Positions 1-64,000 of a stretch of DNA of 64,000 nucleotides are shown here, piece by piece (position 1 is the first letter of the stretch; each line of letters begins with the position of its first letter). Origin of the DNA: Clostridium paraputrificum (GTDB taxonomy: Bacteria; Bacillota; Clostridia; Clostridiales; Clostridiaceae); contig NZ_UAWH01000005.1 in assembly GCF_900447045.1 (NCBI RefSeq), positions 124,001 through 188,000 on the forward strand, given 5' to 3'. Both the position numbers and the translations under genes were made by a program. The notes beneath the pieces are model-generated. The model saw only the letters and a program-made list of their open reading frames with translations, had not been told where the DNA came from and ran no database searches.

Positions 1-1
1 A

Positions 2-676
2 AGTATGCCGGGATTTATTGATTCTATAAATGGTATACCAAAGGTTTGTTATGCAATAAGATGTATTGAAGGAAAGTGCATTACTAAGATAATAGAAGAG
101 AAGACTGGTCTAAAGACTTCAGTAGAGAATGATGGAAAATGTGTAGCTTTAGCAGAAAAGTTTAATGGAAATGCTACTGAATGTTCTGATTTTGTGTGTG
201 TTACTATTGGAACAGGCATAGGTGGGGGAATCTATATAAATAATAAATTACTTAGAGGAAGTACATTCCAAGGTGGGGAGTTTGGATTTATGAGATGTAA
301 TGAAAAAGGAATGTATAGTAATACAGCATCAACTTTAGCATTGATAAAAGAATATATGAAATATAAGAATTTAGATAAAGCAGTAGATGGACAAGTTGTA
401 TTTAATGATGGAGAAAAAGATTCTAAGGTAAAAGAAATTATAAATGAATGGTATGGATTAATTGCTACAGGAATATATAATTTAAGTGCCACTTTAAATC
501 CAGAAAAAATACTTATTGGTGGAGGAGTAAGTGAAAGAGAAGAGTTTATAGAAGAAGTAGTAAATGCATTGGAAAAGATAGAAGCTTGGAATGATGTTAA
601 GTGTGTTATTGAAAGATGTAAGCATAAAAATGATGCTGGAATGATAGGAGCTGTTTATAATTTACTTAATGAGTAA
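2..676 (+). CDS. ROK-family sugar kinase, 3' part only
   Basis: This is the C-terminal three quarters of a ROK (repressor, ORF, kinase) protein. The reading frame is open to the left edge, so the true start lies outside the window; the ATG at position 5 falls inside the conserved PGF/PGxVD segment and is not a start. Visible are the END segment with the catalytic Asp, the phosphate loop GTGIGGG, and GGEFGFM. The Cys-rich zinc motif usual after this point in ROK proteins is absent (CNEKGMYSNTAS stands there instead), as in beta-glucoside kinases of the BglK type. There is no helix-turn-helix in the visible part, so a cytoplasmic hexose or glucoside kinase is likelier than a repressor. The exact sugar is unknown. 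A hairpin terminator follows directly. Confidence 0.85.
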   Translation, partial: SMPGFIDSINGIPKVCYAIRCIEGKCITKIIEEKTGLKTSVENDGKCVALAEKFNGNATECSDFVCVTIGTGIGGGIYINNKLLRGSTFQGGEFGFMRCNEKGMYSNTASTLALIKEYMKYKNLDKAVDGQVVFNDGEKDSKVKEIINEWYGLIATGIYNLSATLNPEKILIGGGVSEREEFIEEVVNALEKIEAWNDVKCVIERCKHKNDAGMIGAVYNLLNE

Positions 677-690
677 CAAATAATTGGTTA

Positions 691-723
691 GGAAGCTTTG
701 CTTAGGCAAGGCTTCTTTTCTTT
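691..723 (+). terminator. Rho-independent terminator after the ROK gene
   Basis: A GAAGC...GCTTC stem extended by TTGC/GCAA around a TTAG loop, followed by TTTTCTTT. It ends the ROK transcript and separates it from the giant glucan synthase gene. Confidence 0.8.
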
Positions 724-784
724 GGAATTAAATATAAAATCTTGGGAAAACTATTTTAAGAATTATTTGTAAGGAGTGAAGACC

Positions 785-3700
785 TTGAGAGGTAGAGAAG
801 TTTTAAGTGAACTAAATAATGGTTTTTCTAAGATAAAAAATAATTATAAATATATTAAATCTTTGTCAAAGCAGGGGGAAGAGGTCTTAAGTTCTGGTGA
901 ATGGCTATTAGATAATATATATCTAGTAGAAAAGGAGTATAAGTCAATAAAGGAAAATATGCCTCATGATTATTTTTATAATTTACCTTATTCAGATAAA
1001 AATTTAGATGGTAATGTTCAAAGAATATATTCTTATGCTAAAGAATTTATCAAGAAGTATGAAGGAATAGTTACTGAAGATAAAGCAATAAGCTTTATAC
1101 AAAGTAAGGACGAAAAGTTTACTATGGGAGAACTTTGGGCATTTCCAATAATGCTACGAATAGCTATTATACTGGAATTATCAGATGTGACTGATATGCT
1201 TAAAAATGTTCAAAATGAGAAGAAATTAGGAAAGGATATTGCTTACAATATTATAGATTCTATAAATAAAAATGATTTAGAAAATATATTAGCTTATATT
1301 AATGAACATTATGAAAATATAGAAGGATTGTTTAAAGATGAGTTATTAAAAGTATTAAGAGATAATTCTATAGAAGAGAAAAGAGTATATGATTTAATCG
1401 AACAAAAATCTAGTGGATCTAGTGATAAGGAATCAGTAAAAAAGTATTTTATAGAAGGAAGCATTGAGCAAAATATAAGTACATATATAAGTGCATTAAG
1501 AAGTATAGAGAGTATAAGTTGGAAGAATTTCTTTGATTCTACATCAATAGTAGAAAAAAAGTTGCAAACAGACCCCTATGGAACATATGAAAAAATGGAC
1601 TTTAAGTCTAAGGATTATTATAGACATAGTATAGAAAAATTAGCTAGAAAGTTTCAGGTAGATGAAATAACATTAACGGAAAAAGCACTTTATCTTGCAA
1701 CTAGAGCTAAAGAGGAGGGAAAGAGAGCTTATAGGACTCATGTTGGATATTATATTATAGATGATGGAGTTAAAGATATATCAAATGAGTTGAATTTACA
1801 TGTTAAAGTAAATAATAAGTTTTCAGAAGGGCTATACATTACTATAAACATAGTATGTACCATGATGATTGTTTCATCAATTTTAGCATTCAGTTACATT
1901 CTAGGAGCACATTTTTCTACAGGACAACTGATTGTATCTGCTTTACTTATGATAGTTCCAGCTAATGAAATAGTTGTAGCCCTTATTAATTGGTCTGTTA
2001 GTAAGTTAAAGCCAATAAGGCATGTTCCTAAGCTAGATTTATCAGAAGGAATTCCAGATAATAAGAAGACAATTATAGTAATACCAGCTATAGTACCTAA
2101 TGCAAAGAGAACTGAAGAATTAATGAAACAGCTTGAAGTATCTTACCTAGGTAATAAGGATAAAAATTTATACTTTGCTTTGTTAGGAGATTTTAAAGAT
2201 AGTAAGGTTGAAAAAACTTCAGATGAAGAAGAAATAATAGAAGCTGGATTTAAAGAAGCATTAAGAATGAACAATAAGTATTTTAGTGGCGAAAAGCACT
2301 TTTTCTTTTTAAGCAGAAAAAAGATATATAACTCAAAAGAAGGGGTGTATATGGGCAATGAAAGAAAAAGAGGCAAACTTATGGAGTTCATGAACCTTCT
2401 TAGAGGGGAAGAGAACCATACTTTCAGTGTAATGAGTAGTTATATAGGAAGCTTAAAGGATATAAAATACATAATTACATTAGATGCAGATACTTTTATG
2501 CCAAGAGATTCAGCTATTAAATTAGTTGGAGCTATGAGTCATATTCTTAATAGAGCATGTGTTAAAAATAATTCTGTAAAACATGGATATGGGATTATGC
2601 AACCTAAGGTAAGTATATCTTTAGAAAGTAAAGATAAGTCTGATTTCTCTAGAATTTTTGCAGGAGAAGGAGGAATTGATGGATATTCAATTGCTTATTC
2701 AGATACATATGAAGATTTATTTGGAGAAGGTAGCTTTACAGGTAAAGGAATAATAGATATAGATGCCTTTAAAGAAGTTCTTGAAGGGGAAATTCCAGAT
2801 AATACTGTATTAAGTCATGATTTGTTAGAGGGAGCTTATGCAAAGTGTGCTTTAGTTACAGATGTAGAATTTATTGATAATTATCCATCTAGTTACGAAT
2901 CAAGCTGTAAGAGAATACATAGATGGGTAAGAGGAGATTGGCAAATTTTTAAGTGGCTATTTTCTAAAAAGATATCAGTATTATCTAAGTGGAAGATATT
3001 TGATAATTTAAGAAGAAGCTTATTAGCTCCAGTGTTACTTTTATCTATAATATTAAATCTTACATTTTTAAATGGAAGTAATCAGATGACATTTTTATGC
3101 TTTTTAGGAGCCATAGTACCATTAGTATTTACAGTAACAGACTTTGTTGTTACTCCTAGGAATATGATTAGGGGTACATTTAAAAGTATGCAACAAATAC
3201 TCTTAATAATTAGTTTTATACCATATCAAGCTTATCTTATGGTAGATGCTATCATAAGAACTATTTATAGAATGACAATATCTAAAAAACATAGACTACA
3301 ATGGCAGACAGCAGAAGAGGCAGAAAGAACAACTAATAATTCATTAAGTTCTTACTCAAAGAGAATGTGGTTCTCTATTTTTTGTGGAATATTAGTAGCT
3401 GTTTTAGCCATAGATGAAAGATTTTTAATAAGTATAATAAATTTACCTCTAGCTGTTTTATGGATAGTGAGTCCATACATAGCTTACTACATAAGTCTTC
3501 CTTTGAAAGAGGAAGTGTTTAAGCTTAAATATGAGGATAAAGAATATTTAAGAGATAATACAAGAAGAATATGGGCATATTATCAGGATTTTGTTAATGA
3601 AGAAAATAATTTTCTTGCACCAGATAACTATCAAGAACAACCATATAAAGGTGTGGCCCATAGAACTTCTCCTACTAATATTGGTATGGGGCTAATTAGT

Positions 3701-6700
3701 AATATTGTAGCCTATGACCTAGGTTATATAACTTTAGGAGAAGTTATTGATAGAATAGAACTAACTTTAGAGGGCATGAAAAAACTAGAAAAATGTGAAG
3801 GACATTTTCTTAACTGGTATGATACAAAAAGTTGTGAACCACTATGGCCTAGATATGTTTCCACAGTAGATAGTGGGAACTTATTAGGGTATTTGTGGAT
3901 TATAAATACAACTTTAGAGGAATATAAAAATAACCCTTTAATAAGAATTCAAGAAATATTAGCATTAAGGGATTCTCTTAAAATAATTGGGATAGAAGGT
4001 TTAATTAATAAAGAAGCTTTAAATAAGATGGAAGTAAAAGATTATATTCCAACCTTGGAGAAACTTCTATTGGAATTAGAAGAAATTGATATAGAGAATG
4101 AAGAAGATAATGAAAAAATATATTGGATAGGAAAAACAAAAAAAGAAATAAAGTTGAAAATATCATATTATCAATACTTTTTAGATGGAGTAGAAAAATT
4201 ATTAGATAATAAGTCAATAAAGAAAGCACCATCTATAGAAAGTTTTCTAAATCATTTAGATGAGATTTTAGGTTCCTCTGGAGATGAGTTTAAGGAGGCT
4301 ATAGAGGATAAGGTAAACAGTTTAAAGGTGCTTAAAGAAAGAATGGATAACATCATGTTAGATATTAATAATATGATGAATGATATGAACTTTAAGTTTT
4401 TATACAACAATGAAAGAGGATTGTTTGCTATTGGATATAACTTAGAGGAAAATTCATTGGGAAATTCCTACTATGACTTGTTGGCATCAGAATCAAGGGC
4501 TACTTCATTTATTACAATAGCAAGGGGAGAGGTTCCTAGTTCACATTGGTTTAATTTAAGTAGGGCTATGACTAATGCTTTTGGTGGAAAGAGCTTAGTT
4601 TCATGGAGTGGAACTATGTTTGAGTATTTCATGCCAGCATTAATAATGAAAAGCTATCCTAATACCTTGCTACAAATGACATATGATTCAGTAATAAAGG
4701 CACAGAAAAATTTCACAAAGACAAAAGAAATACCTTGGGGAATTTCAGAGTCAGCATATTATCAATTTGATGTAGCAGATAATTATCAATATAAGGCTTT
4801 TGGTGTACCTGGAGTAGGACTTAAAAGAGGGCTAGAAGATGAGTTGGTTATTTCGCCATATTCAACCTTAATGAGTTTACCTTACGCTAAAGAGAGAGGA
4901 ATAAGTAACCTTAGAGAATTAGAGAAAAAGGGTGCTTATGGTAGATATGGTTTTATTGAAGCTATAGATTATACTCCTAATAGGGTGAGTAAAATGGATA
5001 GTGGAGAAGACAATAATGAAAGCAAAGATGTTAGATGTTATATGGTGCATCATTTAGGTATGTCTTTGATGGGGCTAGATAATATTTTAAATAATAACAT
5101 ATTTCAAGAGAGGTTTCATAGAATTCCAGAGGTTAAGGCAACAGAGTTATTACTGAAGGAAAAGATTCCAGAGAAGATTACCTTTGAACATGAACAAGAT
5201 TTAGCTATAAAGAAGGAAATACTAGAAAGAGAAAACTTTGTACCTAGAATATATGAGGGAATAAAGAGAGAAAATCCAGAGGTGTTACTTTTATCAAATG
5301 GAAGTTATTCTACTATGGTAACCCTATCAGGTAGTGGATATGGTAAGAAGGATGGAATGACAGTTTATAGATGGAAGGGAGATAATACTTCAGATAGTAG
5401 TGGTATGTTCTTCTATATTAAAAATTTAAATTCTAATGATTATTGGAGTGCAACATATGAGCCATGTAAATATGGTGGAGAAGATTATAATGTAGAATTT
5501 ACTTTAGATAAAGCAAAATATAGTAGAAGAGATGGATCTATTAAAACAACTATGGAGGTGGTTGTATCTCCTGAGGATGATGTTGAAGTAAGAAAGATTA
5601 CTTTAAAAAATACAGGAGATAAAGGAAGAAGCATTGAAGTTACAAGTTATATGGAGGTAACCCTTCAATCTTTTGAGGGAGATGCTGTTCATCCAAGTTT
5701 CTCAAATTTATTTATAGGAACAGAGTTTAATGATGAAGGAAAATGTCTTTTAGGAAATAGAAGGGCTAGAGTTAAGAATGGTACTGTACCTTATATATTC
5801 CACAAGGCTATTACATCATCAGAGATGGAAGGTGCAATTACCTATGAAACATCAAGGGTTAATTTTATAGGTAGAAATAGAGATTTAAGGAATCCTAGTG
5901 CAATGGATAATGATTCATCCTTATTAAATACAGTAGGAATAGTCCTTGATCCTATTATGAGCATGAGAGTTAGATTAAGGCTTGAACCAGGGGATGTTAA
6001 GGAAGTTTATTATATAACCGGAACAACAAATGATAAAGAAGAAGCTTTAGCTCTTGCAGAAGAATATGGAGAAGTTAGCAAATTAGATAAGGTGTTTAAT
6101 TCATATAATAAAGCTATTCAACTTGAGTTAAAAGCTTTAGGAATAAAGTCTTCACAAGCAAACATTTATCAAAGCTTAGCTTCATATATACTATTCCTTC
6201 ACAGTGGTAGAAGAGATAGGGAAGATTACATAAAAAATATTAGTAAACATCAGCAAGATTTATGGGCTTATGGAATATCTGGTGATTTACCTATAGCTAT
6301 GGCAGTAGTTAAAGGTGAAGAAGATATGGATTTGGTTAGAGGGATGATAAAGATGCATTATTATTGGAAGATGAAAGGTTTAAAAGTAGACTTTCTAATT
6401 TACAATGATGAAGAGGCATCTTACGAGCAACCAATGCAAAAGAGTATTATAAGTGCAATAAACTTATCTAAAGAAGGAGACATTCTTAATAAACCAGGTG
6501 GAATATTCCTTCATAATAAATCCACTATGGGTGAAGATATAAAAGACTTCATTATAGGAATATCAGCACTATATGTAGATGGTGAAAAGGGCTCTATAAT
6601 AACTCAAATTAAAGAAGTGGATACAAGTGAAGAGGTTGAATTCTTAAGACATAAGGAATTAGTTGAAAAGAGTAAGATAAATGTACAAATAAATAAAGAA

Positions 6701-9163
6701 GAAAAAATAGATTATGGTGAAAAAATTCTTAGGAATATAGAAGAACTACCTAAAAATAGCGTTTCTAGAAATGATGATTTAAGTAAAAAATTAGATTTTT
6801 GGAATGGATATGGAGGATTTGATCCAGAAGATAAGAGTTATGTTATAAGGCTAAGTGACTATAATAATACTCCTGCTCCATGGATAAATGTAGTTTCAAA
6901 CGAAGACTTTGGCTTCCATATATCAGAAGTGGGTTCAGGATATACATGGTGTGGAAATAGTAGAGAGAATAAAATAACTCCTTGGAGTAATGACTGGGTA
7001 ATAGATCCCCCAGGAGAAGCGCTTTATATTAGAGATAATAACAGTGGAGTGTATTTCTCTATAACACCTAAACCAGTTAGAGATGGAGGAGAATATATTA
7101 TTAAGCACTCTTTTGGATATTCTACATTTACTCATACAGCCTACAACATAAAAGGTGAGATGCAGGTTTTCTGTCCTAAGGGAGAAAAGTTAAAAATACA
7201 AAAGGTTATTTTAGAAAATCTATTAGATAAGGAAAGAGAAGTATCAATATACTACTATGCTCAATTAGTATTAGGGGTATTTAATTATGGAAGTGCAAAA
7301 TATATTTCTACAGAGCTAGAAGAAAATTATATTTGTGGGCAAAATCCATATAGCCAATACTTTGGAAATATGAGAGCTTACTTAACTATTTTAGGTGGAG
7401 AAACCTTATCTTTTACAGGTGATAGAAAAGAATTCCTTGGAGTAGGTGAGGATATATCTTCTCCTAATGCTTTAAATTATAAAAACTTATCTAATAAAAC
7501 AGGAAGTATATATGATCCTTGTTTAGCAACTGAAACTAAGGTTAAATTAGCTCCAAGGGAGAAAAAGGAGATAATTATACTATTTGGTCAAGATGAAAGT
7601 AAGGAGAATATATCAAAATTAATAGATAAGTATAAAAATATTGAAGAATGTTACAAAGCCTTAGAGGAAGTAAAACAATATTGGTCAAATTTCCTAGGAA
7701 ATATACAAGTAGAGACAAAAGATAAGTCTATGGATTATTTGATTAATGGTTGGTTACTATATCAAACTTATAGTTGTAGATATTTAAGTAGAACTGCCTT
7801 CTACCAATCAGGAGGAGCCTATGGTTTTAGAGATCAACTTCAAGATTCTATGAATTTAGGAATTGTTAACCCTAATATAGCTAAGGCTCAAATAATAAGG
7901 AATGCATCAAGACAATATCTAGAAGGAGACGTACAACATTGGTGGCATCCTGTTGTAAATAGTGGAATAAGAACAAGATTTTCTGATGATTTATTGTGGA
8001 TGCCATATGCTACAGCTCAATATATAAAAAGAACAGGGGATTATAGCATATTAAATGAAAAAGCCCCTTATCTTGAAGATGAACCACTAAGAGAGGGAGA
8101 AGATGAAAGATATACAATTGTAAATAACTCTCCTACTGAAGGTACTGTTTATGAACATTGTATTAGAGCTATAGAAAAAGGATTGAAATTTGGTGAACAT
8201 AATATACCTTTAATGGGCAGTGGTGATTGGAATGATGGAATGAGCACTGTTGGTAATAAGGGCAAAGGTGAAAGTGTATGGCTTGGATGGTTCCTTTGTG
8301 ATATATTAAATGACTTCCAAGATATATGTAAATATATGAAGGATGAGGAAAGTCTAAATAGATATTCTGAAATGAAGGAGTTTATTAGAGAAAATATTGA
8401 AAAGAATGCTTGGGATGGTGGATGGTACAGAAGAGCATACTTTGATGATGGTACTCCACTTGGCTCAAGAGAAAATGAAGAATGTCAAATAGATTCCTTA
8501 GCAGAAAGTTGGTCATTAATTTCAGGTGTAGGTAAAAATGAAAGAGCTGTTGAAGCAATGGAGGCTGTAGATAAGAACCTAGTTAGAGAAGATAAGGGAA
8601 TGATTCTACTATTAGCACCACCCTTTGAAAAATCATCATTAGAACCTGGATACATTAAAGGTTATGTTGCTGGTGTTAGAGAAAATGGAGGTCAATATAC
8701 TCATGCAGCAGTATGGGTAATCTTAGCCTTAACTAAACTAGGCTTAGGAGATAAGGCTTGGAAGTATTACAATATGATTAATCCTATTAACCATTCAAAA
8801 ACTGAACTTGAATGTAGAACATATAAGGTTGAACCATATGTTATGGCAGCTGATGTATACATTAAAGAACCTCACGGTGGAAGAGGAGGCTGGAGTTGGT
8901 ATACTGGAGCTTCAGGCTGGATGTATAAAGTAGGTATTGAAGATATTTTAGGATTAAAACATGTAGAAGGAAAAGGATATAAGGTAGAACCTTGCGTGCC
9001 AGCAGATTGGACTGAATATAATATTAAGATTAATAATGAAAAAGAACATTATGATATTAAGGTTATAAGAGGTAAAGAAAACAAGATAAGAATAGATGGT
9101 AAGGAAATGGATATAATCCCTAAAGAGGCAGGCACTTTAAAAATAGAAGTTGAGTTTAAGTAA
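785..9163 (+). CDS. Cyclic beta-1,2-glucan synthase-like protein (GT84 + GH94)
   Basis: A very large membrane enzyme (about 2,792 residues) with the architecture of NdvB/Cgs cyclic beta-1,2-glucan synthases. In order: an N-terminal helical region; two membrane segments (about 350-405); a glycosyltransferase domain (about 430-730) with DADTF near 565 and RWVRGDWQ near 713; a further membrane block (about 745-885); a glucoamylase-like segment near 1,235 (SESRATSF); sugar-binding beta-sandwich regions; and a C-terminal GH94 phosphorylase domain with GSGDWNDGM near 2,480, which holds the general-acid Asp of that family. Known family members polymerise UDP-glucose, cyclise the chain and trim it by phosphorolysis. 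The start is set at TTG 785 because AAGGAG at 771-776 lies 8 nt upstream; the in-frame GTG at 776 overlaps that site. It stands alone between two terminators. The exact product in this organism is inferred. Confidence 0.88.
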   Translation: MRGREVLSELNNGFSKIKNNYKYIKSLSKQGEEVLSSGEWLLDNIYLVEKEYKSIKENMPHDYFYNLPYSDKNLDGNVQRIYSYAKEFIKKYEGIVTEDKAISFIQSKDEKFTMGELWAFPIMLRIAIILELSDVTDMLKNVQNEKKLGKDIAYNIIDSINKNDLENILAYINEHYENIEGLFKDELLKVLRDNSIEEKRVYDLIEQKSSGSSDKESVKKYFIEGSIEQNISTYISALRSIESISWKNFFDSTSIVEKKLQTDPYGTYEKMDFKSKDYYRHSIEKLARKFQVDEITLTEKALYLATRAKEEGKRAYRTHVGYYIIDDGVKDISNELNLHVKVNNKFSEGLYITINIVCTMMIVSSILAFSYILGAHFSTGQLIVSALLMIVPANEIVVALINWSVSKLKPIRHVPKLDLSEGIPDNKKTIIVIPAIVPNAKRTEELMKQLEVSYLGNKDKNLYFALLGDFKDSKVEKTSDEEEIIEAGFKEALRMNNKYFSGEKHFFFLSRKKIYNSKEGVYMGNERKRGKLMEFMNLLRGEENHTFSVMSSYIGSLKDIKYIITLDADTFMPRDSAIKLVGAMSHILNRACVKNNSVKHGYGIMQPKVSISLESKDKSDFSRIFAGEGGIDGYSIAYSDTYEDLFGEGSFTGKGIIDIDAFKEVLEGEIPDNTVLSHDLLEGAYAKCALVTDVEFIDNYPSSYESSCKRIHRWVRGDWQIFKWLFSKKISVLSKWKIFDNLRRSLLAPVLLLSIILNLTFLNGSNQMTFLCFLGAIVPLVFTVTDFVVTPRNMIRGTFKSMQQILLIISFIPYQAYLMVDAIIRTIYRMTISKKHRLQWQTAEEAERTTNNSLSSYSKRMWFSIFCGILVAVLAIDERFLISIINLPLAVLWIVSPYIAYYISLPLKEEVFKLKYEDKEYLRDNTRRIWAYYQDFVNEENNFLAPDNYQEQPYKGVAHRTSPTNIGMGLISNIVAYDLGYITLGEVIDRIELTLEGMKKLEKCEGHFLNWYDTKSCEPLWPRYVSTVDSGNLLGYLWIINTTLEEYKNNPLIRIQEILALRDSLKIIGIEGLINKEALNKMEVKDYIPTLEKLLLELEEIDIENEEDNEKIYWIGKTKKEIKLKISYYQYFLDGVEKLLDNKSIKKAPSIESFLNHLDEILGSSGDEFKEAIEDKVNSLKVLKERMDNIMLDINNMMNDMNFKFLYNNERGLFAIGYNLEENSLGNSYYDLLASESRATSFITIARGEVPSSHWFNLSRAMTNAFGGKSLVSWSGTMFEYFMPALIMKSYPNTLLQMTYDSVIKAQKNFTKTKEIPWGISESAYYQFDVADNYQYKAFGVPGVGLKRGLEDELVISPYSTLMSLPYAKERGISNLRELEKKGAYGRYGFIEAIDYTPNRVSKMDSGEDNNESKDVRCYMVHHLGMSLMGLDNILNNNIFQERFHRIPEVKATELLLKEKIPEKITFEHEQDLAIKKEILERENFVPRIYEGIKRENPEVLLLSNGSYSTMVTLSGSGYGKKDGMTVYRWKGDNTSDSSGMFFYIKNLNSNDYWSATYEPCKYGGEDYNVEFTLDKAKYSRRDGSIKTTMEVVVSPEDDVEVRKITLKNTGDKGRSIEVTSYMEVTLQSFEGDAVHPSFSNLFIGTEFNDEGKCLLGNRRARVKNGTVPYIFHKAITSSEMEGAITYETSRVNFIGRNRDLRNPSAMDNDSSLLNTVGIVLDPIMSMRVRLRLEPGDVKEVYYITGTTNDKEEALALAEEYGEVSKLDKVFNSYNKAIQLELKALGIKSSQANIYQSLASYILFLHSGRRDREDYIKNISKHQQDLWAYGISGDLPIAMAVVKGEEDMDLVRGMIKMHYYWKMKGLKVDFLIYNDEEASYEQPMQKSIISAINLSKEGDILNKPGGIFLHNKSTMGEDIKDFIIGISALYVDGEKGSIITQIKEVDTSEEVEFLRHKELVEKSKINVQINKEEKIDYGEKILRNIEELPKNSVSRNDDLSKKLDFWNGYGGFDPEDKSYVIRLSDYNNTPAPWINVVSNEDFGFHISEVGSGYTWCGNSRENKITPWSNDWVIDPPGEALYIRDNNSGVYFSITPKPVRDGGEYIIKHSFGYSTFTHTAYNIKGEMQVFCPKGEKLKIQKVILENLLDKEREVSIYYYAQLVLGVFNYGSAKYISTELEENYICGQNPYSQYFGNMRAYLTILGGETLSFTGDRKEFLGVGEDISSPNALNYKNLSNKTGSIYDPCLATETKVKLAPREKKEIIILFGQDESKENISKLIDKYKNIEECYKALEEVKQYWSNFLGNIQVETKDKSMDYLINGWLLYQTYSCRYLSRTAFYQSGGAYGFRDQLQDSMNLGIVNPNIAKAQIIRNASRQYLEGDVQHWWHPVVNSGIRTRFSDDLLWMPYATAQYIKRTGDYSILNEKAPYLEDEPLREGEDERYTIVNNSPTEGTVYEHCIRAIEKGLKFGEHNIPLMGSGDWNDGMSTVGNKGKGESVWLGWFLCDILNDFQDICKYMKDEESLNRYSEMKEFIRENIEKNAWDGGWYRRAYFDDGTPLGSRENEECQIDSLAESWSLISGVGKNERAVEAMEAVDKNLVREDKGMILLLAPPFEKSSLEPGYIKGYVAGVRENGGQYTHAAVWVILALTKLGLGDKAWKYYNMINPINHSKTELECRTYKVEPYVMAADVYIKEPHGGRGGWSWYTGASGWMYKVGIEDILGLKHVEGKGYKVEPCVPADWTEYNIKINNEKEHYDIKVIRGKENKIRIDGKEMDIIPKEAGTLKIEVEFK

Positions 9164-9181
9164 TAAGAGTAATAGAGTAAG

Positions 9182-9213
9182 GAGAAGCTGCTTTGATGGC
9201 TTCTCTTTTCTTT
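9182..9213 (+). terminator. Terminator after the glucan synthase
   Basis: Stem GAGAAGC...GCTTCTC with a 10-nt loop and a TTTTCTTTC tract, 18 nt after the stop codon. Confidence 0.85.
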
Positions 9214-9269
9214 CATTGTTTACAGAGTATAGAAAAATGTGTAAAATATAATTGGTTAGGTGGTGAATT

Positions 9270-10088
9270 TTGGTGAATAATAGTAAAAAAGGATTAGGAA
9301 TTATTATTGTATTATTTATTGTCCTAATAGGGGTTTTAACTCTTGGTATTCTTAAAGAAAAGAAAATGCAAAAAGATAGTGAGAGTGTAACTTCAGAATG
9401 GGTTGCGTCAAAAGATAACAGTACTAGTAAAGAAGATAAGAAGGAAGAAGAAAAGCCTTCTAATGAAGAGAAAAAAGAAGAGCAAGAAGCACCAAAAGAA
9501 GAGTATAAGGGGCTTTATAGCAAATTAAAAAATAAGGCTGATGTAAGAATGCTTGTATTAGGTGATGGATTGGCACTTAGCCAAGGTAGAAATACTACAG
9601 CTGGTATTTGGGATAAAGAAATAGCTAATTGGATGACTAATACCTATGGTAGCAAGGTAGAATTAGTTTCTCTTGCAAGGGCTGGTGCAACATCAGGAGT
9701 AGGGTATGAAGTTGCTGCAAATAATGATATAAGCAATTACGATTTAATCATTATTTGCTTTGGACAAAATGATAATAATAAGCTAACTAATATTAATACT
9801 TTTAATGCTAACTATCAGGGGATAATTAATAAGGTAAAAGAGAAAAATCCCGAGGGTACAATTTTACCTATATTACCAAGTACATTAGTTGCAGATAACG
9901 CATATAGAGTTGCTATACAAAATATTTCTGAAAATAACACTCTTAATGCAATTGATGTAAGCAATGAGTTTGCAAATTCTGGTGTAGCAATAAATCAACT
10001 TGTAGGTAACGGTGGATTACCAAATGATAAAGGTTATGGATTATATATTAAGGCTGTAACTAAGCATATAGAAAACTCAATGAATTAA
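9270..10088 (+). CDS. Membrane-anchored SGNH/GDSL-fold protein, probably inactive
   Basis: A 272-residue protein with a single N-terminal membrane anchor (about residues 8-28), a Lys/Glu-rich linker (about 29-80) and an extracellular SGNH-hydrolase-like domain. Block I reads LVLGDGLALS, so Gly100 stands where the nucleophilic Ser of GDS is expected. Block III is intact (FGQND). In block V (GNGGLPNDKGY) Asn247 and Leu250 stand where the catalytic Asp and His of DxxHP are expected. All three triad positions are thus substituted, which suggests a carbohydrate-binding or scaffolding role instead of esterase activity. The start is TTG 9270 or GTG 9273; AGGTGG at 9258-9263 fits either. It lies downstream of the glucan synthase but past a terminator, so a functional link is only suggested by position. 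Confidence 0.75.
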   Translation: MVNNSKKGLGIIIVLFIVLIGVLTLGILKEKKMQKDSESVTSEWVASKDNSTSKEDKKEEEKPSNEEKKEEQEAPKEEYKGLYSKLKNKADVRMLVLGDGLALSQGRNTTAGIWDKEIANWMTNTYGSKVELVSLARAGATSGVGYEVAANNDISNYDLIIICFGQNDNNKLTNINTFNANYQGIINKVKEKNPEGTILPILPSTLVADNAYRVAIQNISENNTLNAIDVSNEFANSGVAINQLVGNGGLPNDKGYGLYIKAVTKHIENSMN

Positions 10089-10108
10089 TTAACTAGGGGG
10101 AACAAAGG

Positions 10109-10873
10109 ATGAAGCTATTTGTAACTGATTTAGATGGAACTTTAGTTGAATATAATAATATGACAGATGAAAACCTTGAAGGAATTAAGAAACTAAATAT
10201 TTCAGGAGAGCTTCTAGCAGTTGCAACAGGTAGAGCTTATAATAGTTGTGCTTTTTTAAAAGACAAGTATGGAATAAAAGCAGATTATCTAATTCTTTTA
10301 AATGGTGGATTAATAATAGATAAGGATGGTAAGGTGGTTCATCATAAAGAAATATCTTATAATACAGTAAATAGCATTATAAATGATATAAAAAGTGATG
10401 ATTCTGTAATATCTGTGGAAACAGGATATACCTCTTATGTAGTTCATGGAAGATATAAAGAAGACATAGATTGGGACGGGTTAGAATATGAAGAGTTAGA
10501 AAATATTAAAGACAAAAACCTATCTTTAATTTCTCTTTATTATCCAAAGTCAGATATAGAGGAAGTTGAGAAAATATGTAGATTTATAAATGAAAAATAT
10601 TCAGATGAAATAGTTGCATATAGAAATACTTGCTTTATTGATGTTGTTCCTAAGGGGTGCTCTAAAGGAGAAGGAGTAAGCTATGTAAAGGAAAGAGAAA
10701 ACATAGATACTAAAAATACATATGCTATAGGGGATTCTTATAATGATATACCAATGTTTAAAGAAGCAGGAAATAGTTTTACTTTTGAAACATCAGAAGA
10801 TGGAGTAAAAAAGGAAGTTAAGTATATTGTTAATAGTGTTGCAGAAGCTATAAAAAATTATTGCTTAAAGTAG
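10109..10873 (+). CDS. HAD-superfamily phosphatase, Cof/type IIB
   Basis: A 254-residue cytoplasmic HAD hydrolase. Motif I is DLDGT at residues 6-10 with the nucleophile Asp, the cap is of the C2B type, and motif IV is GDSYNDIPMF near residue 210. Members of this family dephosphorylate sugar phosphates or flavin and pyridoxal phosphates; the substrate cannot be read from the sequence. AGGGGG (10095-10100) lies 8 nt before the ATG. It follows the SGNH gene by 20 nt and is probably co-transcribed with it. A second member of the same family lies on the other strand at 11960-12769. Confidence 0.88.
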   Translation: MKLFVTDLDGTLVEYNNMTDENLEGIKKLNISGELLAVATGRAYNSCAFLKDKYGIKADYLILLNGGLIIDKDGKVVHHKEISYNTVNSIINDIKSDDSVISVETGYTSYVVHGRYKEDIDWDGLEYEELENIKDKNLSLISLYYPKSDIEEVEKICRFINEKYSDEIVAYRNTCFIDVVPKGCSKGEGVSYVKERENIDTKNTYAIGDSYNDIPMFKEAGNSFTFETSEDGVKKEVKYIVNSVAEAIKNYCLK

Positions 10874-10964
10874 TATAAAGATAACCAATTTTTATTTGTT
10901 GTTTTTTGGAATGATTTTTGATAAAATAGACTATGTTTTTCAAAAATGTAATGGAGGGTTTGAT

Positions 10965-11519
10965 ATGCCTGTAAAAATAGCAATACTAGGTGGACCTAGA
11001 TGTGGAAAGACTACTTTGATGCAACAATTATATGTAGATTTAAAAATTAGAGATATTAATGTAGGTGCAGCTTCAGAATATAGCACCGATTATTTAAGAG
11101 ATAAAGGTATGATTGAAAATATAGCTGAACAATATGGAATATACTTAGGTCAGCTACAGTTAGAACAAGAGCTAGAACAATTTGATTATGCAATTACAGA
11201 CTATGCCACTTTTGTACCATATATATATGGAAGATTTATGCTTGGTGATAAAGAAAGAAGCAAGAAAGAAATTGAAATCTTAAAGGATTTATATGTTCTT
11301 GCATTAAGAGATTTACCTAAGTATGACTATGTATTCTTTGTTCCAAGAGAATTTGGTTACACAAAGGATGGAGTAAGATGGCAGAATGAAGAAATGGCAT
11401 CTGCTGTAGATAATGCAATACTTAACTTTTTACAATCAGAAAATGTTAAGTATGATGTTATAACTGGCAACACAAAAGAAAGAGCAGAAGCAATATTAAA
11501 GAAAATTAATTTAGAATAA
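10965..11519 (+). CDS. P-loop ATPase, AAA_28-like
   Basis: A 184-residue protein opening with a Walker A loop (GGPRCGKTT) at residues 8-16, followed by a TDYATFVPYIYG segment and FFVPRE, the pattern of small AAA_28-type (NadR/deoxynucleotide kinase-like) NTPases. Its substrate is unknown. The start is placed at ATG 10965 because GGAGGG (10953-10958) lies 6 nt upstream; an in-frame ATG further upstream lacks a ribosome site. A clear terminator follows. There is no operon partner, so context adds little. Confidence 0.75.
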   Translation: MPVKIAILGGPRCGKTTLMQQLYVDLKIRDINVGAASEYSTDYLRDKGMIENIAEQYGIYLGQLQLEQELEQFDYAITDYATFVPYIYGRFMLGDKERSKKEIEILKDLYVLALRDLPKYDYVFFVPREFGYTKDGVRWQNEEMASAVDNAILNFLQSENVKYDVITGNTKERAEAILKKINLE

Positions 11520-11559
11520 TCAAGTGAATAAAGATAATAGATATAATAAAGATGTTGAT

Positions 11560-11590
11560 GAAACTCCAATTTGTAGTGGAGTTTCTTTTA
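11560..11590 (+). terminator. Terminator after the P-loop ATPase
   Basis: Stem GAAACTCCA / TGGAGTTTC (11560-11568 and 11577-11585) followed by a short T-rich tract. Confidence 0.75.
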
Positions 11591-11592
11591 TA

Positions 11593-11622
11593 TTAAAAAA
11601 GAATCTCGGCATAAGCCGAGAT
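11593..11622 (-). terminator. Minus-strand terminator after the small acidic protein gene
   Basis: Perfect 8-bp stem ATCTCGGC / GCCGAGAT with an ATAA loop. On the minus strand it runs into TCTTTTTTAATA, so it terminates transcription from 11899 and probably from the HAD gene at 12769. Confidence 0.8.
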
Positions 11623-11674
11623 CTTTCCTTATCCTTTTTATCTCTATTAACTAGGTTATCTTTTTTATCTTATC

Positions 11675-11899
11675 CTAGTCTTCATAGTTATGATTATCAT
11701 CTATTATATCGTCACCTTCATCAAAAAGACTTTCTGTATAATCAAATTCTTGCCATGCTATATTATTTACAGCTATATCATCAACGGCAGGATTAGGAAG
11801 AGGTGTTGAATCTCCATTAGGAGCATAGCTTCTTATCTCATCTTCAGTTGGATGATAGTCTGTTCTTACTTTAGGCAAATATGCTTTTTTCTTGCTCAT
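11675..11899 (-). CDS. Small acidic protein of unknown function
   Basis: A 74-residue protein with a basic start (MSKKKAY), a proline-rich middle and a very acidic C-terminus (FDEGDDIIDDNHNYED). No family was recognised. It is supported as a real gene by an ideal ribosome site (AAGGAGG, 8 nt before the ATG) and by the terminator just after its stop. It lies 60 nt downstream of the minus-strand HAD phosphatase and may share its transcript. The opposite-strand frame over the same bases (11524-11796) has no ribosome site and is discarded. Confidence 0.7.
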   Translation of the reverse strand: MSKKKAYLPKVRTDYHPTEDEIRSYAPNGDSTPLPNPAVDDIAVNNIAWQEFDYTESLFDEGDDIIDDNHNYED

Positions 11900-11959
11900 A
11901 AAGTATCCCTCCTTAAATTTATATATATAGTTTTACCGTAAGGAGAGAAAAAAATGCAG

Positions 11960-12769
11960 TTAAATATTTAAAATCTTTTTATATATTACATCTGCTATTC
12001 CATTTTCTTCATTAGAAAGAGTAACATAATCAGCCTTTGACTGTACATAGTTAGAAGCATTGCCCATAGCAACACCAAGCCCGGCAAATTGAAGCATGTC
12101 TATATCATTTTCTCCATCACCAAAAGCTATCACTTCAGTTTGTGAAATACCTAGGTGACTGCATAAAGCTTTTAGAGCACTAGATTTACTACAATTTTTG
12201 TTCATAAATTCAAAAATGAATGAAACTGTTCTTAATGCATTATATCTTTCAAAGTATTCCTTAGGAATCTTTTTAACTGCCTCATCTAGCTTTTCTTTTT
12301 CACCCAAAATCATTGCTTTTATAATAAAATCATTATCATTTATATCATTTTCTATATTCATAATTTTAACATCTATATTATTATGCAAAGTTTCAGCTTC
12401 AGTATATTTATTCTCTTTGGGTGCAATGCAGCACTCATCAGTAAAACCATGAAATTCAACACCTAAAGATTTAGAAAGCTTATAAATATCTTTAAAATCC
12501 TTTCCTGTTAACCCGTTTCTAACTATGGGTTTTAAAGTTTTTGTATTATAAATAGAAGAACCATTATAAGCAATAACATATTCATCATCATTTATTAAAT
12601 CTAACTCTTCTAAATAATTCATAACTCCCTGAATAGGTCTTCCAGTAGTAATAACTATTTTTATTCCTTTTTCTTTAGCTAGATTAATAGCTTTTTTTGT
12701 TTCTTGTGATATTGTATTATCACTTTTTAATAAAGTTCCATCCATATCAAGAGCAATTAATTTATACAT
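11960..12769 (-). CDS. HAD-superfamily phosphatase, Cof/type IIB
   Basis: A 269-residue HAD hydrolase with motif I DMDGT (residues 8-12), motif II TTGRP, and motif IV GDGENDIDML near residue 216 followed by GVAMGNAS, the standard Cof signature. It is expected to be a cytoplasmic sugar-phosphate or phospho-cofactor phosphatase; the substrate is not determinable. GGGAGG lies 6-7 nt before the ATG. It is divergent from prfC, with about 110 bases between them holding the promoters of both. Confidence 0.9.
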   Translation of the reverse strand: MYKLIALDMDGTLLKSDNTISQETKKAINLAKEKGIKIVITTGRPIQGVMNYLEELDLINDDEYVIAYNGSSIYNTKTLKPIVRNGLTGKDFKDIYKLSKSLGVEFHGFTDECCIAPKENKYTEAETLHNNIDVKIMNIENDINDNDFIIKAMILGEKEKLDEAVKKIPKEYFERYNALRTVSFIFEFMNKNCSKSSALKALCSHLGISQTEVIAFGDGENDIDMLQFAGLGVAMGNASNYVQSKADYVTLSNEENGIADVIYKKILNI

Positions 12770-12818
12770 AAGAACCTCCCAAAACCAACAAATTCTATGT
12801 CTATTATACAGTAAAATG

Positions 12819-12827
12819 TGGTATAAT
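12819..12827 (+). promoter_or_regulatory. Extended -10 promoter of prfC
   Basis: TGGTATAAT is a consensus extended -10 element. The -35 position is poorly matched, as is common for extended -10 promoters. It lies about 50 nt before the prfC start. Confidence 0.6.
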
Positions 12828-12878
12828 CTAAAGATGTGTAAAAATATACTTAATGTTAATATAGAGGAGGCATAAGCT

Positions 12879-14471
12879 TTGGCTGATTATATAAATGAGA
12901 TTAACAAAAGAAGAACCTTTGCAATTATTTCTCACCCAGATGCAGGTAAGACTACACTTACAGAAAAGTTCTTATTATATGGAGGAGCTATAAGACTCGC
13001 AGGTTCTGTTAAAGCAAGAAAAGCATCTAAGCATGCTGTGTCAGACTGGATGGAAATAGAAAAGCAAAGAGGTATTTCTGTTACATCATCTGTTATGCAA
13101 TTTAATTATGGTGGACATTGTATAAACATACTAGATACTCCTGGACACCAAGACTTCTCAGAAGATACATATAGAACACTTATGGCAGCAGATTCAGCAG
13201 TAATGGTTGTTGATGCAGCAAAAGGTGTAGAAGATCAAACAAGAAAGTTATTCCAAGTTTGTTCTTTAAGAGAGATGCCTATTTTCACATTTGTAAATAA
13301 GATGGATAGAGAAGCCAGAGATCCATTTGAATTATTAGAAGAAATAGAAAATGAATTAGGTATAAAGACATACCCAATGAACTGGCCTATAGGCTCAGGT
13401 AAAGACTTTAAGGGGGTATATGAAAGAGACAATAAAAGAATCATTGCTTTTAATGGTGGGGATCACGGACAAACAGAAGTAGAAGCTATTGAAGGTAATG
13501 TAGAAGATGATAAATTCAGAGAAATTTTAGGAGAAGCTCTTCATGATAAGTTAATGGAAGATATAGAACTTTTAGATATTGCTGGAGATGATTTTGATAT
13601 AGAAAAGGTTAGAAGTGGAGAATTAACTCCTGTATTCTTTGGATCAGCATTAACTAACTTTGGTGTAGAACCATTCTTAGAACATTTCTTAGAAATGACT
13701 ACATCACCACTATCAAGAAATTCAGATATAGGAGAAATTGACCCATTTGATGATAAATTCTCTGCATTTGTATTCAAGATACAAGCTAATATGAACAAGG
13801 CTCATAGAGATAGAATTGCATTTATGAGAATTTGTTCAGGTAAGTTTGAAAAAGGTATGGAAGTTATGCACATGCAAGGTGGTAAAAAAATCAAGCTTGC
13901 TCAACCTCAACAATTTATGGCTCAAGATAGAGAAATAGTTGAAGAGGCATATGCTGGGGATATTATAGGGGTATTTGACCCGGGTATATTTGCAATTGGT
14001 GATACTTTATGCTCCCCATCAAAGAAGTTCAAGTTTGAAGGTATTCCAGCCTTTGCTCCAGAACACTTTGCAAGAGTAAGACCAGTAGACACTATGAAGA
14101 GAAAACAATTCATAAAAGGTGTTACTCAAATAGCCCAAGAAGGAGCAATTCAAGTATTTAAAGAACTTCACATAGGAATGGAAGAAATAATAGTTGGAGT
14201 TGTTGGTGTACTTCAATTTGAAGTTTTAGAATACAGACTTAAGAGTGAATATAATACAGACATTAAGATGGAAAGACTTCCTTATAGATATGTAAGATGG
14301 ATTGAAAACAAGGATTTAGATCCAGATACTTTAAATCTTACTTCAGATACTAAAAAGGTTAAAGACTTTAAGGATAGAAACCTTCTTATATTCCAAAATG
14401 ACTGGGGAATATCATGGGCTTTAGATCATAATAAAGGAATTGTTCTTTCAGGTGTAGGAAAAACTGAATAA
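12879..14471 (+). CDS. prfC: Peptide chain release factor 3
   Basis: A 530-residue translational GTPase, matching the usual RF3 length (E. coli 529). It shows G1 SHPDAGKTT at residues 18-26, G3 DTPGHQDF near 86, G4 NKMDRE near 140, then domain II and a C-terminal RF3 domain. RF3 removes RF1/RF2 from the ribosome after peptide release. The start is TTG 12879, chosen because GAGGAGG (12864-12870) lies 8 nt upstream and the N-terminus aligns with the family. Confidence 0.97.
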   Translation: MADYINEINKRRTFAIISHPDAGKTTLTEKFLLYGGAIRLAGSVKARKASKHAVSDWMEIEKQRGISVTSSVMQFNYGGHCINILDTPGHQDFSEDTYRTLMAADSAVMVVDAAKGVEDQTRKLFQVCSLREMPIFTFVNKMDREARDPFELLEEIENELGIKTYPMNWPIGSGKDFKGVYERDNKRIIAFNGGDHGQTEVEAIEGNVEDDKFREILGEALHDKLMEDIELLDIAGDDFDIEKVRSGELTPVFFGSALTNFGVEPFLEHFLEMTTSPLSRNSDIGEIDPFDDKFSAFVFKIQANMNKAHRDRIAFMRICSGKFEKGMEVMHMQGGKKIKLAQPQQFMAQDREIVEEAYAGDIIGVFDPGIFAIGDTLCSPSKKFKFEGIPAFAPEHFARVRPVDTMKRKQFIKGVTQIAQEGAIQVFKELHIGMEEIIVGVVGVLQFEVLEYRLKSEYNTDIKMERLPYRYVRWIENKDLDPDTLNLTSDTKKVKDFKDRNLLIFQNDWGISWALDHNKGIVLSGVGKTE

Positions 14472-14538
14472 TTATTGTATAAACAGTATTATAAAATTAC
14501 CCAAATAATATTTATGAATTTATGGAGGATTTTAAGTT

Positions 14539-15558
14539 ATGCAACCTTTAGTTAGTGTAGTAATGTCTGTATATAACGGTGAAAAATATTTGAATGAATC
14601 TATTGAAAGTATTTTAAATCAAAGTTATAAAAATATTGAATTTATTATAATTAATGATGGATGTACAGATAAGAGCTTTAGTATAATGCAAGAATATTAT
14701 TCAAATGACCATAGAATCAAAATTATAGACAATAAGGAGAATAAGGGGTTAATATACTCTTTAAATAGAGGGATAAGTGAAGCAAAAGGGAAATATATTG
14801 CAAGAATGGATGCAGATGATATTGCTTTATATGATAGAATTGAAAAACAAGTTGCATATATGGAAGAAAACCTAGATGTTGCATTGTTAGGTACGGCAGT
14901 TAATATGTTTTTAGATGGGTCGGCGGTAAAAAAGAAAATTAACGTTCTGACTAGTAATGGTCAATTAATTGCAAATAGTATATTTGAAAATTCTTTTCAA
15001 CATCCAACAGTTATTATGAGAAGTGATATAATTAAAAAAGATAATTTAGAATATGAATATAAGGATAAATACGCAGAGGATTATGGTCTGTGGAACAGAA
15101 TGCTTTTAAAATATAAAGTAGCAAATTTAGATGAGGCGTTGTTAAACTATAGAGTTGTTAAAACTAGTGCTACTAGAACTGCAAATAGAAATTTAGAACA
15201 AAGAAAACAAGTGTTTAAAAGTATATATAAAGACTATTTAGGAAAATTCGATTTTTATCCTACGGAAAAAGAACTTGATATGCATTTTGAAATTTCAATG
15301 GTACAAAATATGATGGATTTATCATATACATTAGATGAAAAGAAAGAATATTTGGAGAAGCTGATTAATTATATTAATATAGATTGTATATTTAGTATTT
15401 GCGCTCAAAAGTATTTGAAAAATTGTATTTATCAAGGTAAATATAGTGACTATGTGAATAGTATATTTTTTGAACAATATACTGTGAAAAAGATCGAATT
15501 TATAAAACAAAAGGGTATTGAATTTGTAAAAAGAATAATTAAAAAAGGATATAAATAA
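14539..15558 (+). CDS. Family 2 glycosyltransferase
   Basis: A 339-residue GT-A fold glycosyltransferase: VSVVMSVYNG at the N-terminus, NDGCTDKS near residues 39-46 and MDADD near 91 (metal/nucleotide-sugar binding). There is no membrane segment, so it is probably a peripheral enzyme adding a sugar to a lipid-linked glycan. The sugar is unknown. The start ATG is preceded by TGGAGG. It sits outside the large exopolysaccharide operon, separated from it by a terminator, a divergent gene and 0.9 kb, and may be an outlying part of the same pathway. Confidence 0.88.
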   Translation: MQPLVSVVMSVYNGEKYLNESIESILNQSYKNIEFIIINDGCTDKSFSIMQEYYSNDHRIKIIDNKENKGLIYSLNRGISEAKGKYIARMDADDIALYDRIEKQVAYMEENLDVALLGTAVNMFLDGSAVKKKINVLTSNGQLIANSIFENSFQHPTVIMRSDIIKKDNLEYEYKDKYAEDYGLWNRMLLKYKVANLDEALLNYRVVKTSATRTANRNLEQRKQVFKSIYKDYLGKFDFYPTEKELDMHFEISMVQNMMDLSYTLDEKKEYLEKLINYINIDCIFSICAQKYLKNCIYQGKYSDYVNSIFFEQYTVKKIEFIKQKGIEFVKRIIKKGYK

Positions 15559-15609
15559 AAAGGATGCAGAGAGAGCAATGTAAAATAAAACTCTCTGCAT
15601 CCTTTTTTT
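15557..15609. terminator. Bidirectional terminator between convergent genes
   Basis: A long stem (AAAGGATGCAGAGAG pairing with CTCTCTGCATCCTTT) flanked by A- and T-runs, between the plus-strand glycosyltransferase and the minus-strand gene ending at 15628. It can work in both directions. Confidence 0.9.
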
Positions 15610-15627
15610 GTGATTTATACTATCTTC

Positions 15628-16056
15628 TTAAAGTTGATTTGTTACATAATAGTAATAATACCTTATAGCGTCATCTACTATTTCTCCAACAGGCATATTA
15701 ACATCTAGACTAAAGCCCTTTAATTCATTTAACATTTTTACAGTTGATTTTCTAAGGGCGTAACTTCTCTTGCAATCAAAGGGTTCCCTATCATTGTTAA
15801 TTACTCCTACAGTAAAGTTGTTAAAAACAGTATCATTTCTAGATTTATAAGATATGGATTTTTCTTTCAATTGATTAGTAGTGTTCTTTTCGGTTTCGTT
15901 TGAAGATAGTTTATCATCATCAGGCTCTTGAAAGTTAAAAGTCATAACGGTTCTTGCAGTTGGATCTCTAAAAATTTTTTCCTCCTGATCCCAAACATCA
16001 TCTAATATTTCTACATCCTCAGAACAAATATCACTGTTCTGTTTTTTCTTTGCCAT
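15628..16056 (-). CDS. Unknown protein with a possible ribbon-helix-helix C-terminus
   Basis: A 142-residue protein. The first 85 or so residues are acidic and look disordered. The last 45 (from about CKRSYALRKSTVKML) read as a beta strand followed by two helices, with the spacing seen in CopG/ribbon-helix-helix DNA-binding domains, then a striking YYYYY run. That fold call is by eye only. The start ATG has AAGGAG 9-10 nt upstream. It is transcribed away from the exopolysaccharide operon and shares the 0.9-kb regulatory gap with it, so it could be a local regulator; this is inferred from position only. Confidence 0.6.
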   Translation of the reverse strand: MAKKKQNSDICSEDVEILDDVWDQEEKIFRDPTARTVMTFNFQEPDDDKLSSNETEKNTTNQLKEKSISYKSRNDTVFNNFTVGVINNDREPFDCKRSYALRKSTVKMLNELKGFSLDVNMPVGEIVDDAIRYYYYYVTNQL

Positions 16057-16610
16057 TTCACCACTCCTTTTGGAAAATATTTACAATATAATTATAATAA
16101 ATAATATGTCTTATAACAATAAAATTATTTATTTAATAAAAGAATATTTATTCTTTTAAAATATTAATAATAAAAATAATATTTTAAAAATAAATAACTT
16201 TGGGAGGTGTAAAAAATCAGTCATTAGAAATTTTTAAAATGAAAAAAGAAATGTTAATGTGGGAGCTATAGTTTTAAAAGAGCTATCCTAATAATTTGTT
16301 TTTAAATTCAAATCCTAGTTAGCCATTAAATTTAAATCAATTGGAATTTGCTTTTGAAATTTTATAAGAGTCTATGAAAAAATATAAATGAATATACGTT
16401 TTTAAGATTGGCCAAGCTGTATAGGAAAAGTTTATTCAATTTTAAATTTCTAGAGGCAATAAGTTTGTTAAGAATACTATGGGTAAAATTAAAACAGTTC
16501 ATACTTTTAAAGCCATGTTAATAATAAAATTGAAGTATTTAATTTATCAATAAAAAATAGTTCACCTAGGTAAAAAGATAATAAAAAAAGAACGACAAGA
16601 AAAAATGCGA

Positions 16611-16619
16611 TTCGACAAA
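16611..16619 (-). promoter_or_regulatory. Spo0A box (exact)
   Basis: TTCGACAAA, the reverse complement of the consensus 0A box TTTGTCGAA. It lies about 290 bp upstream of the predicted promoter of the exopolysaccharide operon. Confidence 0.55.
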
Positions 16620-16720
16620 TGCAAAGAAATATGTGAATAAGTTTTCATTTACAAAATGGCTGGTCTAGACAAGTTTGGAAATATTGTAAATGTACGAAAA
16701 AGTTTTTATTTATAAAAATC

Positions 16721-16729
16721 TTTGTCGAA
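16721..16729 (+). promoter_or_regulatory. Spo0A box (exact)
   Basis: TTTGTCGAA matches the consensus 0A box at all nine positions. It lies 150 bp upstream of the predicted -35. Confidence 0.55.
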
Positions 16730-16876
16730 GAAAAAAAGGTGGGAATGATTGAATTTTTATGATTATAATTTAAAATAGAATATGGAATAAAAAATAATAT
16801 TAAATGTTCGTTATTATAATGAATAATTAGTAAAACAATTGGAAATATATTTATAATAAAGATTGTATATTATTTA

Positions 16877-16905
16877 TTAACAAATGTAGTTTGGGATGGT
16901 AAAAT
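16877..16905 (+). promoter_or_regulatory. Predicted promoter of the exopolysaccharide operon
   Basis: TTAACA, a 17-nt spacer, then TAAAAT preceded by TGG (extended -10). Predicted transcription start is near 16912, about 50 nt before the first gene. A second possible -10 (TATAAT, 16930-16935) overlaps the proximal 0A box. Confidence 0.55.
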
Positions 16906-16921
16906 AAATACTGTATGTATA

Positions 16922-16930
16922 TTCGACAAT
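16922..16930 (-). promoter_or_regulatory. Spo0A box (8 of 9) at the promoter
   Basis: TTCGACAAT, i.e. ATTGTCGAA on the minus strand. It lies about 10 nt downstream of the predicted start, a position where bound Spo0A~P would be expected to repress. Confidence 0.5.
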
Positions 16931-16960
16931 ATAATGTTAAAATTTATGGAGGAAAGTAGA

Positions 16961-17638
16961 ATGAATGAAGAAATTATCAAAATTGAAGATATAGTAGATG
17001 GGTTGAAAAAGAGATGGCAATTAATAGTTACGATAACTCTCATAGCAACAATTATATCTGCAGTTGTAAGCTTTTTTATAATAAAACCTAAATATGAAGC
17101 ATCAGCAAAACTATTTGTTGGTAAGGAAGCTTCAACAGAAAACTATAATAATAGTGATATAACAATGTATCAACAATTAGTAAAAACATATACAAGCCTT
17201 ATAAAAACAGAAGATTTAGTTGGTAAAGCATTAAAGGATAATAATATAGACTTAGATCCTAAAATAGTATCATCCGCATTAACTGCAGAACAAATAACAA
17301 ACACTCAATTAATGGAAGTTAAGTACATAAGTAAAAATAAAGAGGAATCAGCCAATGTAGTAAAAGCAGTAACAGATGAATTTATTAAAGAATCATCAGC
17401 ATTAATAAAAAATGCAGATGTAAAGATAATTGAAAGTGTAAAGTTACCTGAAAATCCAGTAAGTCCAAATAAAAAAATGAATATAGCAATAGCTATGTTG
17501 CTTGGATTAATGGTTGGAGTTGGACTAGCATTGTTATTAGAGTTTATGGATAACACATTTAAGGACAAAGAGTCATTAGAAGATATTATAGGAGTGCCTG
17601 TTTTAGGTGCTATTCCAAATCAAGAAAAGATTAAATAA
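16961..17638 (+). CDS. Wzz/CpsC-type chain-length regulator and kinase adaptor
   Basis: A 225-residue polysaccharide co-polymerase. Two membrane helices (about 19-41 and 173-195) enclose an extracellular domain, and the proline-rich segment PENPVSPNKK precedes the second helix as is typical of Wzz proteins. In Gram-positive bacteria this protein is the separate membrane adaptor that activates the BY-kinase encoded next to it and sets chain length. The start is ATG 16961, with GGAGG 8 nt upstream; an upstream in-frame ATG at 16934 precedes the ribosome site and is rejected. It is the first gene of the operon. Confidence 0.92.
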   Translation: MNEEIIKIEDIVDGLKKRWQLIVTITLIATIISAVVSFFIIKPKYEASAKLFVGKEASTENYNNSDITMYQQLVKTYTSLIKTEDLVGKALKDNNIDLDPKIVSSALTAEQITNTQLMEVKYISKNKEESANVVKAVTDEFIKESSALIKNADVKIIESVKLPENPVSPNKKMNIAIAMLLGLMVGVGLALLLEFMDNTFKDKESLEDIIGVPVLGAIPNQEKIK

Positions 17639-17649
17639 AGGAGAAGTAT

Positions 17650-18309
17650 ATGTTTATAGTAGAAAAGAAACCTAATTCTATAGCAGCAGAAGCTTATAGA
17701 ACCTTAAGAACTAATATACAATATTCATCATTTGATAAAGAGATAAAAACCATGGTAGTAACAAGCTCTGAACCTGGAGAAGGTAAGTCAACTACAGCAG
17801 GTAATATAGCTTTATCCTTTTCACAGTCAGAAAAAAGTGTTATTTTAATAGATTGTGACTTAAGAAAGCCTTCACTTCATAGAAAATTTAAAATATCTAA
17901 TTTAGTTGGGGTATCTGATGTACTAATAGGAAAAGAAAAAATGAATGATGCGGTAAATGAATATAGTGAAAATCTTCATATTTTAACATCAGGTAAATTA
18001 CCTCCAAATCCTTCAGAAATGCTTGGATCAAAAGCAATGGGAAGACTATTAGAAGAGCTAAAGAGCAAATATGACATAATTATACTAGATAGTGCTCCAT
18101 TACAAGCTGTAACAGATGCTCAAATCCTTTCTACAAAGGTAGATGGAACAATTTTGGTAGTTAGAGCAGAGAAAACAAAAAGAGATTCAGTACAACAAGC
18201 CAAAGCGCTTTTAGATAAAGTAGGTGCCAATATATTGGGAACTGTACTTAATGGTGTTGAAAACACTAGAAAGAAATATTACTACTATTATGGTAATGAA
18301 GGTAAGTAA
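17650..18309 (+). CDS. CpsD/CapB-type bacterial tyrosine kinase
   Basis: A 219-residue cytoplasmic BY-kinase: Walker A SSEPGEGKST (39-48), Walker A' ILIDCDLRKP (about 65-74), Walker B IIILDSAP (about 143-150), and a C-terminal autophosphorylation cluster of five tyrosines (about 210-214). It pairs with the preceding Wzz-type adaptor, 11 nt upstream, and is expected to cycle between phosphorylated and unphosphorylated forms to control polymer length and export. AAAGGAG precedes the ATG. Confidence 0.95.
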   Translation: MFIVEKKPNSIAAEAYRTLRTNIQYSSFDKEIKTMVVTSSEPGEGKSTTAGNIALSFSQSEKSVILIDCDLRKPSLHRKFKISNLVGVSDVLIGKEKMNDAVNEYSENLHILTSGKLPPNPSEMLGSKAMGRLLEELKSKYDIIILDSAPLQAVTDAQILSTKVDGTILVVRAEKTKRDSVQQAKALLDKVGANILGTVLNGVENTRKKYYYYYGNEGK

Positions 18310-18321
18310 GAGGGCGATTAA

Positions 18322-19086
18322 ATGATTGATATACATTCACATATATTACCTGGAATTGATGATGGTTCAAAAAATATAAATATGACACTACATATGATTA
18401 AGATGGCAGTGAAGAGTGGAACAAAGGATATAGTTGCCACTCCTCATTTTTGTAGGGGATATGGAGAAACACCTTATGATGAAGTTAAGAACTTAGTAGG
18501 GGAATTTAATAAGCTTGCAAAAGGAGAAGGGCTAGATATAAACATACATTATGGTCAAGAAGTTTATTATTCAGAACAAATAATAGATGATTATAAAAGT
18601 GGTCTTATAGGTACAATTAATAACTCAAGATATATGTTAATAGAGTTTCCTATGAGAAGTTTTGATAGTGACACATTAGAGGTTATATATGAACTTCAAG
18701 TAAAGGGAGTAATTCCAATACTTGCACATCCAGAAAGATATAGACCAATAATAGAAAAACCAGAGAGAATTAATAAGTTTATTAAAGAAGGATTTTTGTT
18801 TCAAATGAATGCTGGAAGCGTTGAAGGTCAGTTTGGAAATAGCGTAAAGAAAACTGCAGAGATATTATTGGATAATAATATATACAATTTTATTGGTTCT
18901 GATGCACATAATGATACAAATAGATGTCCAGGCATAGCTAATGGAATAGAATTAGCTAAAAAGAAAAGTAAAATAAATGAAGAACTTTTTAGGGAAAGTG
19001 GAAGAAGATTATTAAATAATGAAGATATAGAGTTTATAGGAGAAAAGATCAAAGAAAAAAGGGGGATTTTCTCATTTTTAAAGTAA
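18322..19086 (+). CDS. CpsB/CapC-type manganese tyrosine phosphatase (PHP)
   Basis: A 254-residue PHP-fold phosphatase with the metal ligands visible: DIHSHILPGIDDG at the N-terminus, ATPHF near 40, GQEVYYSE near 75, LAHPERY near 133 and GSDAHND near 193. In this family the enzyme dephosphorylates the tyrosine cluster of the adjacent BY-kinase. The gene starts 12 nt after the kinase gene, completing a standard regulatory trio. Confidence 0.94.
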   Translation: MIDIHSHILPGIDDGSKNINMTLHMIKMAVKSGTKDIVATPHFCRGYGETPYDEVKNLVGEFNKLAKGEGLDINIHYGQEVYYSEQIIDDYKSGLIGTINNSRYMLIEFPMRSFDSDTLEVIYELQVKGVIPILAHPERYRPIIEKPERINKFIKEGFLFQMNAGSVEGQFGNSVKKTAEILLDNNIYNFIGSDAHNDTNRCPGIANGIELAKKKSKINEELFRESGRRLLNNEDIEFIGEKIKEKRGIFSFLK

Positions 19087-19118
19087 TATTAAACCGTGTG
19101 TAGATAGGGGGGACAACA

Positions 19119-21002
19119 TTGGAAAATAAAAAAGCTAAAACGTCAATATTAGTAATTTTAGATATGTTATTAATATTTAGTGCATATTTTATAGCTTTTA
19201 TATTTAGGTTTAAATATACTGACATCAGTATAGCAGAAATTGTAGTAATGTATGAAGGTTATATAAGTAAAATATTTTTAATGTCTCTTATATTTATAGG
19301 GATATTTATGGCATTTAAACAATATAAAAGTATTTGGTCTATTGCAAGCATAGATGAATTTTTAAGAGGAATTATAGCAACAGGGTTAGCTACTAGTGTA
19401 GTTTTAATAATATCTTATTTAGATGAAAGAAGAATTCCGCTAATGGTTACAATAATGGCTGGAATTATGATAATGGTATTCTGTAATGGTATAAGAATAG
19501 GTTGGAGAGTTGTAAGAAGAACTTTAATATTTATTACAGATAGAAGTAATGGGAATTGTAAAAGAGTTTTAGTAGTAGGTGCAGGAGGAGCAGGAGCTCT
19601 TGTTGCAAATGAATATAAGAAAAATCCACAATATAGAAAGAAAGTGGTAGCCTTTGTAGATGACAGTTGGGCTAAAAAAGGAATTTATGTTTCAGGAATA
19701 AAAGTTCTTGGTGATAGATATGATATTCCTACAGTAGTAGAGGAACAAAGAATTGATGAAATAATAATAGCTATATCAGAATTAAATGAAATAGAACTAA
19801 AGAAAATTTTAGATGAATGTAAGAAAACAACTGCTCAGGTAAAAATAATGCCTGGAGTTTCAGAAGTAATAGATGGAAAGTTCTCTGTTAAAAAAATCAG
19901 AGATGTAGATGTGGAAGATTTATTAGGAAGAGAACCAATTAAACTAGATTTCAGTGGTATTTCTGGTTATATAGAGAATAAAGTAATTATGGTAACTGGT
20001 GGAGGAGGTTCTATCGGTTCAGAATTGTGCAGGCAAATAGCAAAATTTAATCCAAAAGAACTTATTATATTTGATATTTATGAAAATAATGCTTACGACT
20101 TACAAAATGAACTTTTAAGAAAGTATGAAAACTTAAATTTAAAGACATTAATAGGTTCTGTTAGAGATAGAAAAAGGTTAAATAATATATTTAAAGAATA
20201 TAGGCCTCAGGTTGTATTTCATGCAGCAGCCCATAAACACGTTCCTTTAATGGAAGATAGTCCAGGAGAAGCTATTAAAAATAATGTTTTAGGAACTTTA
20301 AACACAGCAGAACTTGCTAGTGAATATGGAGTAGAAAGATTTGTATTAATTTCTACAGATAAGGCAGTAAACCCTACTAATGTAATGGGTGCAACTAAAA
20401 GATTGTGTGAGATGGTTATACAGTCTATAGATAAAGAAAGTGATACAGAATTTGTAGCAGTTAGATTTGGAAATGTATTAGGTTCAAATGGGTCAGTGGT
20501 TCCTTTATTTAAAAAGCAAATTGCAGAGGGAGGGCCTGTTACTTTAACACATAAAGATATAACAAGATATTTTATGACAATACCAGAGGCATCACAACTA
20601 GTTTTACAAGCAGGGGCATATGCAAAGGGTGGCGAAATATTTGTTTTAGATATGGGACAACCTGTTAAGATATATGATTTGGCAGAAAACTTAATTAGAC
20701 TTTCAGGATATGTGCCAAATGAAGAAATAGAAATAAAAGTTACTGGTTTAAGACCAGGTGAAAAGCTGTATGAAGAGCTTCTTATGGATGAAGAAGGATT
20801 AAGTGAGACACCCCATAAGAAGATATTTATAGGAAGGCCTGGAGAATTCAAACTTGAAAAAGTTAAAAATAACATAAATATGCTTTTAGATGTAGTTAAG
20901 CTTGGCAATAAGGAAAAGTTAAGAGAAAAGCTACAGGAGGTAGTACCTACTTATAAAAATCCTGATGAGGATAATGAAGTGGCTGCTACTAAAGAAGCTT
21001 AG
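19119..21002 (+). CDS. Membrane nucleotide-sugar 4,6-dehydratase (PglF/WbpM/EpsC family)
   Basis: A 627-residue protein with four N-terminal membrane helices (about 10-135), a first Rossmann domain (VVGAGGAGALVA near 150), and an SDR domain (VTGGGGSIGSE near 291; STDKAVNPTN near 411; MGATK with Met at the usual Tyr place, a hallmark of this family). It should convert UDP-GlcNAc to the 4-keto-6-deoxy sugar. With the next three genes it matches the UDP-diacetylbacillosamine pathway (PglF-PglE-PglC-PglD of Campylobacter; EpsC-EpsN-EpsL-EpsM of Bacillus). Start TTG 19119 follows AGGGGGG. Confidence 0.92.
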   Translation: MENKKAKTSILVILDMLLIFSAYFIAFIFRFKYTDISIAEIVVMYEGYISKIFLMSLIFIGIFMAFKQYKSIWSIASIDEFLRGIIATGLATSVVLIISYLDERRIPLMVTIMAGIMIMVFCNGIRIGWRVVRRTLIFITDRSNGNCKRVLVVGAGGAGALVANEYKKNPQYRKKVVAFVDDSWAKKGIYVSGIKVLGDRYDIPTVVEEQRIDEIIIAISELNEIELKKILDECKKTTAQVKIMPGVSEVIDGKFSVKKIRDVDVEDLLGREPIKLDFSGISGYIENKVIMVTGGGGSIGSELCRQIAKFNPKELIIFDIYENNAYDLQNELLRKYENLNLKTLIGSVRDRKRLNNIFKEYRPQVVFHAAAHKHVPLMEDSPGEAIKNNVLGTLNTAELASEYGVERFVLISTDKAVNPTNVMGATKRLCEMVIQSIDKESDTEFVAVRFGNVLGSNGSVVPLFKKQIAEGGPVTLTHKDITRYFMTIPEASQLVLQAGAYAKGGEIFVLDMGQPVKIYDLAENLIRLSGYVPNEEIEIKVTGLRPGEKLYEELLMDEEGLSETPHKKIFIGRPGEFKLEKVKNNINMLLDVVKLGNKEKLREKLQEVVPTYKNPDEDNEVAATKEA

Positions 21003-21018
21003 AACGGGGGAATAAAAA

Positions 21019-22158
21019 ATGGAAAAGAAAAGAATATTTTTATCATCACCTCATATGGGAGGGATGGAGCAAAAATTTGTTCAAGAAGCTTTTGATACTA
21101 ACTGGGTAGCCCCTCTAGGACCAAATGTTAATGAGTTTGAAAAAGAATTAAGTGAGTATGTTGGTATTAAATCAGCAGCAGCTACAGTTTCAGGAACATC
21201 TGCTATACATATGGCACTTAAATGCGTAGGTGTTAAGGCAGGAGATAAGGTGTTTTGCTCAAGTTTAACTTTTGCTGCAAGTTGCAATCCTATTATATAT
21301 GAAGGTGGGATTCCTGTATTTATTGATTCAGAGCCAGAAAGCTGGAATATGTCACCTAAAGCATTAAAAAAGGCATTTGAAGATGCAGAAAAGTGTGGAG
21401 AAATACCTAAAGCTGTTATTGTTGTTAATTTATATGGACAAAGTGCAGATATGGATCATATAAAGGAACTTTGTGATAAATATAATGTTCCTATAATAGA
21501 GGATGCAGCAGAAAGCTTAGGAGCTACATATAAAGATAAAATGTCAGGAACAATTGGAGATTATGGAATCTATTCATTTAATGGGAATAAGATAATTACT
21601 ACCTCAGGTGGTGGAATGCTTGTTTCTAATAATGAAGAAAGAATAGCAAAGACAAGATTTTGGATTACTCAAGCTAGAGAAAATGAAAGACATTATGAGC
21701 ATAAGGAATTAGGATATAATTTTAGAATGTCTAATGTTGTGGCGGGAATAGGTAGAGGTCAGCTAAGAGTATTAGATGAGAGAGTGAGACAAAAAACAGA
21801 AATATATAACACTTATAAAGAAGCATTTAGAGATATAGAAGATATAGAAATGATGCCAGAATGCGAGTATGGAAAGTCAAATCATTGGTTAAGTTGTATA
21901 ACTTTAAAACCTGAAGGCAAGGTTAAGCCATTGGATATAATATTAGCTTTAGAAAAAGAAAATATAGAATCTAGACCTATATGGAAGCCAATGCATATGC
22001 AACCTTATTATAAGGAATGTAAGTTCTTTATCCATAATGATGATGGGATAAGCGTTGCAGAAGATATATTTAATAGAGGATTATGCTTACCTTCTGATAG
22101 CAAAAACACAAAAGAAGATATGGATAGAGTTATTTCTATAATAAAAGAATTGTTTTAA
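21019..22158 (+). CDS. DegT/DnrJ/EryC1 sugar aminotransferase (PglE/EpsN-like)
   Basis: A 379-residue PLP-dependent aminotransferase. FVQEAFDTNWVAPLGPN at the N-terminus, EDAAESLGA in the middle and the Schiff-base lysine in NGNKIITTSGGG (about residue 191) are diagnostic. It probably aminates C4 of the 4-keto sugar made by the dehydratase encoded 16 nt upstream, giving UDP-4-amino-4,6-dideoxy-GlcNAc. The specificity is inferred from the neighbouring genes. Confidence 0.92.
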   Translation: MEKKRIFLSSPHMGGMEQKFVQEAFDTNWVAPLGPNVNEFEKELSEYVGIKSAAATVSGTSAIHMALKCVGVKAGDKVFCSSLTFAASCNPIIYEGGIPVFIDSEPESWNMSPKALKKAFEDAEKCGEIPKAVIVVNLYGQSADMDHIKELCDKYNVPIIEDAAESLGATYKDKMSGTIGDYGIYSFNGNKIITTSGGGMLVSNNEERIAKTRFWITQARENERHYEHKELGYNFRMSNVVAGIGRGQLRVLDERVRQKTEIYNTYKEAFRDIEDIEMMPECEYGKSNHWLSCITLKPEGKVKPLDIILALEKENIESRPIWKPMHMQPYYKECKFFIHNDDGISVAEDIFNRGLCLPSDSKNTKEDMDRVISIIKELF

Positions 22159-22169
22159 AGAGGTGTTCT

Positions 22170-22796
22170 GTGAAAAATGCAGGAAATAAGAAATTTGGAC
22201 ATATAGTAAAAAGAATATTTGATTTTACTGCATCGTTATGTGGATTAATATTATTATCACCAATACTTATAGTTGTTGCATTATTAATTAGGTTAAATTT
22301 GGGAAGTCCTATATTTTTTACTCAAGATAGAGTGGGAAAGAACAACAAAGTATTTAAGATGATAAAGTTTAGAAGTATGAAAGATGGAGTGGATAAGAAC
22401 GGAAATTTACTTCCAGATGAAATGAGATTAACTAAGTTTGGTAAAATTCTTAGAAGTACAAGCTTAGATGAGTTACCAGAGTTGATCAATGTGCTAAAAG
22501 GGGATATGAGTTTAATAGGTCCAAGACCATTATTAGTTGATTATTTACCTTTATATAATGAAAATCAAGTAAGAAGACATAATGTTTTACCTGGATTAAC
22601 GGGATGGGCTCAAATTAATGGGCGTAATAGTTTAAGCTGGAATGAGAAATTTAACTTAGATATTTGGTATGTTGATAACTGGTCCTTAACTCTTGATATT
22701 AAAATCTTCTTTTTAACTATTTATAAAGTATTTAAGAGGGATGGGATAAGTCAGGAAGGCAATGTTACCATGGAAAGATTTAATGGATTTAACTAA
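22170..22796 (+). CDS. Undecaprenyl-phosphate phosphosugar transferase (PglC/EpsL type)
   Basis: A 208-residue small monotopic phosphoglycosyl transferase: one hydrophobic segment (about 16-40), QDRVGKNNK, KFRSMKDG, and the catalytic region DELPELINVLKGDMS followed by LIGPRP. It should load the first sugar phosphate, plausibly diacetylbacillosamine-1-P, onto undecaprenyl phosphate and so start the repeat unit. Start GTG 22170 follows AGAGGTG. A second, longer enzyme of the same superfamily is encoded at 38154, which fits two separate glycans. Confidence 0.93.
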   Translation: MKNAGNKKFGHIVKRIFDFTASLCGLILLSPILIVVALLIRLNLGSPIFFTQDRVGKNNKVFKMIKFRSMKDGVDKNGNLLPDEMRLTKFGKILRSTSLDELPELINVLKGDMSLIGPRPLLVDYLPLYNENQVRRHNVLPGLTGWAQINGRNSLSWNEKFNLDIWYVDNWSLTLDIKIFFLTIYKVFKRDGISQEGNVTMERFNGFN

Positions 22797-22813
22797 TGTT
22801 AGGGTGAAGTGTA

Positions 22814-23464
22814 TTGAAGGATATAGTAATTATAGGTGCTGGTGGAGTAGGAAGTGAAACTGCTTGGATTATTGAGCAGATTAACATTAAAAAAGATAAA
22901 TGGAATTTGCTTGGGTTTATTGATGATAATAAATTAGTTCAAGGGCAGAGTATTATTGGGTACAAAGTTATAGGAAATATAGAAAAATTTATAAAAACTT
23001 ATAAAAACTTAAAAAAAGAAGATAGACCGTATGTTGTTATTGCAATAGCAAATTATAATGTGAAAAAAGAAATTGTAAATAAGTTAAAAGATATGTTTAA
23101 CTTTGCAACAGTAATTCATCCGGATGTATTTGTTCATATTAGCAATTCTATTGGAGAAGGTTGTATTATATATCCAGGAGTAATAATGACAGTGGATATA
23201 AAGATAGGAAATCATGTTATTGTAAGTCCTAAGTGTGGGATAGGACATAATTCTAAAGTTCATGACTATGCTTCACTACTATGGAATGTTAATGTATCAG
23301 GATACGATATTATAGAAGAAGGAAGTTTAATAGGCTCTGGAGCAACTATAATTCAAAATAAGATAATAGGAAAAGATAGTATTATAGGAGCTGGTGCAGT
23401 AGTTATAAATGATTTTGGAGATAAAGTTAAAGCTGTTGGAGTACCAGCTATAATTAAAAAATAG
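22814..23464 (+). CDS. Sugar O/N-acyltransferase (PglD/EpsM-like)
   Basis: A 216-residue acetyltransferase with an N-terminal nucleotide-sugar-binding Rossmann motif (IIGAGGVGSETAW) and a C-terminal left-handed beta-helix of hexapeptide repeats; the His in IGHNSKV matches the catalytic His of PglD. It is expected to N-acetylate the 4-amino sugar from acetyl-CoA. Start TTG 22814 follows AGGGTG. It completes the four-gene bacillosamine set. Confidence 0.9.
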   Translation: MKDIVIIGAGGVGSETAWIIEQINIKKDKWNLLGFIDDNKLVQGQSIIGYKVIGNIEKFIKTYKNLKKEDRPYVVIAIANYNVKKEIVNKLKDMFNFATVIHPDVFVHISNSIGEGCIIYPGVIMTVDIKIGNHVIVSPKCGIGHNSKVHDYASLLWNVNVSGYDIIEEGSLIGSGATIIQNKIIGKDSIIGAGAVVINDFGDKVKAVGVPAIIKK

Positions 23465-23478
23465 TAAAGGAGACATGT

Positions 23479-24627
23479 ATGGAAATTATATTTTGGCTAT
23501 GTGTAATTCTAATAATTCATAGTTTTATAGGATATCCAATAAGTTTAAAAATAATAAATAAGATAGCTAAGAAAGATAAGATAAGTATAGATTCTGATTA
23601 TTGTCCTTTTGTAACAATAGTAATACCTGCTCATAATGAAGAGTTAGTAATAGAATCAAAATTAGAAAATATTACACATTTAAATTATCCAAGTGATAAA
23701 TTAGAAATAATAATTGCATCAGATAATAGTACAGATAGTACAAATGAAATAATAAAAAAGTTTTGTGAAAAAAGTCAATTTGATAACTTAAGGTTATATG
23801 AAGTTAAAGAGCGTAAAGGAAAAACAAATGCACAAAATGAAGCTGTTAAGATAGCAAATGGTGAAATAATAGTTTTTTCTGATGCTAATTCAATATTAAA
23901 AAATGATTCAGTGTATCAATTAGTAAAATACTTTAGCGATGATGATGTAGCATATGTATCTGGTAGGTTAGTATATATTAATAATAATATATCAGAAACA
24001 AGTGAGGCAGAGAATTCTTATTGGAATTATGATTTGATGATGAGAGAGTATGAATCTAATATTAGTTCAATTACTGCTGGAAATGGTGCAATTTATGCGA
24101 TTAGAAAAAAAGATTATATAAATCTTGATCCCATGTATTGTCATGATAGTATGATGCCAATAAAATCTGTTATTTGCAATAAGAAAGCAAAATATAATAA
24201 AGATGCAATAGCATATGAAAAAGCTGGAGAAACAGCAGAAGATGAGTTTAAAAGAAAAATTAGAATGGCTAGAAAAAATATAGCTATATCATATTCGGAT
24301 ATTCAGAAATATAATCCATTTAAATGTGGATGGTTTAGTTATTTTTACTTCTGCCATAGATACCTAAGAAATTCATTGTTTATATTGCATTTGTTATTAT
24401 ATATAAGTAGTTTAGTTTTGTTTAATGAAGGTATAGTATATTATGTTGCATTTATCGGACAAACTATTTTCTATATTCTATCTATACTAGGAATAAAGAA
24501 TAAAAGTAAAATGTTTTACTTACCGTATTATTATACATTGACGATAGTTGCACAATTAAAGGGCGCTATAAATGAAGTAAGTGGAAAGTCAAAACCGTTT
24601 TGGGAAAAAGCAGAAAGTACAAGGTAG
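23479..24627 (+). CDS. Membrane family 2 glycosyltransferase
   Basis: A 382-residue processive-type GT2: a short N-terminal membrane helix (about 2-22), FVTIVIPAHNEE, SDNSTDST, FSDANS as the DxD-like site, and two or three C-terminal helices (about 285-345). This topology resembles ExoO/ICA-type transferases at the inner face of the membrane. The donor sugar is unknown. AAAGGAG precedes the ATG. It overlaps an upstream alternative start of the next gene. Confidence 0.88.
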   Translation: MEIIFWLCVILIIHSFIGYPISLKIINKIAKKDKISIDSDYCPFVTIVIPAHNEELVIESKLENITHLNYPSDKLEIIIASDNSTDSTNEIIKKFCEKSQFDNLRLYEVKERKGKTNAQNEAVKIANGEIIVFSDANSILKNDSVYQLVKYFSDDDVAYVSGRLVYINNNISETSEAENSYWNYDLMMREYESNISSITAGNGAIYAIRKKDYINLDPMYCHDSMMPIKSVICNKKAKYNKDAIAYEKAGETAEDEFKRKIRMARKNIAISYSDIQKYNPFKCGWFSYFYFCHRYLRNSLFILHLLLYISSLVLFNEGIVYYVAFIGQTIFYILSILGIKNKSKMFYLPYYYTLTIVAQLKGAINEVSGKSKPFWEKAESTR

Positions 24628-24635
24628 GTGAAAAA

Positions 24636-25415
24636 ATGGTAACTTTATTAATTCCTACATTAGGAGAAAGAGAATATGAACTCCATAGGCTATTTAAATC
24701 TTTGGAAGTACAGGATAATAAAAATTTTGATGTGGTAGTAATATCTCAAGGAAATCATGAGAATGTTGAGAAAGTATTATCAGAATATAGTATTAAGTTT
24801 ATACATGTTAGATCAGATAAAAGGGGGTTGTCATTAGCAAGAAACTTAGGCTTAAAATATGTGAGAGGAGATAAGATGGTATTATCTGATGATGATGCAT
24901 GGTATCCTCAAAATGCGATAAGTACTGTGATAGATAGCTTTAATAAAATAAATGCTGATGTAATTTGTTTTAAAATCTTTGATCCTATAAAACAAGTAGA
25001 TTATAAAAATTATACTAATCATAAAAGTAAAGTAGATAATTTTCAAATTATGAAAAAGTCGTCAGTAGAGATTTGTTTTGATTTAGATAAAATCGGAGTA
25101 GATGTATTAAAATTTAATGAAGAGTTTGGACTGGGAGCCAAATATTCAAGTGGAGAAGAAAATATTATTTTAAAGGATATATTAAATTTAAATTATTCTA
25201 TAATTTATGAAAATAAGATTTTAGTATATCATGAAAAAAAACAAAAGGTTACTTTTAATTTAAGTTATATTGAGAGTAAAAGTATGCTATTTAAAATTTT
25301 ATTTGGAAAATATAAAGCATTTCTATTTTTAAATGCATTGTTATTAAAAAATATATCTAAAATAGAGGGAAATAAAATTAAAGGAATAATATTTGCGAAT
25401 AGAATTTTACTGTAA
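24636..25415 (+). CDS. Family 2 glycosyltransferase
   Basis: A 259-residue GT-A glycosyltransferase: LLIPTLGERE at the N-terminus, SLARNLGLK near 70, and LSDDDAWYP as the acidic metal site. No membrane segments are seen. The start is taken as ATG 24636, preceded by AAGGTAGG; an in-frame ATG at 24600 would overlap the previous gene by 28 bases without a ribosome site. It adds one sugar of the repeat unit; donor and linkage are unknown. Confidence 0.82.
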   Translation: MVTLLIPTLGEREYELHRLFKSLEVQDNKNFDVVVISQGNHENVEKVLSEYSIKFIHVRSDKRGLSLARNLGLKYVRGDKMVLSDDDAWYPQNAISTVIDSFNKINADVICFKIFDPIKQVDYKNYTNHKSKVDNFQIMKKSSVEICFDLDKIGVDVLKFNEEFGLGAKYSSGEENIILKDILNLNYSIIYENKILVYHEKKQKVTFNLSYIESKSMLFKILFGKYKAFLFLNALLLKNISKIEGNKIKGIIFANRILL

Positions 25416-25460
25416 CTAGAAGATTGTATAATTATTCCAGTATTTAAGAAAGGATATAAG

Positions 25461-26591
25461 ATGAATATACTTTATTTGAGTGATGTTTCATTAGATATTA
25501 TTGGTGGAGCACAAGAATCTATGAAAGTTGTTATGGATGGGTTAGCTGATAGGTATAATTTTAGTATTATAACACCATGCAATGATAAACAATATAAGTA
25601 TAATGTGAGTGAACTTACTGGATATAAAAACTTAAGTTTAAGAGGAAAGGGCATTTTAGATATAATAAAAATAATACGAAGAATAAAAAAAATTATAGAG
25701 AATAATAAAATAGATATAATTCATGTCCAAATGCCTGCAACTATGTTATTAATTGGTATAATGAAAAATTTAAGAATGATTGATAATAATATTATAATAA
25801 TTTACACAGATAGGGGTGTTCTAAATAAGTATGGCAAAAAAACGTACTATGGAATTAAAAAGTTTAGTAAATACTTCTCAAAGATAATCCTTACTACAAA
25901 TTATAATATGAATTTATATAGGAACTATATAAATATTAAAGAGGAAAAGCTAAGTTTAATAAATAATACTGCAGGTAATATGTTCGAAAAGTATTATCCA
26001 GAAATCAGAGAAAACAGGAGAAATGAATTAAACTTTACTAAAGATGATACTGTAATAATGTTTGCAGGAAGAATGAATAAAGATAAAAATTGGCCACTAG
26101 CTTTAGAAATAATAAGAGATATATCTAAAATTAAGAATACTAAAATTATAGTGGCACTTGGAAGTAATAAAACTAATAAAAATATACAAGAATGTATGGA
26201 ACTTATAAAAGAAGCATCTGCATATACCGGTGAAGAAAATTTAAGAGGATTTATAGATATTCCTTTAATAAAGATGAATGAATTATATTATTCAAGTGAT
26301 ATTTTTATACTTACTTCTAAAGTTGAATCATTTGGTAGAACTGCTATAGAAGCAATGAGTAGAAAGAATGCAGTATTTGGCACAAATGTAGATGGATTAA
26401 AAGAGGTAATTGGATTTAGTGATAATATATATGAGCAGAAGAAAGAAGTTTTAGATAAAATTAAAAAAATTATATACAATAAAGAATTATTGGAAAGTGA
26501 AAAAGAAAAATTTTATTTAAGATTTAAAGAAAATTTTGGGCTGGAAAAAAACTTACAATTACACGATGAGTTATATGATTTTTTTAGGTAA
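25461..26591 (+). CDS. Family 4 glycosyltransferase
   Basis: A 376-residue GT-B fold retaining glycosyltransferase. GGAQESMKVV at the N-terminus, FAGRMNKDKNWPLAL at the domain junction and ESFGRTAIEAMSRK (the E-x7-E motif) at the C-terminal donor site are visible. It is cytoplasmic or peripheral. AAAGGA lies a few bases before the ATG. It is the third glycosyltransferase of the operon, suggesting a repeat unit of about four sugars counting the initiating one. Confidence 0.88.
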   Translation: MNILYLSDVSLDIIGGAQESMKVVMDGLADRYNFSIITPCNDKQYKYNVSELTGYKNLSLRGKGILDIIKIIRRIKKIIENNKIDIIHVQMPATMLLIGIMKNLRMIDNNIIIIYTDRGVLNKYGKKTYYGIKKFSKYFSKIILTTNYNMNLYRNYINIKEEKLSLINNTAGNMFEKYYPEIRENRRNELNFTKDDTVIMFAGRMNKDKNWPLALEIIRDISKIKNTKIIVALGSNKTNKNIQECMELIKEASAYTGEENLRGFIDIPLIKMNELYYSSDIFILTSKVESFGRTAIEAMSRKNAVFGTNVDGLKEVIGFSDNIYEQKKEVLDKIKKIIYNKELLESEKEKFYLRFKENFGLEKNLQLHDELYDFFR

Positions 26592-26603
26592 GGGGGTGTT
26601 ATT

Positions 26604-27986
26604 ATTTTAAATAAAATAATAAAAATTGCACCATCTACAGTAGTTCCGTTATTAGCAGGTTTGATAGTTACATTTTTAAATACTAATATGCTAACAACAG
26701 AGGAATTTGGGCAATTATCAATTTATAATAATACTATAACCTTTGCATCTACAATTTTTTATAATTTTATAATACAATCATTTTTAAGATATTATTATAA
26801 TAGTAAAAGCGAAAAAAAATATTTTAAAAGATCTTATGTGACATATTTATTTATAATGTTCTTTGTCAGTAGTATTGTATTAATAATTTTTAACTTTATA
26901 TTAGGATTTAGTAACAAAGTAATATTTTTAATAATTATCAATTCCTTTTTTTTAAGTGTATTTAATTTACAATTAAATGATTTTAGATGTGAGGGGAAGT
27001 TAAATAAATACAACTTATATAAAGTCTTAAATTCAGTATTTAAGATAGCAATAATTTTTGCTATGTATAGTGTTAGTAATACATCAATAAGTTATCTTAT
27101 AGCAACAGTATTATCATTTGCTATTTTAAGTATAAGCTATATATTAAAAAATGGAAAACTTAATTTTGATAGAGGATTGTTTATCGATACAATTAAGTTT
27201 GGTTTACCACTAGTGGGGACAAGTTTAGGGTATTTGTTATTATCATCATTTGATAGATATATGATTTCATTTATTAGAGGTGATGTAGAAGTGGCTTATT
27301 ATTCGTTTGCTTACCAAATAAGTGAATTATCGTTGATAAATGTTAATGCTTTGCTAATGGTAATATTTTATCCAACAATTATTAAGGAGTATGATAAAAA
27401 GGGAAAGAAGTCTACGGAAAATTTAATAGGTAAATTATTTAATTATCACATGATAATTGTTTTTTCAATGGCAGTTTTATTGATCATTTTTTCGAAGGAT
27501 TTAACACATTTATTTTTTAAAAAGTATATTGGTACAGAAAATTATATAGTTTTAATAGTTATAGGAGTTTTTATTTATTGTACATCGTTTTATACAAATA
27601 AAGCATTTGAAGTGAAAAAGAGAACAAATGAGCTGTTATATATAACATCAATATCAGCTTTTATAAATATACTATTAAATTTAGTGTTCATACCTATATA
27701 TGGAGCTATAGCAGCTACTGTAACGACTAATGTAAGCTATCTAATATATATTGCGTTAAGTATTTACAAGGGTAGAAAATATTTGTATATAGAACTTGAT
27801 AAAAAAATATTATTATATGTGATTATTGTAAATGTTATAGCTTTTACTTTTTCAGTGATAATTAGTTATGTAACAGTAGATATTAATATTAAAAATACGG
27901 TTATGAAATTTTTAGGAGTATTATTAATATACACAATTTCTTTTTTTTGTATTAAGATAAAAGGTATATTTAAGGAGAAAAGTTAA
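26604..27986 (+). CDS. Wzx-type polysaccharide flippase, probable ATT start
   Basis: A MATE/MOP-superfamily membrane protein of about 460 residues with some 12-14 helices, expected to flip the lipid-linked repeat unit across the membrane. The first conventional start codon in frame (TTG 26661) would cut into helix 1. The frame is open upstream through codons for NKIIKIAPSTVVPLLAG, a normal Wzx N-terminus, and AGGGGG at 26591-26596 lies 7 nt before ATT 26604 (4 nt before ATT 26601). A rare ATT start is therefore likely. The stop codon abuts the ATG of the polymerase gene. Confidence 0.8.
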   Translation: MLNKIIKIAPSTVVPLLAGLIVTFLNTNMLTTEEFGQLSIYNNTITFASTIFYNFIIQSFLRYYYNSKSEKKYFKRSYVTYLFIMFFVSSIVLIIFNFILGFSNKVIFLIIINSFFLSVFNLQLNDFRCEGKLNKYNLYKVLNSVFKIAIIFAMYSVSNTSISYLIATVLSFAILSISYILKNGKLNFDRGLFIDTIKFGLPLVGTSLGYLLLSSFDRYMISFIRGDVEVAYYSFAYQISELSLINVNALLMVIFYPTIIKEYDKKGKKSTENLIGKLFNYHMIIVFSMAVLLIIFSKDLTHLFFKKYIGTENYIVLIVIGVFIYCTSFYTNKAFEVKKRTNELLYITSISAFINILLNLVFIPIYGAIAATVTTNVSYLIYIALSIYKGRKYLYIELDKKILLYVIIVNVIAFTFSVIISYVTVDINIKNTVMKFLGVLLIYTISFFCIKIKGIFKEKS

Positions 27987-29273
27987 ATGAACAAAGTCGA
28001 TAAAATAGTGATTTGTATATTACAGATAATATTTTTTATAACTCCATTTTCTATGGTAATATCATTACAATTACCAGTGCTACAAATAGGTGATGTAAGT
28101 TTTATAAATGTATTAAAAGATATATTCTTAATATTAATATGTTTATTAATTATTTATAAGTTAATAAAAAAAAGAAAGTTAAGTATAGATAATTTTTCAA
28201 TGTTAATAATTAGCTTTGTTATTTATGGAGTTATGCATATCTTTATAAGTAACGTTACTCCTATACGAAGTATTAATAAGTTTAGAACAGTTTTTTTGTA
28301 TCCTATAGTATTTACCTTTATATGTCTATATGTAATTAACTTCAAAAAGTATAAAATATTACATGAGTATATTGAAGGTATTAAAAAAATTTTTTTTATA
28401 CAAATAATGATACTTATATGCGGAAGTTTACTAGAGATGATTATGGGAGAAAAATTTTTGAGAATAATATATAAAGGGTATTACGAAAGACTACATATAA
28501 ATCTTTTAGGACAAGAAGGATTGAGATTAGTATCTTTTGTTGGAAATCCTATCAATTTATCACTTATATTATGTGTAGGATTAGCATATTTTTTATTTGT
28601 ATATAGTGGTATTACAAGATACTTTTTGATTCCACTTATTATTGCTGTAATTCTACTTTCTTTTTCGAGAACTAGTTATTTAATAGCCGGCATAATTATA
28701 TTAATATATATAATTTATAGTATGAATAAAATAAAAAACATTATAAAAATGATAATATCTATCTTAGGTATATTAATATTTGGCTCCCTTATATTTAACA
28801 GTAGTTATCTAACAGAAAAGAGTTCTTTTGTTTCTAAAAGAGTAGAAACTATAAATATAAAAACTCTTTCAGAAAATATAAGAGTTGATAATTGGAATAG
28901 GTATTTAAATGAAACATTTAAAGATAATATACTGTACATGTCTTGGGGAGGTGGGCTTGGAACTTCTAATTCTGATTCAAGCCAGAAAACAGATTCGGTA
29001 TATATTGTTGAAAATTCATATATATCAATATTAGGTGAAATGGGTATTATCGGATTAGTCTTTTATCTAACTATAATAATTATTACACTTAAAAAGATAA
29101 TTAAATTGTCTAAATATAATATTGAATACAGAGTATTCTTATCTATATATCTAGGGTTGTGTATAGGAAGTGGATTTAATGATTTATATGTCAATAATCC
29201 ATTTTCTCAATACTTTTGGATTATTACCATGATGGTTAATTGTAGATTTTATAAAGTTTACTTACAAAAATAA
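27987..29273 (+). CDS. Wzy-type O-antigen/exopolysaccharide polymerase
   Basis: A 428-residue integral membrane protein with about 10-12 helices. A large extracellular loop in the second half includes WNRYLNE and [10 protein letters not shown], a pattern found in the O-antigen ligase/polymerase superfamily. Sequence conservation in this family is low, so the call leans on topology and on its place directly after the flippase (ATG immediately follows the flippase stop). It would polymerise flipped repeat units. Confidence 0.82.
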
Positions 29274-29317
29274 AATTTTATTATTATAATAAATTTATTA
29301 TAAATGGGGGGATTATT

Positions 29318-30556
29318 ATGAAGATAGCAATAGCTGGAACAGGATATGTTGGATTATCCAACGCTATATTGCTAGCACAAAAGAATGAAGTGGTAGCGGT
29401 AGATATAATTGAAGAAAAGGTGAATATGATTAATTATAGGCAATCGCCTATAGTGGATAAAGAGATTCAAGAGTATTTAACTAATAGAAAGTTAAATTTA
29501 ATAGCAACAACTGATGCTGAAAGTGCGTATACAGATGCAGACTTTGTTATTATTGCTGCACCTACAAATTATGATAGTAAAAAGAATTTCTTTGATACAT
29601 CTGCAGTAGAGGCAGTTATTCAGCTTGTTATAAAACATAATCCTGATGCGATTATGGTAATTAAATCTACAATTCCAGTAGGATTTACAGCCCATGTACG
29701 TGAAAAATATCATTGTGATAATATTATATTTAGTCCTGAATTCCTTAGAGAATCAAAGGCTTTATATGATAATTTATATCCATCAAGAATTATAGTTGGA
29801 ACAGATGTTGAAAATGCTCGTTTAGTAAAAGCTGCACATGTTTTTGCAGAACTTCTTAAAGAAGGAGCAATAAAAGAAGATGTTGATACATTATTTATGG
29901 GATTTACTGAAGCTGAAGCAGTAAAATTATTTGCAAATACATATTTAGCACTTCGTGTTTCTTACTTTAATGAATTAGATACCTATGCAGAAATGAAAGG
30001 TCTAGATACACAACAAATTATTAATGGAGTATGTTTAGACCCTCGTATTGGTTCTCATTATAATAATCCTTCTTTTGGATATGGCGGATATTGCTTGCCT
30101 AAAGATACAAAACAGCTTCTTGCTAATTATGAAGATGTACCACAAAATATGATGTCTGCTATTGTTGAATCAAATAGAACACGTAAGGATTTTATAGCAG
30201 ATAGAGTATTGTCTATGGCTGGATATTACGATTATTATAATCATGGAGATTATTCATCAGATAATGAAAAAGAATGTGTTATTGGAGTTTATCGTTTAAC
30301 GATGAAGTCAAATTCAGATAATTTCCGTCAATCATCAATTCAGGGAGTTATGAAACGTATAAAGGCTAAAGGAGCTACAGTAATTGTATATGAGCCAACA
30401 TTGGAAAATGGTTCTACATTCTTTGGATCAAAAGTTGTAAATGATCTAAGTGAGTTTAAAGAAATGAGTCAAGCAATAATTGCCAATAGATATGATTCTA
30501 TATTGGATGATGTAAAAGCAAAAGTTTATACAAGAGATATTTTTAAAAGAGATTAG
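29318..30556 (+). CDS. ugd: UDP-glucose 6-dehydrogenase
   Basis: A 412-residue nucleotide-sugar dehydrogenase: NAD-binding [11 protein letters not shown] at residues 6-16, SPEFLRES near 145, and the catalytic cysteine in [12 protein letters not shown] (about residue 258). It oxidises UDP-glucose to UDP-glucuronate, supplying an acidic sugar. Arginine is coded by CGT at least eight times, while neighbouring genes rely mainly on AGA, which suggests a different origin. GGGGGG precedes the ATG. A terminator follows, so this is the last gene of the operon. Confidence 0.93.
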
Positions 30557-30610
30557 AATATTCAAAGATATATTGTTAGGATTATTTCTGTTAATATATC
30601 TTATATATAG

Positions 30611-30637
30611 ACCTGTGATTGTTCACAGGTTTATTTT
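30611..30637 (+). terminator. Terminator of the first polysaccharide operon
   Basis: Perfect stem ACCTGTGA / TCACAGGT with a TTGT loop, then TTATTTT. Confidence 0.85.
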
Positions 30638-30752
30638 GTGTGACAGGTATGATGAACAATATAATCGTAAAAAATTAGTATCTTATAAAAATGAACTGTT
30701 TCATATGGTACATTACTTGATTTTATAATAAATAAAAAGTAAAATATATTTA

Positions 30753-30767
30753 TGTAAACATTTTACA
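30753..30767. promoter_or_regulatory. Operator-like palindrome TGTAAA-CAT-TTTACA
   Basis: A perfect 6-bp inverted repeat about 24 nt downstream of a TATAAT (30724-30729) and 28 nt before the kinase start. The TGTAA/TTACA half-sites resemble the variable-spacing CcpA sites described in clostridia, so carbon-catabolite control is possible. Confidence 0.4.
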
Positions 30768-30795
30768 AAGAACTAAAAATGAAAGGGAGTTAGCT

Positions 30796-31902
30796 ATGAA
30801 GGGGACGTATAGCTGTAAAGAGTTAGCTGAAAGATTTAAATTTAGTGGGGAACTTATAAATTCAGAAAGACATATATGTGGTCATATAAATGATACTCAT
30901 ATATTAAACTTTAAACAATCTGATGGAACAGTAAAGAAATATATTCTTCAAAGAATTAATACAGATGTTTTTCCAGCTGTAGATGAACTAATGAATAACA
31001 TAGATAGGGTTACTAAACATATTTCTAAAAAGGTCCAAGAAGAAGGTGGAGACGTAACAAGAGAAGGGTTACGTTTGGTACCAACAGTAGATGAAAAGTT
31101 ATATTATAGAACAGAAGAAGGGGACTGTTTTAGAGCTTATCATTTTATAGAAGGTGCAACAACTTATATGATGGTAGAAAATCCAATGGATTTTTATAAA
31201 TGTGGAAAAGCTTTAGGAAAGTTCCAAAGCCAACTTTCAGATTTTCCAGCGGATACTGTATATGAAATAATACCAGATTTTCATAATACGAGAAAGAGAT
31301 ATAATGATTTTCTTGAAGCGGTAAAAAACGATCCGTGTGATAGAGTTAAAGATGTACAAGCTGAAATTGATTTTATTATGACAAGAGAAAAAGAAACTGG
31401 AGTTTTAGTAGATTTATTAAATGAAGGTAAGCTTCCTCTTAGAGTTACTCATAATGATACAAAGTATAATAATATAATGATAGATGATGAAACAGGGGAT
31501 GCAATCTGTGTAATAGATTTAGATACAGTTATGCCAGGTTTATCATTATATGATTATGGTGATTCTATACGTTCAGGAGCAACTACTGCTTTAGAAGATG
31601 AAGCAGACTTATCAAAAGTTCACTTTGATATTAACTTATTTGAACTATTTACAAAAGGTTTCTTAGAATCCTGTGGTGAAGCCTTAACTGAAACAGAAAT
31701 TGAATATTTGCCTTTTTCAGCTAAGCTTATAACTTTAGAGCTTTCTATGAGATTTCTTATGGATCATATAAATGGGGATAAGTATTTCCAAATACATAGA
31801 CCAAACCATAATCTAGAAAGAGCAAGAAATCAACCAAAGCTTGTAGCTGATATGGAAGAAGCTATGTATAATATGAAGGAAATAGTTAATAAGTATATTT
31901 AG
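30796..31902 (+). CDS. N-acetylhexosamine 1-kinase-like phosphotransferase
   Basis: A 368-residue member of the aminoglycoside phosphotransferase/choline kinase fold. The catalytic loop THNDTKYNNIM and the metal-binding IDLDTVMPG match N-acetylhexosamine 1-kinase (NahK/LnpB, about 360 residues) of bifidobacteria better than choline or homoserine kinases. NahK makes GlcNAc-1-P or GalNAc-1-P for salvage into UDP-sugars. galE lies two genes downstream, which fits UDP-HexNAc supply to the polysaccharides. The specificity is inferred. It is probably monocistronic: it has its own putative promoter and a terminator just after it. Confidence 0.78.
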   Translation: MKGTYSCKELAERFKFSGELINSERHICGHINDTHILNFKQSDGTVKKYILQRINTDVFPAVDELMNNIDRVTKHISKKVQEEGGDVTREGLRLVPTVDEKLYYRTEEGDCFRAYHFIEGATTYMMVENPMDFYKCGKALGKFQSQLSDFPADTVYEIIPDFHNTRKRYNDFLEAVKNDPCDRVKDVQAEIDFIMTREKETGVLVDLLNEGKLPLRVTHNDTKYNNIMIDDETGDAICVIDLDTVMPGLSLYDYGDSIRSGATTALEDEADLSKVHFDINLFELFTKGFLESCGEALTETEIEYLPFSAKLITLELSMRFLMDHINGDKYFQIHRPNHNLERARNQPKLVADMEEAMYNMKEIVNKYI

Positions 31903-31911
31903 GTATATTTT

Positions 31912-31948
31912 AAAGATTTAGATTAATAGTCTAAATCTTTTTGTTTTA
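31912..31948 (+). terminator. Terminator after the kinase
   Basis: 11-bp stem AAAGATTTAGA / TCTAAATCTTT, 7-nt loop, then TTTTTGTTTT. Confidence 0.9.
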
Positions 31949-31982
31949 TTAATTAATAAGTAATAAACTAGTAAGTTATATA

Positions 31983-31991
31983 TGGTATAAT
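31983..31991 (+). promoter_or_regulatory. Extended -10 promoter for the LCP gene and galE
   Basis: TGGTATAAT, an extended -10 about 35 nt before the LCP start; the -35 is weak. Confidence 0.5.
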
Positions 31992-32026
31992 TTATTAATG
32001 AAAAATATTAAATTGGGGGAATGCAT

Positions 32027-32923
32027 ATGAAGAGGAAAAGAAATAAGCTTTTGATAATAATTGGTATAATTATATTGTTAATTTTAGGAGGAGCTTTTGG
32101 AGCTTATAAATATATAAATAGAGTAAAAAATGTTAAGTTACAAGGTTCTGACGAAGAGTTAAAGATATCGCAAGAGACACAGGAAAAAAGTGAGAAGGAA
32201 AATATAGAAAATATATTATTGCTTGGTGTAGATAAGGAAGAAAATGCCTCAGATACGATAATGGTATTATCATTAGATAAGGATGATAATACAGCAAAGC
32301 TAACATCTATAATGAGAGATTTAAATGTGGATTTAGGTGAATCTAATAAGGTTCATAAAATAAATTATGCATATCATTATGGAGGAGTAGAAGGAAGTGT
32401 TTCTACTCTAAATAAATTATTTGACTTAGATATAAACAAGTATGTTAAAATTGATTTTGAAGGATTAAAAAATGTTATAGATTATATTGGAGGCATAGAA
32501 TTAAGTGTTACTGGAGAAGAAAGTAGGATTATAGGGTTAAATAAAAGTGGTAATGTAAAATTGAATGGAAAGCAAGCATTAGAGTATTCGAGAATAAGAA
32601 AAATAGATAATGATTATTATAGAACTAATAGACAAAGAAAAGTTATAATGGCGATTTTTAATAAAGCGAAGAGTATAGAAGTAACAAGTTATCCAAAGAT
32701 TATATCAGATTTATCTTCTAATATAGAAACGAATTTGTCAACTTTTGAATTACTTGATTTAGGTAAGGGAATAATGTCGATGAATGCAGAACAATTAGAA
32801 GGTTTTAGAATACCTATAGATGGATCAACAAAAGATCTAATGGATAAAGGTATCTATTATCTTGGATGGGATGAAGAAGTTAACAAAAAAGCATTACATA
32901 ATTTTATATATGGCGAAAATTAA
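32027..32923 (+). CDS. LytR-CpsA-Psr (LCP) family glycopolymer ligase
   Basis: A 298-residue membrane-anchored protein: basic N-terminus, one helix (about 6-26) and an extracellular LCP domain with LLLGVDKEENASDTIMVLS, SIMRDLNV and HKINYAYHYGG. The conserved Arg and Asp residues that bind the pyrophosphate of the lipid-linked glycan are present. LCP enzymes transfer undecaprenyl-linked capsules or teichoic acids to peptidoglycan. The start is ATG 32027, 6 nt after TTGGGGGA; an ATG at 32021 abuts that site. It could serve either or both polysaccharides in the window. It is probably co-transcribed with galE, 39 nt downstream. Confidence 0.9.
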   Translation: MKRKRNKLLIIIGIIILLILGGAFGAYKYINRVKNVKLQGSDEELKISQETQEKSEKENIENILLLGVDKEENASDTIMVLSLDKDDNTAKLTSIMRDLNVDLGESNKVHKINYAYHYGGVEGSVSTLNKLFDLDINKYVKIDFEGLKNVIDYIGGIELSVTGEESRIIGLNKSGNVKLNGKQALEYSRIRKIDNDYYRTNRQRKVIMAIFNKAKSIEVTSYPKIISDLSSNIETNLSTFELLDLGKGIMSMNAEQLEGFRIPIDGSTKDLMDKGIYYLGWDEEVNKKALHNFIYGEN

Positions 32924-32962
32924 AACCATTATTTAAATTAATAACTAAAGGGAGGAATTTAA

Positions 32963-33979
32963 ATGTCAATATTAGTGGCTGGAGGAACAGGGTATATAGG
33001 TTCTCATACTTGTATAGAACTTATTAATGCTGGTTATAAGGTTATCATAGTAGATAATTTTTGTAATAGTAAACCAGAAGTATTGAAAAGAATAGAAGAA
33101 TTGAGTGGAGTAAAACCTAAGTTTTATGAAGTGGATGTTTTAGATAGGGAAGCTTTATCTAAGGTATTTGATGAAAATAATATAGAGGCTGTTATTAACT
33201 TTGCAGGATTAAAGGCTGTAGGAGAATCTGTAGAAAAACCAATTGAATATTATAATAATAATATAACAGGAACATTAGTATTGTGTGATGTTATGAGAAA
33301 GTATAATGTTAAAAAGTTAGTATTCAGTTCATCTGCAACTGTATATGGAATGGAAAATAAGGTTCCTTTTAATGAAGAAATGCCTACTGCAAATGCAACT
33401 AATCCTTACGGTAGCACTAAATTATTCATAGAGCAAATTCTTAAAGATATTTTTATATCAGATAATGAATGGAGTATAGCTTTACTTAGATATTTCAATC
33501 CTATAGGTGCTCATGAAAGCGGAAGAATAGGAGAAGATCCTAATGGAATTCCTAACAACTTAATGCCATATATAACTCAAGTTGCAGTAGGAAAGATGGA
33601 ATTCTTGAGAGTTTTTGGTGATGATTATGATACGCCAGATGGTACTGGGGTACGTGATTATATTCATGTTGTTGATTTGGCAAAAGGGCATTTAAAGGCT
33701 GTAGAGAAGATAATGGATACTAAAGGTGTAGAAGCTTATAATTTAGGAACAGGAATTGGATATAGTGTTTTAGATGTAGTGAAGAACTTTGAGAAGGCGT
33801 CTGGTCAAAAGGTGCCTTACAAAATAATGGAAAGAAGACCTGGAGATATAGGAATCTGTTATGCAAACGCATCTAAAGCGTTAAAAGAGTTAGGGTGGAA
33901 AGCTGAAAAGGGTCTAGAGGATATGTGTAAAGATTCTTGGAGATGGCAAAAAAATAATCCTAAAGGGTATGATGAATAA
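32963..33979 (+). CDS. galE: UDP-glucose 4-epimerase
   Basis: A 338-residue extended SDR enzyme matching the usual GalE length: GGTGYIGSHT at residues 6-15, SSSATVYG near 122, the catalytic NPYGSTK (Tyr and Lys), and RYFNPIGAHESG. It interconverts UDP-Glc/UDP-Gal and possibly UDP-GlcNAc/UDP-GalNAc, providing precursors for both glycans. GGGAGG precedes the ATG. Confidence 0.95.
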   Translation: MSILVAGGTGYIGSHTCIELINAGYKVIIVDNFCNSKPEVLKRIEELSGVKPKFYEVDVLDREALSKVFDENNIEAVINFAGLKAVGESVEKPIEYYNNNITGTLVLCDVMRKYNVKKLVFSSSATVYGMENKVPFNEEMPTANATNPYGSTKLFIEQILKDIFISDNEWSIALLRYFNPIGAHESGRIGEDPNGIPNNLMPYITQVAVGKMEFLRVFGDDYDTPDGTGVRDYIHVVDLAKGHLKAVEKIMDTKGVEAYNLGTGIGYSVLDVVKNFEKASGQKVPYKIMERRPGDIGICYANASKALKELGWKAEKGLEDMCKDSWRWQKNNPKGYDE

Positions 33980-34002
33980 AGTCTAATAAGTTTTTATATA
34001 TG

Positions 34003-34045
34003 ACGAATTGTCAAGCTAAGTGCAACATTTAGCTTGACAATTCGT
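34003..34045. repeat. 17-bp perfect inverted repeat at the IS left end
   Basis: ACGAATTGTCAAGCTAA (34003-34019) is repeated inverted at 34029-34045 around a 9-nt loop. The right arm is the last part of the IS30-type transposase frame, and the left arm lies outside the apparent IS end at 34018. It may act as a terminator between galE and the element, though no T-run follows, or may be a scar of inverted duplication. Confidence 0.6.
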
Positions 34046-34921
34046 TAAATACTTCTAAGGGGGGGCTTATATCCAAGACATTTTCTTAGTCTATTGTTAA
34101 GATAACCTTCAACAATATCAACTTCTTTTTGGGTAATGGTAGAAAAATCAAATTTCTTAGGAAAAAAACTCTCTAATTAATCTATTGGTATTTTCATTGG
34201 TTCCTCTTTTCCAAGAACTATAAGGGTCAGCGAAGTATACATTTACTTTTAAATTGGATTCTAAATATACATAGTCTGCAAATTCTTTGCCACGGTCTAA
34301 TGTAAAAATTTTAAGGGATTTTGAATCAAATTCATTTAGTGTTATCTTGCAATGTTCATTAAAAGTGATAGCTTTCCTATTAGGCATTACTCTAATTTTA
34401 GTTAATCGTGTCTTCCTTTCAATAAAAGTTGAAAGACAAGCTTTAGACTTACCTCTGCTAGAAACAACAGTGTCTAATTCCCAATAACCTACCGTTATTC
34501 TTTTTCTAACCTCTTTAGGGCGTTGCTTAATTGTCTTTCCTATATTAAACTTACCTCGTGTTTCTTTAGGATTTAAGGATTTTCCTTTCCTGCGTAGCAG
34601 CTCAACAGAGCATTTATTTAATACGCCATTATATAGCCAATTATAGATACTACTAAATGCAATTTTTTATCAGTTCTATCAATTATAACACGACCAGAAA
34701 TTTGCTCTTTAACTTCTCTTGAAATAGTAGATTTGTTTCTATTAAGCTCCTTAGCTATTTTAGATACATTTCAGCCTCTACTATACAACAACGTTAATTT
34801 CTAGTAATATGTTTATAGCTCATTCAGTCACGTGCTTTAAAGTGGTTTTTTAGTCAATTATTGCTTTAAAACATGAACGTGCCCGGATGGGTTGTTTTTA
34901 TGCTTAATTAGTGTTGCACTT
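34018..34921 (-). mobile_element. Decayed IS30-family insertion sequence
   Basis: About 0.9 kb bounded by imperfect inverted repeats: AAGTGCAACATT at the left end and the complement of AAGTGCAACACT at the right end (34910-34921). It encloses a minus-strand IS30-type transposase remnant. The size is a little under the usual 1.0-1.2 kb of the family. No clear target duplication is seen. Confidence 0.7.
34029..34823 (-). pseudogene. IS30-family transposase, multiply frameshifted
   Basis: Reading the minus strand in joined frames gives an IS30 transposase: an N-terminal HTH with AKELNRNKSTISREVK, then GYWELDTVVS, the DDE core with TLDRGKEFA and FADPYSSWKRGTNENTN, and a C-terminus with TQKEVDIVEGYLNNR. 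Only a 76-residue piece (34157-34387) stays in one frame. Breaks include a shift at an A/T homopolymer near 34166 and another at the G run near 34060, plus in-frame stops toward the N-terminus. It cannot make an active transposase. Confidence 0.85.
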
Positions 34922-34949
34922 GATATTGTAATTTATCATATGATAAAAT
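34920..34949 (+). promoter_or_regulatory. Possible autolysin promoter straddling the IS end
   Basis: TTGATA (34920-34925), an 18-nt spacer and TAAAAT (34944-34949). The first two bases of the -35 belong to the right terminal repeat of the IS30-type remnant, so the element may have created or altered this promoter. Confidence 0.45.
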
Positions 34950-34987
34950 TGTTATGTAAAAAAATAGAATAATATGGAGGTATAGTG

Positions 34988-37717
34988 ATGTATAAAAGAA
35001 ATAAAAAACTAGCGTGTACTATAGCTTTAACAATAATTATGTCAATTAATACTGTATATAATTCTGGAATTATTGTATATGCTAGTCAAAATAATAATTT
35101 GTCTTTAGAATTTGCTATTGAAAAAAACATAAGAAATATAAATATAATATCTGATACAGAGATAACTGTACAAGATGCGAAAAAGTGGGCAAAAAATAAT
35201 GGGGCTACAGAAACTTTTGTGAATCTAGCTGATCTGTACTGGAAGTATTCAAAATCAAATGGAAATGTAAATCCAGCTTTGGCATATGTACAAGCTGCTC
35301 ACGAGACAGGATTTGGGAGATTTGGTGGGGTTTTAGATGAGTCGTATTATAATCCTTGCGGTATGAAGAATACTAATGCTGGAATCAATGATGATACTAT
35401 AAAAGAAGCTCATAAAAAATTCGATAGTTGGGAGCACGGAGTGCTAGCTCATTTAGATCATTTAGCATTATATGCTGGTTCAAATGGATATCCTAAGAAG
35501 AATATTGAGCAATCTTATGTTGAAGATGGATTAGATAATGAATCGACTTATGATCCAAGACATTTTGCCTATTTGGCTGGTAGTGCAAAAACTGCTTTAG
35601 ATCTTTCTGGAAGTTGGGCAGCTGGGAATTATGGCGAAAAATTAATCAGATTTTATAATGAGTTAATAAAAGTAAATGAACAAAGTAGAAGAGGCTGGTA
35701 CCATGATGATAACTATAATTGGTACTACTATAATGAAGATGGAGAGCTGCATAAAGGATGGCTTATATTACCAGCAGGAAAATACTATTTAGGTTCAGAT
35801 GGAGTAATGAAAAAAGGCTGGTATGAAGAAAGTGGTAAGAAGTATTATTTTAACGAATACGGAGCAGCAGTAGTAGGACAAACTATAGAGATAGATGGAA
35901 AAGAATATAAGTTCGATAAAGATGGTGTGCTAATAAAAAGTATTATTACAGGCTGGTATCATGATGATAACTATAATTGGTACTACTATAATGAAGATGG
36001 AGAGCTGCATAAAGGATGGCTTATATTACCAGAAGGGAAATACTATTTAGGTTCAGATGGAGTAATGAAAAAAGGCTGGTATGAAGAAAGTGGTAAGAAG
36101 TATTATTTTAATGAATACGGAGCAGCAGTAGTAGGACAAACTATAGAGATAGATGGAAAAGAATATAAGTTTGATAAAGATGGTGTGCTAATAAAAAGTA
36201 TTATTACAGGCTGGTATCATGATGATAACTATAATTGGTACTACTATAATGAAGATGGAGAGCTGCATAAAGGATGGCTTATATTACCAGAAGGGAAATA
36301 CTATTTAGGTTCAGATGGAGTAATGAAAAAAGGCTGGTATGAAGAAAGTGGTAAGAAGTATTATTTTAATGAATACGGAGCAGCAGTAGTAGGACAAACT
36401 ATAGAGATAGATGGAAAAGAATATAAGTTTGATAAAGATGGTGTGCTAATAAAAAGTATTATTACAGGCTGGTATCATGATGATAACTATAATTGGTACT
36501 ACTATAATGAAGATGGAGAGCTGCATAAAGGATGGCTTATATTACCAGAAGGGAAATACTATTTAGGTTCAGATGGAGTGATGAAAAAAGGCTGGTATGA
36601 AGAAAGTGGTAAGAAGTATTATTTTAACGAATACGGAGCAGCAGTAGTAGGACAAACTATAGAGATAGATGGAGAACAATATACTTTTGATAAAAATGGA
36701 GTTCTTCAAATAAGAGTAGGGTGGTTTCAAGATAGAGATAAATGGTACTATTACGATGAAAATGGAAAGCTTCATAAAGGATGGTTGACCCTATTGGAAG
36801 ATAAGTTTTACTTTGATGAAAATGGTGAGATGCAAACTTATTGGAAGCAGATACAGGGGAAATGGTATTATTTTGGGGCTGATGGAAAGCAGGTAAAAGG
36901 ATGGCTTAAATCTAACGATATACGATATTACTTTAAAGAAGACGGTAGTGCAGCAGTAGGGTGGAACAATATAGATGGATATGATTATTTCTTTTATGAA
37001 GGATGTAATATGGCTCAATTGGAGTTTGTAGGAAATACATATGTGGGTTTAAATGGCGTTGCAAAATATCCTGACAAAGGAGATAAATATAGAATTGTTA
37101 TAGATCCTGGTCATTATAATCAGGGAGATAAAGGAACAGTTAAGACTCATGATGGTATTACTTACGAAGAAGGTGTAATTAATATGCAGGTGGCAGAAAT
37201 TCTTAAAACTAAATTAGAGGAACAAGGATATGAAGTGTTGCTAACTAGAACTGCAAATGATTATGGCTTAAAAGATACATTAGAAAATAGAGTAGTATTG
37301 GCAAATAACAATAATGCAGATTTATTTATAAGTATACATCAAGATTCTTTTACTGACCCAAGTGCTAATGGAATGACAATATTTTATGATACGTATAGGC
37401 CTAATATAGATAATATAGGCGTTAAGGTGGATGCATCTGGAAACAAATATGATGAATCTCCTAGTAGAGCAGCTAAAATATCTAAAGATTTTGCGATAAA
37501 CCTTACTAAATCCTTACCTAATAGTTTAAATATTAGAAATAGAGGAGCTAAATATGCGAATTGGTATGTAACTAGAAATACTTTGATGCCTTCATTGCTT
37601 ATAGAATGTGGGTTTTTATCAAATCCAACAGAAGCAAAGAAAATATCAGATAAATCGCACCAAAGTAAGATGGCATCACTATTGGTAGAAAATATAAACA
37701 CTTTATTTAGAAAATGA
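34988..37717 (+). CDS. Secreted bifunctional autolysin with choline-binding-type repeats
   Basis: A 909-residue exported protein. In order: a signal peptide (about 1-33); a glucosaminidase-type domain (about 60-225) with the catalytic Glu in AAHETGFGR and YYNPCGMKN; aromatic GW/YY repeats (about 235-690) of the choline-binding/cell-wall-binding type; and a C-terminal zinc amidase (Amidase_3, about 700-905) with IDPGH, EEGVINMQ, ISIHQDSF and the catalytic Glu in LIECGFLSN. It should cut both glycan and stem peptide of peptidoglycan while anchored to the wall through its repeats. The repeat block includes four 258-bp tandem units. ATG 34988 follows TGGAGG by 7 nt. The adjacent LicD cluster suggests phosphocholine as the repeat ligand; this is inferred. 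Confidence 0.93.
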   Translation: MYKRNKKLACTIALTIIMSINTVYNSGIIVYASQNNNLSLEFAIEKNIRNINIISDTEITVQDAKKWAKNNGATETFVNLADLYWKYSKSNGNVNPALAYVQAAHETGFGRFGGVLDESYYNPCGMKNTNAGINDDTIKEAHKKFDSWEHGVLAHLDHLALYAGSNGYPKKNIEQSYVEDGLDNESTYDPRHFAYLAGSAKTALDLSGSWAAGNYGEKLIRFYNELIKVNEQSRRGWYHDDNYNWYYYNEDGELHKGWLILPAGKYYLGSDGVMKKGWYEESGKKYYFNEYGAAVVGQTIEIDGKEYKFDKDGVLIKSIITGWYHDDNYNWYYYNEDGELHKGWLILPEGKYYLGSDGVMKKGWYEESGKKYYFNEYGAAVVGQTIEIDGKEYKFDKDGVLIKSIITGWYHDDNYNWYYYNEDGELHKGWLILPEGKYYLGSDGVMKKGWYEESGKKYYFNEYGAAVVGQTIEIDGKEYKFDKDGVLIKSIITGWYHDDNYNWYYYNEDGELHKGWLILPEGKYYLGSDGVMKKGWYEESGKKYYFNEYGAAVVGQTIEIDGEQYTFDKNGVLQIRVGWFQDRDKWYYYDENGKLHKGWLTLLEDKFYFDENGEMQTYWKQIQGKWYYFGADGKQVKGWLKSNDIRYYFKEDGSAAVGWNNIDGYDYFFYEGCNMAQLEFVGNTYVGLNGVAKYPDKGDKYRIVIDPGHYNQGDKGTVKTHDGITYEEGVINMQVAEILKTKLEEQGYEVLLTRTANDYGLKDTLENRVVLANNNNADLFISIHQDSFTDPSANGMTIFYDTYRPNIDNIGVKVDASGNKYDESPSRAAKISKDFAINLTKSLPNSLNIRNRGAKYANWYVTRNTLMPSLLIECGFLSNPTEAKKISDKSHQSKMASLLVENINTLFRK
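35693..36669 (+). repeat. Four tandem 258-bp units inside the autolysin gene
   Basis: Units begin at GGCTGG at 35693, 35951, 36209 and 36467, exactly 258 bp (86 codons) apart. The first three are complete and nearly identical at the DNA level; the fourth diverges after about 200 bp. Each encodes several GW-type aromatic repeats (GWYHDDNYNWYYY...). The near identity indicates recent expansion and predicts copy-number variation between strains. Confidence 0.95.
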
Positions 37718-38153
37718 TAAAGTTATGTAGAATAAGATGTTACATTAAATTATTAGTGTGGCATTAGAGTGTAAAATAGTCTGCGTAAACTTCAGAAGAT
37801 AATGTATAATAAATTATCTATATGAGAAGGACGCAGACTATTTTACTTTCAAAAGAAGATATCAAAGTACTTATATAAGCAAATCTAAATATAAAAACAG
37901 CAGATTATGGTCAAAATGTTTTGAAAGATTTCTTTGGAGAAGTTCTTTTACAAAAAAATTCTATAAATACAAAAAATGAGGTTAATGCATAAATTGGAAA
38001 AGTAAATAATTCTAATAAAAAATATTACATAAATATGATGAATTCATTACAATAATGCATTTTTATTGTTTTTTTTAATCTAATATGATAACATTATAAT
38101 GTTACGAGGACAAAAGTTTTATGAAAGTATTATAAGGGCTTAGCGGAGGAAAT
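37718..38153. other. Gap with a decayed IS256-type transposase start
   Basis: No intact gene. From about 37821 the plus strand reads MRRTQTILLSKEDIKVL, then after a stop NIKTADYGQNVLKDFFGEVL, which resembles the N-terminus of mutator/IS256 transposases; the frame is then lost. A 15-bp perfect inverted repeat, TAAAATAGTCTGCGT at 37772-37786 and its complement at 37831-37845, flanks the start of the relic. The rest is AT-rich and holds the promoter region of the next gene. Confidence 0.55.
38090..38103. promoter_or_regulatory. 14-bp palindrome overlapping a -10 element
   Basis: AACATTATAATGTT is a perfect palindrome containing TATAAT (38095-38100), about 54 nt before the phosphosugar transferase start. 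It could be a repressor site on the promoter. Confidence 0.4.
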
Positions 38154-39512
38154 ATGAAACAGAAGCTATTAGGAATTAAGAGAACTGTGATGTTCTTAAC
38201 AACTTGTATGATATTATTAATGACTACATTAACATTTTATAGTGTATGGAATAATTATTATAGTAACTCTATTGTTTTACCATTTTATTACAAGGGCAAT
38301 ATATTAGTTGTTATTGTATATGCAATTCTTCTATATGTTTTTACTAAGATATATAGTGGATATAAAGTTGGAGTTTTAAAATTTTCAGAGTTGGTTTATT
38401 CTCAAATACTTTCATTACTATTTGTTAATGCAATTACGTATTTGCAAATAAGTTTAATTGGTAGAAGATTTTTAGATATTAGACCTATGTTATATATGAC
38501 ATTTTTTCAAGTTATAATTATTATTGGATGGGCATATTTAACGAATAAATTATATTTTTATATATATCCTCCTAGAAATACTGTGTTAGTATATGGAGAT
38601 AAGGAAGATTACGATGTATTAAAAAAGATTAATTTACATAAGGAAAAGTTTAATATATGCTCTATGATATCTATTTCTGAAGGGATTAAAAATATATTTG
38701 AAACTTTAAAAGACTGCGAAGCTGTGGTATTAAGTGGATTAGAATTGTTAGATAGAGATAAAATAGTTAAGTATTGCTATGATAGAAGTATAAGAGTATA
38801 TATAGTACCTAATATTCAAGATGTAATAATAAATAATAGCGATACTATACATTTATTTGATACTCCTATGTTGCTACTTAGAAACAGAGGTCTATCAATA
38901 GAGAATAGGTTTGCGAAACGAACTATAGATTTAATATTGTCTTTATTAGCTATAATAGTTACATCGCCAATAATGATTATAGTTGCATTGTTAATTAAAA
39001 TGTATGATGGAGGTCCAGCGTTATTTAAGCAAAAACGTTTAACAATAGATGGAAAGATATTTGATGTCTATAAATTTAGAAGTATGATTGTAGATGCAGA
39101 AAAAGATGGTGTTGCAAGATTAGCAAGTAAAAATGATAATAGAATAACACCTATTGGTAAGTTTATAAGAAAAGTTAGATTAGATGAACTTCCACAATTA
39201 TTAAATATATTAAAAGGCGATATGTCAATTGTTGGACCACGTCCAGAAAGACCAGAGATTGCAGAAGAATATGGCAAAGTAATGCCGGAATTCTCATACA
39301 GATTGAAAGTTAAGGCTGGTCTTACAGGATATGCTCAAATTTTAGGAAAATATAATACAACACCAAAAGATAAATTACTTTTAGATTTGATGTATATAGA
39401 AAAATATTCATTGTTTTTGGATTTTAAACTTATGCTTATGACTATAAAAATATTATTTATGTCAGAAAGTACAGAAGGTGTAGATGAAGGTAATATACTA
39501 CCAGAAAAGTAA
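38154..39512 (+). CDS. Long undecaprenyl-phosphate phosphosugar transferase (WbaP/CpsE type)
   Basis: A 452-residue polyprenyl glycosylphosphotransferase: five N-terminal membrane helices (to about residue 145), a Rossmann-like middle domain, a further hydrophobic segment (about 258-282) and a catalytic C-terminus with KFRSMIVDAE, LDELPQLLNILKGDMS and VGPRPERPE. It should load the first sugar phosphate (glucose- or galactose-type in relatives) onto undecaprenyl phosphate for the second polysaccharide. GGAGG precedes the ATG. A strong terminator follows, and the LicD operon has its own promoter, so this initiating enzyme is transcribed separately. Confidence 0.93.
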   Translation: MKQKLLGIKRTVMFLTTCMILLMTTLTFYSVWNNYYSNSIVLPFYYKGNILVVIVYAILLYVFTKIYSGYKVGVLKFSELVYSQILSLLFVNAITYLQISLIGRRFLDIRPMLYMTFFQVIIIIGWAYLTNKLYFYIYPPRNTVLVYGDKEDYDVLKKINLHKEKFNICSMISISEGIKNIFETLKDCEAVVLSGLELLDRDKIVKYCYDRSIRVYIVPNIQDVIINNSDTIHLFDTPMLLLRNRGLSIENRFAKRTIDLILSLLAIIVTSPIMIIVALLIKMYDGGPALFKQKRLTIDGKIFDVYKFRSMIVDAEKDGVARLASKNDNRITPIGKFIRKVRLDELPQLLNILKGDMSIVGPRPERPEIAEEYGKVMPEFSYRLKVKAGLTGYAQILGKYNTTPKDKLLLDLMYIEKYSLFLDFKLMLMTIKILFMSESTEGVDEGNILPEK

Positions 39513-39532
39513 TTGTGAATAGAGTTTTTGCT

Positions 39533-39560
39533 AAAAATACCTCTTTTAGAGGTATTTTTT
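39533..39560 (+). terminator. Terminator after the phosphosugar transferase
   Basis: 11-bp stem AAAAATACCTC / GAGGTATTTTT with a 5-nt loop, running straight into T residues. Confidence 0.9.
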
Positions 39561-39565
39561 GTAGA

Positions 39566-39586
39566 TGTAAGTAAAAGATGCTTACA
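39566..39586. promoter_or_regulatory. Inverted repeat upstream of the licD promoter
   Basis: TGTAAG, 9 nt, CTTACA, ending 6 nt before the -35 of the licD promoter. The half-sites resemble the TGTAA/TTACA variable-spacing CcpA motif of clostridia; the assignment is tentative. Confidence 0.35.
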
Positions 39587-39592
39587 CAGACA

Positions 39593-39621
39593 TTGAAACC
39601 AAAAAGTCAATAAAGTATAAT
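39593..39621 (+). promoter_or_regulatory. Promoter of the licD operon
   Basis: TTGAAA, a 17-nt spacer and TATAAT: a near-consensus housekeeping promoter, 37 nt before the licD start. Confidence 0.7.
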
Positions 39622-39657
39622 TATTTACAAGTGATATTGTTAAATTTGGGAGGAAAT

Positions 39658-40473
39658 ATGGTTAGTTATGATATTAGAAAACTTCAGCTTGTACAATTAG
39701 AAATGTTAAAGGATATAGATAGGATTTGTAAGGAGAATAATATACAATATTATATTCTTTATGGTACATTACTCGGTGCAATAAGACATGAGGGATTTAT
39801 TCCTTGGGATGATGATATCGATATAGGAATGTTACATAATGATTTTATAAAATTTAATAAATTATGTGAAAAGAAATTACCTGAAAAGTATTTTTTACAA
39901 AATGAAAAAACAGATAAAAATTTTCCTAGAATGTGGTCAAAAATTAGAATAAACAATACTTGTAATATGGAAAGAGAATATAGAAGATTAAAAGTTCATT
40001 ATGGAATAGATATGGATGTATTCGATATAATATATCTTTCAGATAATTTAGTATTTAGAAATATTCAAAAATCTTGTGCATATGTTTATAGATTGCTTAT
40101 GTTTGAAAAGGCACATAATGCTATTGATGATGAGTTTAAAAGAAGTAGAGATACTAAGATATACAAAATATTACCAGGGTTCTTAAAAAGTTGGTTGTTG
40201 AAGTTATCCAAAAAAATAACTTATTGTACTGCAAGCAAGAAAAGTAATTATGTAATGGATGTTAGTGCAATATTAATTATGAATAGTGATATATTTGAAA
40301 AAACTAAGATGTTAAAGTTTGAGGATGAGGAATTTTTTGCTCCATATAAATCAGAAAAGTTTTTAGAAGAATATTATGGGGACTATATGACATTGCCACC
40401 TGAAAATGAAAGAACTGGGCATGGGGATAGGATTGTAGATTTTGAAAATTCTTATGAAAAATATACGCTATAG
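39658..40473 (+). CDS. licD: LicD-family phosphocholine (phosphodiester) transferase
   Basis: A 271-residue cytoplasmic LicD protein. The family signature is clear in the first 60 residues: ILYGTLLGAIRHEG followed by IPWDDDIDIGM, whose acidic cluster binds metal and nucleotide. LicD enzymes transfer phosphocholine from CDP-choline to a sugar of a surface glycan. The start is ATG 39658, just after GGGAGG; an in-frame codon at 39631 precedes that site. It is first in an operon with polymerase, flippase, two glycosyltransferases and a sulfotransferase-like gene. The CDP-choline supply genes are at 51398-54883. Related LicD proteins can transfer other phospho-substituents (fukutin-like), so choline is supported mainly by those genes. 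Confidence 0.92.
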   Translation: MVSYDIRKLQLVQLEMLKDIDRICKENNIQYYILYGTLLGAIRHEGFIPWDDDIDIGMLHNDFIKFNKLCEKKLPEKYFLQNEKTDKNFPRMWSKIRINNTCNMEREYRRLKVHYGIDMDVFDIIYLSDNLVFRNIQKSCAYVYRLLMFEKAHNAIDDEFKRSRDTKIYKILPGFLKSWLLKLSKKITYCTASKKSNYVMDVSAILIMNSDIFEKTKMLKFEDEEFFAPYKSEKFLEEYYGDYMTLPPENERTGHGDRIVDFENSYEKYTL

Positions 40474-40486
40474 TTGAGGGATTATT

Positions 40487-41902
40487 ATGAAAAGATTTTT
40501 AAATGTATTATTTGATAGAAATAAGTATAGAGAAGTGTTTATTTTTATAACTATTTTATTTGCAATTAGTTATTTTACTCCATTGAGTAGTATACTAAAT
40601 TTAATATTGCTACTTTGGGGAGCAATTATAATAATTAAGGATTTACTTGTAAAAAGAATTATTTTTAAATCGAAGAAGTTTATTGCGTTAATATTTTTTA
40701 TTATTGCTTATTTTATTACTATAATTTCTAATAGGTATATGGGATTATTCGAGAATATAAAAATATTAGCACTTACTTCTTTACAGTTCTTTATATTGTT
40801 TGCCTTTGATGATGAGGATGATAAGTGCGATATATATAATCATATTATTAGATTTAATAATATAATAATCAAGGTTACTTTTATTACTTCATTAATTTCG
40901 TTAATAATATATCTATTAGGAATTAATTTTGAATTTAAAAATTTTGTGATAGGTGTAGAAAATGGTATGCTTAATGGTGTTTATACAGGAGCTAATACTG
41001 GAGGTCCTTTAGCTGCAATATCAATTGTGGCTTCTATTTTAATTATGGAATTGAAAAAGTCGAGTGAGATGAATAAATTTTATATAATAAATATCGTAAT
41101 ACAATTAATATTTATTTATATGACAAATTCTCGTGCAACCCTTTATTGTATTATAATTTTTGGAATCATGTTTACTATATTTTATTTTAAAGATAAAAAG
41201 GATAAAGTTATTGCAGGTTCTGGAGTTTTTGGTATTTATTTTTTATCAAAGGTTGTAAATAACATTCTATATTATATATATATATGTATTAATAATATTA
41301 TTATTATTGCTAAATTTGCATTTAATAAAGCTAGGTATTACATATTGTTAACACTTGGAAAAAATGTAAATAATATAGATAATAAACCGTTAGATATGAC
41401 AGGGAGTGCAGGAAATGTTTCAGAAGTAGTTGAAAAAGAGATATCTATGGGATTTTTAAATGGGAGAGCACAGTTATGGGGTTGTGGTATGCAAATATTA
41501 AAAGATAATTTTTGGTTTGGGGTTGGATCTAGAAATGTTTCAGAAGTAGCTTTAAACTATGCTTCTATTAGTGATTTGCCAGGTATTTTAGGTGGAGGAA
41601 TGCACAATATAGTTATTCAAGTTTTGGTATCTAATGGTGTTATAGGCTTTATAGCAATAGCAACTTTTGCAGTAATTTGTTTATGGGAGTATTTTAAATA
41701 TTTTTTTGATATAAAGTTAAGAACTCAAGATTCAAAAATAGTATTAATAGTATTTTTAATATTGATTATGTTATTAATTAATAATATGGCTGAGGCTAAT
41801 ATACTATATTCTGCTTCATATATGGCAACAGTGTTTTGGACATATTTGGGATTTGGGTTGTTTATAATTAGTAAAGAAAAGAGAGAGGGGAAAAATGATT
41901 AG
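40487..41902 (+). CDS. Wzy-type polysaccharide polymerase
   Basis: A 471-residue membrane protein with about 11-12 helices and a long loop between about 280 and 370 that contains NGRAQLWGCG, GVGSRNVSE and GGGMHNIVIQ, the pattern of the O-antigen ligase/polymerase superfamily. It is expected to polymerise the second glycan. It shares no obvious similarity by eye with the polymerase at 27987. It overlaps the next gene by 8 bases. Confidence 0.85.
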   Translation: MKRFLNVLFDRNKYREVFIFITILFAISYFTPLSSILNLILLLWGAIIIIKDLLVKRIIFKSKKFIALIFFIIAYFITIISNRYMGLFENIKILALTSLQFFILFAFDDEDDKCDIYNHIIRFNNIIIKVTFITSLISLIIYLLGINFEFKNFVIGVENGMLNGVYTGANTGGPLAAISIVASILIMELKKSSEMNKFYIINIVIQLIFIYMTNSRATLYCIIIFGIMFTIFYFKDKKDKVIAGSGVFGIYFLSKVVNNILYYIYICINNIIIIAKFAFNKARYYILLTLGKNVNNIDNKPLDMTGSAGNVSEVVEKEISMGFLNGRAQLWGCGMQILKDNFWFGVGSRNVSEVALNYASISDLPGILGGGMHNIVIQVLVSNGVIGFIAIATFAVICLWEYFKYFFDIKLRTQDSKIVLIVFLILIMLLINNMAEANILYSASYMATVFWTYLGFGLFIISKEKREGKND

Positions 41903-42917
41903 TGTAGTAATACCCTGCTATAATTTAGAGAGGTATATAGAGAAAACTATTAAATCAATAGTAAATCAAAGCTATAAAGAATGGGAGATTATTATAGTTG
42001 ATGATGGATCTACTGATAAGTCATATAATGTTTGCAGTAATTATGTAAAGATGTATCCCAATAAAGTTAAATTAATTAGTCAGGAAAATCAAGGGGTAAG
42101 TGTAGCTAGAAATACAGGCTTGATTGAATCTAAAGGAGAATATATTTGTTTTTTGGATGGGGATGATTTTTTAGAGTTAGATTGTTTTAGAAGAGTTATA
42201 GATAAATTTGAAGCAAATAGTGATTTAGATATATGTGCATACGGTTATCAAGATATTGATGAATTAGGTAATATATCAGGAGAATATAATAAAACACGAG
42301 TTTTCCCAGATAAGCCATTAAGGGGAGAGGAGGCATTTTTTTTAAAATGCAATAGGGAAATATGGATTTGTATGGGATCGTGTGTGTTTAGAACCTCATT
42401 AATAAAAGATAATAATATATATTTTAGAAGAGGTTATAGATATGGAGAAGATATGAATTTTATTAATGCCTGCTTAAGTTATGCCAATGAGATTGAGTAT
42501 ATAAATGAAAATTATATAAATTGTCTTGCAAGAGTAGGTTCCGCAACTAGAAGTGGTATAAATTCAGGATATATACATGCATCTCAATTAAATAGAATAT
42601 TATATAATCAAATTAGTGAAAGAACTGATTTGTCTAAAGAAGATAAAGAAAAAATGCTTTTGGCATGCAATATTGATTATATAAATGTTACAACAGCTGC
42701 CGCAAAAAATATAGTTGAAAATATTGGTGGGTTTTCATTTTTAAAAGCAAGAAGGTTATATAAAGAATTTGATATAATACCAGAAAAAATTAAATTGAAT
42801 GAATTAAAACCGTATATATCTAAATATAAAGAATTAGAGTGGAGTTTGTTTTACAATTTTAAAGAATTGTTTTTTTGTAGTGTAAAAATTTATAAGAAAT
42901 TAAGAGGTGAAAAATAA
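41895..42917 (+). CDS. Family 2 glycosyltransferase
   Basis: A 340-residue GT-A enzyme: ISVVIPCYNLERYI at the N-terminus, VDDGSTDKS near 40 and FLDGDDFLE near 90 as the metal site, then a C-terminal helical region. It is cytoplasmic or peripheral. GAGGGG lies before the ATG, inside the end of the polymerase gene, implying translational coupling. The donor is unknown. Confidence 0.9.
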   Translation: MISVVIPCYNLERYIEKTIKSIVNQSYKEWEIIIVDDGSTDKSYNVCSNYVKMYPNKVKLISQENQGVSVARNTGLIESKGEYICFLDGDDFLELDCFRRVIDKFEANSDLDICAYGYQDIDELGNISGEYNKTRVFPDKPLRGEEAFFLKCNREIWICMGSCVFRTSLIKDNNIYFRRGYRYGEDMNFINACLSYANEIEYINENYINCLARVGSATRSGINSGYIHASQLNRILYNQISERTDLSKEDKEKMLLACNIDYINVTTAAAKNIVENIGGFSFLKARRLYKEFDIIPEKIKLNELKPYISKYKELEWSLFYNFKELFFCSVKIYKKLRGEK

Positions 42918-44401
42918 TGGCCACATCTGTAAAGAGAAATGCCATGGCAAAAATGTCATTAAATATTCTTAATATAGTATTACCATTAGTTACAGGGCCA
43001 TATGTAGCCAGGGTATTGGATAGTAATTTATTTGGAGAGTACAATAAAGCATTTTCAATTTTATCCTGGTTTTTACCATTTGCATCATTTGGGATATATA
43101 ATTATGGGATTCGTATAATTAGCCAAAATAAGAATGATAAGGAAAAGACGAGAAAAATTTTCACCCAATTATTTATTATGGGATGCATTAGTACTATTAT
43201 TGTATTTTTTATATATTTACTTTTTGTTTTATTTAAACCTAATAAAGTTAACAACTTAATTTATATTGTTCTTTCTATTCAAATTATAGCTAATATTTTT
43301 ATGGTTGAGTGGATGAATGAAGCTTTTGAAAGTTATGGATTCATTTTATTCAAAACTATGATTGTTAGGTTGTTTAATGTATTTAGTATTTTTATTTTTA
43401 TAAGGAAAAGTGATGATATAGTATCTTATGCTATGATAACATCAATAGTAGTATTGCTAAATAATATATTAAGTTATTTTCATATAAAGAAGCATGTGTC
43501 TTTTGAAAAGATAAATATTGGTGAATTAAAAAATCTAATAAAACCTTTATGTATTATGCTACTTTTAGCGAATGCAAGTATGTTTTATACATACTTAGAT
43601 AAGTTATATCTTAGCATTTTTTCTAAAGGTATTTATGTTACATATTATACTTTTTCTCAAGCAATTACTGGACTTGTAATAAATGTTATTTCGTCTTTAG
43701 TTATTGTTACAATACCAAGATTATCGAGATATTTATCTGAAAAAGATGATGAAGAGTACATAAAGTTGCTTTATTCATCATCGCGTATATTTTTTATGAT
43801 TGGTATTCCAATGTGTATTGGAATAAGTGTACTTGGTAAGGAAATAATGTTGTTATATGCAGGAGAAGAGTATCTAGGAGCTGGGTTAACACTAAGCTTA
43901 TTTTCTTTAAGATATATTATGGGGATGTGTGATTTAACCTTAGCTAATCAAGTGATTTTTGTACATGGTGAAGAGAAGCGACTAGCAAAATTGTATTTTA
44001 TTGGTGGAATCACTAATTTAATATTAAATAGTTTACTTGTAATGTTAAATTTATTGAGTCCGGAGTTATTAATAATAACAACATTTATTTCAGAAGTTTT
44101 ATTAATAATATTAATGAATAAATGTATAAGGAAAAATATAAATAAAAGAATTCATGTTATGAATAAATATACGGTTAAGTATTTGTTAACTTCTTTTATG
44201 TTCTTTTTTATAAGTGGAGTGCTATCAAAAGTGTTAAATATACAATATGTAATAGATATTAGATTTATTATTAACATAGCTATAATAATTATTACATGTG
44301 TAACTTTTTATATTAGTGTTTTATTTATTACAAAAGATTGTGCTTTTTTCGAAATAGTGGATATTGTGATGAGGAGATTTAAATTTAATAGAAAGGAATA
44401 G
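42917..44401 (+). CDS. Wzx-type polysaccharide flippase
   Basis: A 494-residue MOP-superfamily transporter with about 14 helices. The N-terminus (KMSLNILNIVLPLVTGPYVA) and FGEYNKAFSIL are typical of Wzx/PST exporters. It should flip the lipid-linked repeat unit of the second glycan. The ATG overlaps the preceding stop codon by one base (TAATG), indicating translational coupling. Confidence 0.92.
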   Translation: MATSVKRNAMAKMSLNILNIVLPLVTGPYVARVLDSNLFGEYNKAFSILSWFLPFASFGIYNYGIRIISQNKNDKEKTRKIFTQLFIMGCISTIIVFFIYLLFVLFKPNKVNNLIYIVLSIQIIANIFMVEWMNEAFESYGFILFKTMIVRLFNVFSIFIFIRKSDDIVSYAMITSIVVLLNNILSYFHIKKHVSFEKINIGELKNLIKPLCIMLLLANASMFYTYLDKLYLSIFSKGIYVTYYTFSQAITGLVINVISSLVIVTIPRLSRYLSEKDDEEYIKLLYSSSRIFFMIGIPMCIGISVLGKEIMLLYAGEEYLGAGLTLSLFSLRYIMGMCDLTLANQVIFVHGEEKRLAKLYFIGGITNLILNSLLVMLNLLSPELLIITTFISEVLLIILMNKCIRKNINKRIHVMNKYTVKYLLTSFMFFFISGVLSKVLNIQYVIDIRFIINIAIIIITCVTFYISVLFITKDCAFFEIVDIVMRRFKFNRKE

Positions 44402-44407
44402 TAATTT

Positions 44408-45529
44408 ATGAAAAAGGTTCTGTTTACAGCGAAAGTCGACAGTCATATTGCTAATTTTCATATTCCATATATTAAATGGTTTAAAGATATGGGATATGAA
44501 GTGCATGTAGCTAGTAATGGTGATAGTTGCATTCCATATGTAGATGTAAAATATAATTTGAATTTTGAACGTAATCCTTTAAGTTTTAAAAACTTAAAGG
44601 TTTATTTTAAACTAAAACAAATAATTAATGATAATAAATATGAAATAATTCATTGTCATACACCAATAGGGGGGGCTCTTACTAGACTAGCATCTAAGAA
44701 AGCAAGAAAAGATGGCTGCATCGTTATATATACGGCCCATGGGTTCCATTTTCTTAATGGTGGAGGAAAGATAAATTGGCTGATATTTTATCCAATAGAG
44801 AAATTTTTGGCAAAGTATACAGATTGTTTGATTACAATTAATCAGGAAGATTACAACTTGGCTGTTAAAAAGAATTTTAAATCTGGAGAAATAAAGCTTG
44901 TTAATGGAGTTGGAGTTGATCTTGACAAATATACTATTTCTAATGAAAAAGAAAAGAAAATTTTAAGAGAGAAGAATTTTCTATCTAATAATGATTTTGT
45001 ATTAATATATGTAGCTGAGTTAAATTCGAATAAAAATCAAGGTATGGCAATAGATGCAATAGATACATTAAGATATAAAATAGGAAATATAAAATTACTT
45101 TTGGTTGGAGAAGGTATTTTAAAAGAAGAGTATAAAGAAAAAATAACTTCTTTGGGCCTACAAAACAATATTTATATGTTAGGTCAAAGAAATGATGTTA
45201 ATGAGCTTTTAAAGTTATCAGATGTTGCTATTTCAACTTCTAGAAGAGAAGGACTTCCACGTAATATAATGGAAGCAATGGCTACAGGATTACCAATTAT
45301 AGTAACAAATTCGAGAGGTAATAGAGACCTTGTAAGTGATAAACTAAATGGATATGTAATCGGGATTGATGAAAAAAATGAATTGGCTGAAAAAATAAAT
45401 ATACTTTATGAGGATATTAATTTAAGAAAGTCACTAGGACAGAAAAGCTTAGAACTTGTTGATAAGTATTCTCTAAAGGTCGTATTTAATGACATGGTAG
45501 CTATTTATAAAAGATATATTAAATCTTAG
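44408..45529 (+). CDS. Family 4 glycosyltransferase
   Basis: A 373-residue GT-B retaining glycosyltransferase. IHCHTPIGGALTRLA, YTAHGFHFLNGG, VAELNSNKNQGMAIDA and the donor-site REGLPRNIMEAMATGLP with the E-x7-E spacing are visible. This type is common in capsule operons (CapM/EpsD-like). It starts 6 nt after the flippase stop. The sugar is unknown. Confidence 0.9.
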   Translation: MKKVLFTAKVDSHIANFHIPYIKWFKDMGYEVHVASNGDSCIPYVDVKYNLNFERNPLSFKNLKVYFKLKQIINDNKYEIIHCHTPIGGALTRLASKKARKDGCIVIYTAHGFHFLNGGGKINWLIFYPIEKFLAKYTDCLITINQEDYNLAVKKNFKSGEIKLVNGVGVDLDKYTISNEKEKKILREKNFLSNNDFVLIYVAELNSNKNQGMAIDAIDTLRYKIGNIKLLLVGEGILKEEYKEKITSLGLQNNIYMLGQRNDVNELLKLSDVAISTSRREGLPRNIMEAMATGLPIIVTNSRGNRDLVSDKLNGYVIGIDEKNELAEKINILYEDINLRKSLGQKSLELVDKYSLKVVFNDMVAIYKRYIKS

Positions 45530-45549
45530 ATTTATGGAGGAGTGTTTTT

Positions 45550-46617
45550 ATGAAAAAGGTTGCGGTTACAAGTTATTGTGGTACTGGTTCTTCAGCTGTA
45601 ATAGACTTATTATCTGAGTATAGCAGTTGTACTACAAATGGGCTTATAAGATACGAACATATACCGTTCTATACACCAAATGGAATATTTGATTTAGAAG
45701 ATAAGCTTATTAATGGAGTGGATATTCATAGAACTGACGAGGCTATAAAATCATTTAAAAAGGAGATGAATAAGCTGTCTAAAAATAATTTTGGATGGTT
45801 TGGTTCTTATGAAAAAATGTATGGGAAAGAATTTAATACATTGGTGGATGAGTTTTTAAGTGAATTAAATTGTTTTAATATAAAAGGAGAATGGTATGGA
45901 CAATACAAAGGGGTGAGGTTTTCTTTAATTAAAGTAATATTACAACTTGGCGCAAAGATTATTCAAAATAGAAAAATTCATAAATGGGGGAGACAATATA
46001 TTATATCTGGAAATAGAAAAATGGTTGTTTCTTTTCCATCTGAAGATGAATTCTATAGAGCAGCTAAAAAGTTTGTGAAAGGTTATTTAGATATGATTGG
46101 TCAAAATTTAGACAAGAATATAATTTATGATCATCTTGTACTACCACATAATGCATATAGAATACCAAACTATTTTGATGATGATTTTAGATTAATAATT
46201 GTAGATAGGGATGTTAGGGATATGTATGCATTGTCTACTTATGTATGGCCTAAGATACATTCGTCAGCACCATTTCCTAAGGAGTGTAATGAGTTTATAG
46301 AATTTTGGAGAAGAATGAAAAGCTGTGAAAAATTTATAGATGATAAGCGTATTTTTAGGTTAAGATTTGAAGATCTAGTCTACAATTATGAAGATACAGT
46401 AAGAAAGATAGAAGAATTTATTGGCTTGGAAGCTAATGATCATGTAAATAAGAAAAAGTTATTTGATCCTGAAAAATCAATTAAAAATACGCAAAATTTT
46501 ACTATTACCGATAATCTAAAAAAAGACGCTAAATTAATAGAAGATAAGTTGCCAGAATTTGTTTATGAATTTCCTTATGAAATAAGAACTTCTATTGAAG
46601 AAGCCTTTGATGATTAA
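45550..46617 (+). CDS. Sulfotransferase-like protein
   Basis: A 355-residue protein with features of the PAPS-dependent sulfotransferase fold: a 5'-phosphosulfate loop-like YCGTGSSAVIDLL at residues 9-21, and a later strand-helix LIIVDRDVRDMYALS (about 216-230) at the place of the 3'-phosphate-binding Arg/Ser motif, followed by RLRFEDLVYNYEDT, the usual C-terminal segment. It is the last gene of the LicD operon and would sulfate the glycan or a linked group. No PAPS synthesis genes are in the window. GGAGG precedes the ATG. The fold call is good; the activity is inferred. Confidence 0.75.
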   Translation: MKKVAVTSYCGTGSSAVIDLLSEYSSCTTNGLIRYEHIPFYTPNGIFDLEDKLINGVDIHRTDEAIKSFKKEMNKLSKNNFGWFGSYEKMYGKEFNTLVDEFLSELNCFNIKGEWYGQYKGVRFSLIKVILQLGAKIIQNRKIHKWGRQYIISGNRKMVVSFPSEDEFYRAAKKFVKGYLDMIGQNLDKNIIYDHLVLPHNAYRIPNYFDDDFRLIIVDRDVRDMYALSTYVWPKIHSSAPFPKECNEFIEFWRRMKSCEKFIDDKRIFRLRFEDLVYNYEDTVRKIEEFIGLEANDHVNKKKLFDPEKSIKNTQNFTITDNLKKDAKLIEDKLPEFVYEFPYEIRTSIEEAFDD

Positions 46618-46660
46618 AATAGATTAAATTTTAGAGCAAGGTTTTAGAATTTATAAAATA

Positions 46661-46739
46661 TAGTTTATTTAAATTGAGGTGTGATATAAATAGTTTATTA
46701 ATTAATTCTTTCTATGCTATATTACGCCTCAATAAACTA
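46661..46739. repeat. Imperfect inverted repeat after the second glycan operon
   Basis: Arms TAGTTTATT...GAGGTGTGATATA and TATATTACGCCTC...AATAAACTA pair with two G-U-type changes and one 6-nt bulge. There is no T-run, so it is not a standard terminator; it may be the end of a mobile element or a structured 3' end of the operon RNA. Confidence 0.5.
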
Positions 46740-46772
46740 AAATATATTTGTTATTTAAACACTTGAAGGTAC

Positions 46773-47673
46773 TTAAATTGCATCTATTTGATCTAAGTGT
46801 AACTCAAATAATTCTTCTGGAGTTTTATATTTTAGTATCCTTTTTGGTGGTGGATTTGTCCAATCCTCTATAAAAGCAATATCGTCATAGGGATAATCAG
46901 ATATATGTTTTTCCTTTGGGATGAAACGACGTATAAATCCATTATGACGCTCATTAGTACCTTTCTTGAAAGAAGAAGGTGGATGAGTAAGGTATATTTT
47001 TGTATTAGCTTAAGTTTCAGTTGGAGACAAATCAGCAAATTCAGAGCAATTGTAACTAGTTATACTCTCAAAAAACTTTACTAAATTTCTCGCCAAATAA
47101 GTTACGGACTCTGTTAAGTGCATCCGTAACTGCAGGAGCAGTTTTTGCTATAGCTTTTAAAACCATAGAATATCTAGTTTTACGCTCTACTATAGTAAGA
47201 AGTACATTATAATACTTAGATTTTTCACCAATAACAGTATCTATCTCTCAATGACCAAATTTTGTACGGTTATCTATATCTATTGGACGTTGAGATATGC
47301 TAGTACCAAGCTTTTTCTTATGCTTCTTTACTCTAGCCAGTTTTGTATTTCTACGCAGTTTCATTGGTAAATCTGTATTTTTTACATCCATAAATCCAAG
47401 ATCTATATAGTTGTATAGTGTCTTGGTGCAAACCATTTGAGAGCGATTAAACCTACCGGTAGCGATAGCTTCCCCAACACAAGCATCGGGTGACAATGAA
47501 TTGTTTTTGGTTTTATCTATAGTGTAGTTAATAAAATCACTACATTCTAAGAGTTTGAAAGTACGGAAAGAATTTGAACGATGCTTTCTATATACAGCTT
47601 CGTCAGTATCGGCAAGGTAAACTTCAACATGCTTTCCTTGTTTTATTTGAGTAGTTGTACCACGACGTATTTC
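46773..47673 (-). pseudogene. Second IS30-family transposase remnant
   Basis: Joined minus-strand frames read EIRRGTTTQIKQGKHVEVYLAD, RPIDIDNRTKFGH then a stop where Trp is expected before EIDTVIGEKSKYY, and near the C-terminus KKGTNERHNGFIRRFIPK and KTPEELFELHLD, all IS30-transposase motifs. The N-terminal HTH is missing, and an in-frame TGA plus several frameshifts inactivate it. Only 47248-47496 remains as one open piece. It differs in sequence from the remnant at 34029, so the two are separate elements of one family, both on the minus strand. Confidence 0.85.
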
Positions 47674-47735
47674 ATTTTACAATGGAACAAGAAAAAGAAA
47701 GTAGTTAACAGTGAAAATAATGAATTGTGAATGAT

Positions 47736-47757
47736 GAAACTCAGCTAGCTGAGTTTC
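47736..47757. repeat. 22-bp perfect palindrome
   Basis: GAAACTCAGCT followed immediately by its complement, then TAAAAATT. It could fold as a hairpin terminator for leftward or rightward RNA, although the loop must open several pairs. Confidence 0.5.
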
Positions 47758-47765
47758 TAAAAATT

Positions 47766-47798
47766 AAAAACCAAATTGGCTTAGCCAATTTGGTTTTT
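47766..47798. terminator. Bidirectional terminator after brnQ
   Basis: 15-bp stem AAAAACCAAATTGGC / GCCAATTTGGTTTTT with a TTA loop, with A- and T-rich flanks. It serves brnQ on the minus strand. Confidence 0.85.
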
Positions 47799-47844
47799 GT
47801 AATTCCTTTGGAATTGCTTCTTGAATTGTTCACTATTCATTCTA

Positions 47845-49089
47845 CTAGTTCTTCACTAAAAAATGTCCTATGCCTATCATAATTACAGTAGGGATTAACC
47901 ATGGAAAACCAAGGTTTGCAAGTGGAATAAAACTTAAATCAAAAACTTTTATTTCAGCTAAAATAGCAAAAATAAGAGAAGTATAAATTCCAAGCCTTAC
48001 AGCTTTAATATTTGTAAAATACTTATTTAATAATGTAGTAACAATTAATGTTATTGCTACAGGATATAGTATGTTAAGAATAGGACCAGATATTTTTATA
48101 ATATTGTCAACGCCCAATGCACCGATGACTATACTTATTATAGATATTATTACTGCATTAATCTTGTATGGAAGTTTTCCTTTTGATACCTTTTCAAAAA
48201 AGCTTGATCCAGCTGTTAGTAAACCAATAGATGTTGTTAAACAAGCAAGACTCATAGCTATTGCAATTACTGTTTTTCCTATGTTACCCAATATTCCGTG
48301 AGCTATAAAAAGTAGTAATGAAGTTTTTGAAATATCTGAAGATACAAGTTCAGTAGTTTGTGCACCAAGTATAGTTAGTCCACCATAAACAAATGCTAAT
48401 CCTAAAGCTGCTATTATACTAGCTCTTAAAGCCATAGGAATCATTTTATCTTTATCATAACCTTTTTCTTTTAAACTATTAGTTATGACTGCTGCGAAAA
48501 GTAATGCAGCTAAAGCATCCATAGTCTGATATCCTTCAATTAGTGAAGTTGATAGGACAGAAGTAGCACCAGTAGTGCTGATTTCACCAAGAGGAACTAA
48601 GATTCCTTTAATAATTACTAAAGAAAGCAATACTATTAATGCTGGAGTTAAATATTTACCAATTGTATCTATAACTGAAGATTTGTTTAAAACAAAAATA
48701 AGGTTAAAAGCAAAGTATATAATCATAAATAAAATTGGTGAGAATGATGGGAATAATGGTTGTATAGTTATTTCAAAAGTTGTTGCTGCAGTTCTAGGGA
48801 TACCTAGCATAGGTCCAATTGCAATAAATAAAATTGAAGCAAAAATAATTGAAAATTTAGGTCCTATTTTAGATGCTATTGTTTCAAAGGTTCCATCTCC
48901 TTTTAAACAGGCTAGTATAGCAAATAGTGGTAATCCTACCCCTGTTATTATAAATCCTAGCATTCCAATTATATATTCACTTCCTATAGCGTGTCCTAAA
49001 TATGGAGGGAAAATTAAATTTCCAGCACCAAAGAACATAGCAAATAGTGCAAAACCGATAATTAATATATCTTTATTTTTATTATTCAT
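47845..49089 (-). CDS. brnQ: Branched-chain amino acid transporter, LIVCS family
   Basis: A 414-residue membrane protein with about 12 helices. The N-terminus (LFAMFFGAGNLIFPPYLGHA) is the diagnostic LIVCS motif. It imports Leu, Ile and Val with Na+ or H+. AAGGAGG lies 7 nt before the ATG. No T-box or other leader structure was recognised in the roughly 200 nt between it and galU. It is not functionally tied to the surface-glycan genes around it. Confidence 0.95.
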   Translation of the reverse strand: MNNKNKDILIIGFALFAMFFGAGNLIFPPYLGHAIGSEYIIGMLGFIITGVGLPLFAILACLKGDGTFETIASKIGPKFSIIFASILFIAIGPMLGIPRTAATTFEITIQPLFPSFSPILFMIIYFAFNLIFVLNKSSVIDTIGKYLTPALIVLLSLVIIKGILVPLGEISTTGATSVLSTSLIEGYQTMDALAALLFAAVITNSLKEKGYDKDKMIPMALRASIIAALGLAFVYGGLTILGAQTTELVSSDISKTSLLLFIAHGILGNIGKTVIAIAMSLACLTTSIGLLTAGSSFFEKVSKGKLPYKINAVIISIISIVIGALGVDNIIKISGPILNILYPVAITLIVTTLLNKYFTNIKAVRLGIYTSLIFAILAEIKVFDLSFIPLANLGFPWLIPTVIMIGIGHFLVKN

Positions 49090-49325
49090 CTTAAGTCCTC
49101 CTTAAACAATTGACTGTACTATTAACAATAGTACCATTTAATTTTATAAGTATCAACAAAAAGATACAATATAAGACAAAAAACTAAGAAATTAATATTA
49201 AAAATCATATATTTTTATTAAAGTATAAAAATATATGATGTTATTAGTTTCATTATATATTGTTAACATAATGATTTAAATATGATAAAATATACTTGTA
49301 TGTAAAAGAAGGAAGGGGAAGTATT

Positions 49326-50192
49326 ATGAAAGTTAAAAAGGCAATAATACCAGCTGCGGGATTAGGAACAAGGTTTTTACCAGCTACAAAAGCACAACCA
49401 AAGGAAATGTTACCAATAGTTGATAAACCAACAATACAGTATATTATTGAAGAAGCTGTTGCTTCTGGTATAGAAGAGATACTTATAATTACAGGAAGAA
49501 ATAAGAAATGTATAGAAGACCATTTTGATAAGTCAGTAGAGCTTGAAATGGAGTTAGAGAAAGCAGGAAAGTCAGAGCTGCTTGAGTTAGTAAGAGATAT
49601 ATCAGATATGGTTGATATTCATTATATAAGACAAAAGGAACCAAAAGGATTAGGTCATGCTATTCATTGTGCAAAGACATTCGTTGGAAATGAACCATTT
49701 GCAGTCCTTTTAGGGGATGATGTTGTTGATAGTGAAGTACCGTGTTTAAAGCAATTAATAGATTGTTACTCAGAATATAAAACTACTATATTAGGAGTTC
49801 AAACAGTTCCAGAAAGTGAAACTAATAAATATGGTATTGTGGATGGTATTCATATAGAAGATAGAGTATATAAGGTTAAAGACTTAGTAGAAAAACCATC
49901 AGTAGATGAAGCACCAAGTAATGTTGCTATCTTAGGTAGATATATAATTACTCCTCAAATATTTGATATTCTTGAAAATACAGAGCCTGGAAAGGGTGGA
50001 GAAATCCAGTTAACAGATGCCCTTAAGACTTTAATTAGTCAAGAAGCTATGTATGCATATAACTTCGAAGGAAGAAGATATGATGTAGGAGATAAGCTTG
50101 GATTCTTACAAGCTACAATTGAATTTGCCCTTAAGAAAGAAGAATTAAGAGATAGATTTTTAGATTACTTAAAAAGTAGAGATTGGGAATAA
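49326..50192 (+). CDS. galU: UTP-glucose-1-phosphate uridylyltransferase
   Basis: A 288-residue GalU with [19 protein letters not shown] at the N-terminus (nucleotide-binding and the Lys contact), [18 protein letters not shown] near 135, and the C-terminal VGDKLGF. It makes UDP-glucose for ugd, galE and the glucan synthase. The start is ATG 49326 after GAAGGGGAAG; the in-frame codon at 49296 is upstream of that site. A candidate -35/-10 pair lies around 49260-49291. Confidence 0.96.
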
Positions 50193-50225
50193 AAAAAGGA
50201 AGGTGAAAACCTTCCTTTATTTTTG
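50191..50225. terminator. Bidirectional terminator between galU and trpS
   Basis: 9-bp stem AAAGGAAGG / CCTTCCTTT with a 6-nt loop and A/T runs on both sides. It overlaps the trpS stop codon. Confidence 0.9.
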
Positions 50226-51221
50226 TATAAATCCAATCTTCTTTTGCATCTTTCTTAAAGTTTTATTTGCAACGTAAGATGCTTTTTGAGCACCATTTTG
50301 ATAAATTTCTTCAAGATACTTTTTATTAGATAAAAGTTCTTTTACTTTTTCTTGGATTGGAGCAAGCTCCCCTATAATAGCTTCAGCTACATCTTTCTTT
50401 AAATCGGCATATCCTTTTCCTTCATATGATTTAACTAAATCTTCAGGTGAGATACCTTTTATAGCTGATAATATATTTAATAAGTTTTTCACACCAGGTT
50501 GTTCGTCAGTATAGTTTATAATTCCTATACTATCTGTAACTGCTCTACTGATTTTTTTTCTTATAACATCAGGAGAATCCATAATTAAAATGAATGAGTT
50601 TGGATTATCCGATGATTTAGACATCTTTTTAGTAGGTTCTTGTAAGTCCATAATTTTTGCACCAGCCTTAGGAATATATCCTTCTGGTATTTTAAATGTA
50701 GGACTATAAGTGTTATTAAATCTTTCAGCTAAATCTCTAGTTAACTCTAAGTGTTGAGTTTGATCTTTACCTACAGGTACTAAATCAGTATTATATAGAA
50801 GAATATCAGCTGCCATTAGTGATGGATAAGTAAATAACCCTGCACCAATAGATGAACCCATCTTTTGAGATTTATCTTTATATTGAGTCATTCTGCTTAA
50901 TTCACCCATATAAGTGTTACATGTTAATAACCAACAACATTCAGCATGTGCTGGAACATGTGATTGGATAAACAGTGTATTTTTTTCTGGATCTATTCCA
51001 GCAGCTATATATATTGATAAAAGTTCTAAAGTTCTTCTTCTTAAATCAGCAGGAGTTTGTCTAACCGTTATTGCGTGCATATCTACAACACAGAAATAAC
51101 AATCATATTCGTCTTGTAGCTTAACCCAATTTTTTAATGCTCCAAGATAGTTGCCTAAAGTTAAGTCGCCAGATGGTTGAATGCCACTAAAGATTATTTT
51201 TTTGTTAAGGTTTTCTGACAA
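50217..51221 (-). CDS. trpS: Tryptophan-tRNA ligase
   Basis: A 334-residue class Ic synthetase: SGIQPSGDLTLGNYLG (HIGH-type site) near the N-terminus and KKMSKSSDNP (KMSKS) near 200. It attaches Trp to tRNA-Trp. The start is set at TTG 51221, 8 nt after AAAGGGG; an in-frame GTG at 51230 overlaps that site. No T-box leader is present in the short upstream region. Confidence 0.96.
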   Translation of the reverse strand: MSENLNKKIIFSGIQPSGDLTLGNYLGALKNWVKLQDEYDCYFCVVDMHAITVRQTPADLRRRTLELLSIYIAAGIDPEKNTLFIQSHVPAHAECCWLLTCNTYMGELSRMTQYKDKSQKMGSSIGAGLFTYPSLMAADILLYNTDLVPVGKDQTQHLELTRDLAERFNNTYSPTFKIPEGYIPKAGAKIMDLQEPTKKMSKSSDNPNSFILIMDSPDVIRKKISRAVTDSIGIINYTDEQPGVKNLLNILSAIKGISPEDLVKSYEGKGYADLKKDVAEAIIGELAPIQEKVKELLSNKKYLEEIYQNGAQKASYVANKTLRKMQKKIGFIQK

Positions 51222-51322
51222 TAGAAACACCCCTTTCTAAACTTAAATATAATAACTATATTATAGGATTTACCAATATAACTGTCAATGTAGTTGAGTT
51301 TTACGAGATTTTGGAAAAAACC

Positions 51323-51351
51323 TTGAAATGTAATAAGAAATATATTATCAT
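51323..51351 (+). promoter_or_regulatory. Promoter of the choline operon
   Basis: TTGAAA, 17 nt, TATCAT. The predicted transcription start is near 51358, 40 nt before the first gene. Confidence 0.55.
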
Positions 51352-51358
51352 AAAAGCA

Positions 51359-51375
51359 TGTTCAATAAATGAACA
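51359..51375. promoter_or_regulatory. Operator-like palindrome at the choline operon start
   Basis: TGTTCA-ATAAA-TGAACA, a perfect 6-bp inverted repeat with a 5-nt spacer, placed at the predicted transcription start. A repressor bound here would block the promoter; the HTH domain of the first gene product is a candidate. Confidence 0.5.
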
Positions 51376-51397
51376 AAAAGTAAAGGGGATGGGATAA

Positions 51398-53248
51398 ATG
51401 GATAAATTTAATGTATTAAAACTTATATTAGAGGATTCTTGTATAAGTCAAAGAAAAATATCAGAGTTATTAAACATATCATTAGGAAAAGTAAATTCAA
51501 TATTAAAAGAATCTATTCAAAATAGAGAAATTGATATAATTAAAAATGGCAATAAAGTAATTTATAGAATTACAGACTTAGGAAAAGAGTGTTTGGAAGA
51601 AAACTTGAAGAATATAAAAGAAAATCAATTAGAAATTGATATAGATAAGGTAAATGTAGTTACTGAAGCAGTTATATTAGCTGCTGGTAAAAGAAAGGAT
51701 TTTGATATTCCAGTAGCTGCGCTTAGCTTAGAAGATACAACTATAATACAAAGAAATATAAAGATTTTAAGAGATAATGGAATAAGAAAAATTGTTGTTA
51801 TTGCTGGTTATAATAAAGAGATGCTATATAATCTATTAAAAGAAGAAAAAGATGTAATTCTAGTAGATAATGATAGATATTCTTGGACAGGCAATATGCA
51901 ATCATTAGCTTTAGCTAAAAATATTATAGAAAATGATTTTATACTAATTGAAGGAGATTTAATATTTGAAGAAAGTGTAATTTCTAAGCTAATAAGTAAT
52001 GATAAAAGAAATACTATCATAATAACAAATGAAAGTGGCTCAGGTGATGAAGGTTTTGTTCAACTAAAGGATGGATATTTATTTAAATTAGCTAAAGATA
52101 TTCATCAATTTAATAGAATTGATGGAGAAATGATAGGTATATCTAAAATATCAATTAACTTATTTAAATTAATGTTACAAGAGTTTGAGTCTAATGTAAA
52201 TCCATATTTAAATTATGATTATATGTTATTAGATGTTTCAAGAGATTATAAAGTGCCATGTTTAAAAATTGATGATCTTACTTGGGGAGAAATTGATACA
52301 GAAGATCAATATGGAAAGGTTGTGAATAATATCTATCCAAAGATAATGAGAAAAGAGAAAAATAGTAAATATGACTATGTTAGAGATATAGCTTCAGAAG
52401 TATTTCAGGTAGATAGAGATAAAATAAAAGAAGTAAGTGTTGCAGGTGGACTTACTAATAATAATTATAAAGTAAATGTTGATGGAGATTATTATATTGT
52501 GCGAGTGCCAGGAGTTGGTACAGAAAAAATGATTTCTAGAAAATATGAAATGATTAATTCTAAATTGGCTTCAGAACAAGGAATTAATGTAGATATTGCA
52601 TATTTTAATGAAGAGTCAGGTATAAAGATATCGAAGTTTATAGAAGATGCAGAAACTTTAACAAATAGAAGTAGTAAAAAACAAGAGAATATGAAGCTAG
52701 TTTCTCAAATAATAAAACAATTGCATGAATCAAGTATAGTATTTGAAAATGAATTTAATGTATTTGAAGAAATAGAGTTATATGAAGATATAATAAATCA
52801 GTTAAATGGTAAGTTTTTTGATGATTATATAATTGTAAAAGAAAAAGTTATGAATTTAAAGGCGTTAATAAAAGAATATGGTGCTAGATATGTTCCATCT
52901 CATAATGATACTCTACCAGATAATTTTGTAAAAGATACAAATGGAAGATTATATTTAATTGATTGGGAATATAGCGGTATTAATGAAGAAATGTGGGATT
53001 TGGCTGCTCATACTTTAGAAGCAGAATTTTCAGAAGAAGAGGAAAGAGAGTTCTTAAGATATTACTTTGGAAGAGAAGCTACAAGAGAAGAAAGAGTAAG
53101 ATTATTAATAAATAAAATATGTCAAGATTTTCTATGGGCAATATGGACATTAATTAAAGAAGCTGAAGGTGAGGATTTTGGAACTTATGGCATAGATAGG
53201 TATAATAGAGCTAAGATAAACTTAAATAATTTATTTAATATTTTATAG
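51398..53248 (+). CDS. HTH-nucleotidyltransferase-choline kinase fusion (LicC/LicA type)
   Basis: A 616-residue three-part protein. Residues about 1-70 form a winged helix (QRKISELLNISLGKVNSIL, a clear HTH, then a basic wing). Residues about 85-310 form a nucleotidyltransferase fold starting AVILAAGKRKDFDIPVAAL, in which the usual GxGTR and PK residues are lost, so this domain may be inactive. Residues about 335-616 form a choline kinase/APH domain with AGGLTNNNYKV, the catalytic SHNDTLPDN and metal-binding IDWEYSG. It should phosphorylate choline and may sense the pathway through the HTH part. AAGGGG precedes the ATG. licB follows by 12 nt and licC after that. Confidence 0.88.
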   Translation: MDKFNVLKLILEDSCISQRKISELLNISLGKVNSILKESIQNREIDIIKNGNKVIYRITDLGKECLEENLKNIKENQLEIDIDKVNVVTEAVILAAGKRKDFDIPVAALSLEDTTIIQRNIKILRDNGIRKIVVIAGYNKEMLYNLLKEEKDVILVDNDRYSWTGNMQSLALAKNIIENDFILIEGDLIFEESVISKLISNDKRNTIIITNESGSGDEGFVQLKDGYLFKLAKDIHQFNRIDGEMIGISKISINLFKLMLQEFESNVNPYLNYDYMLLDVSRDYKVPCLKIDDLTWGEIDTEDQYGKVVNNIYPKIMRKEKNSKYDYVRDIASEVFQVDRDKIKEVSVAGGLTNNNYKVNVDGDYYIVRVPGVGTEKMISRKYEMINSKLASEQGINVDIAYFNEESGIKISKFIEDAETLTNRSSKKQENMKLVSQIIKQLHESSIVFENEFNVFEEIELYEDIINQLNGKFFDDYIIVKEKVMNLKALIKEYGARYVPSHNDTLPDNFVKDTNGRLYLIDWEYSGINEEMWDLAAHTLEAEFSEEEEREFLRYYFGREATREERVRLLINKICQDFLWAIWTLIKEAEGEDFGTYGIDRYNRAKINLNNLFNIL

Positions 53249-53260
53249 AAGGGGGATAAA

Positions 53261-54187
53261 GTGGTGAAAAAAATTAATTCTGGAGTTAGAAATGGTATGG
53301 TTTCGGCTGTTATGTGGGGAGCTGATACCGTAATGATGGGAATAGTGTTGTCTATGGCTCCTTTTATAGAGAATGAAGAAGCAATATTTTTAGCACCAAT
53401 AGTAAGTGCGTTTTTTCATGATTTATTTTCTTCAATATGGATCTTTATATATTTATGGACAAAGAAGAAGACTAATGTTTTGTTTAAATCAATAAAAACC
53501 AAAAGTGCTAGATATGTGGCATTGGGTGCAATATTAGGAGGCCCTGTTGGAATGACAGGATATCTTTTATCAATAAAGTATTTAGGACCTTCATATACTG
53601 CATCAATATCATCCTTTTATCCAGCAGTTGGAGCGATTCTAGCATCGATAATATTAAAAGAAAAAGTTAAGAAAAGAGCTTGGTTAGGTCTTTTAGTAAG
53701 TATATCAGGAATAGTTGCATTAGGGTATAGTAAGGGTAGCGATATAGGAAATTTATTAGGTTTTGTGTTTATAGCTATGTGTGTAATTGGTTGGGGAACG
53801 GAAGCAGTAGTATGTTCTTATGGAATGAAAGATGATGAAATAGATTCAGAGTGTTCGTTACAAGTAAGACAGTTTATTTCAGCAATATGTTATGGAATTA
53901 TAATAATTCCTATATTTAGAGGAATAAAATTAGCAACTATTACAATATCTAATCCAGTAATAATGGTTATACTTATTACAGCTTGCTTTGGAACTATATC
54001 ATATTTATGTTATTATAGTGCTATATACAAAATAGGAGCTACAAAAGCAATGGGAATAAATATAACATATTTTGTTTGGGCAATAATATTAGAAACTATT
54101 TTTTTAGGAACCCCATTATCTTTTAAAACTATTTTATTAGGTACAGCAGTTATGTTTGGGTCATTTTTAGTAGCTAAAGAAGATTAG
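53261..54187 (+). CDS. licB: Choline permease, DMT superfamily
   Basis: A 308-residue membrane protein with about 10 helices in two EamA-like halves. The N-terminus (GMVSAVMWGADTVMMG) and LGAILGGPVGMTGYLLSIKYLG resemble LicB choline transporters of Haemophilus and Streptococcus. It lies between the choline kinase fusion and licC, which fixes the substrate call. The start is GTG 53261 or GTG 53264 after AAGGGGGA. Confidence 0.9.
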   Translation: MVKKINSGVRNGMVSAVMWGADTVMMGIVLSMAPFIENEEAIFLAPIVSAFFHDLFSSIWIFIYLWTKKKTNVLFKSIKTKSARYVALGAILGGPVGMTGYLLSIKYLGPSYTASISSFYPAVGAILASIILKEKVKKRAWLGLLVSISGIVALGYSKGSDIGNLLGFVFIAMCVIGWGTEAVVCSYGMKDDEIDSECSLQVRQFISAICYGIIIIPIFRGIKLATITISNPVIMVILITACFGTISYLCYYSAIYKIGATKAMGINITYFVWAIILETIFLGTPLSFKTILLGTAVMFGSFLVAKED

Positions 54188-54199
54188 AAGGAGGATATT

Positions 54200-54883
54200 A
54201 TGAGAGCAATATTATTAGCAGCGGGAATGGGAACAAGATTGAGACCGCTAACATTAGAAACACCAAAATCATTAACAATTGTAAATAATGAACCTTTAAT
54301 TGAAAGGCAAATTAGATTTTTAAAAGAATGTGGAATTAATGAGATTGTTGTTGTAACAGGATATTTAAAAGAAAAATTTGAATATTTAATTGATAAGTAT
54401 GGAGTGGAATTGGTAAATAATGATAAGTATGATGTGTATAATAATATATATACAATGTATTTAGTAAAAGATTATTTATCAGATAGTTATGTTATAGATG
54501 CAGATGTATATATAAATAAGAACTTTTTTATTCAAGAACCTAAAAGTTCATTATATTTTTCAGCTTATAGAGAGAAGTTCTTTAATGAGTGGGAAATACA
54601 GTTTAATGATGAGAAATATGTTGAAAAAATATCTGTTGTAAATGAAGGAAGCGGCTATATATTATCAGGAGTTTCATATTGGAAAAAAGAAGATTCTAGA
54701 ATAATTGTAGCAATGTTAGAAAAAGCAATTAATGAAGGTGGATTTGATAAATTATATTGGGATGATATAGTAAGAGAAAATGTTGATAATCTTAATTTGA
54801 AAATTGAAATGCTTGATAGTAGTGATATATATGAAATTGATTCTTTAGAAGATTTACAAAATGTAAAAGCAATAGTTGAATAA
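54200..54883 (+). CDS. licC: CTP:phosphocholine cytidylyltransferase
   Basis: A 227-residue nucleotidyltransferase with an intact signature: ILLAAGMGTRLRPLT at residues 4-18 and TPKSL with the catalytic Lys, then VIDADVYI as the metal site near 97. It makes CDP-choline for LicD. GGAGG precedes the ATG. It is last in the choline operon, before a strong terminator. Its intact active site contrasts with the degenerate domain in the fusion protein two genes upstream. Confidence 0.93.
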   Translation: MRAILLAAGMGTRLRPLTLETPKSLTIVNNEPLIERQIRFLKECGINEIVVVTGYLKEKFEYLIDKYGVELVNNDKYDVYNNIYTMYLVKDYLSDSYVIDADVYINKNFFIQEPKSSLYFSAYREKFFNEWEIQFNDEKYVEKISVVNEGSGYILSGVSYWKKEDSRIIVAMLEKAINEGGFDKLYWDDIVRENVDNLNLKIEMLDSSDIYEIDSLEDLQNVKAIVE

Positions 54884-54890
54884 ATGTAAG

Positions 54891-54930
54891 AAAAGTATGA
54901 CTGTTAAATGTTAGTCATACTTTTTGTTTG
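54891..54930 (+). terminator. Terminator of the choline operon
   Basis: Stem AAAAGTATGACT / AGTCATACTTTT with a 10-nt loop, then TTTTTGTTTG. Confidence 0.9.
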
Positions 54931-54943
54931 TATACAAGGCAAA

Positions 54944-55102
54944 TTAACTTTTTTCTTTTCTTCTATTTTGGATGAGAGATAGTATAAAAACACCAAATGC
55001 AATTATTATTATTAGATTAATAGAAACTTCTCCATACTCTAGTATAAGAAATGATAGAGTTAGAAAAATTACTAATCCTAGTAGCCATTTAGCTACCTTC
55101 AT
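54944..55102 (-). CDS. Small membrane protein of unknown function
   Basis: A 52-residue protein with two hydrophobic helices (about 6-21 and 28-44), a short EYGE turn and a basic tail (QNRRKEKS). No family was recognised. AAGGAGG lies 7 nt before the ATG, which strongly supports translation. It sits alone between the choline operon and the ECF transporter gene. The remaining bases up to 55242 hold only AT-rich sequence. Confidence 0.65.
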   Translation of the reverse strand: MKVAKWLLGLVIFLTLSFLILEYGEVSINLIIIIAFGVFILSLIQNRRKEKS

Positions 55103-55242
55103 AAATATCCCTCCTTACATGTATTAATATTATTATGTTCATAATCTTAAAAAAGATACATAAACATTGTATCGATATATTTGCAAAAGATATTTGTTAA
55201 AAATATAATGCTTTATATAAATAAGTTAAGGGGGTTAGATAT

Positions 55243-55797
55243 ATGTATAATATTAATAGTAAAACTAGGGATTTAATTCTTACAGCTTTAATGATAGCAT
55301 TTGTATTTATAGCAACTATGATTATAAAGATACCAACTGTAGGTGGCTATGTGCATCTTGGGGATTGTATGGTATTTTTATCAGTTGTAGTACTTGGTAA
55401 AAAAAGAGGAGCTTTTTCAAGTGCTGTAGGTATGGCTTTAGTTGACATGACATCTGGATACTATGTATGGGCACCATTTACATTTGTTATTAAGTGGGGA
55501 ATGGCATATATAGCTGGAGCTGTTCTTGAAAAATTAAACAATGGTGAAGAACATAAAGTGATAAAAAAGGATGAAGTTATTGCCTTTTCTATAGGTGGTA
55601 TATTTATGGTAATAGCCTACTTTTTAGCAGGAACTATTATAGCTGCTTTTTTAACAGGTAATGTAGGATTAATTCAGGGGCTGGTATTAGCAGCTAAAGA
55701 TATAGGTACTAATATTGTTCAAGTTTCTGTTGGAATAGTATTAGCTATGCCTTTAAGCTTGATATTAATACCTATAAAGAAAAGAATATTTAATTAG
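55243..55797 (+). CDS. ECF transporter substrate-binding (S) component
   Basis: A 184-residue membrane protein with six helices, of the ECF S-component family (PF07155-like): ALMIAFVFIATMIIK at helix 1, GGYVHLGDCMVFLS and the glycine-rich GKKRGAFSSAVGMALVD are characteristic. It binds a vitamin-like substrate and pairs with shared ECF energy-coupling subunits encoded elsewhere. The substrate is unknown. AGGGGG precedes the ATG. No riboswitch was recognised in the 140 nt upstream. Confidence 0.85.
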   Translation: MYNINSKTRDLILTALMIAFVFIATMIIKIPTVGGYVHLGDCMVFLSVVVLGKKRGAFSSAVGMALVDMTSGYYVWAPFTFVIKWGMAYIAGAVLEKLNNGEEHKVIKKDEVIAFSIGGIFMVIAYFLAGTIIAAFLTGNVGLIQGLVLAAKDIGTNIVQVSVGIVLAMPLSLILIPIKKRIFN

Positions 55798-55802
55798 AAT
55801 AT

Positions 55803-55834
55803 ATAAAAAAGCTCTAGTCAATATTGACTAGAGC
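55803..55834 (-). terminator. Terminator of the zinc-ribbon gene
   Basis: A 24-bp perfect palindrome (GCTCTAGTCAAT and its complement) followed on the minus strand by TTTTTT. Confidence 0.85.
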
Positions 55835-55851
55835 AAAATAAACATATTAAA

Positions 55852-56013
55852 TTATCTTCTAGAATTCATTTTTTGAGCTTTTCTTGCTCTTCTGCAATCA
55901 GGGCATCTTACAGGATCATTTTCAAATCCTTTTTCTTTAAAGAATTCTTGTTCACCTACAGTAAATACGAATTCCTTTCCACAATCTTTACATATAATCT
56001 TCTTATCTTCCAT
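55852..56013 (-). CDS. Small zinc-ribbon protein
   Basis: A 53-residue protein with two Cys pairs, CKDC (residues 8-11) and CPDC (37-40), spaced as a treble-clef/zinc ribbon, and a basic tail (RRARKAQKMNSRR). It matches the short clostridial zinc-ribbon family (zf-Tbcl-like). Its role is unknown; nucleic-acid binding is plausible. AAGGAGG lies 7 nt before the ATG; a near-consensus promoter lies upstream and a terminator follows. Confidence 0.8.
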   Translation of the reverse strand: MEDKKIICKDCGKEFVFTVGEQEFFKEKGFENDPVRCPDCRRARKAQKMNSRR

Positions 56014-56130
56014 TGATAAACCTCCTTAAAATTCATAGGATTATTTGACTTGATAATAATACCTCTCTTGAATTTTGAAGGGAAGTCTTAGTATCAGATA
56101 GAAAAATACCTACTTATTTTTATTATATTT

Positions 56131-56158
56131 ATTATACCATAATTGGAATTAAATTCAA
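56131..56158 (-). promoter_or_regulatory. Promoter of the zinc-ribbon gene
   Basis: On the minus strand: TTGAAT, 16 nt, TATAAT with TGG before it (extended -10). It implies a leader of about 110 nt. Confidence 0.65.
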
Positions 56159-56162
56159 CAAA

Positions 56163-57245
56163 CTATTTGTATATTTTAACAGATTTTTTGTGTTTAAAGT
56201 AATGGGTAGTAAAGGCTATTACAGGGATTATGATAAATGGTATAAGCAAAAATCCTTGCAATAATTTCAGCGAATAAAAAAGAAAGTACTGACCTTCTGT
56301 TAAGTACCATGAACATATAAAAACAAGAACACTGAATATGCCTATAAATATTTTTTTATTTTTTATTTTATCTTCATATAGTAATAGGATTCCATAAGAA
56401 GATAATAGGTATTTTATAAACCACATGCATACGCTTCTAAATATATAAAATATCTCACCAAATTCTAAAAAGTGTGCAATTTGTACCCTTTGAGCTTCAA
56501 TATATTCTGGGTAGAATATATTTCCTGCTCTTGCAGGACCAAAGAAAGTAATTATAGAAATAAGTGAGCTTATAACTAGAGAAACACAAATAATTAAAGA
56601 AAGAGAAACATCTGTTTTTAACCCTTTTTCCTTTGTTAAGAATTTTAAGAAAGGAAAAGAGATAGCTACTGAAGAAAGTGAACCAAGAACTAAAAATATA
56701 CATATCCAATTTCCTTTAGTCATACCTTCTCCTAATATTGGAAGTAAATAATTAAAATCTAGATATTTACTTACTAATGCTAATAAAGCGACATCCCCAA
56801 CTAATGTAAGTGTTACAGTAATAATTACTAATATTAGAATTGTGTTCATTTGCTTTGTTAATATATATGCTGCAGGAATTATCAAAAACAATAAGCAATA
56901 CCAGTTAGGCGTAGAAAGAAAGAAATTAGTGTGTATAGAACTTGCCTCTACAGAAGCAGATTCAACAGCACATGAAAATAAACCTACTGCAAATATAAAC
57001 ATATATATTTGGCCTAACCAATTGGATGATGAAAAGAAAATATCTTTTATATTAAATGTTTGAGATTTAATGCAAATATTTAAAAGATACATTGTAATAA
57101 TTATAAAAATTATTGAAGCAAAAAAAGCAAGAATCCAAGTATCTCTTCCCCCTAATCGGACAAATATAGAACTATAGCTTCTAAGGGCTATCATGCTACA
57201 TCCTAATATAAAAAACATAAAATGTTTACTTGATAATTTATCCAT
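56163..57245 (-). CDS. gerKB: Germinant receptor B subunit (GerKB-like)
   Basis: A 360-residue membrane protein with ten helices, of the GerAB/spore permease family (amino acid-polyamine-organocation fold). SSKHFMFFILGCSM at the N-terminus and GRDTWI near residue 33 are family features. It forms the transmembrane subunit of the germinant receptor in the inner spore membrane. It is divergent from gerKA, as in C. perfringens. GGAGG precedes the ATG. Expression is expected in the forespore, but no sigma-G promoter could be identified confidently. Confidence 0.92.
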   Translation of the reverse strand: MDKLSSKHFMFFILGCSMIALRSYSSIFVRLGGRDTWILAFFASIIFIIITMYLLNICIKSQTFNIKDIFFSSSNWLGQIYMFIFAVGLFSCAVESASVEASSIHTNFFLSTPNWYCLLFLIIPAAYILTKQMNTILILVIITVTLTLVGDVALLALVSKYLDFNYLLPILGEGMTKGNWICIFLVLGSLSSVAISFPFLKFLTKEKGLKTDVSLSLIICVSLVISSLISIITFFGPARAGNIFYPEYIEAQRVQIAHFLEFGEIFYIFRSVCMWFIKYLLSSYGILLLYEDKIKNKKIFIGIFSVLVFICSWYLTEGQYFLFYSLKLLQGFLLIPFIIIPVIAFTTHYFKHKKSVKIYK

Positions 57246-57338
57246 AATTAATACTGCCTCCTTTTAATTCAACATTAGTATTAACAAAAAAGGGAATATT
57301 AAACCTTCATAGAGGAATAATATCTTTGGGTGATGCTT

Positions 57339-58760
57339 ATGAAAAAAGATGTAGAATATGTTAAAAAGAGATTTGAGGGTGCATTTGACGTAAAATATAG
57401 GGAGATCATGACTTCATTAGGATTGTGCACTTTAGTCTTTATAGATGACTTATGTAGTGTTCAATTTATAAGTGAGTATATTGTTACGCCTTTAGGCAAG
57501 AAGGATTATAAATGTTGGAGTGTGGAAGATGTAATTCCTAATGTTTTAGGGATAAATATTGCAAACTACGCAAAGGATGTTGAAGATGCAATTCTTCATG
57601 TGTTATCAGGAGACGTAGTTTTATTATTTAATGACCATGAAAAAATAATTTATTGTGAAGTTAAAGGTTTTGTAAGAAGAGGTGTTGGTATACCAGTTAC
57701 AGAATCAGTAGTTAAAGGGCCAAGAGAAGGGTTCACAGAGTTATTTGTAGATAATGTTTCTTTAATTAGAAGAAAAATAAAGAACTCTGATTTAAAGTTT
57801 GAACCTATATATGTCGGTAATAGGAGTCAAACTGTTGTCTGTATTTCTTATATAAAAGGAATTGCACCAGATTATTTAATTGAACATGTAAAAGAGATAG
57901 TAAATAAATTAGATTTAAAATTTATATTAGATACTAATTATATTGAAGATGCCCTTAGAAAGAAGAAAAGTGTATTTGATACAGTAGGATATACTGAAAA
58001 GCCAGATGAAGTAGCAGCTAAGATGTTAGAAGGGAGAGTTGCCATATTAGTTGATGGGACTCCCTTTGTTATAACTGTACCATATTTCTTTTTGGAAAAT
58101 TTTCAAGCACCAGACGATTACTACTTAAATAAGTATTTTGTGAATTTCACAAGAGTAATTAGGTGGATTGCATTTTTCTTAGCTACATTTATGCCTGGTT
58201 TGTATGTTGCAATATTAACTCACCATTTTGCATTAATACCGTCCTTATTTGTATTTAGGTTGGCTGTTTCTAGAGCAGGAGTTCCATTACCTACAATAGT
58301 AGAGGTATTAATCATGATGGTGGCCTTTCAATTAATAAAGGAAGCAGGATTAAGGCTTCCGCAGCCAATTGGTGGAGCAATGAGTATAGTTGCAGGTTTA
58401 ATATTAGGTGATGCTGTAGTTGGTGCAGGTATAGCATCAAGAATAACAATAATTGTTGTAGCAATTAGCACATTAAGTTATTTCTTAACACCTAAGTTAT
58501 ATGGAGCTATGTCCATATGGTCTCTTATTATAACTGTGGTAAGTTCTATGTTTGGATTGCCAGGATTCTTTATAGTGGCTTTAGTTTTAATTGCAAAATT
58601 AGCAGATTTAGATACTGGAGGATATTCTTATTTGTTCCCTCTTGGTAGCGTAGAAACATATAAGTTTAAAGATATTATATTTAGAGGGGATTTAAGGCAT
58701 ATATCACAACATGTAGTAGAAAAGGGAGGGGAAGATAATAATGAAAAGAAAACTAGCTAG
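57339..58760 (+). CDS. gerKA: Germinant receptor A subunit (GerKA-like)
   Basis: A 473-residue GerAA-family protein: a soluble N-terminal domain (to about 250) with VKGPREGFTE and SQTVVCISYIKGIA, then five or six helices (about 280-430) including PGLYVAILTHHFALIP and a proline/glycine-rich segment (RAGVPLPTIVEVLIMM). It forms the oligomeric ion-conducting part of nutrient receptors. ATG 57339 is chosen for its spacing from GGGTGAT; ATG 57333 is possible. It overlaps gerKC by 20 bases. Confidence 0.93.
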   Translation: MKKDVEYVKKRFEGAFDVKYREIMTSLGLCTLVFIDDLCSVQFISEYIVTPLGKKDYKCWSVEDVIPNVLGINIANYAKDVEDAILHVLSGDVVLLFNDHEKIIYCEVKGFVRRGVGIPVTESVVKGPREGFTELFVDNVSLIRRKIKNSDLKFEPIYVGNRSQTVVCISYIKGIAPDYLIEHVKEIVNKLDLKFILDTNYIEDALRKKKSVFDTVGYTEKPDEVAAKMLEGRVAILVDGTPFVITVPYFFLENFQAPDDYYLNKYFVNFTRVIRWIAFFLATFMPGLYVAILTHHFALIPSLFVFRLAVSRAGVPLPTIVEVLIMMVAFQLIKEAGLRLPQPIGGAMSIVAGLILGDAVVGAGIASRITIIVVAISTLSYFLTPKLYGAMSIWSLIITVVSSMFGLPGFFIVALVLIAKLADLDTGGYSYLFPLGSVETYKFKDIIFRGDLRHISQHVVEKGGEDNNEKKTS

Positions 58761-59856
58761 CATTTTATCTATTATTATCTTTTCAATTTTATTTATAGGT
58801 TGTTTTAACTATAGAGAAATAAATAAAATTACATTTGCAACATCAATAATATTTGATAGAGATGAATATGATAATGTGATTTTGTACATAGACTGTGTAA
58901 GACCATATAGAAATGCCAATGAAAGTTCAGATAGAGGTAGAAGAGTTATTTTTAAGGGAACAGGTAAAACTTCATTGGAGGCTATTAGGGAAATGAACGT
59001 AAAATCAAGTAACAGAATAAACTTTAGTCAAGTAAGAGCTTACATATTTACAGAACAAGCAGCAAGAAAGGGTGTAAAAAAGTATATTGACTTAATTAAT
59101 AATGATCAAGAGTTTGGGTTTAAACCATATATGTTTACGTATTTTGGAGATGTAGATACATTACTAGATGTTACTAGTAATGATGAAGAATATCTTGGAT
59201 TATATTTAGATCAACTAGTAGAGAAAAATAGAAATAATGCAAAAGTAATTAGCGCAAATGTTAATGATTATATAACAAAAAGTTTAGTAGCAAGTAATAT
59301 AAGTTATATGGGGGCTTTTATTATAAATGAGGATGCTTTAGATAAGAAGATAGAGTTAAATGGTGGAGTTATAATGAAAGATAACCATATGATAGATAGA
59401 TTGGAACAAAAGGATGTAGTAAGTTATAATCTTTTAACTAGGAGAGTAAATGATGGGACTTTAGAAATTCCTAATCCAGATGAAAAAGATAAGTTTGTTA
59501 CACTAGATATATTAGAAGATAATCTTAATACAAAGGTAAGAATAGATGGGGATAAAGTAATATTAGAAAAGAATATAAATTTAAAGGTATCTATAGGTGA
59601 AATACAAGGAAGCTTGATTGTTGATGATGAGGCTTTAGAAACTTTAAAAGTTGATGAAGAAGAAAAAATAAAGATATATTTAAATGATTTCTTTAAAAAT
59701 TATAAGGAAAAAGGAATAGATATATTAGGAGTTAGAAGGTTGGTAGAGGAATATTATCCTGTAAATAGTGTTGAGGATATATTAGGTTCCACAGAATTAA
59801 AATTAAATATTGACCTGGTAATAGATGGAAGCAGTTTGGTTAGAGATAGTTTATAA
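58741..59856 (+). CDS. gerKC: Germinant receptor C subunit, lipoprotein (GerKC-like)
   Basis: A 371-residue GerAC-family lipoprotein. The signal peptide ends in a lipobox (LFIGC, Cys about residue 21), followed by NYREINKITFATSI, a family hallmark, and a three-domain soluble body. It overlaps the end of gerKA by 20 bases, with GGAGG inside gerKA, so the two are co-translated. Confidence 0.93.
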   Translation: MKRKLASILSIIIFSILFIGCFNYREINKITFATSIIFDRDEYDNVILYIDCVRPYRNANESSDRGRRVIFKGTGKTSLEAIREMNVKSSNRINFSQVRAYIFTEQAARKGVKKYIDLINNDQEFGFKPYMFTYFGDVDTLLDVTSNDEEYLGLYLDQLVEKNRNNAKVISANVNDYITKSLVASNISYMGAFIINEDALDKKIELNGGVIMKDNHMIDRLEQKDVVSYNLLTRRVNDGTLEIPNPDEKDKFVTLDILEDNLNTKVRIDGDKVILEKNINLKVSIGEIQGSLIVDDEALETLKVDEEEKIKIYLNDFFKNYKEKGIDILGVRRLVEEYYPVNSVEDILGSTELKLNIDLVIDGSSLVRDSL

Positions 59857-59990
59857 AAATCATATAATTAAAATAAATTTTAATAAAAAATTAGATGTTA
59901 TTGAAAATAAATGGTAAATAAAGTATTATATATGTATATGGAGTGATTAAATTATATTATAGTTCAATCCATATTAGGTGGGGTGTTAAA

Positions 59991-61070
59991 ATGGGAGAAT
60001 ATAAAGAAAGATATGAGAAGTTAAAGAAAGAATATGAAACATATCAAAGTTTTGTTGAACTGCAAATGCAAAAACTATCTAATAGAAATATGAAGTTAGA
60101 AAAAGATATGAATGCTTTAACAAATATTGTTGAAATAAGTAAGTATATAAATTCATTTTTAAGTGATGAAAATTTAATTGCTATGATAAATGATATGATT
60201 CTTGGCTTATTGGGAGTTTCTAAATCAACAATTTTACTAGAGGAGAACGGTGAATTAGTGGTTAAAGCTACTAATATAAAAGAAAAGGATATTTGTTGGA
60301 GCAATGATGAATATAATTACATAAGGATAGGAAAGAGTTATCTTATAAATTCTAAAGAAGCACTAAGAGTTTATAGTGAATATGATTTGGAAATACGATC
60401 AGCAATGGGGATGCCTATTAAAATTAGGGATAAATTTATAGGTTTCATAGTTGTAGAACATAGCGTTTATAATTTCTTAGATTTAGAGCATGAAAAGTTT
60501 TTAAGGTCAATAGCAAATCAAATTGCTGTTGCAATAGAAAATTCTATGCTTTATAGGGAGTTACAGCAGACTGCAAAAATGGATCCATTACTTGGTGTGT
60601 ATAACAGGAAATATTTCTTTCAAGTTGCAGAAAAGCATAATAAAGAAAATCCAGATAAAGAATATGCAATAGTAATGGTTGACTTAGATAACTTTAAAAA
60701 GTTTAACGACACATATGGGCATCAATTTGGAGATGAAATATTAATTAGAACAACTGAAGTTATAAAAAATATGTTAGAACCTGATGATATAATAGCACGT
60801 TATGGTGGTGAGGAGATTATAATATATATTAATAACGTCTTAGGTGTAATGGATGTTTATAATAGAATAGAAGCCATCAGAGAGAGTGTTGAGAATAATA
60901 AGGTTATAAAAGATAATATAGCAAGAAGTATTACAGCAAGTTTTGGTATAGGATATTATCCTAAGGATGGAAAAGATATAAGTGAAGTAATAAAGGTAGC
61001 AGATAAGTTTTTATATAGAAGTAAAGCAATGGGAAAGAATATGGTATTAATATCAGATTTTTTGAAGTAG
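59991..61070 (+). CDS. GAF-domain diguanylate cyclase
   Basis: A 359-residue soluble protein: an N-terminal coiled coil (about 1-50), a GAF-type sensory domain (about 60-185) and a GGDEF domain (about 200-355) with DPLLGVYNRKYF, MVDLDNFKKFND and the active-site loop RYGGEEI. The last residue of the GGDEF motif is Ile, not Phe, but the catalytic Glu is kept. No RxxD inhibitory site lies five residues before the loop. It should make c-di-GMP in response to a GAF ligand. ATG 59991 follows AGGTGGGG by 7 nt; the upstream codon at 59943 is rejected. Confidence 0.9.
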   Translation: MGEYKERYEKLKKEYETYQSFVELQMQKLSNRNMKLEKDMNALTNIVEISKYINSFLSDENLIAMINDMILGLLGVSKSTILLEENGELVVKATNIKEKDICWSNDEYNYIRIGKSYLINSKEALRVYSEYDLEIRSAMGMPIKIRDKFIGFIVVEHSVYNFLDLEHEKFLRSIANQIAVAIENSMLYRELQQTAKMDPLLGVYNRKYFFQVAEKHNKENPDKEYAIVMVDLDNFKKFNDTYGHQFGDEILIRTTEVIKNMLEPDDIIARYGGEEIIIYINNVLGVMDVYNRIEAIRESVENNKVIKDNIARSITASFGIGYYPKDGKDISEVIKVADKFLYRSKAMGKNMVLISDFLK

Positions 61071-61108
61071 AAAAAAGCACTCTTAATTTATAGGAGTGCT
61101 TTTATTGT
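61071..61108 (+). terminator. Terminator after the diguanylate cyclase
   Basis: 10-bp stem AAAAGCACTC / GAGTGCTTTT with an 11-nt loop, followed by ATTG and T-rich sequence. Confidence 0.85.
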
Positions 61109-61470
61109 TTATATATAAGTAAAATAGATTTTTAAATATGAATTTAAATGATAAATATTTTAAAAAAATGGGAATATATATTAGTAAGGGTAATAAAAGT
61201 TTCCTGATAGAAAGTTCAGGTATAATTTATGTTGATAAATATTATCCTGTTTAAGGTTAAATAGAATCGGTGAAAAGGTAGCCGTATATCAAGTAATTAT
61301 TTAGAAATTAATAACTATATAGAGGTGGTTATAAACTAGGGGATTAGGGTAGTATTTAATGTATTAGAAGAAAAGGATATTTTTTTAATTTAAATTGTAA
61401 AAATATTCTGAATATTATATAATTAGTCTAACGATTTATATCGTAAAAAAATAAATAAGGAGTGGTCCTA
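61109..61470. other. 0.36-kb gap upstream of the small P-loop gene
   Basis: AT-rich. A 38-codon open frame (61138-61254) has no ribosome site and is not called. No known riboswitch or T-box sequence was recognised. A promoter at 61395-61423 serves the next gene. Confidence 0.5.
61395..61423 (+). promoter_or_regulatory. Promoter of the small P-loop gene
   Basis: TTGTAA, 17-nt spacer, TATAAT; predicted transcription start near 61430. Confidence 0.6.
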
Positions 61471-61881
61471 ATGATTCAAGTATTTTGTAACAAGAGAGGC
61501 TCAGGAAAAACTAAGAAGCTAATTGATTTAGCAAATGGTCAGCTATTAAGATCTAAGGGGGATTCAGTTTACATTGATGATGATTCCAGTTACATTAGGC
61601 AGGTGGACAGAAGGATTAGATTTATATCAACAGGGGAATTTGGCATAATGGATTGTGAAAGTTTCTATGGTTTGATTTGTGGGATTATTTCAGAAAACTA
61701 TGATATAGAAAATATCTATATTGATGGGGTTTTAAACATTGTTTCATGTGGTATAAAGGATACAGCTTATTTATTTAAAAAAATATATGATTTATCAAAT
61801 AAATACAATTTTAATGTGTATATGAATATTAATTATGCAGAAGAAGAGATACCGGAGTTTATTAAAGAATACGTCGCTTAA
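61471..61881 (+). CDS. Small P-loop protein of unknown function
   Basis: A 136-residue protein starting with a Walker A-like CNKRGSGKTKK (residues 6-16), then IYIDDDSSYIR, and a Walker B-like hydrophobic run IENIYIDGVLNIV near 85-97. It looks like a minimal single-domain NTPase or ATP-binding protein; no function is known to me. AAGGAG lies 7 nt before ATG 61471. It has its own promoter and terminator, just upstream of tyrS. Confidence 0.7.
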   Translation: MIQVFCNKRGSGKTKKLIDLANGQLLRSKGDSVYIDDDSSYIRQVDRRIRFISTGEFGIMDCESFYGLICGIISENYDIENIYIDGVLNIVSCGIKDTAYLFKKIYDLSNKYNFNVYMNINYAEEEIPEFIKEYVA

Positions 61882-61916
61882 AATGAAAACAATTACGTTT
61901 TATATAGATTAGCTTT

Positions 61917-61950
61917 AAAAGAGAGGGGGGAAGCCCTCTCTTTTTCTTTC
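61917..61950 (+). terminator. Terminator between the P-loop gene and tyrS
   Basis: 11-bp stem AAAAGAGAGGG / CCCTCTCTTTT, 6-nt loop, then TTTTTCTTTC. Confidence 0.9.
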
Positions 61951-62024
61951 TTGATAAAAGAGGTCATTAAGGTTATACTAATAAATATATATTGAAAAAT
62001 GGAATTGTATTAGGAGGTAAAAAA

Positions 62025-63245
62025 ATGTCTAATGTATTAGATGAGTTATTGGATCGTGGATACATAAAGCAATTTACTCATGAAGCGGAAACAAGAGAGT
62101 TGCTAGAAAAGGAGAAAATAACTTTTTATATAGGATTTGATCCAACAGCTGATAGTTTACATGTTGGTCATTTTATAGCGTTAATGTTTATGGCTCACAT
62201 GCAAAGAGCTGGACATAGACCAATTGCTTTACTTGGTGGTGGAACTGCTATGGTAGGAGATCCAAGTGGTAAAACTGATATGAGAAAGATGCTTACAAAG
62301 GAGCAAATACAACATAATGTTGATTCTATTAAGAAGCAAATGGAAAGATTCATAGACTTCTCAGATGATAAAGCTATATTAGTAAATAACGGAGAGTGGT
62401 TATTAAATCTTAACTATGTTGATTTCTTAAGAGATGTAGGTACTCACTTCTCTGTAAATAGAATGTTATCAGCAGAATGTTTTAAACAAAGATTAGAAAA
62501 GGGATTATCTTTCTTAGAATTTAACTATATGCTAATGCAAGGATATGATTTTTACGTATTAAATCAAAAATATGGATGTAAAATGGAATTAGGTGGAGAC
62601 GATCAATGGTCTAATATGATTGCTGGTGTTGAGTTAGTTAGAAGAAAGGCACAAGGAGAAGCTTTTGCAATGACTTGTACTTTACTAACTAATAGTCAAG
62701 GTCAAAAAATGGGGAAAACAGTAGGGGGAGCTTTATGGTTAGATGCTGAAAAAACATCACCATTTGATTTCTATCAATACTGGAGAAATGTTGACGATGC
62801 AGATGTAGAAAAATGTTTAGCATTATTAACATTCGTACCAATGGATGAAGTAAGAAGACTTGGTTCACTTGAAGGTGCTCAAATAAATGAAGCTAAGAAG
62901 GTTCTTGCATATGAAGTAACTAAGTTAGTTCATGGAGAAGAGGAAGCTAAAAAGGCTCAAGATGCGGCTAATGCTTTATTCTCTGGTGGAGCAGATATGA
63001 GTAATGTTCCAACAGTTACTGTATCAAGAGATGTACTAGGAACTTCACTTCTTGATGTTTTAGCTAATAATAAGATAGTTCCATCTAAGTCAGAAGGAAG
63101 AAGATTAATTCAACAAGGTGGATTATCAATTAATGGCGAAAAGGTTGTTGAGGTATCTAGAGCATTAACAGAAGAAGACTTTAAAGATGGTTCTGCTTTA
63201 ATAAAAAGAGGTAAAAAGAATTATAATAAAATTGAGTTAGCATAG
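62025..63245 (+). CDS. tyrS: Tyrosine-tRNA ligase
   Basis: A 406-residue class Ic synthetase: [15 protein letters not shown] (HIGH-type site, HVGH), the tyrosine pocket MQGYDFY and [13 protein letters not shown] as the KMSKS variant, and a C-terminal S4 RNA-binding domain (about 340-400). ATG 62025 follows AGGAGG by 7 nt; an upstream in-frame codon at 61992 is rejected. No T-box leader is seen between the preceding terminator and the start, although tyrS is often T-box controlled in Firmicutes. Confidence 0.97.
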
Positions 63246-63283
63246 TTTATATTATATGAATTTCATAAAAAGTATAAAGAAGT

Positions 63284-63326
63284 GGGCTGTTACACTAAAT
63301 AATTAGTGTAACAGCCCTTTTTATTC
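63284..63326 (+). terminator. Terminator after tyrS
   Basis: 15-bp perfect stem GGGCTGTTACACTAA / TTAGTGTAACAGCCC, ATAA loop, then TTTTTATTC. Confidence 0.95.
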
Positions 63327-63352
63327 TTTAGAAAATTATAAAATTTTAATTT

Positions 63353-63982
63353 CTATTTTACTTGTGAAGTTATATAGTTATTTACGTTTTCAATTACTTC
63401 ACTTTCACCTACATAGACAATAATATCTCCATTTTTTATAGCAAGATAAGGTCCTGGTGACAGATATAATTTACCTTCTCTCTTAACTCCAATTATTGTA
63501 GCACCTGTATTATTCCAGAAATTAAGTTCACCTAAAGTTTTTCCAATAATTAAGCTGTTAGGTTCTACTAAGCTTTCATAAGGAACTATTAATCCTACAT
63601 TTCTAAGTTGGGTAGCAAATTCAATAAGATCATTAATTTTATTTTCAAGTTTACTTTCAAGTTTCTTTTTATCTTCAATTAATGAATATATATCATGCTT
63701 AATTGTAGCAAATTCATTTTTTGTTTTAAATTTTTCAAGAAATGAACTAGCATTGGTTTTACTTTTTATAGTTATACCACTTTTCTCTTCAACAACTACT
63801 ACGTCCATATCTTGTAGTAAAGCGATAGATCGTCTTATAGTCTCAGGAGAAACATTATAAATGCCAACTAGAGTTGAACGACCAGATAGCTTTTTACCTT
63901 CAATAAAGTCACCATTTACTATTCTTGATGCTATATCTAATGCAATCTTTAAATAGGCAGGTGAATTTGTTCGCCTTGACAT
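63353..63982 (-). CDS. GntR-RCK_C regulator, BusR-like c-di-AMP sensor
   Basis: A 209-residue transcription factor: a GntR-type winged helix (about 1-75) with GRSTLVGIYNVSPETIRRSI, a coiled coil (about 95-125) and a C-terminal RCK_C/TrkA_C domain (about 130-205) with LGELNFWNNTGATIIGVKR and GDIIVYVG. The same layout occurs in BusR of lactococci and streptococci, where c-di-AMP binding to RCK_C drives repression of an osmolyte transporter. Whether this protein binds c-di-AMP is inferred. GGAGG precedes the ATG. Its target is not evident; genes upstream lie beyond the window. Confidence 0.85.
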   Translation of the reverse strand: MSRRTNSPAYLKIALDIASRIVNGDFIEGKKLSGRSTLVGIYNVSPETIRRSIALLQDMDVVVVEEKSGITIKSKTNASSFLEKFKTKNEFATIKHDIYSLIEDKKKLESKLENKINDLIEFATQLRNVGLIVPYESLVEPNSLIIGKTLGELNFWNNTGATIIGVKREGKLYLSPGPYLAIKNGDIIVYVGESEVIENVNNYITSQVK

Positions 63983-64000
63983 GATGATACCTCCACATAA

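Follow-up and report, generated by a model that had tools for sequence, protein, structure and literature searches.

The genes of a locus in Clostridium paraputrificum look able, judged from their sequences, to put phosphocholine on a wall polymer, and among them lies the gene of a wall-cutting enzyme that appears to be built to hold that tag. We consider it probable that a phosphocholine polymer is made through LicB, LicCA, LicC, LicD, a TacF-like flippase, and a Wzy-type polymerase, and is bound by the repeats of this autolysin. The evidence comprises the gene content and homology of the locus, the likeness of its flippase to TacF, and the co-occurrence, synteny, and autolysin domain pattern observed in relatives. 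The last of these is suggestive, in that related clostridia seem to equip their autolysin differently according to the presence of the tag-making genes.

Layout of the Locus

The stretch of DNA analyzed here, referred to as the window, comprises 64,000 nt of the forward strand (assembly GCF_900447045.1, contig NZ_UAWH01000005.1, positions 124,001–188,000). All genes named in an earlier note on this DNA (licB, a choline kinase domain, licC, licD, a Wzx/Wzy operon, and an autolysin) were found in place among the window ORFs, with matches in Pfam, NCBIfam, and solved structures (Table 1). They form two groups, the licD operon and licCA-licB-licC, separated by brnQ, galU, and trpS. LicD had been taken to head its operon, which in fact starts with the sugar transferase, LicD being second. 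The autolysin does lie beside the polymer genes, as the note had it, at 1,914 bp from licD; since a search of the 3.62-Mb genome for PF19127 gave 14 matches (E ≤ 0.001), every one in the autolysin ORF, and LicD is a single-copy gene, this proximity is beyond chance. The LytR-CpsA-Psr (LCP) protein is a candidate enzyme for linking polymer and peptidoglycan, and LCP genes are also present in the clusters of two relatives (L055 and L143). A search of the window against Rfam gave no match at gathering scores, and promoter-like matches (150, compared to 136.6 expected from shuffles) provided no usable signal.

Table 1. Features of the window; all positions are those of the window.
Feature	Position	Strand	Match or remark
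LCP protein	32021..32923	+	PF03816, E = 2.8e-38
UDP-hexose 4-epimerase (GalE-like)	32963..33979	+	85% identity to a C. cadaveris gene that lies two genes ahead of the autolysin
Two-enzyme autolysin, signal-like N-terminus	34985..37717	+	GTG start; ATG follows at 34988
258-bp tandem repeat in the repeat domain	35692..36699	+	3.9 copies, 98% matches
Polyprenyl-phosphate sugar-1-phosphate transferase (PGT, initiating enzyme), first gene of operon	38154..39512	+	PF02397, E = 3.9e-65; TIGR03025 over cut-off
LicD-family phosphodiester transferase, candidate phosphocholine transferase, second gene of operon	39631..40473	+	PF04991, E = 4e-34
Wzy-type polymerase/ligase	40487..41902	+	PF04932, E = 4.6e-13
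GT2 glycosyltransferase	41895..42917	+	PF00535, E = 5.1e-36
TacF-like teichoic acid flippase (Wzx of the earlier note)	42917..44401	+	TacF 9xzn, E = 3.1e-102
GT4 glycosyltransferase	44408..45529	+	PF00534, E = 1e-37
Sulfotransferase-like protein, end of operon	45550..46617	+	PF00685, E = 9.8e-7
LicCA fusion: winged helix-turn-helix, PntC-like cytidylyltransferase domain, choline kinase	51398..53248	+	616-aa ORF
LicB choline transporter	53261..54187	+	Solved LicB 7b0k, E = 3.3e-41
LicC CTP:phosphocholine cytidylyltransferase	54200..54883	+	Solved pneumococcal LicC 1jyk, E = 5.1e-69

Choline Activation Genes

The choline kinase domain (PF01633, E = 7.7e-20) occupies the C-terminal half of the LicCA ORF and matches the solved choline kinase 4r77 with E = 1.8e-74; a winged helix and a domain resembling cytidylyltransferases are encoded in the same ORF. 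The middle domain is closer to 6pd1/6pd2 (E = 2.2e-40), which we take to be the aminoethylphosphonate enzyme PntC of Treponema denticola, than to LicC (1jyk, E = 1.1e-13), and it is without the usual nucleotide-loop residues. It is a possibility, based on these residues, that the fused domain is catalytically dead; the LicCA fusion of T. denticola is said to make CDP-choline, which counts against it (PMC8590670). An AlphaFold2 model of the fusion, built from nine sequences, had a mean pLDDT of 59.8 and was left out of the analysis, and a literature search for a fused winged-helix choline kinase returned nothing relevant. In turn, the separate LicC matches 1jyk over residues 2–225 of 227 and retains the G-T-R loop and PK.

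Polymer Operon

The PGT is 74–75% identical to its counterparts in L055 and C. cadaveris, and LicD shares 64% identity with a LicD from C. cadaveris. The sole NCBIfam match of LicD, NF045866, is below its cut-off, and membership in the LicD family does not fix the donor or the acceptor, making phosphocholine transfer a candidate role. The sulfotransferase-like protein has no PDB match at E ≤ 0.1.

The only PDB match of the flippase at E ≤ 10 is TacF, to which it is similar over its full length, with 189 of the 484 aligned residues identical (39%). Since TacF is the phosphocholine-checking flippase of teichoic acid, the polymer route resembles the pneumococcal one, and the contrast to pneumococcus that had been seen in a "Wzx/Wzy route" falls. 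The basic residues named for phosphocholine in TacF, R230 and R333, correspond to K229 and R332, and the contacts Q249 and R269 are kept as Q248 and R268, whereas R15, R250, and T253 are not conserved (N16, A249, and G252). For a further Wzx in the window (at 26661), the PDB gave no match at E ≤ 1. A search of the genus for the TacF-like protein at E ≤ 1e-100, a cut-off too strict for distant relatives, found only the copy in the window.

Autolysin and Its Repeats

In the autolysin, a glucosaminidase domain (PF01832, residues 87–227) is followed by about 21 repeat hairpins (from residue 237) and by an Amidase_3 domain (PF01520, residues 704–904). The catalytic domain of LytA is Amidase_2, and the amidase described here is not of that type. 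The HMM search of the repeats matched three choline-binding families, all over cut-off (PF19127, E = 4.6e-55; PF01473, E = 8.1e-32; PF19085, E = 1.2e-7). The earlier assignment of choline-binding type is supported by these matches, but the repeats are mixed: by pattern count, both cage Trp residues are present in six of the 21 hairpins, and the remaining 15, in which the second cage Trp is absent, resemble glucan/toxin-type repeats. At least three choline-binding repeats are present. Each 258-bp unit of the tandem repeat encodes four hairpins (86 aa), one of them with two Trp. A canonical choline site combines two Trp from the same hairpin with a Tyr from the following one (PMC5137146), and every one of the six two-Trp hairpins precedes a hairpin with Tyr. 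In the repeat ORFs of lic loci (the best 80 of 549), 336 of 497 hairpins carry both Trp, as counted with a slightly different pattern.

Compared with the PDB, the repeat array is closest to clostridial toxin-type repeats (8jhz, E = 4.2e-71), the best choline-binding protein being 2bib (E = 4.9e-21). A second comparison gave the same ranking and matched glucosyltransferase repeats as well. No toxin catalytic domain was present, Pfam on the autolysin ORF giving only glucosaminidase, choline-binding repeats, and Amidase_3. We infer that the repeats bind choline.

Co-occurrence and Synteny in Relatives

Used alone as query against genome contigs, the LicCA protein gave no relative, and an alignment-based search provided the best 80 of 549 loci; 39 of these 80 hold less than 21 kb, so that the neighboring genes counted there are minimum numbers. 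Among 68 genomes of the genus, LicCA and the repeats occur together in 27, LicCA only in two, repeats only in seven, and neither in 32 (Fisher p = 2e-10; 26/2/7/32 and p = 4e-10 with the own genome left out), these being related and hence non-independent genomes, as are those of the family sample. A LicD match is present in all 29 LicCA genomes, and among the 41 LicD-positive ones, repeats are found in 27 of 29 with LicCA compared to two of 12 without it. In the sample of 116 family genomes the corresponding counts are 11, 6, 4, and 95, or 7/5/4/94 (p = 7e-6) after removal of the six listed genomes of the own genus.

The gene order in C. cadaveris is galE-GT4-autolysin-...-PGT-...-licD-wzy-GT2-tacF-licCA-licCA-licB-...-licC, where genes for an aminotransferase, a decarboxylase, and a PEP mutase intervene between licB and licC, and in L055 it is autolysin-...-PGT-wzy-tacF-licCA-licB-licC, with no licD in the cluster and two elsewhere in the genome. 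Thus, most of the module is kept together in C. cadaveris and another clostridium, and the autolysin, PGT, and flippase share one cluster in two relatives. In L061, licCA-licB-...-tacF-like is followed by two repeat proteins, an amidase and a glucosaminidase, immediately 5' of licD.

The closest autolysin also differs among the genomes examined. Its glucosaminidase is joined to choline-type repeat hairpins in 22 of 23 other LicCA-positive genomes and in none of 16 LicCA-negative ones. Pfam found choline-binding repeats in all ten analyzed of the 22, and no choline-binding family in the 16 LicCA-negative autolysins, 14 of which have the Ig-like Big_7 (over cut-off in 12) and some of which vary in domain order. 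The LicCA-positive exception, G062, has an SH3-type protein and zero PF19127 matches genome-wide. Of the seven repeats-only genomes, G008 and G064 have Ig-like or SH3 domains and no repeats in the corresponding autolysin. In the autolysin tree this pattern needs two changes only, of which the well-supported (starred) branches force one, and the pattern is therefore suggestive; a test on independent pairs is unable to reach significance, as there are two pairs on starred branches.

Proposed Pathway and Alternatives

In the proposed pathway, of which the enzyme activities, polymer structure, wall attachment, and choline binding are predicted, LicB would import choline, the kinase domain of LicCA would phosphorylate it, and LicC would convert phosphocholine to CDP-choline. 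LicD would then add phosphocholine to a lipid-linked repeat unit whose synthesis the PGT initiates, and the decorated unit would be exported by the TacF-like flippase, polymerized by Wzy, and possibly attached to the wall by the LCP protein. The secreted glucosaminidase/amidase would dock on phosphocholine via its central repeats, with the two-Trp choline cage in six hairpins. The idea of a pneumococcal make-and-bind logic in a Clostridium gains from the co-occurrence, synteny, flippase, and domain pattern, and loses from the better scores of the repeats against toxin-type ones.

Those scores, the matches to glucosyltransferase repeats, the second Trp missing in 15 hairpins, and the seven repeats-only genomes would also suit a polymer that carries phosphocholine while the repeats bind glycan in the style of glucan-binding or toxin repeats, the adjacency being regulatory or inherited. 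We find this unlikely, as each two-Trp hairpin is followed by the Tyr hairpin that the canonical choline site needs (PMC5137146), the repeats follow LicCA even within LicD-positive genomes, the autolysin domain pattern points the same way, and G008 and G064 are without repeats in the corresponding autolysin. It is highly improbable that the head group handled by LicD and the fusion protein is a different one, such as 2-aminoethylphosphonate, and the surface tag thus something other than phosphocholine. Although the fused domain prefers 6pd1/6pd2 and C. cadaveris has its PEP-mutase group, phosphonate genes of the aminotransferase/decarboxylase/PEP-mutase type are absent among the 30 window ORFs scanned, the nucleotide-loop residues are not the usual ones, and the locus has LicB, a choline kinase, and a strongly matching orthologue of LicC.

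The product of LicD might instead be a loose or capsular polysaccharide, like that of the second capsule locus of C. perfringens, and not the wall anchor of the autolysin. The two-locus layout of that species, which has a PGT at its 5' end and a Wzg/CpsA homologue at its 3' end and includes Wzy, Wzx, and phosphocholine genes, resembles the window (PMC5964661), and the Erysipelothrix capsule bears phosphocholine (PMC7174600). The TacF-like flippase, the LCP genes nearby, and the clustering of autolysin, PGT, and flippase in two relatives make a capsule rather unlikely. The two readings are not exclusive, since a phosphocholine-bearing capsule could still be the anchor. Counting against the proposed pathway as a whole are the toxin-type scores, the six cage hairpins of 21, the seven repeats-only and two LicCA-only genomes of the genus, and the unconserved TacF contacts.

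We can speculate, with more doubt than confidence, that one clostridial autolysin family swaps its non-catalytic wall-binding part with wall chemistry, having choline-binding repeats in species that make phosphocholine and Ig-like or SH3 domains in those that do not; that the autolysin, initiating transferase, LicD, and TacF-like flippase travel as a cassette, here closer to C. cadaveris than to the own genus, with the choline operon native; and that the fused LicCA domain may be a choline-metabolite sensor for the winged helix and not an enzyme. The single change forced by starred branches and the differing domain order in some LicCA-negative proteins lower the weight of this combined reading.

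Comparison with Known Systems

CspA of C. acetobutylicum NCIB 8052 was reportedly described as choline-binding in work from 1995. LicB, choline kinase, LicC, a LicD-family protein, and a TacF-like flippase are common to this locus and to the phosphocholine teichoic acid pathway described for Streptococcus pneumoniae (PMC13385700, PMC12029793, PMC5137146), and the autolysin has repeats of the families found in pneumococcal choline-binding proteins (PMC5137146). S. pneumoniae has LicD1 and LicD2, whereas a single LicD is found here (PMC13385700, PMC12029793). Further differences from S. pneumoniae are a kinase that is fused to two more domains (winged helix and cytidylyltransferase-like), the single repeat protein with two catalytic domains and mixed repeats, and TacF contacts that are in part not conserved. 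Pneumococcal CbpL, as described, likewise has a choline-binding module between two others and mixes canonical with non-canonical sites, but its flanking Excalibur and Ltp_Lipoprotein modules are not wall hydrolases (PMC5137146). By its description, LicCA of T. denticola is a comparable single fusion that makes phosphocholine and CDP-choline (PMC8590670). The fusion described here has a winged helix, a separate LicC lies in its operon, and the probable acceptor of the head group is a glycan, not phosphatidylcholine.

Erysipelothrix rhusiopathiae is also a Gram-positive bacterium with surface phosphocholine and choline-binding proteins, SpaA and CbpB, which are reported as surface antigens and in adhesion, as opposed to a two-enzyme autolysin (PMC7174600). 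Capsule region B of C. perfringens is a second polysaccharide locus with PGT, Wzy, Wzx, and phosphocholine genes, and a phosphocholine polysaccharide was characterized (as cited in PMC5964661), so that such a polymer is not new for Clostridium; the passages on that locus name no choline-binding autolysin, whereas the licD operon described here adjoins one (PMC5964661). For Clostridium homologues of TacF, a 2026 paper on TacF states that no functional information is available (PMC13385700), and the locus gives one of them a context, placing it in an operon with licD and close to licCA, licB, and licC. With a single repeat protein and a single LicD in the genome, this is a simple system for deletion tests. 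A genetic lead on the ligand of choline-binding-type repeats in clostridial wall enzymes comes from the relatives, since most LicCA genomes have such repeats and the related autolysin is without them in the LicCA-negative genomes examined. What the locus adds to the known systems is a reader with two enzymes and a domain-swap pattern that can be tested.

Gene Layout and the Autolysin Repeats

The earlier note had proposed that phosphocholine is both made and bound at the surface by one gene system, and the genes that it named are all found where it placed them in this genome of 3.62 Mb. The autolysin lies 1,914 bp from licD, present as one copy in the genome, and licD lies 10,925 bp from licCA; brnQ, galU, and trpS follow the polymer operon and are in turn followed by licCA, licB, and licC. 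For the sulfotransferase-like protein encoded at the end of the operon, a PDB search returned no match at E ≤ 0.1, and sulfation of the polymer by this protein is possible. The two gaps flanking the autolysin and polymer genes contain neither ORFs of 90 aa or more nor an Rfam family at gathering score.

Features of the window, with domain content or gene order
Feature	Coordinates	Content
2,795-aa protein	776-9163	Glycoamylase-like and GH94 domains; of the cyclic beta-glucan synthase type
Separate exopolysaccharide cluster	16934-29273	Upstream of and apart from the polymer operon (~16.9-29.3 kb); Wzz, AAA ATPase, CpsB, own sugar-1-phosphate transferase (PGT), Wzx, Wzy
Gap	33980-34984	1.0 kb
Autolysin ORF	34985-37717	Signal-like N-terminus (judged by eye from the sequence), glucosaminidase domain, repeat array, amidase_3 domain
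Polymer operon		PGT, licD, wzy, GT2, tacF-like, GT4, sulfotransferase-like
Sulfotransferase-like gene	45550-46617	Last of the polymer operon
Gap	46618-47844	1.2 kb
LicCA	51398-53248	616 aa; winged helix (Pfam HTH_24), cytidylyltransferase-like, and kinase domains

All 14 matches of the choline-binding repeat family PF19127 in the genome (E ≤ 0.001) fall within the autolysin ORF. The earlier note's description of the repeats as choline-binding in type seems to hold only for part of the array. A canonical choline site, as described in an excerpt of PMC5137146, takes two Trp from one hairpin and one Tyr from the next, plus a Met. Of the 21 hairpins recognized by pattern, six carry both cage tryptophans, namely the first hairpin in each of four 86-aa units (a 258-bp DNA repeat, 3.9 copies, 98%) and those at 579 and 618. 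The remaining hairpins resemble repeats of the glucan/toxin type, and in the PDB the array scores best against toxin repeats. Choline binding at about six sites is plausible.

Distribution of Repeats in the Autolysin Family

The autolysin's glucosaminidase domain was matched at E ≤ 1e-20 in 40 of the 68 genus genomes, and the region around the best match was compared in all 39 other genomes, 23 with LicCA and 16 without it; five LicCA genomes (G006, G014, G015, G039, and G054) have no such match and are therefore outside the comparison. In 22 of the 23 genomes with LicCA, an ORF with this domain bears repeat hairpins, including three or more with two Trp; without LicCA, a two-Trp hairpin occurs in 0 of 16, and hairpins of all kinds number two at most. 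Choline-binding repeats were identified by Pfam in all 10 of the 22 repeat-bearing proteins submitted. No choline-binding family was found by Pfam in the 16 proteins from genomes lacking LicCA, which carry instead Big_7 Ig-like domains (14, of which 12 are over the cut-off), SH3_3 (one), or the catalytic domains alone (one). The exception with LicCA (G062) has an SH3-type protein, and PF19127 has no match genome-wide. An amidase is found within the same ORF in 21/23 and 10/16 genomes, respectively; of the other six ORFs from genomes lacking LicCA, three are truncated at a contig end, and in the 10 with an amidase it is C-terminal, like that of the window's autolysin (six), or internal (four).

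When the glucosaminidase domains of these 39 genomes are placed in a tree with those of the window, C. cadaveris, and SUG470 (42 in all), the last three form one group (99/96) among proteins from genomes lacking LicCA, and the other 22 repeat-bearing proteins form a separate group (98/96). The repeat-bearing state requires two changes, against a mean of 13.6 when the group is shuffled, and starred branches force only one of them; a formal test of the domain pattern would need more than two.

Across the 68 genomes, own genome included, full LicCA (E < 1e-100) and PF19127 occur together in 27, LicCA alone in two (G006 and G062), repeats alone in seven, and neither in 32 (Fisher p 2e-10, a value too strong, as all such p-values here are, because the genomes are related). 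Among the seven with repeats alone, G008 and G064 belong to the 16 compared, with their repeats in other proteins. LicD is matched in all 29 LicCA genomes and in 12 lacking LicCA; among these, repeats are present in 27/29 versus 2/12. The corresponding counts for 116 genomes sampled from the family, including one (G110) with LicCA split by a stop, are 11, 6, 4, and 95, or 7, 5, 4, and 94 after removal of six listed own-genus genomes, although further ones may sit among the rows not listed.

Predicted Choline Import and Activation, and the Flippase

LicB and LicC match their solved counterparts (7b0k, E 3.3e-41; 1jyk, E 5.1e-69), and the LicCA kinase domain matches choline kinase 4r77 (E 1.8e-74, nine-sequence profile). 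The cytidylyltransferase-like domain of LicCA is closest to 6pd1 (E 2.2e-40). Among LicCA relatives in the best 80 of 549 loci, an open N-terminal extension of 70 residues or more is present in 63/80, the PK signature is absent from the fused domain in 80/80, and the S/T-R loop is absent in 79/80, the single pattern match (L051) seemingly being out of register. In the same loci, separate LicC-like proteins near LicCA (at least 56) keep the loop in 54/56, by a somewhat broader pattern, and PK in 54/56. This difference suggests that cytidylyl transfer would be performed by LicC rather than by the fused domain. In the window, too, the fused domain is without the usual loop residues, and an intact LicC is close by.

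The sole PDB match of the operon flippase at E ≤ 10 is the pneumococcal teichoic acid flippase TacF (9xzn, E 3.1e-102); the two are identical at 189 of 484 aligned residues. A PDB search with the window's other Wzx found nothing at E ≤ 1. Since the flippase is TacF-like, the contrast with pneumococcus drawn in the earlier note, that of a Wzx/Wzy route, falls. In the numbering that fits all seven TacF residues named in the part of PMC13385700 available, R230, Q249, R269, and R333 correspond to K229, Q248, R268, and R332, and no counterpart of R15, R250, or T253 is kept in the alignment. TacF-like flippases (E ≤ 1e-10, >350 residues) occur in at least 18 of the best 80 of 549 lic loci; in the best copy of each, Arg is found at 269 in 18/18 and Gln at 249 in 17/18, and position 333 is Arg only in L055 and C. 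cadaveris, Tyr in 14, His in one, and Leu in one.

Synteny and Comparison with Known Systems

The C. cadaveris cluster has galE (85% identity to the window's gene), GT4 (56%), an autolysin with matching domain order (53-57% when the repeats are excluded), PGT (75%), licD (64%), wzy (55%), GT2 (49%), and tacF-like (62%). Two licCA and licB follow, and licB is separated from licC by a phosphonate-type gene group (L065:13084-16732). This group contains aminotransferase V, thiamine-pyrophosphate enzyme, and PEP-mutase/CTP-transferase-like genes, which hints that a phosphonate head group may be produced as well. In another relative (L055), the autolysin, PGT (74%), wzy (25%), tacF-like (62%), licCA, licB, and licC are within 13 kb, and in a third (L061) licD comes immediately after an amidase and a glucosaminidase that both bear repeats. 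Window LicD is at most 45% identical to others of its genus over most of its length (48% in one short fragment); LicCA is 61% identical to that of G006, which is without the winged helix, 55% to that of G014, and 46-47% to those of C. cadaveris. From these identities and the synteny, the two gene groups seem to differ in affinity, with C. cadaveris the apparent nearer relative for the polymer and autolysin genes and the window's own genus for the choline operon. We infer that the first of these groups may have been transferred.

A literature search not aimed directly at the autolysin domain pattern found no published report of it, and one for a choline kinase fused to a winged helix returned no pertinent paper. 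In the excerpts available, region B of C. perfringens combines phosphocholine genes with Wzy and Wzx (PMC5964661, which also cites phosphocholine in the polysaccharide of that species), choline-binding repeats are reported from Clostridiaceae (PMC5817068), and Erysipelothrix has both phosphocholine and choline-binding proteins (PMC7174600).
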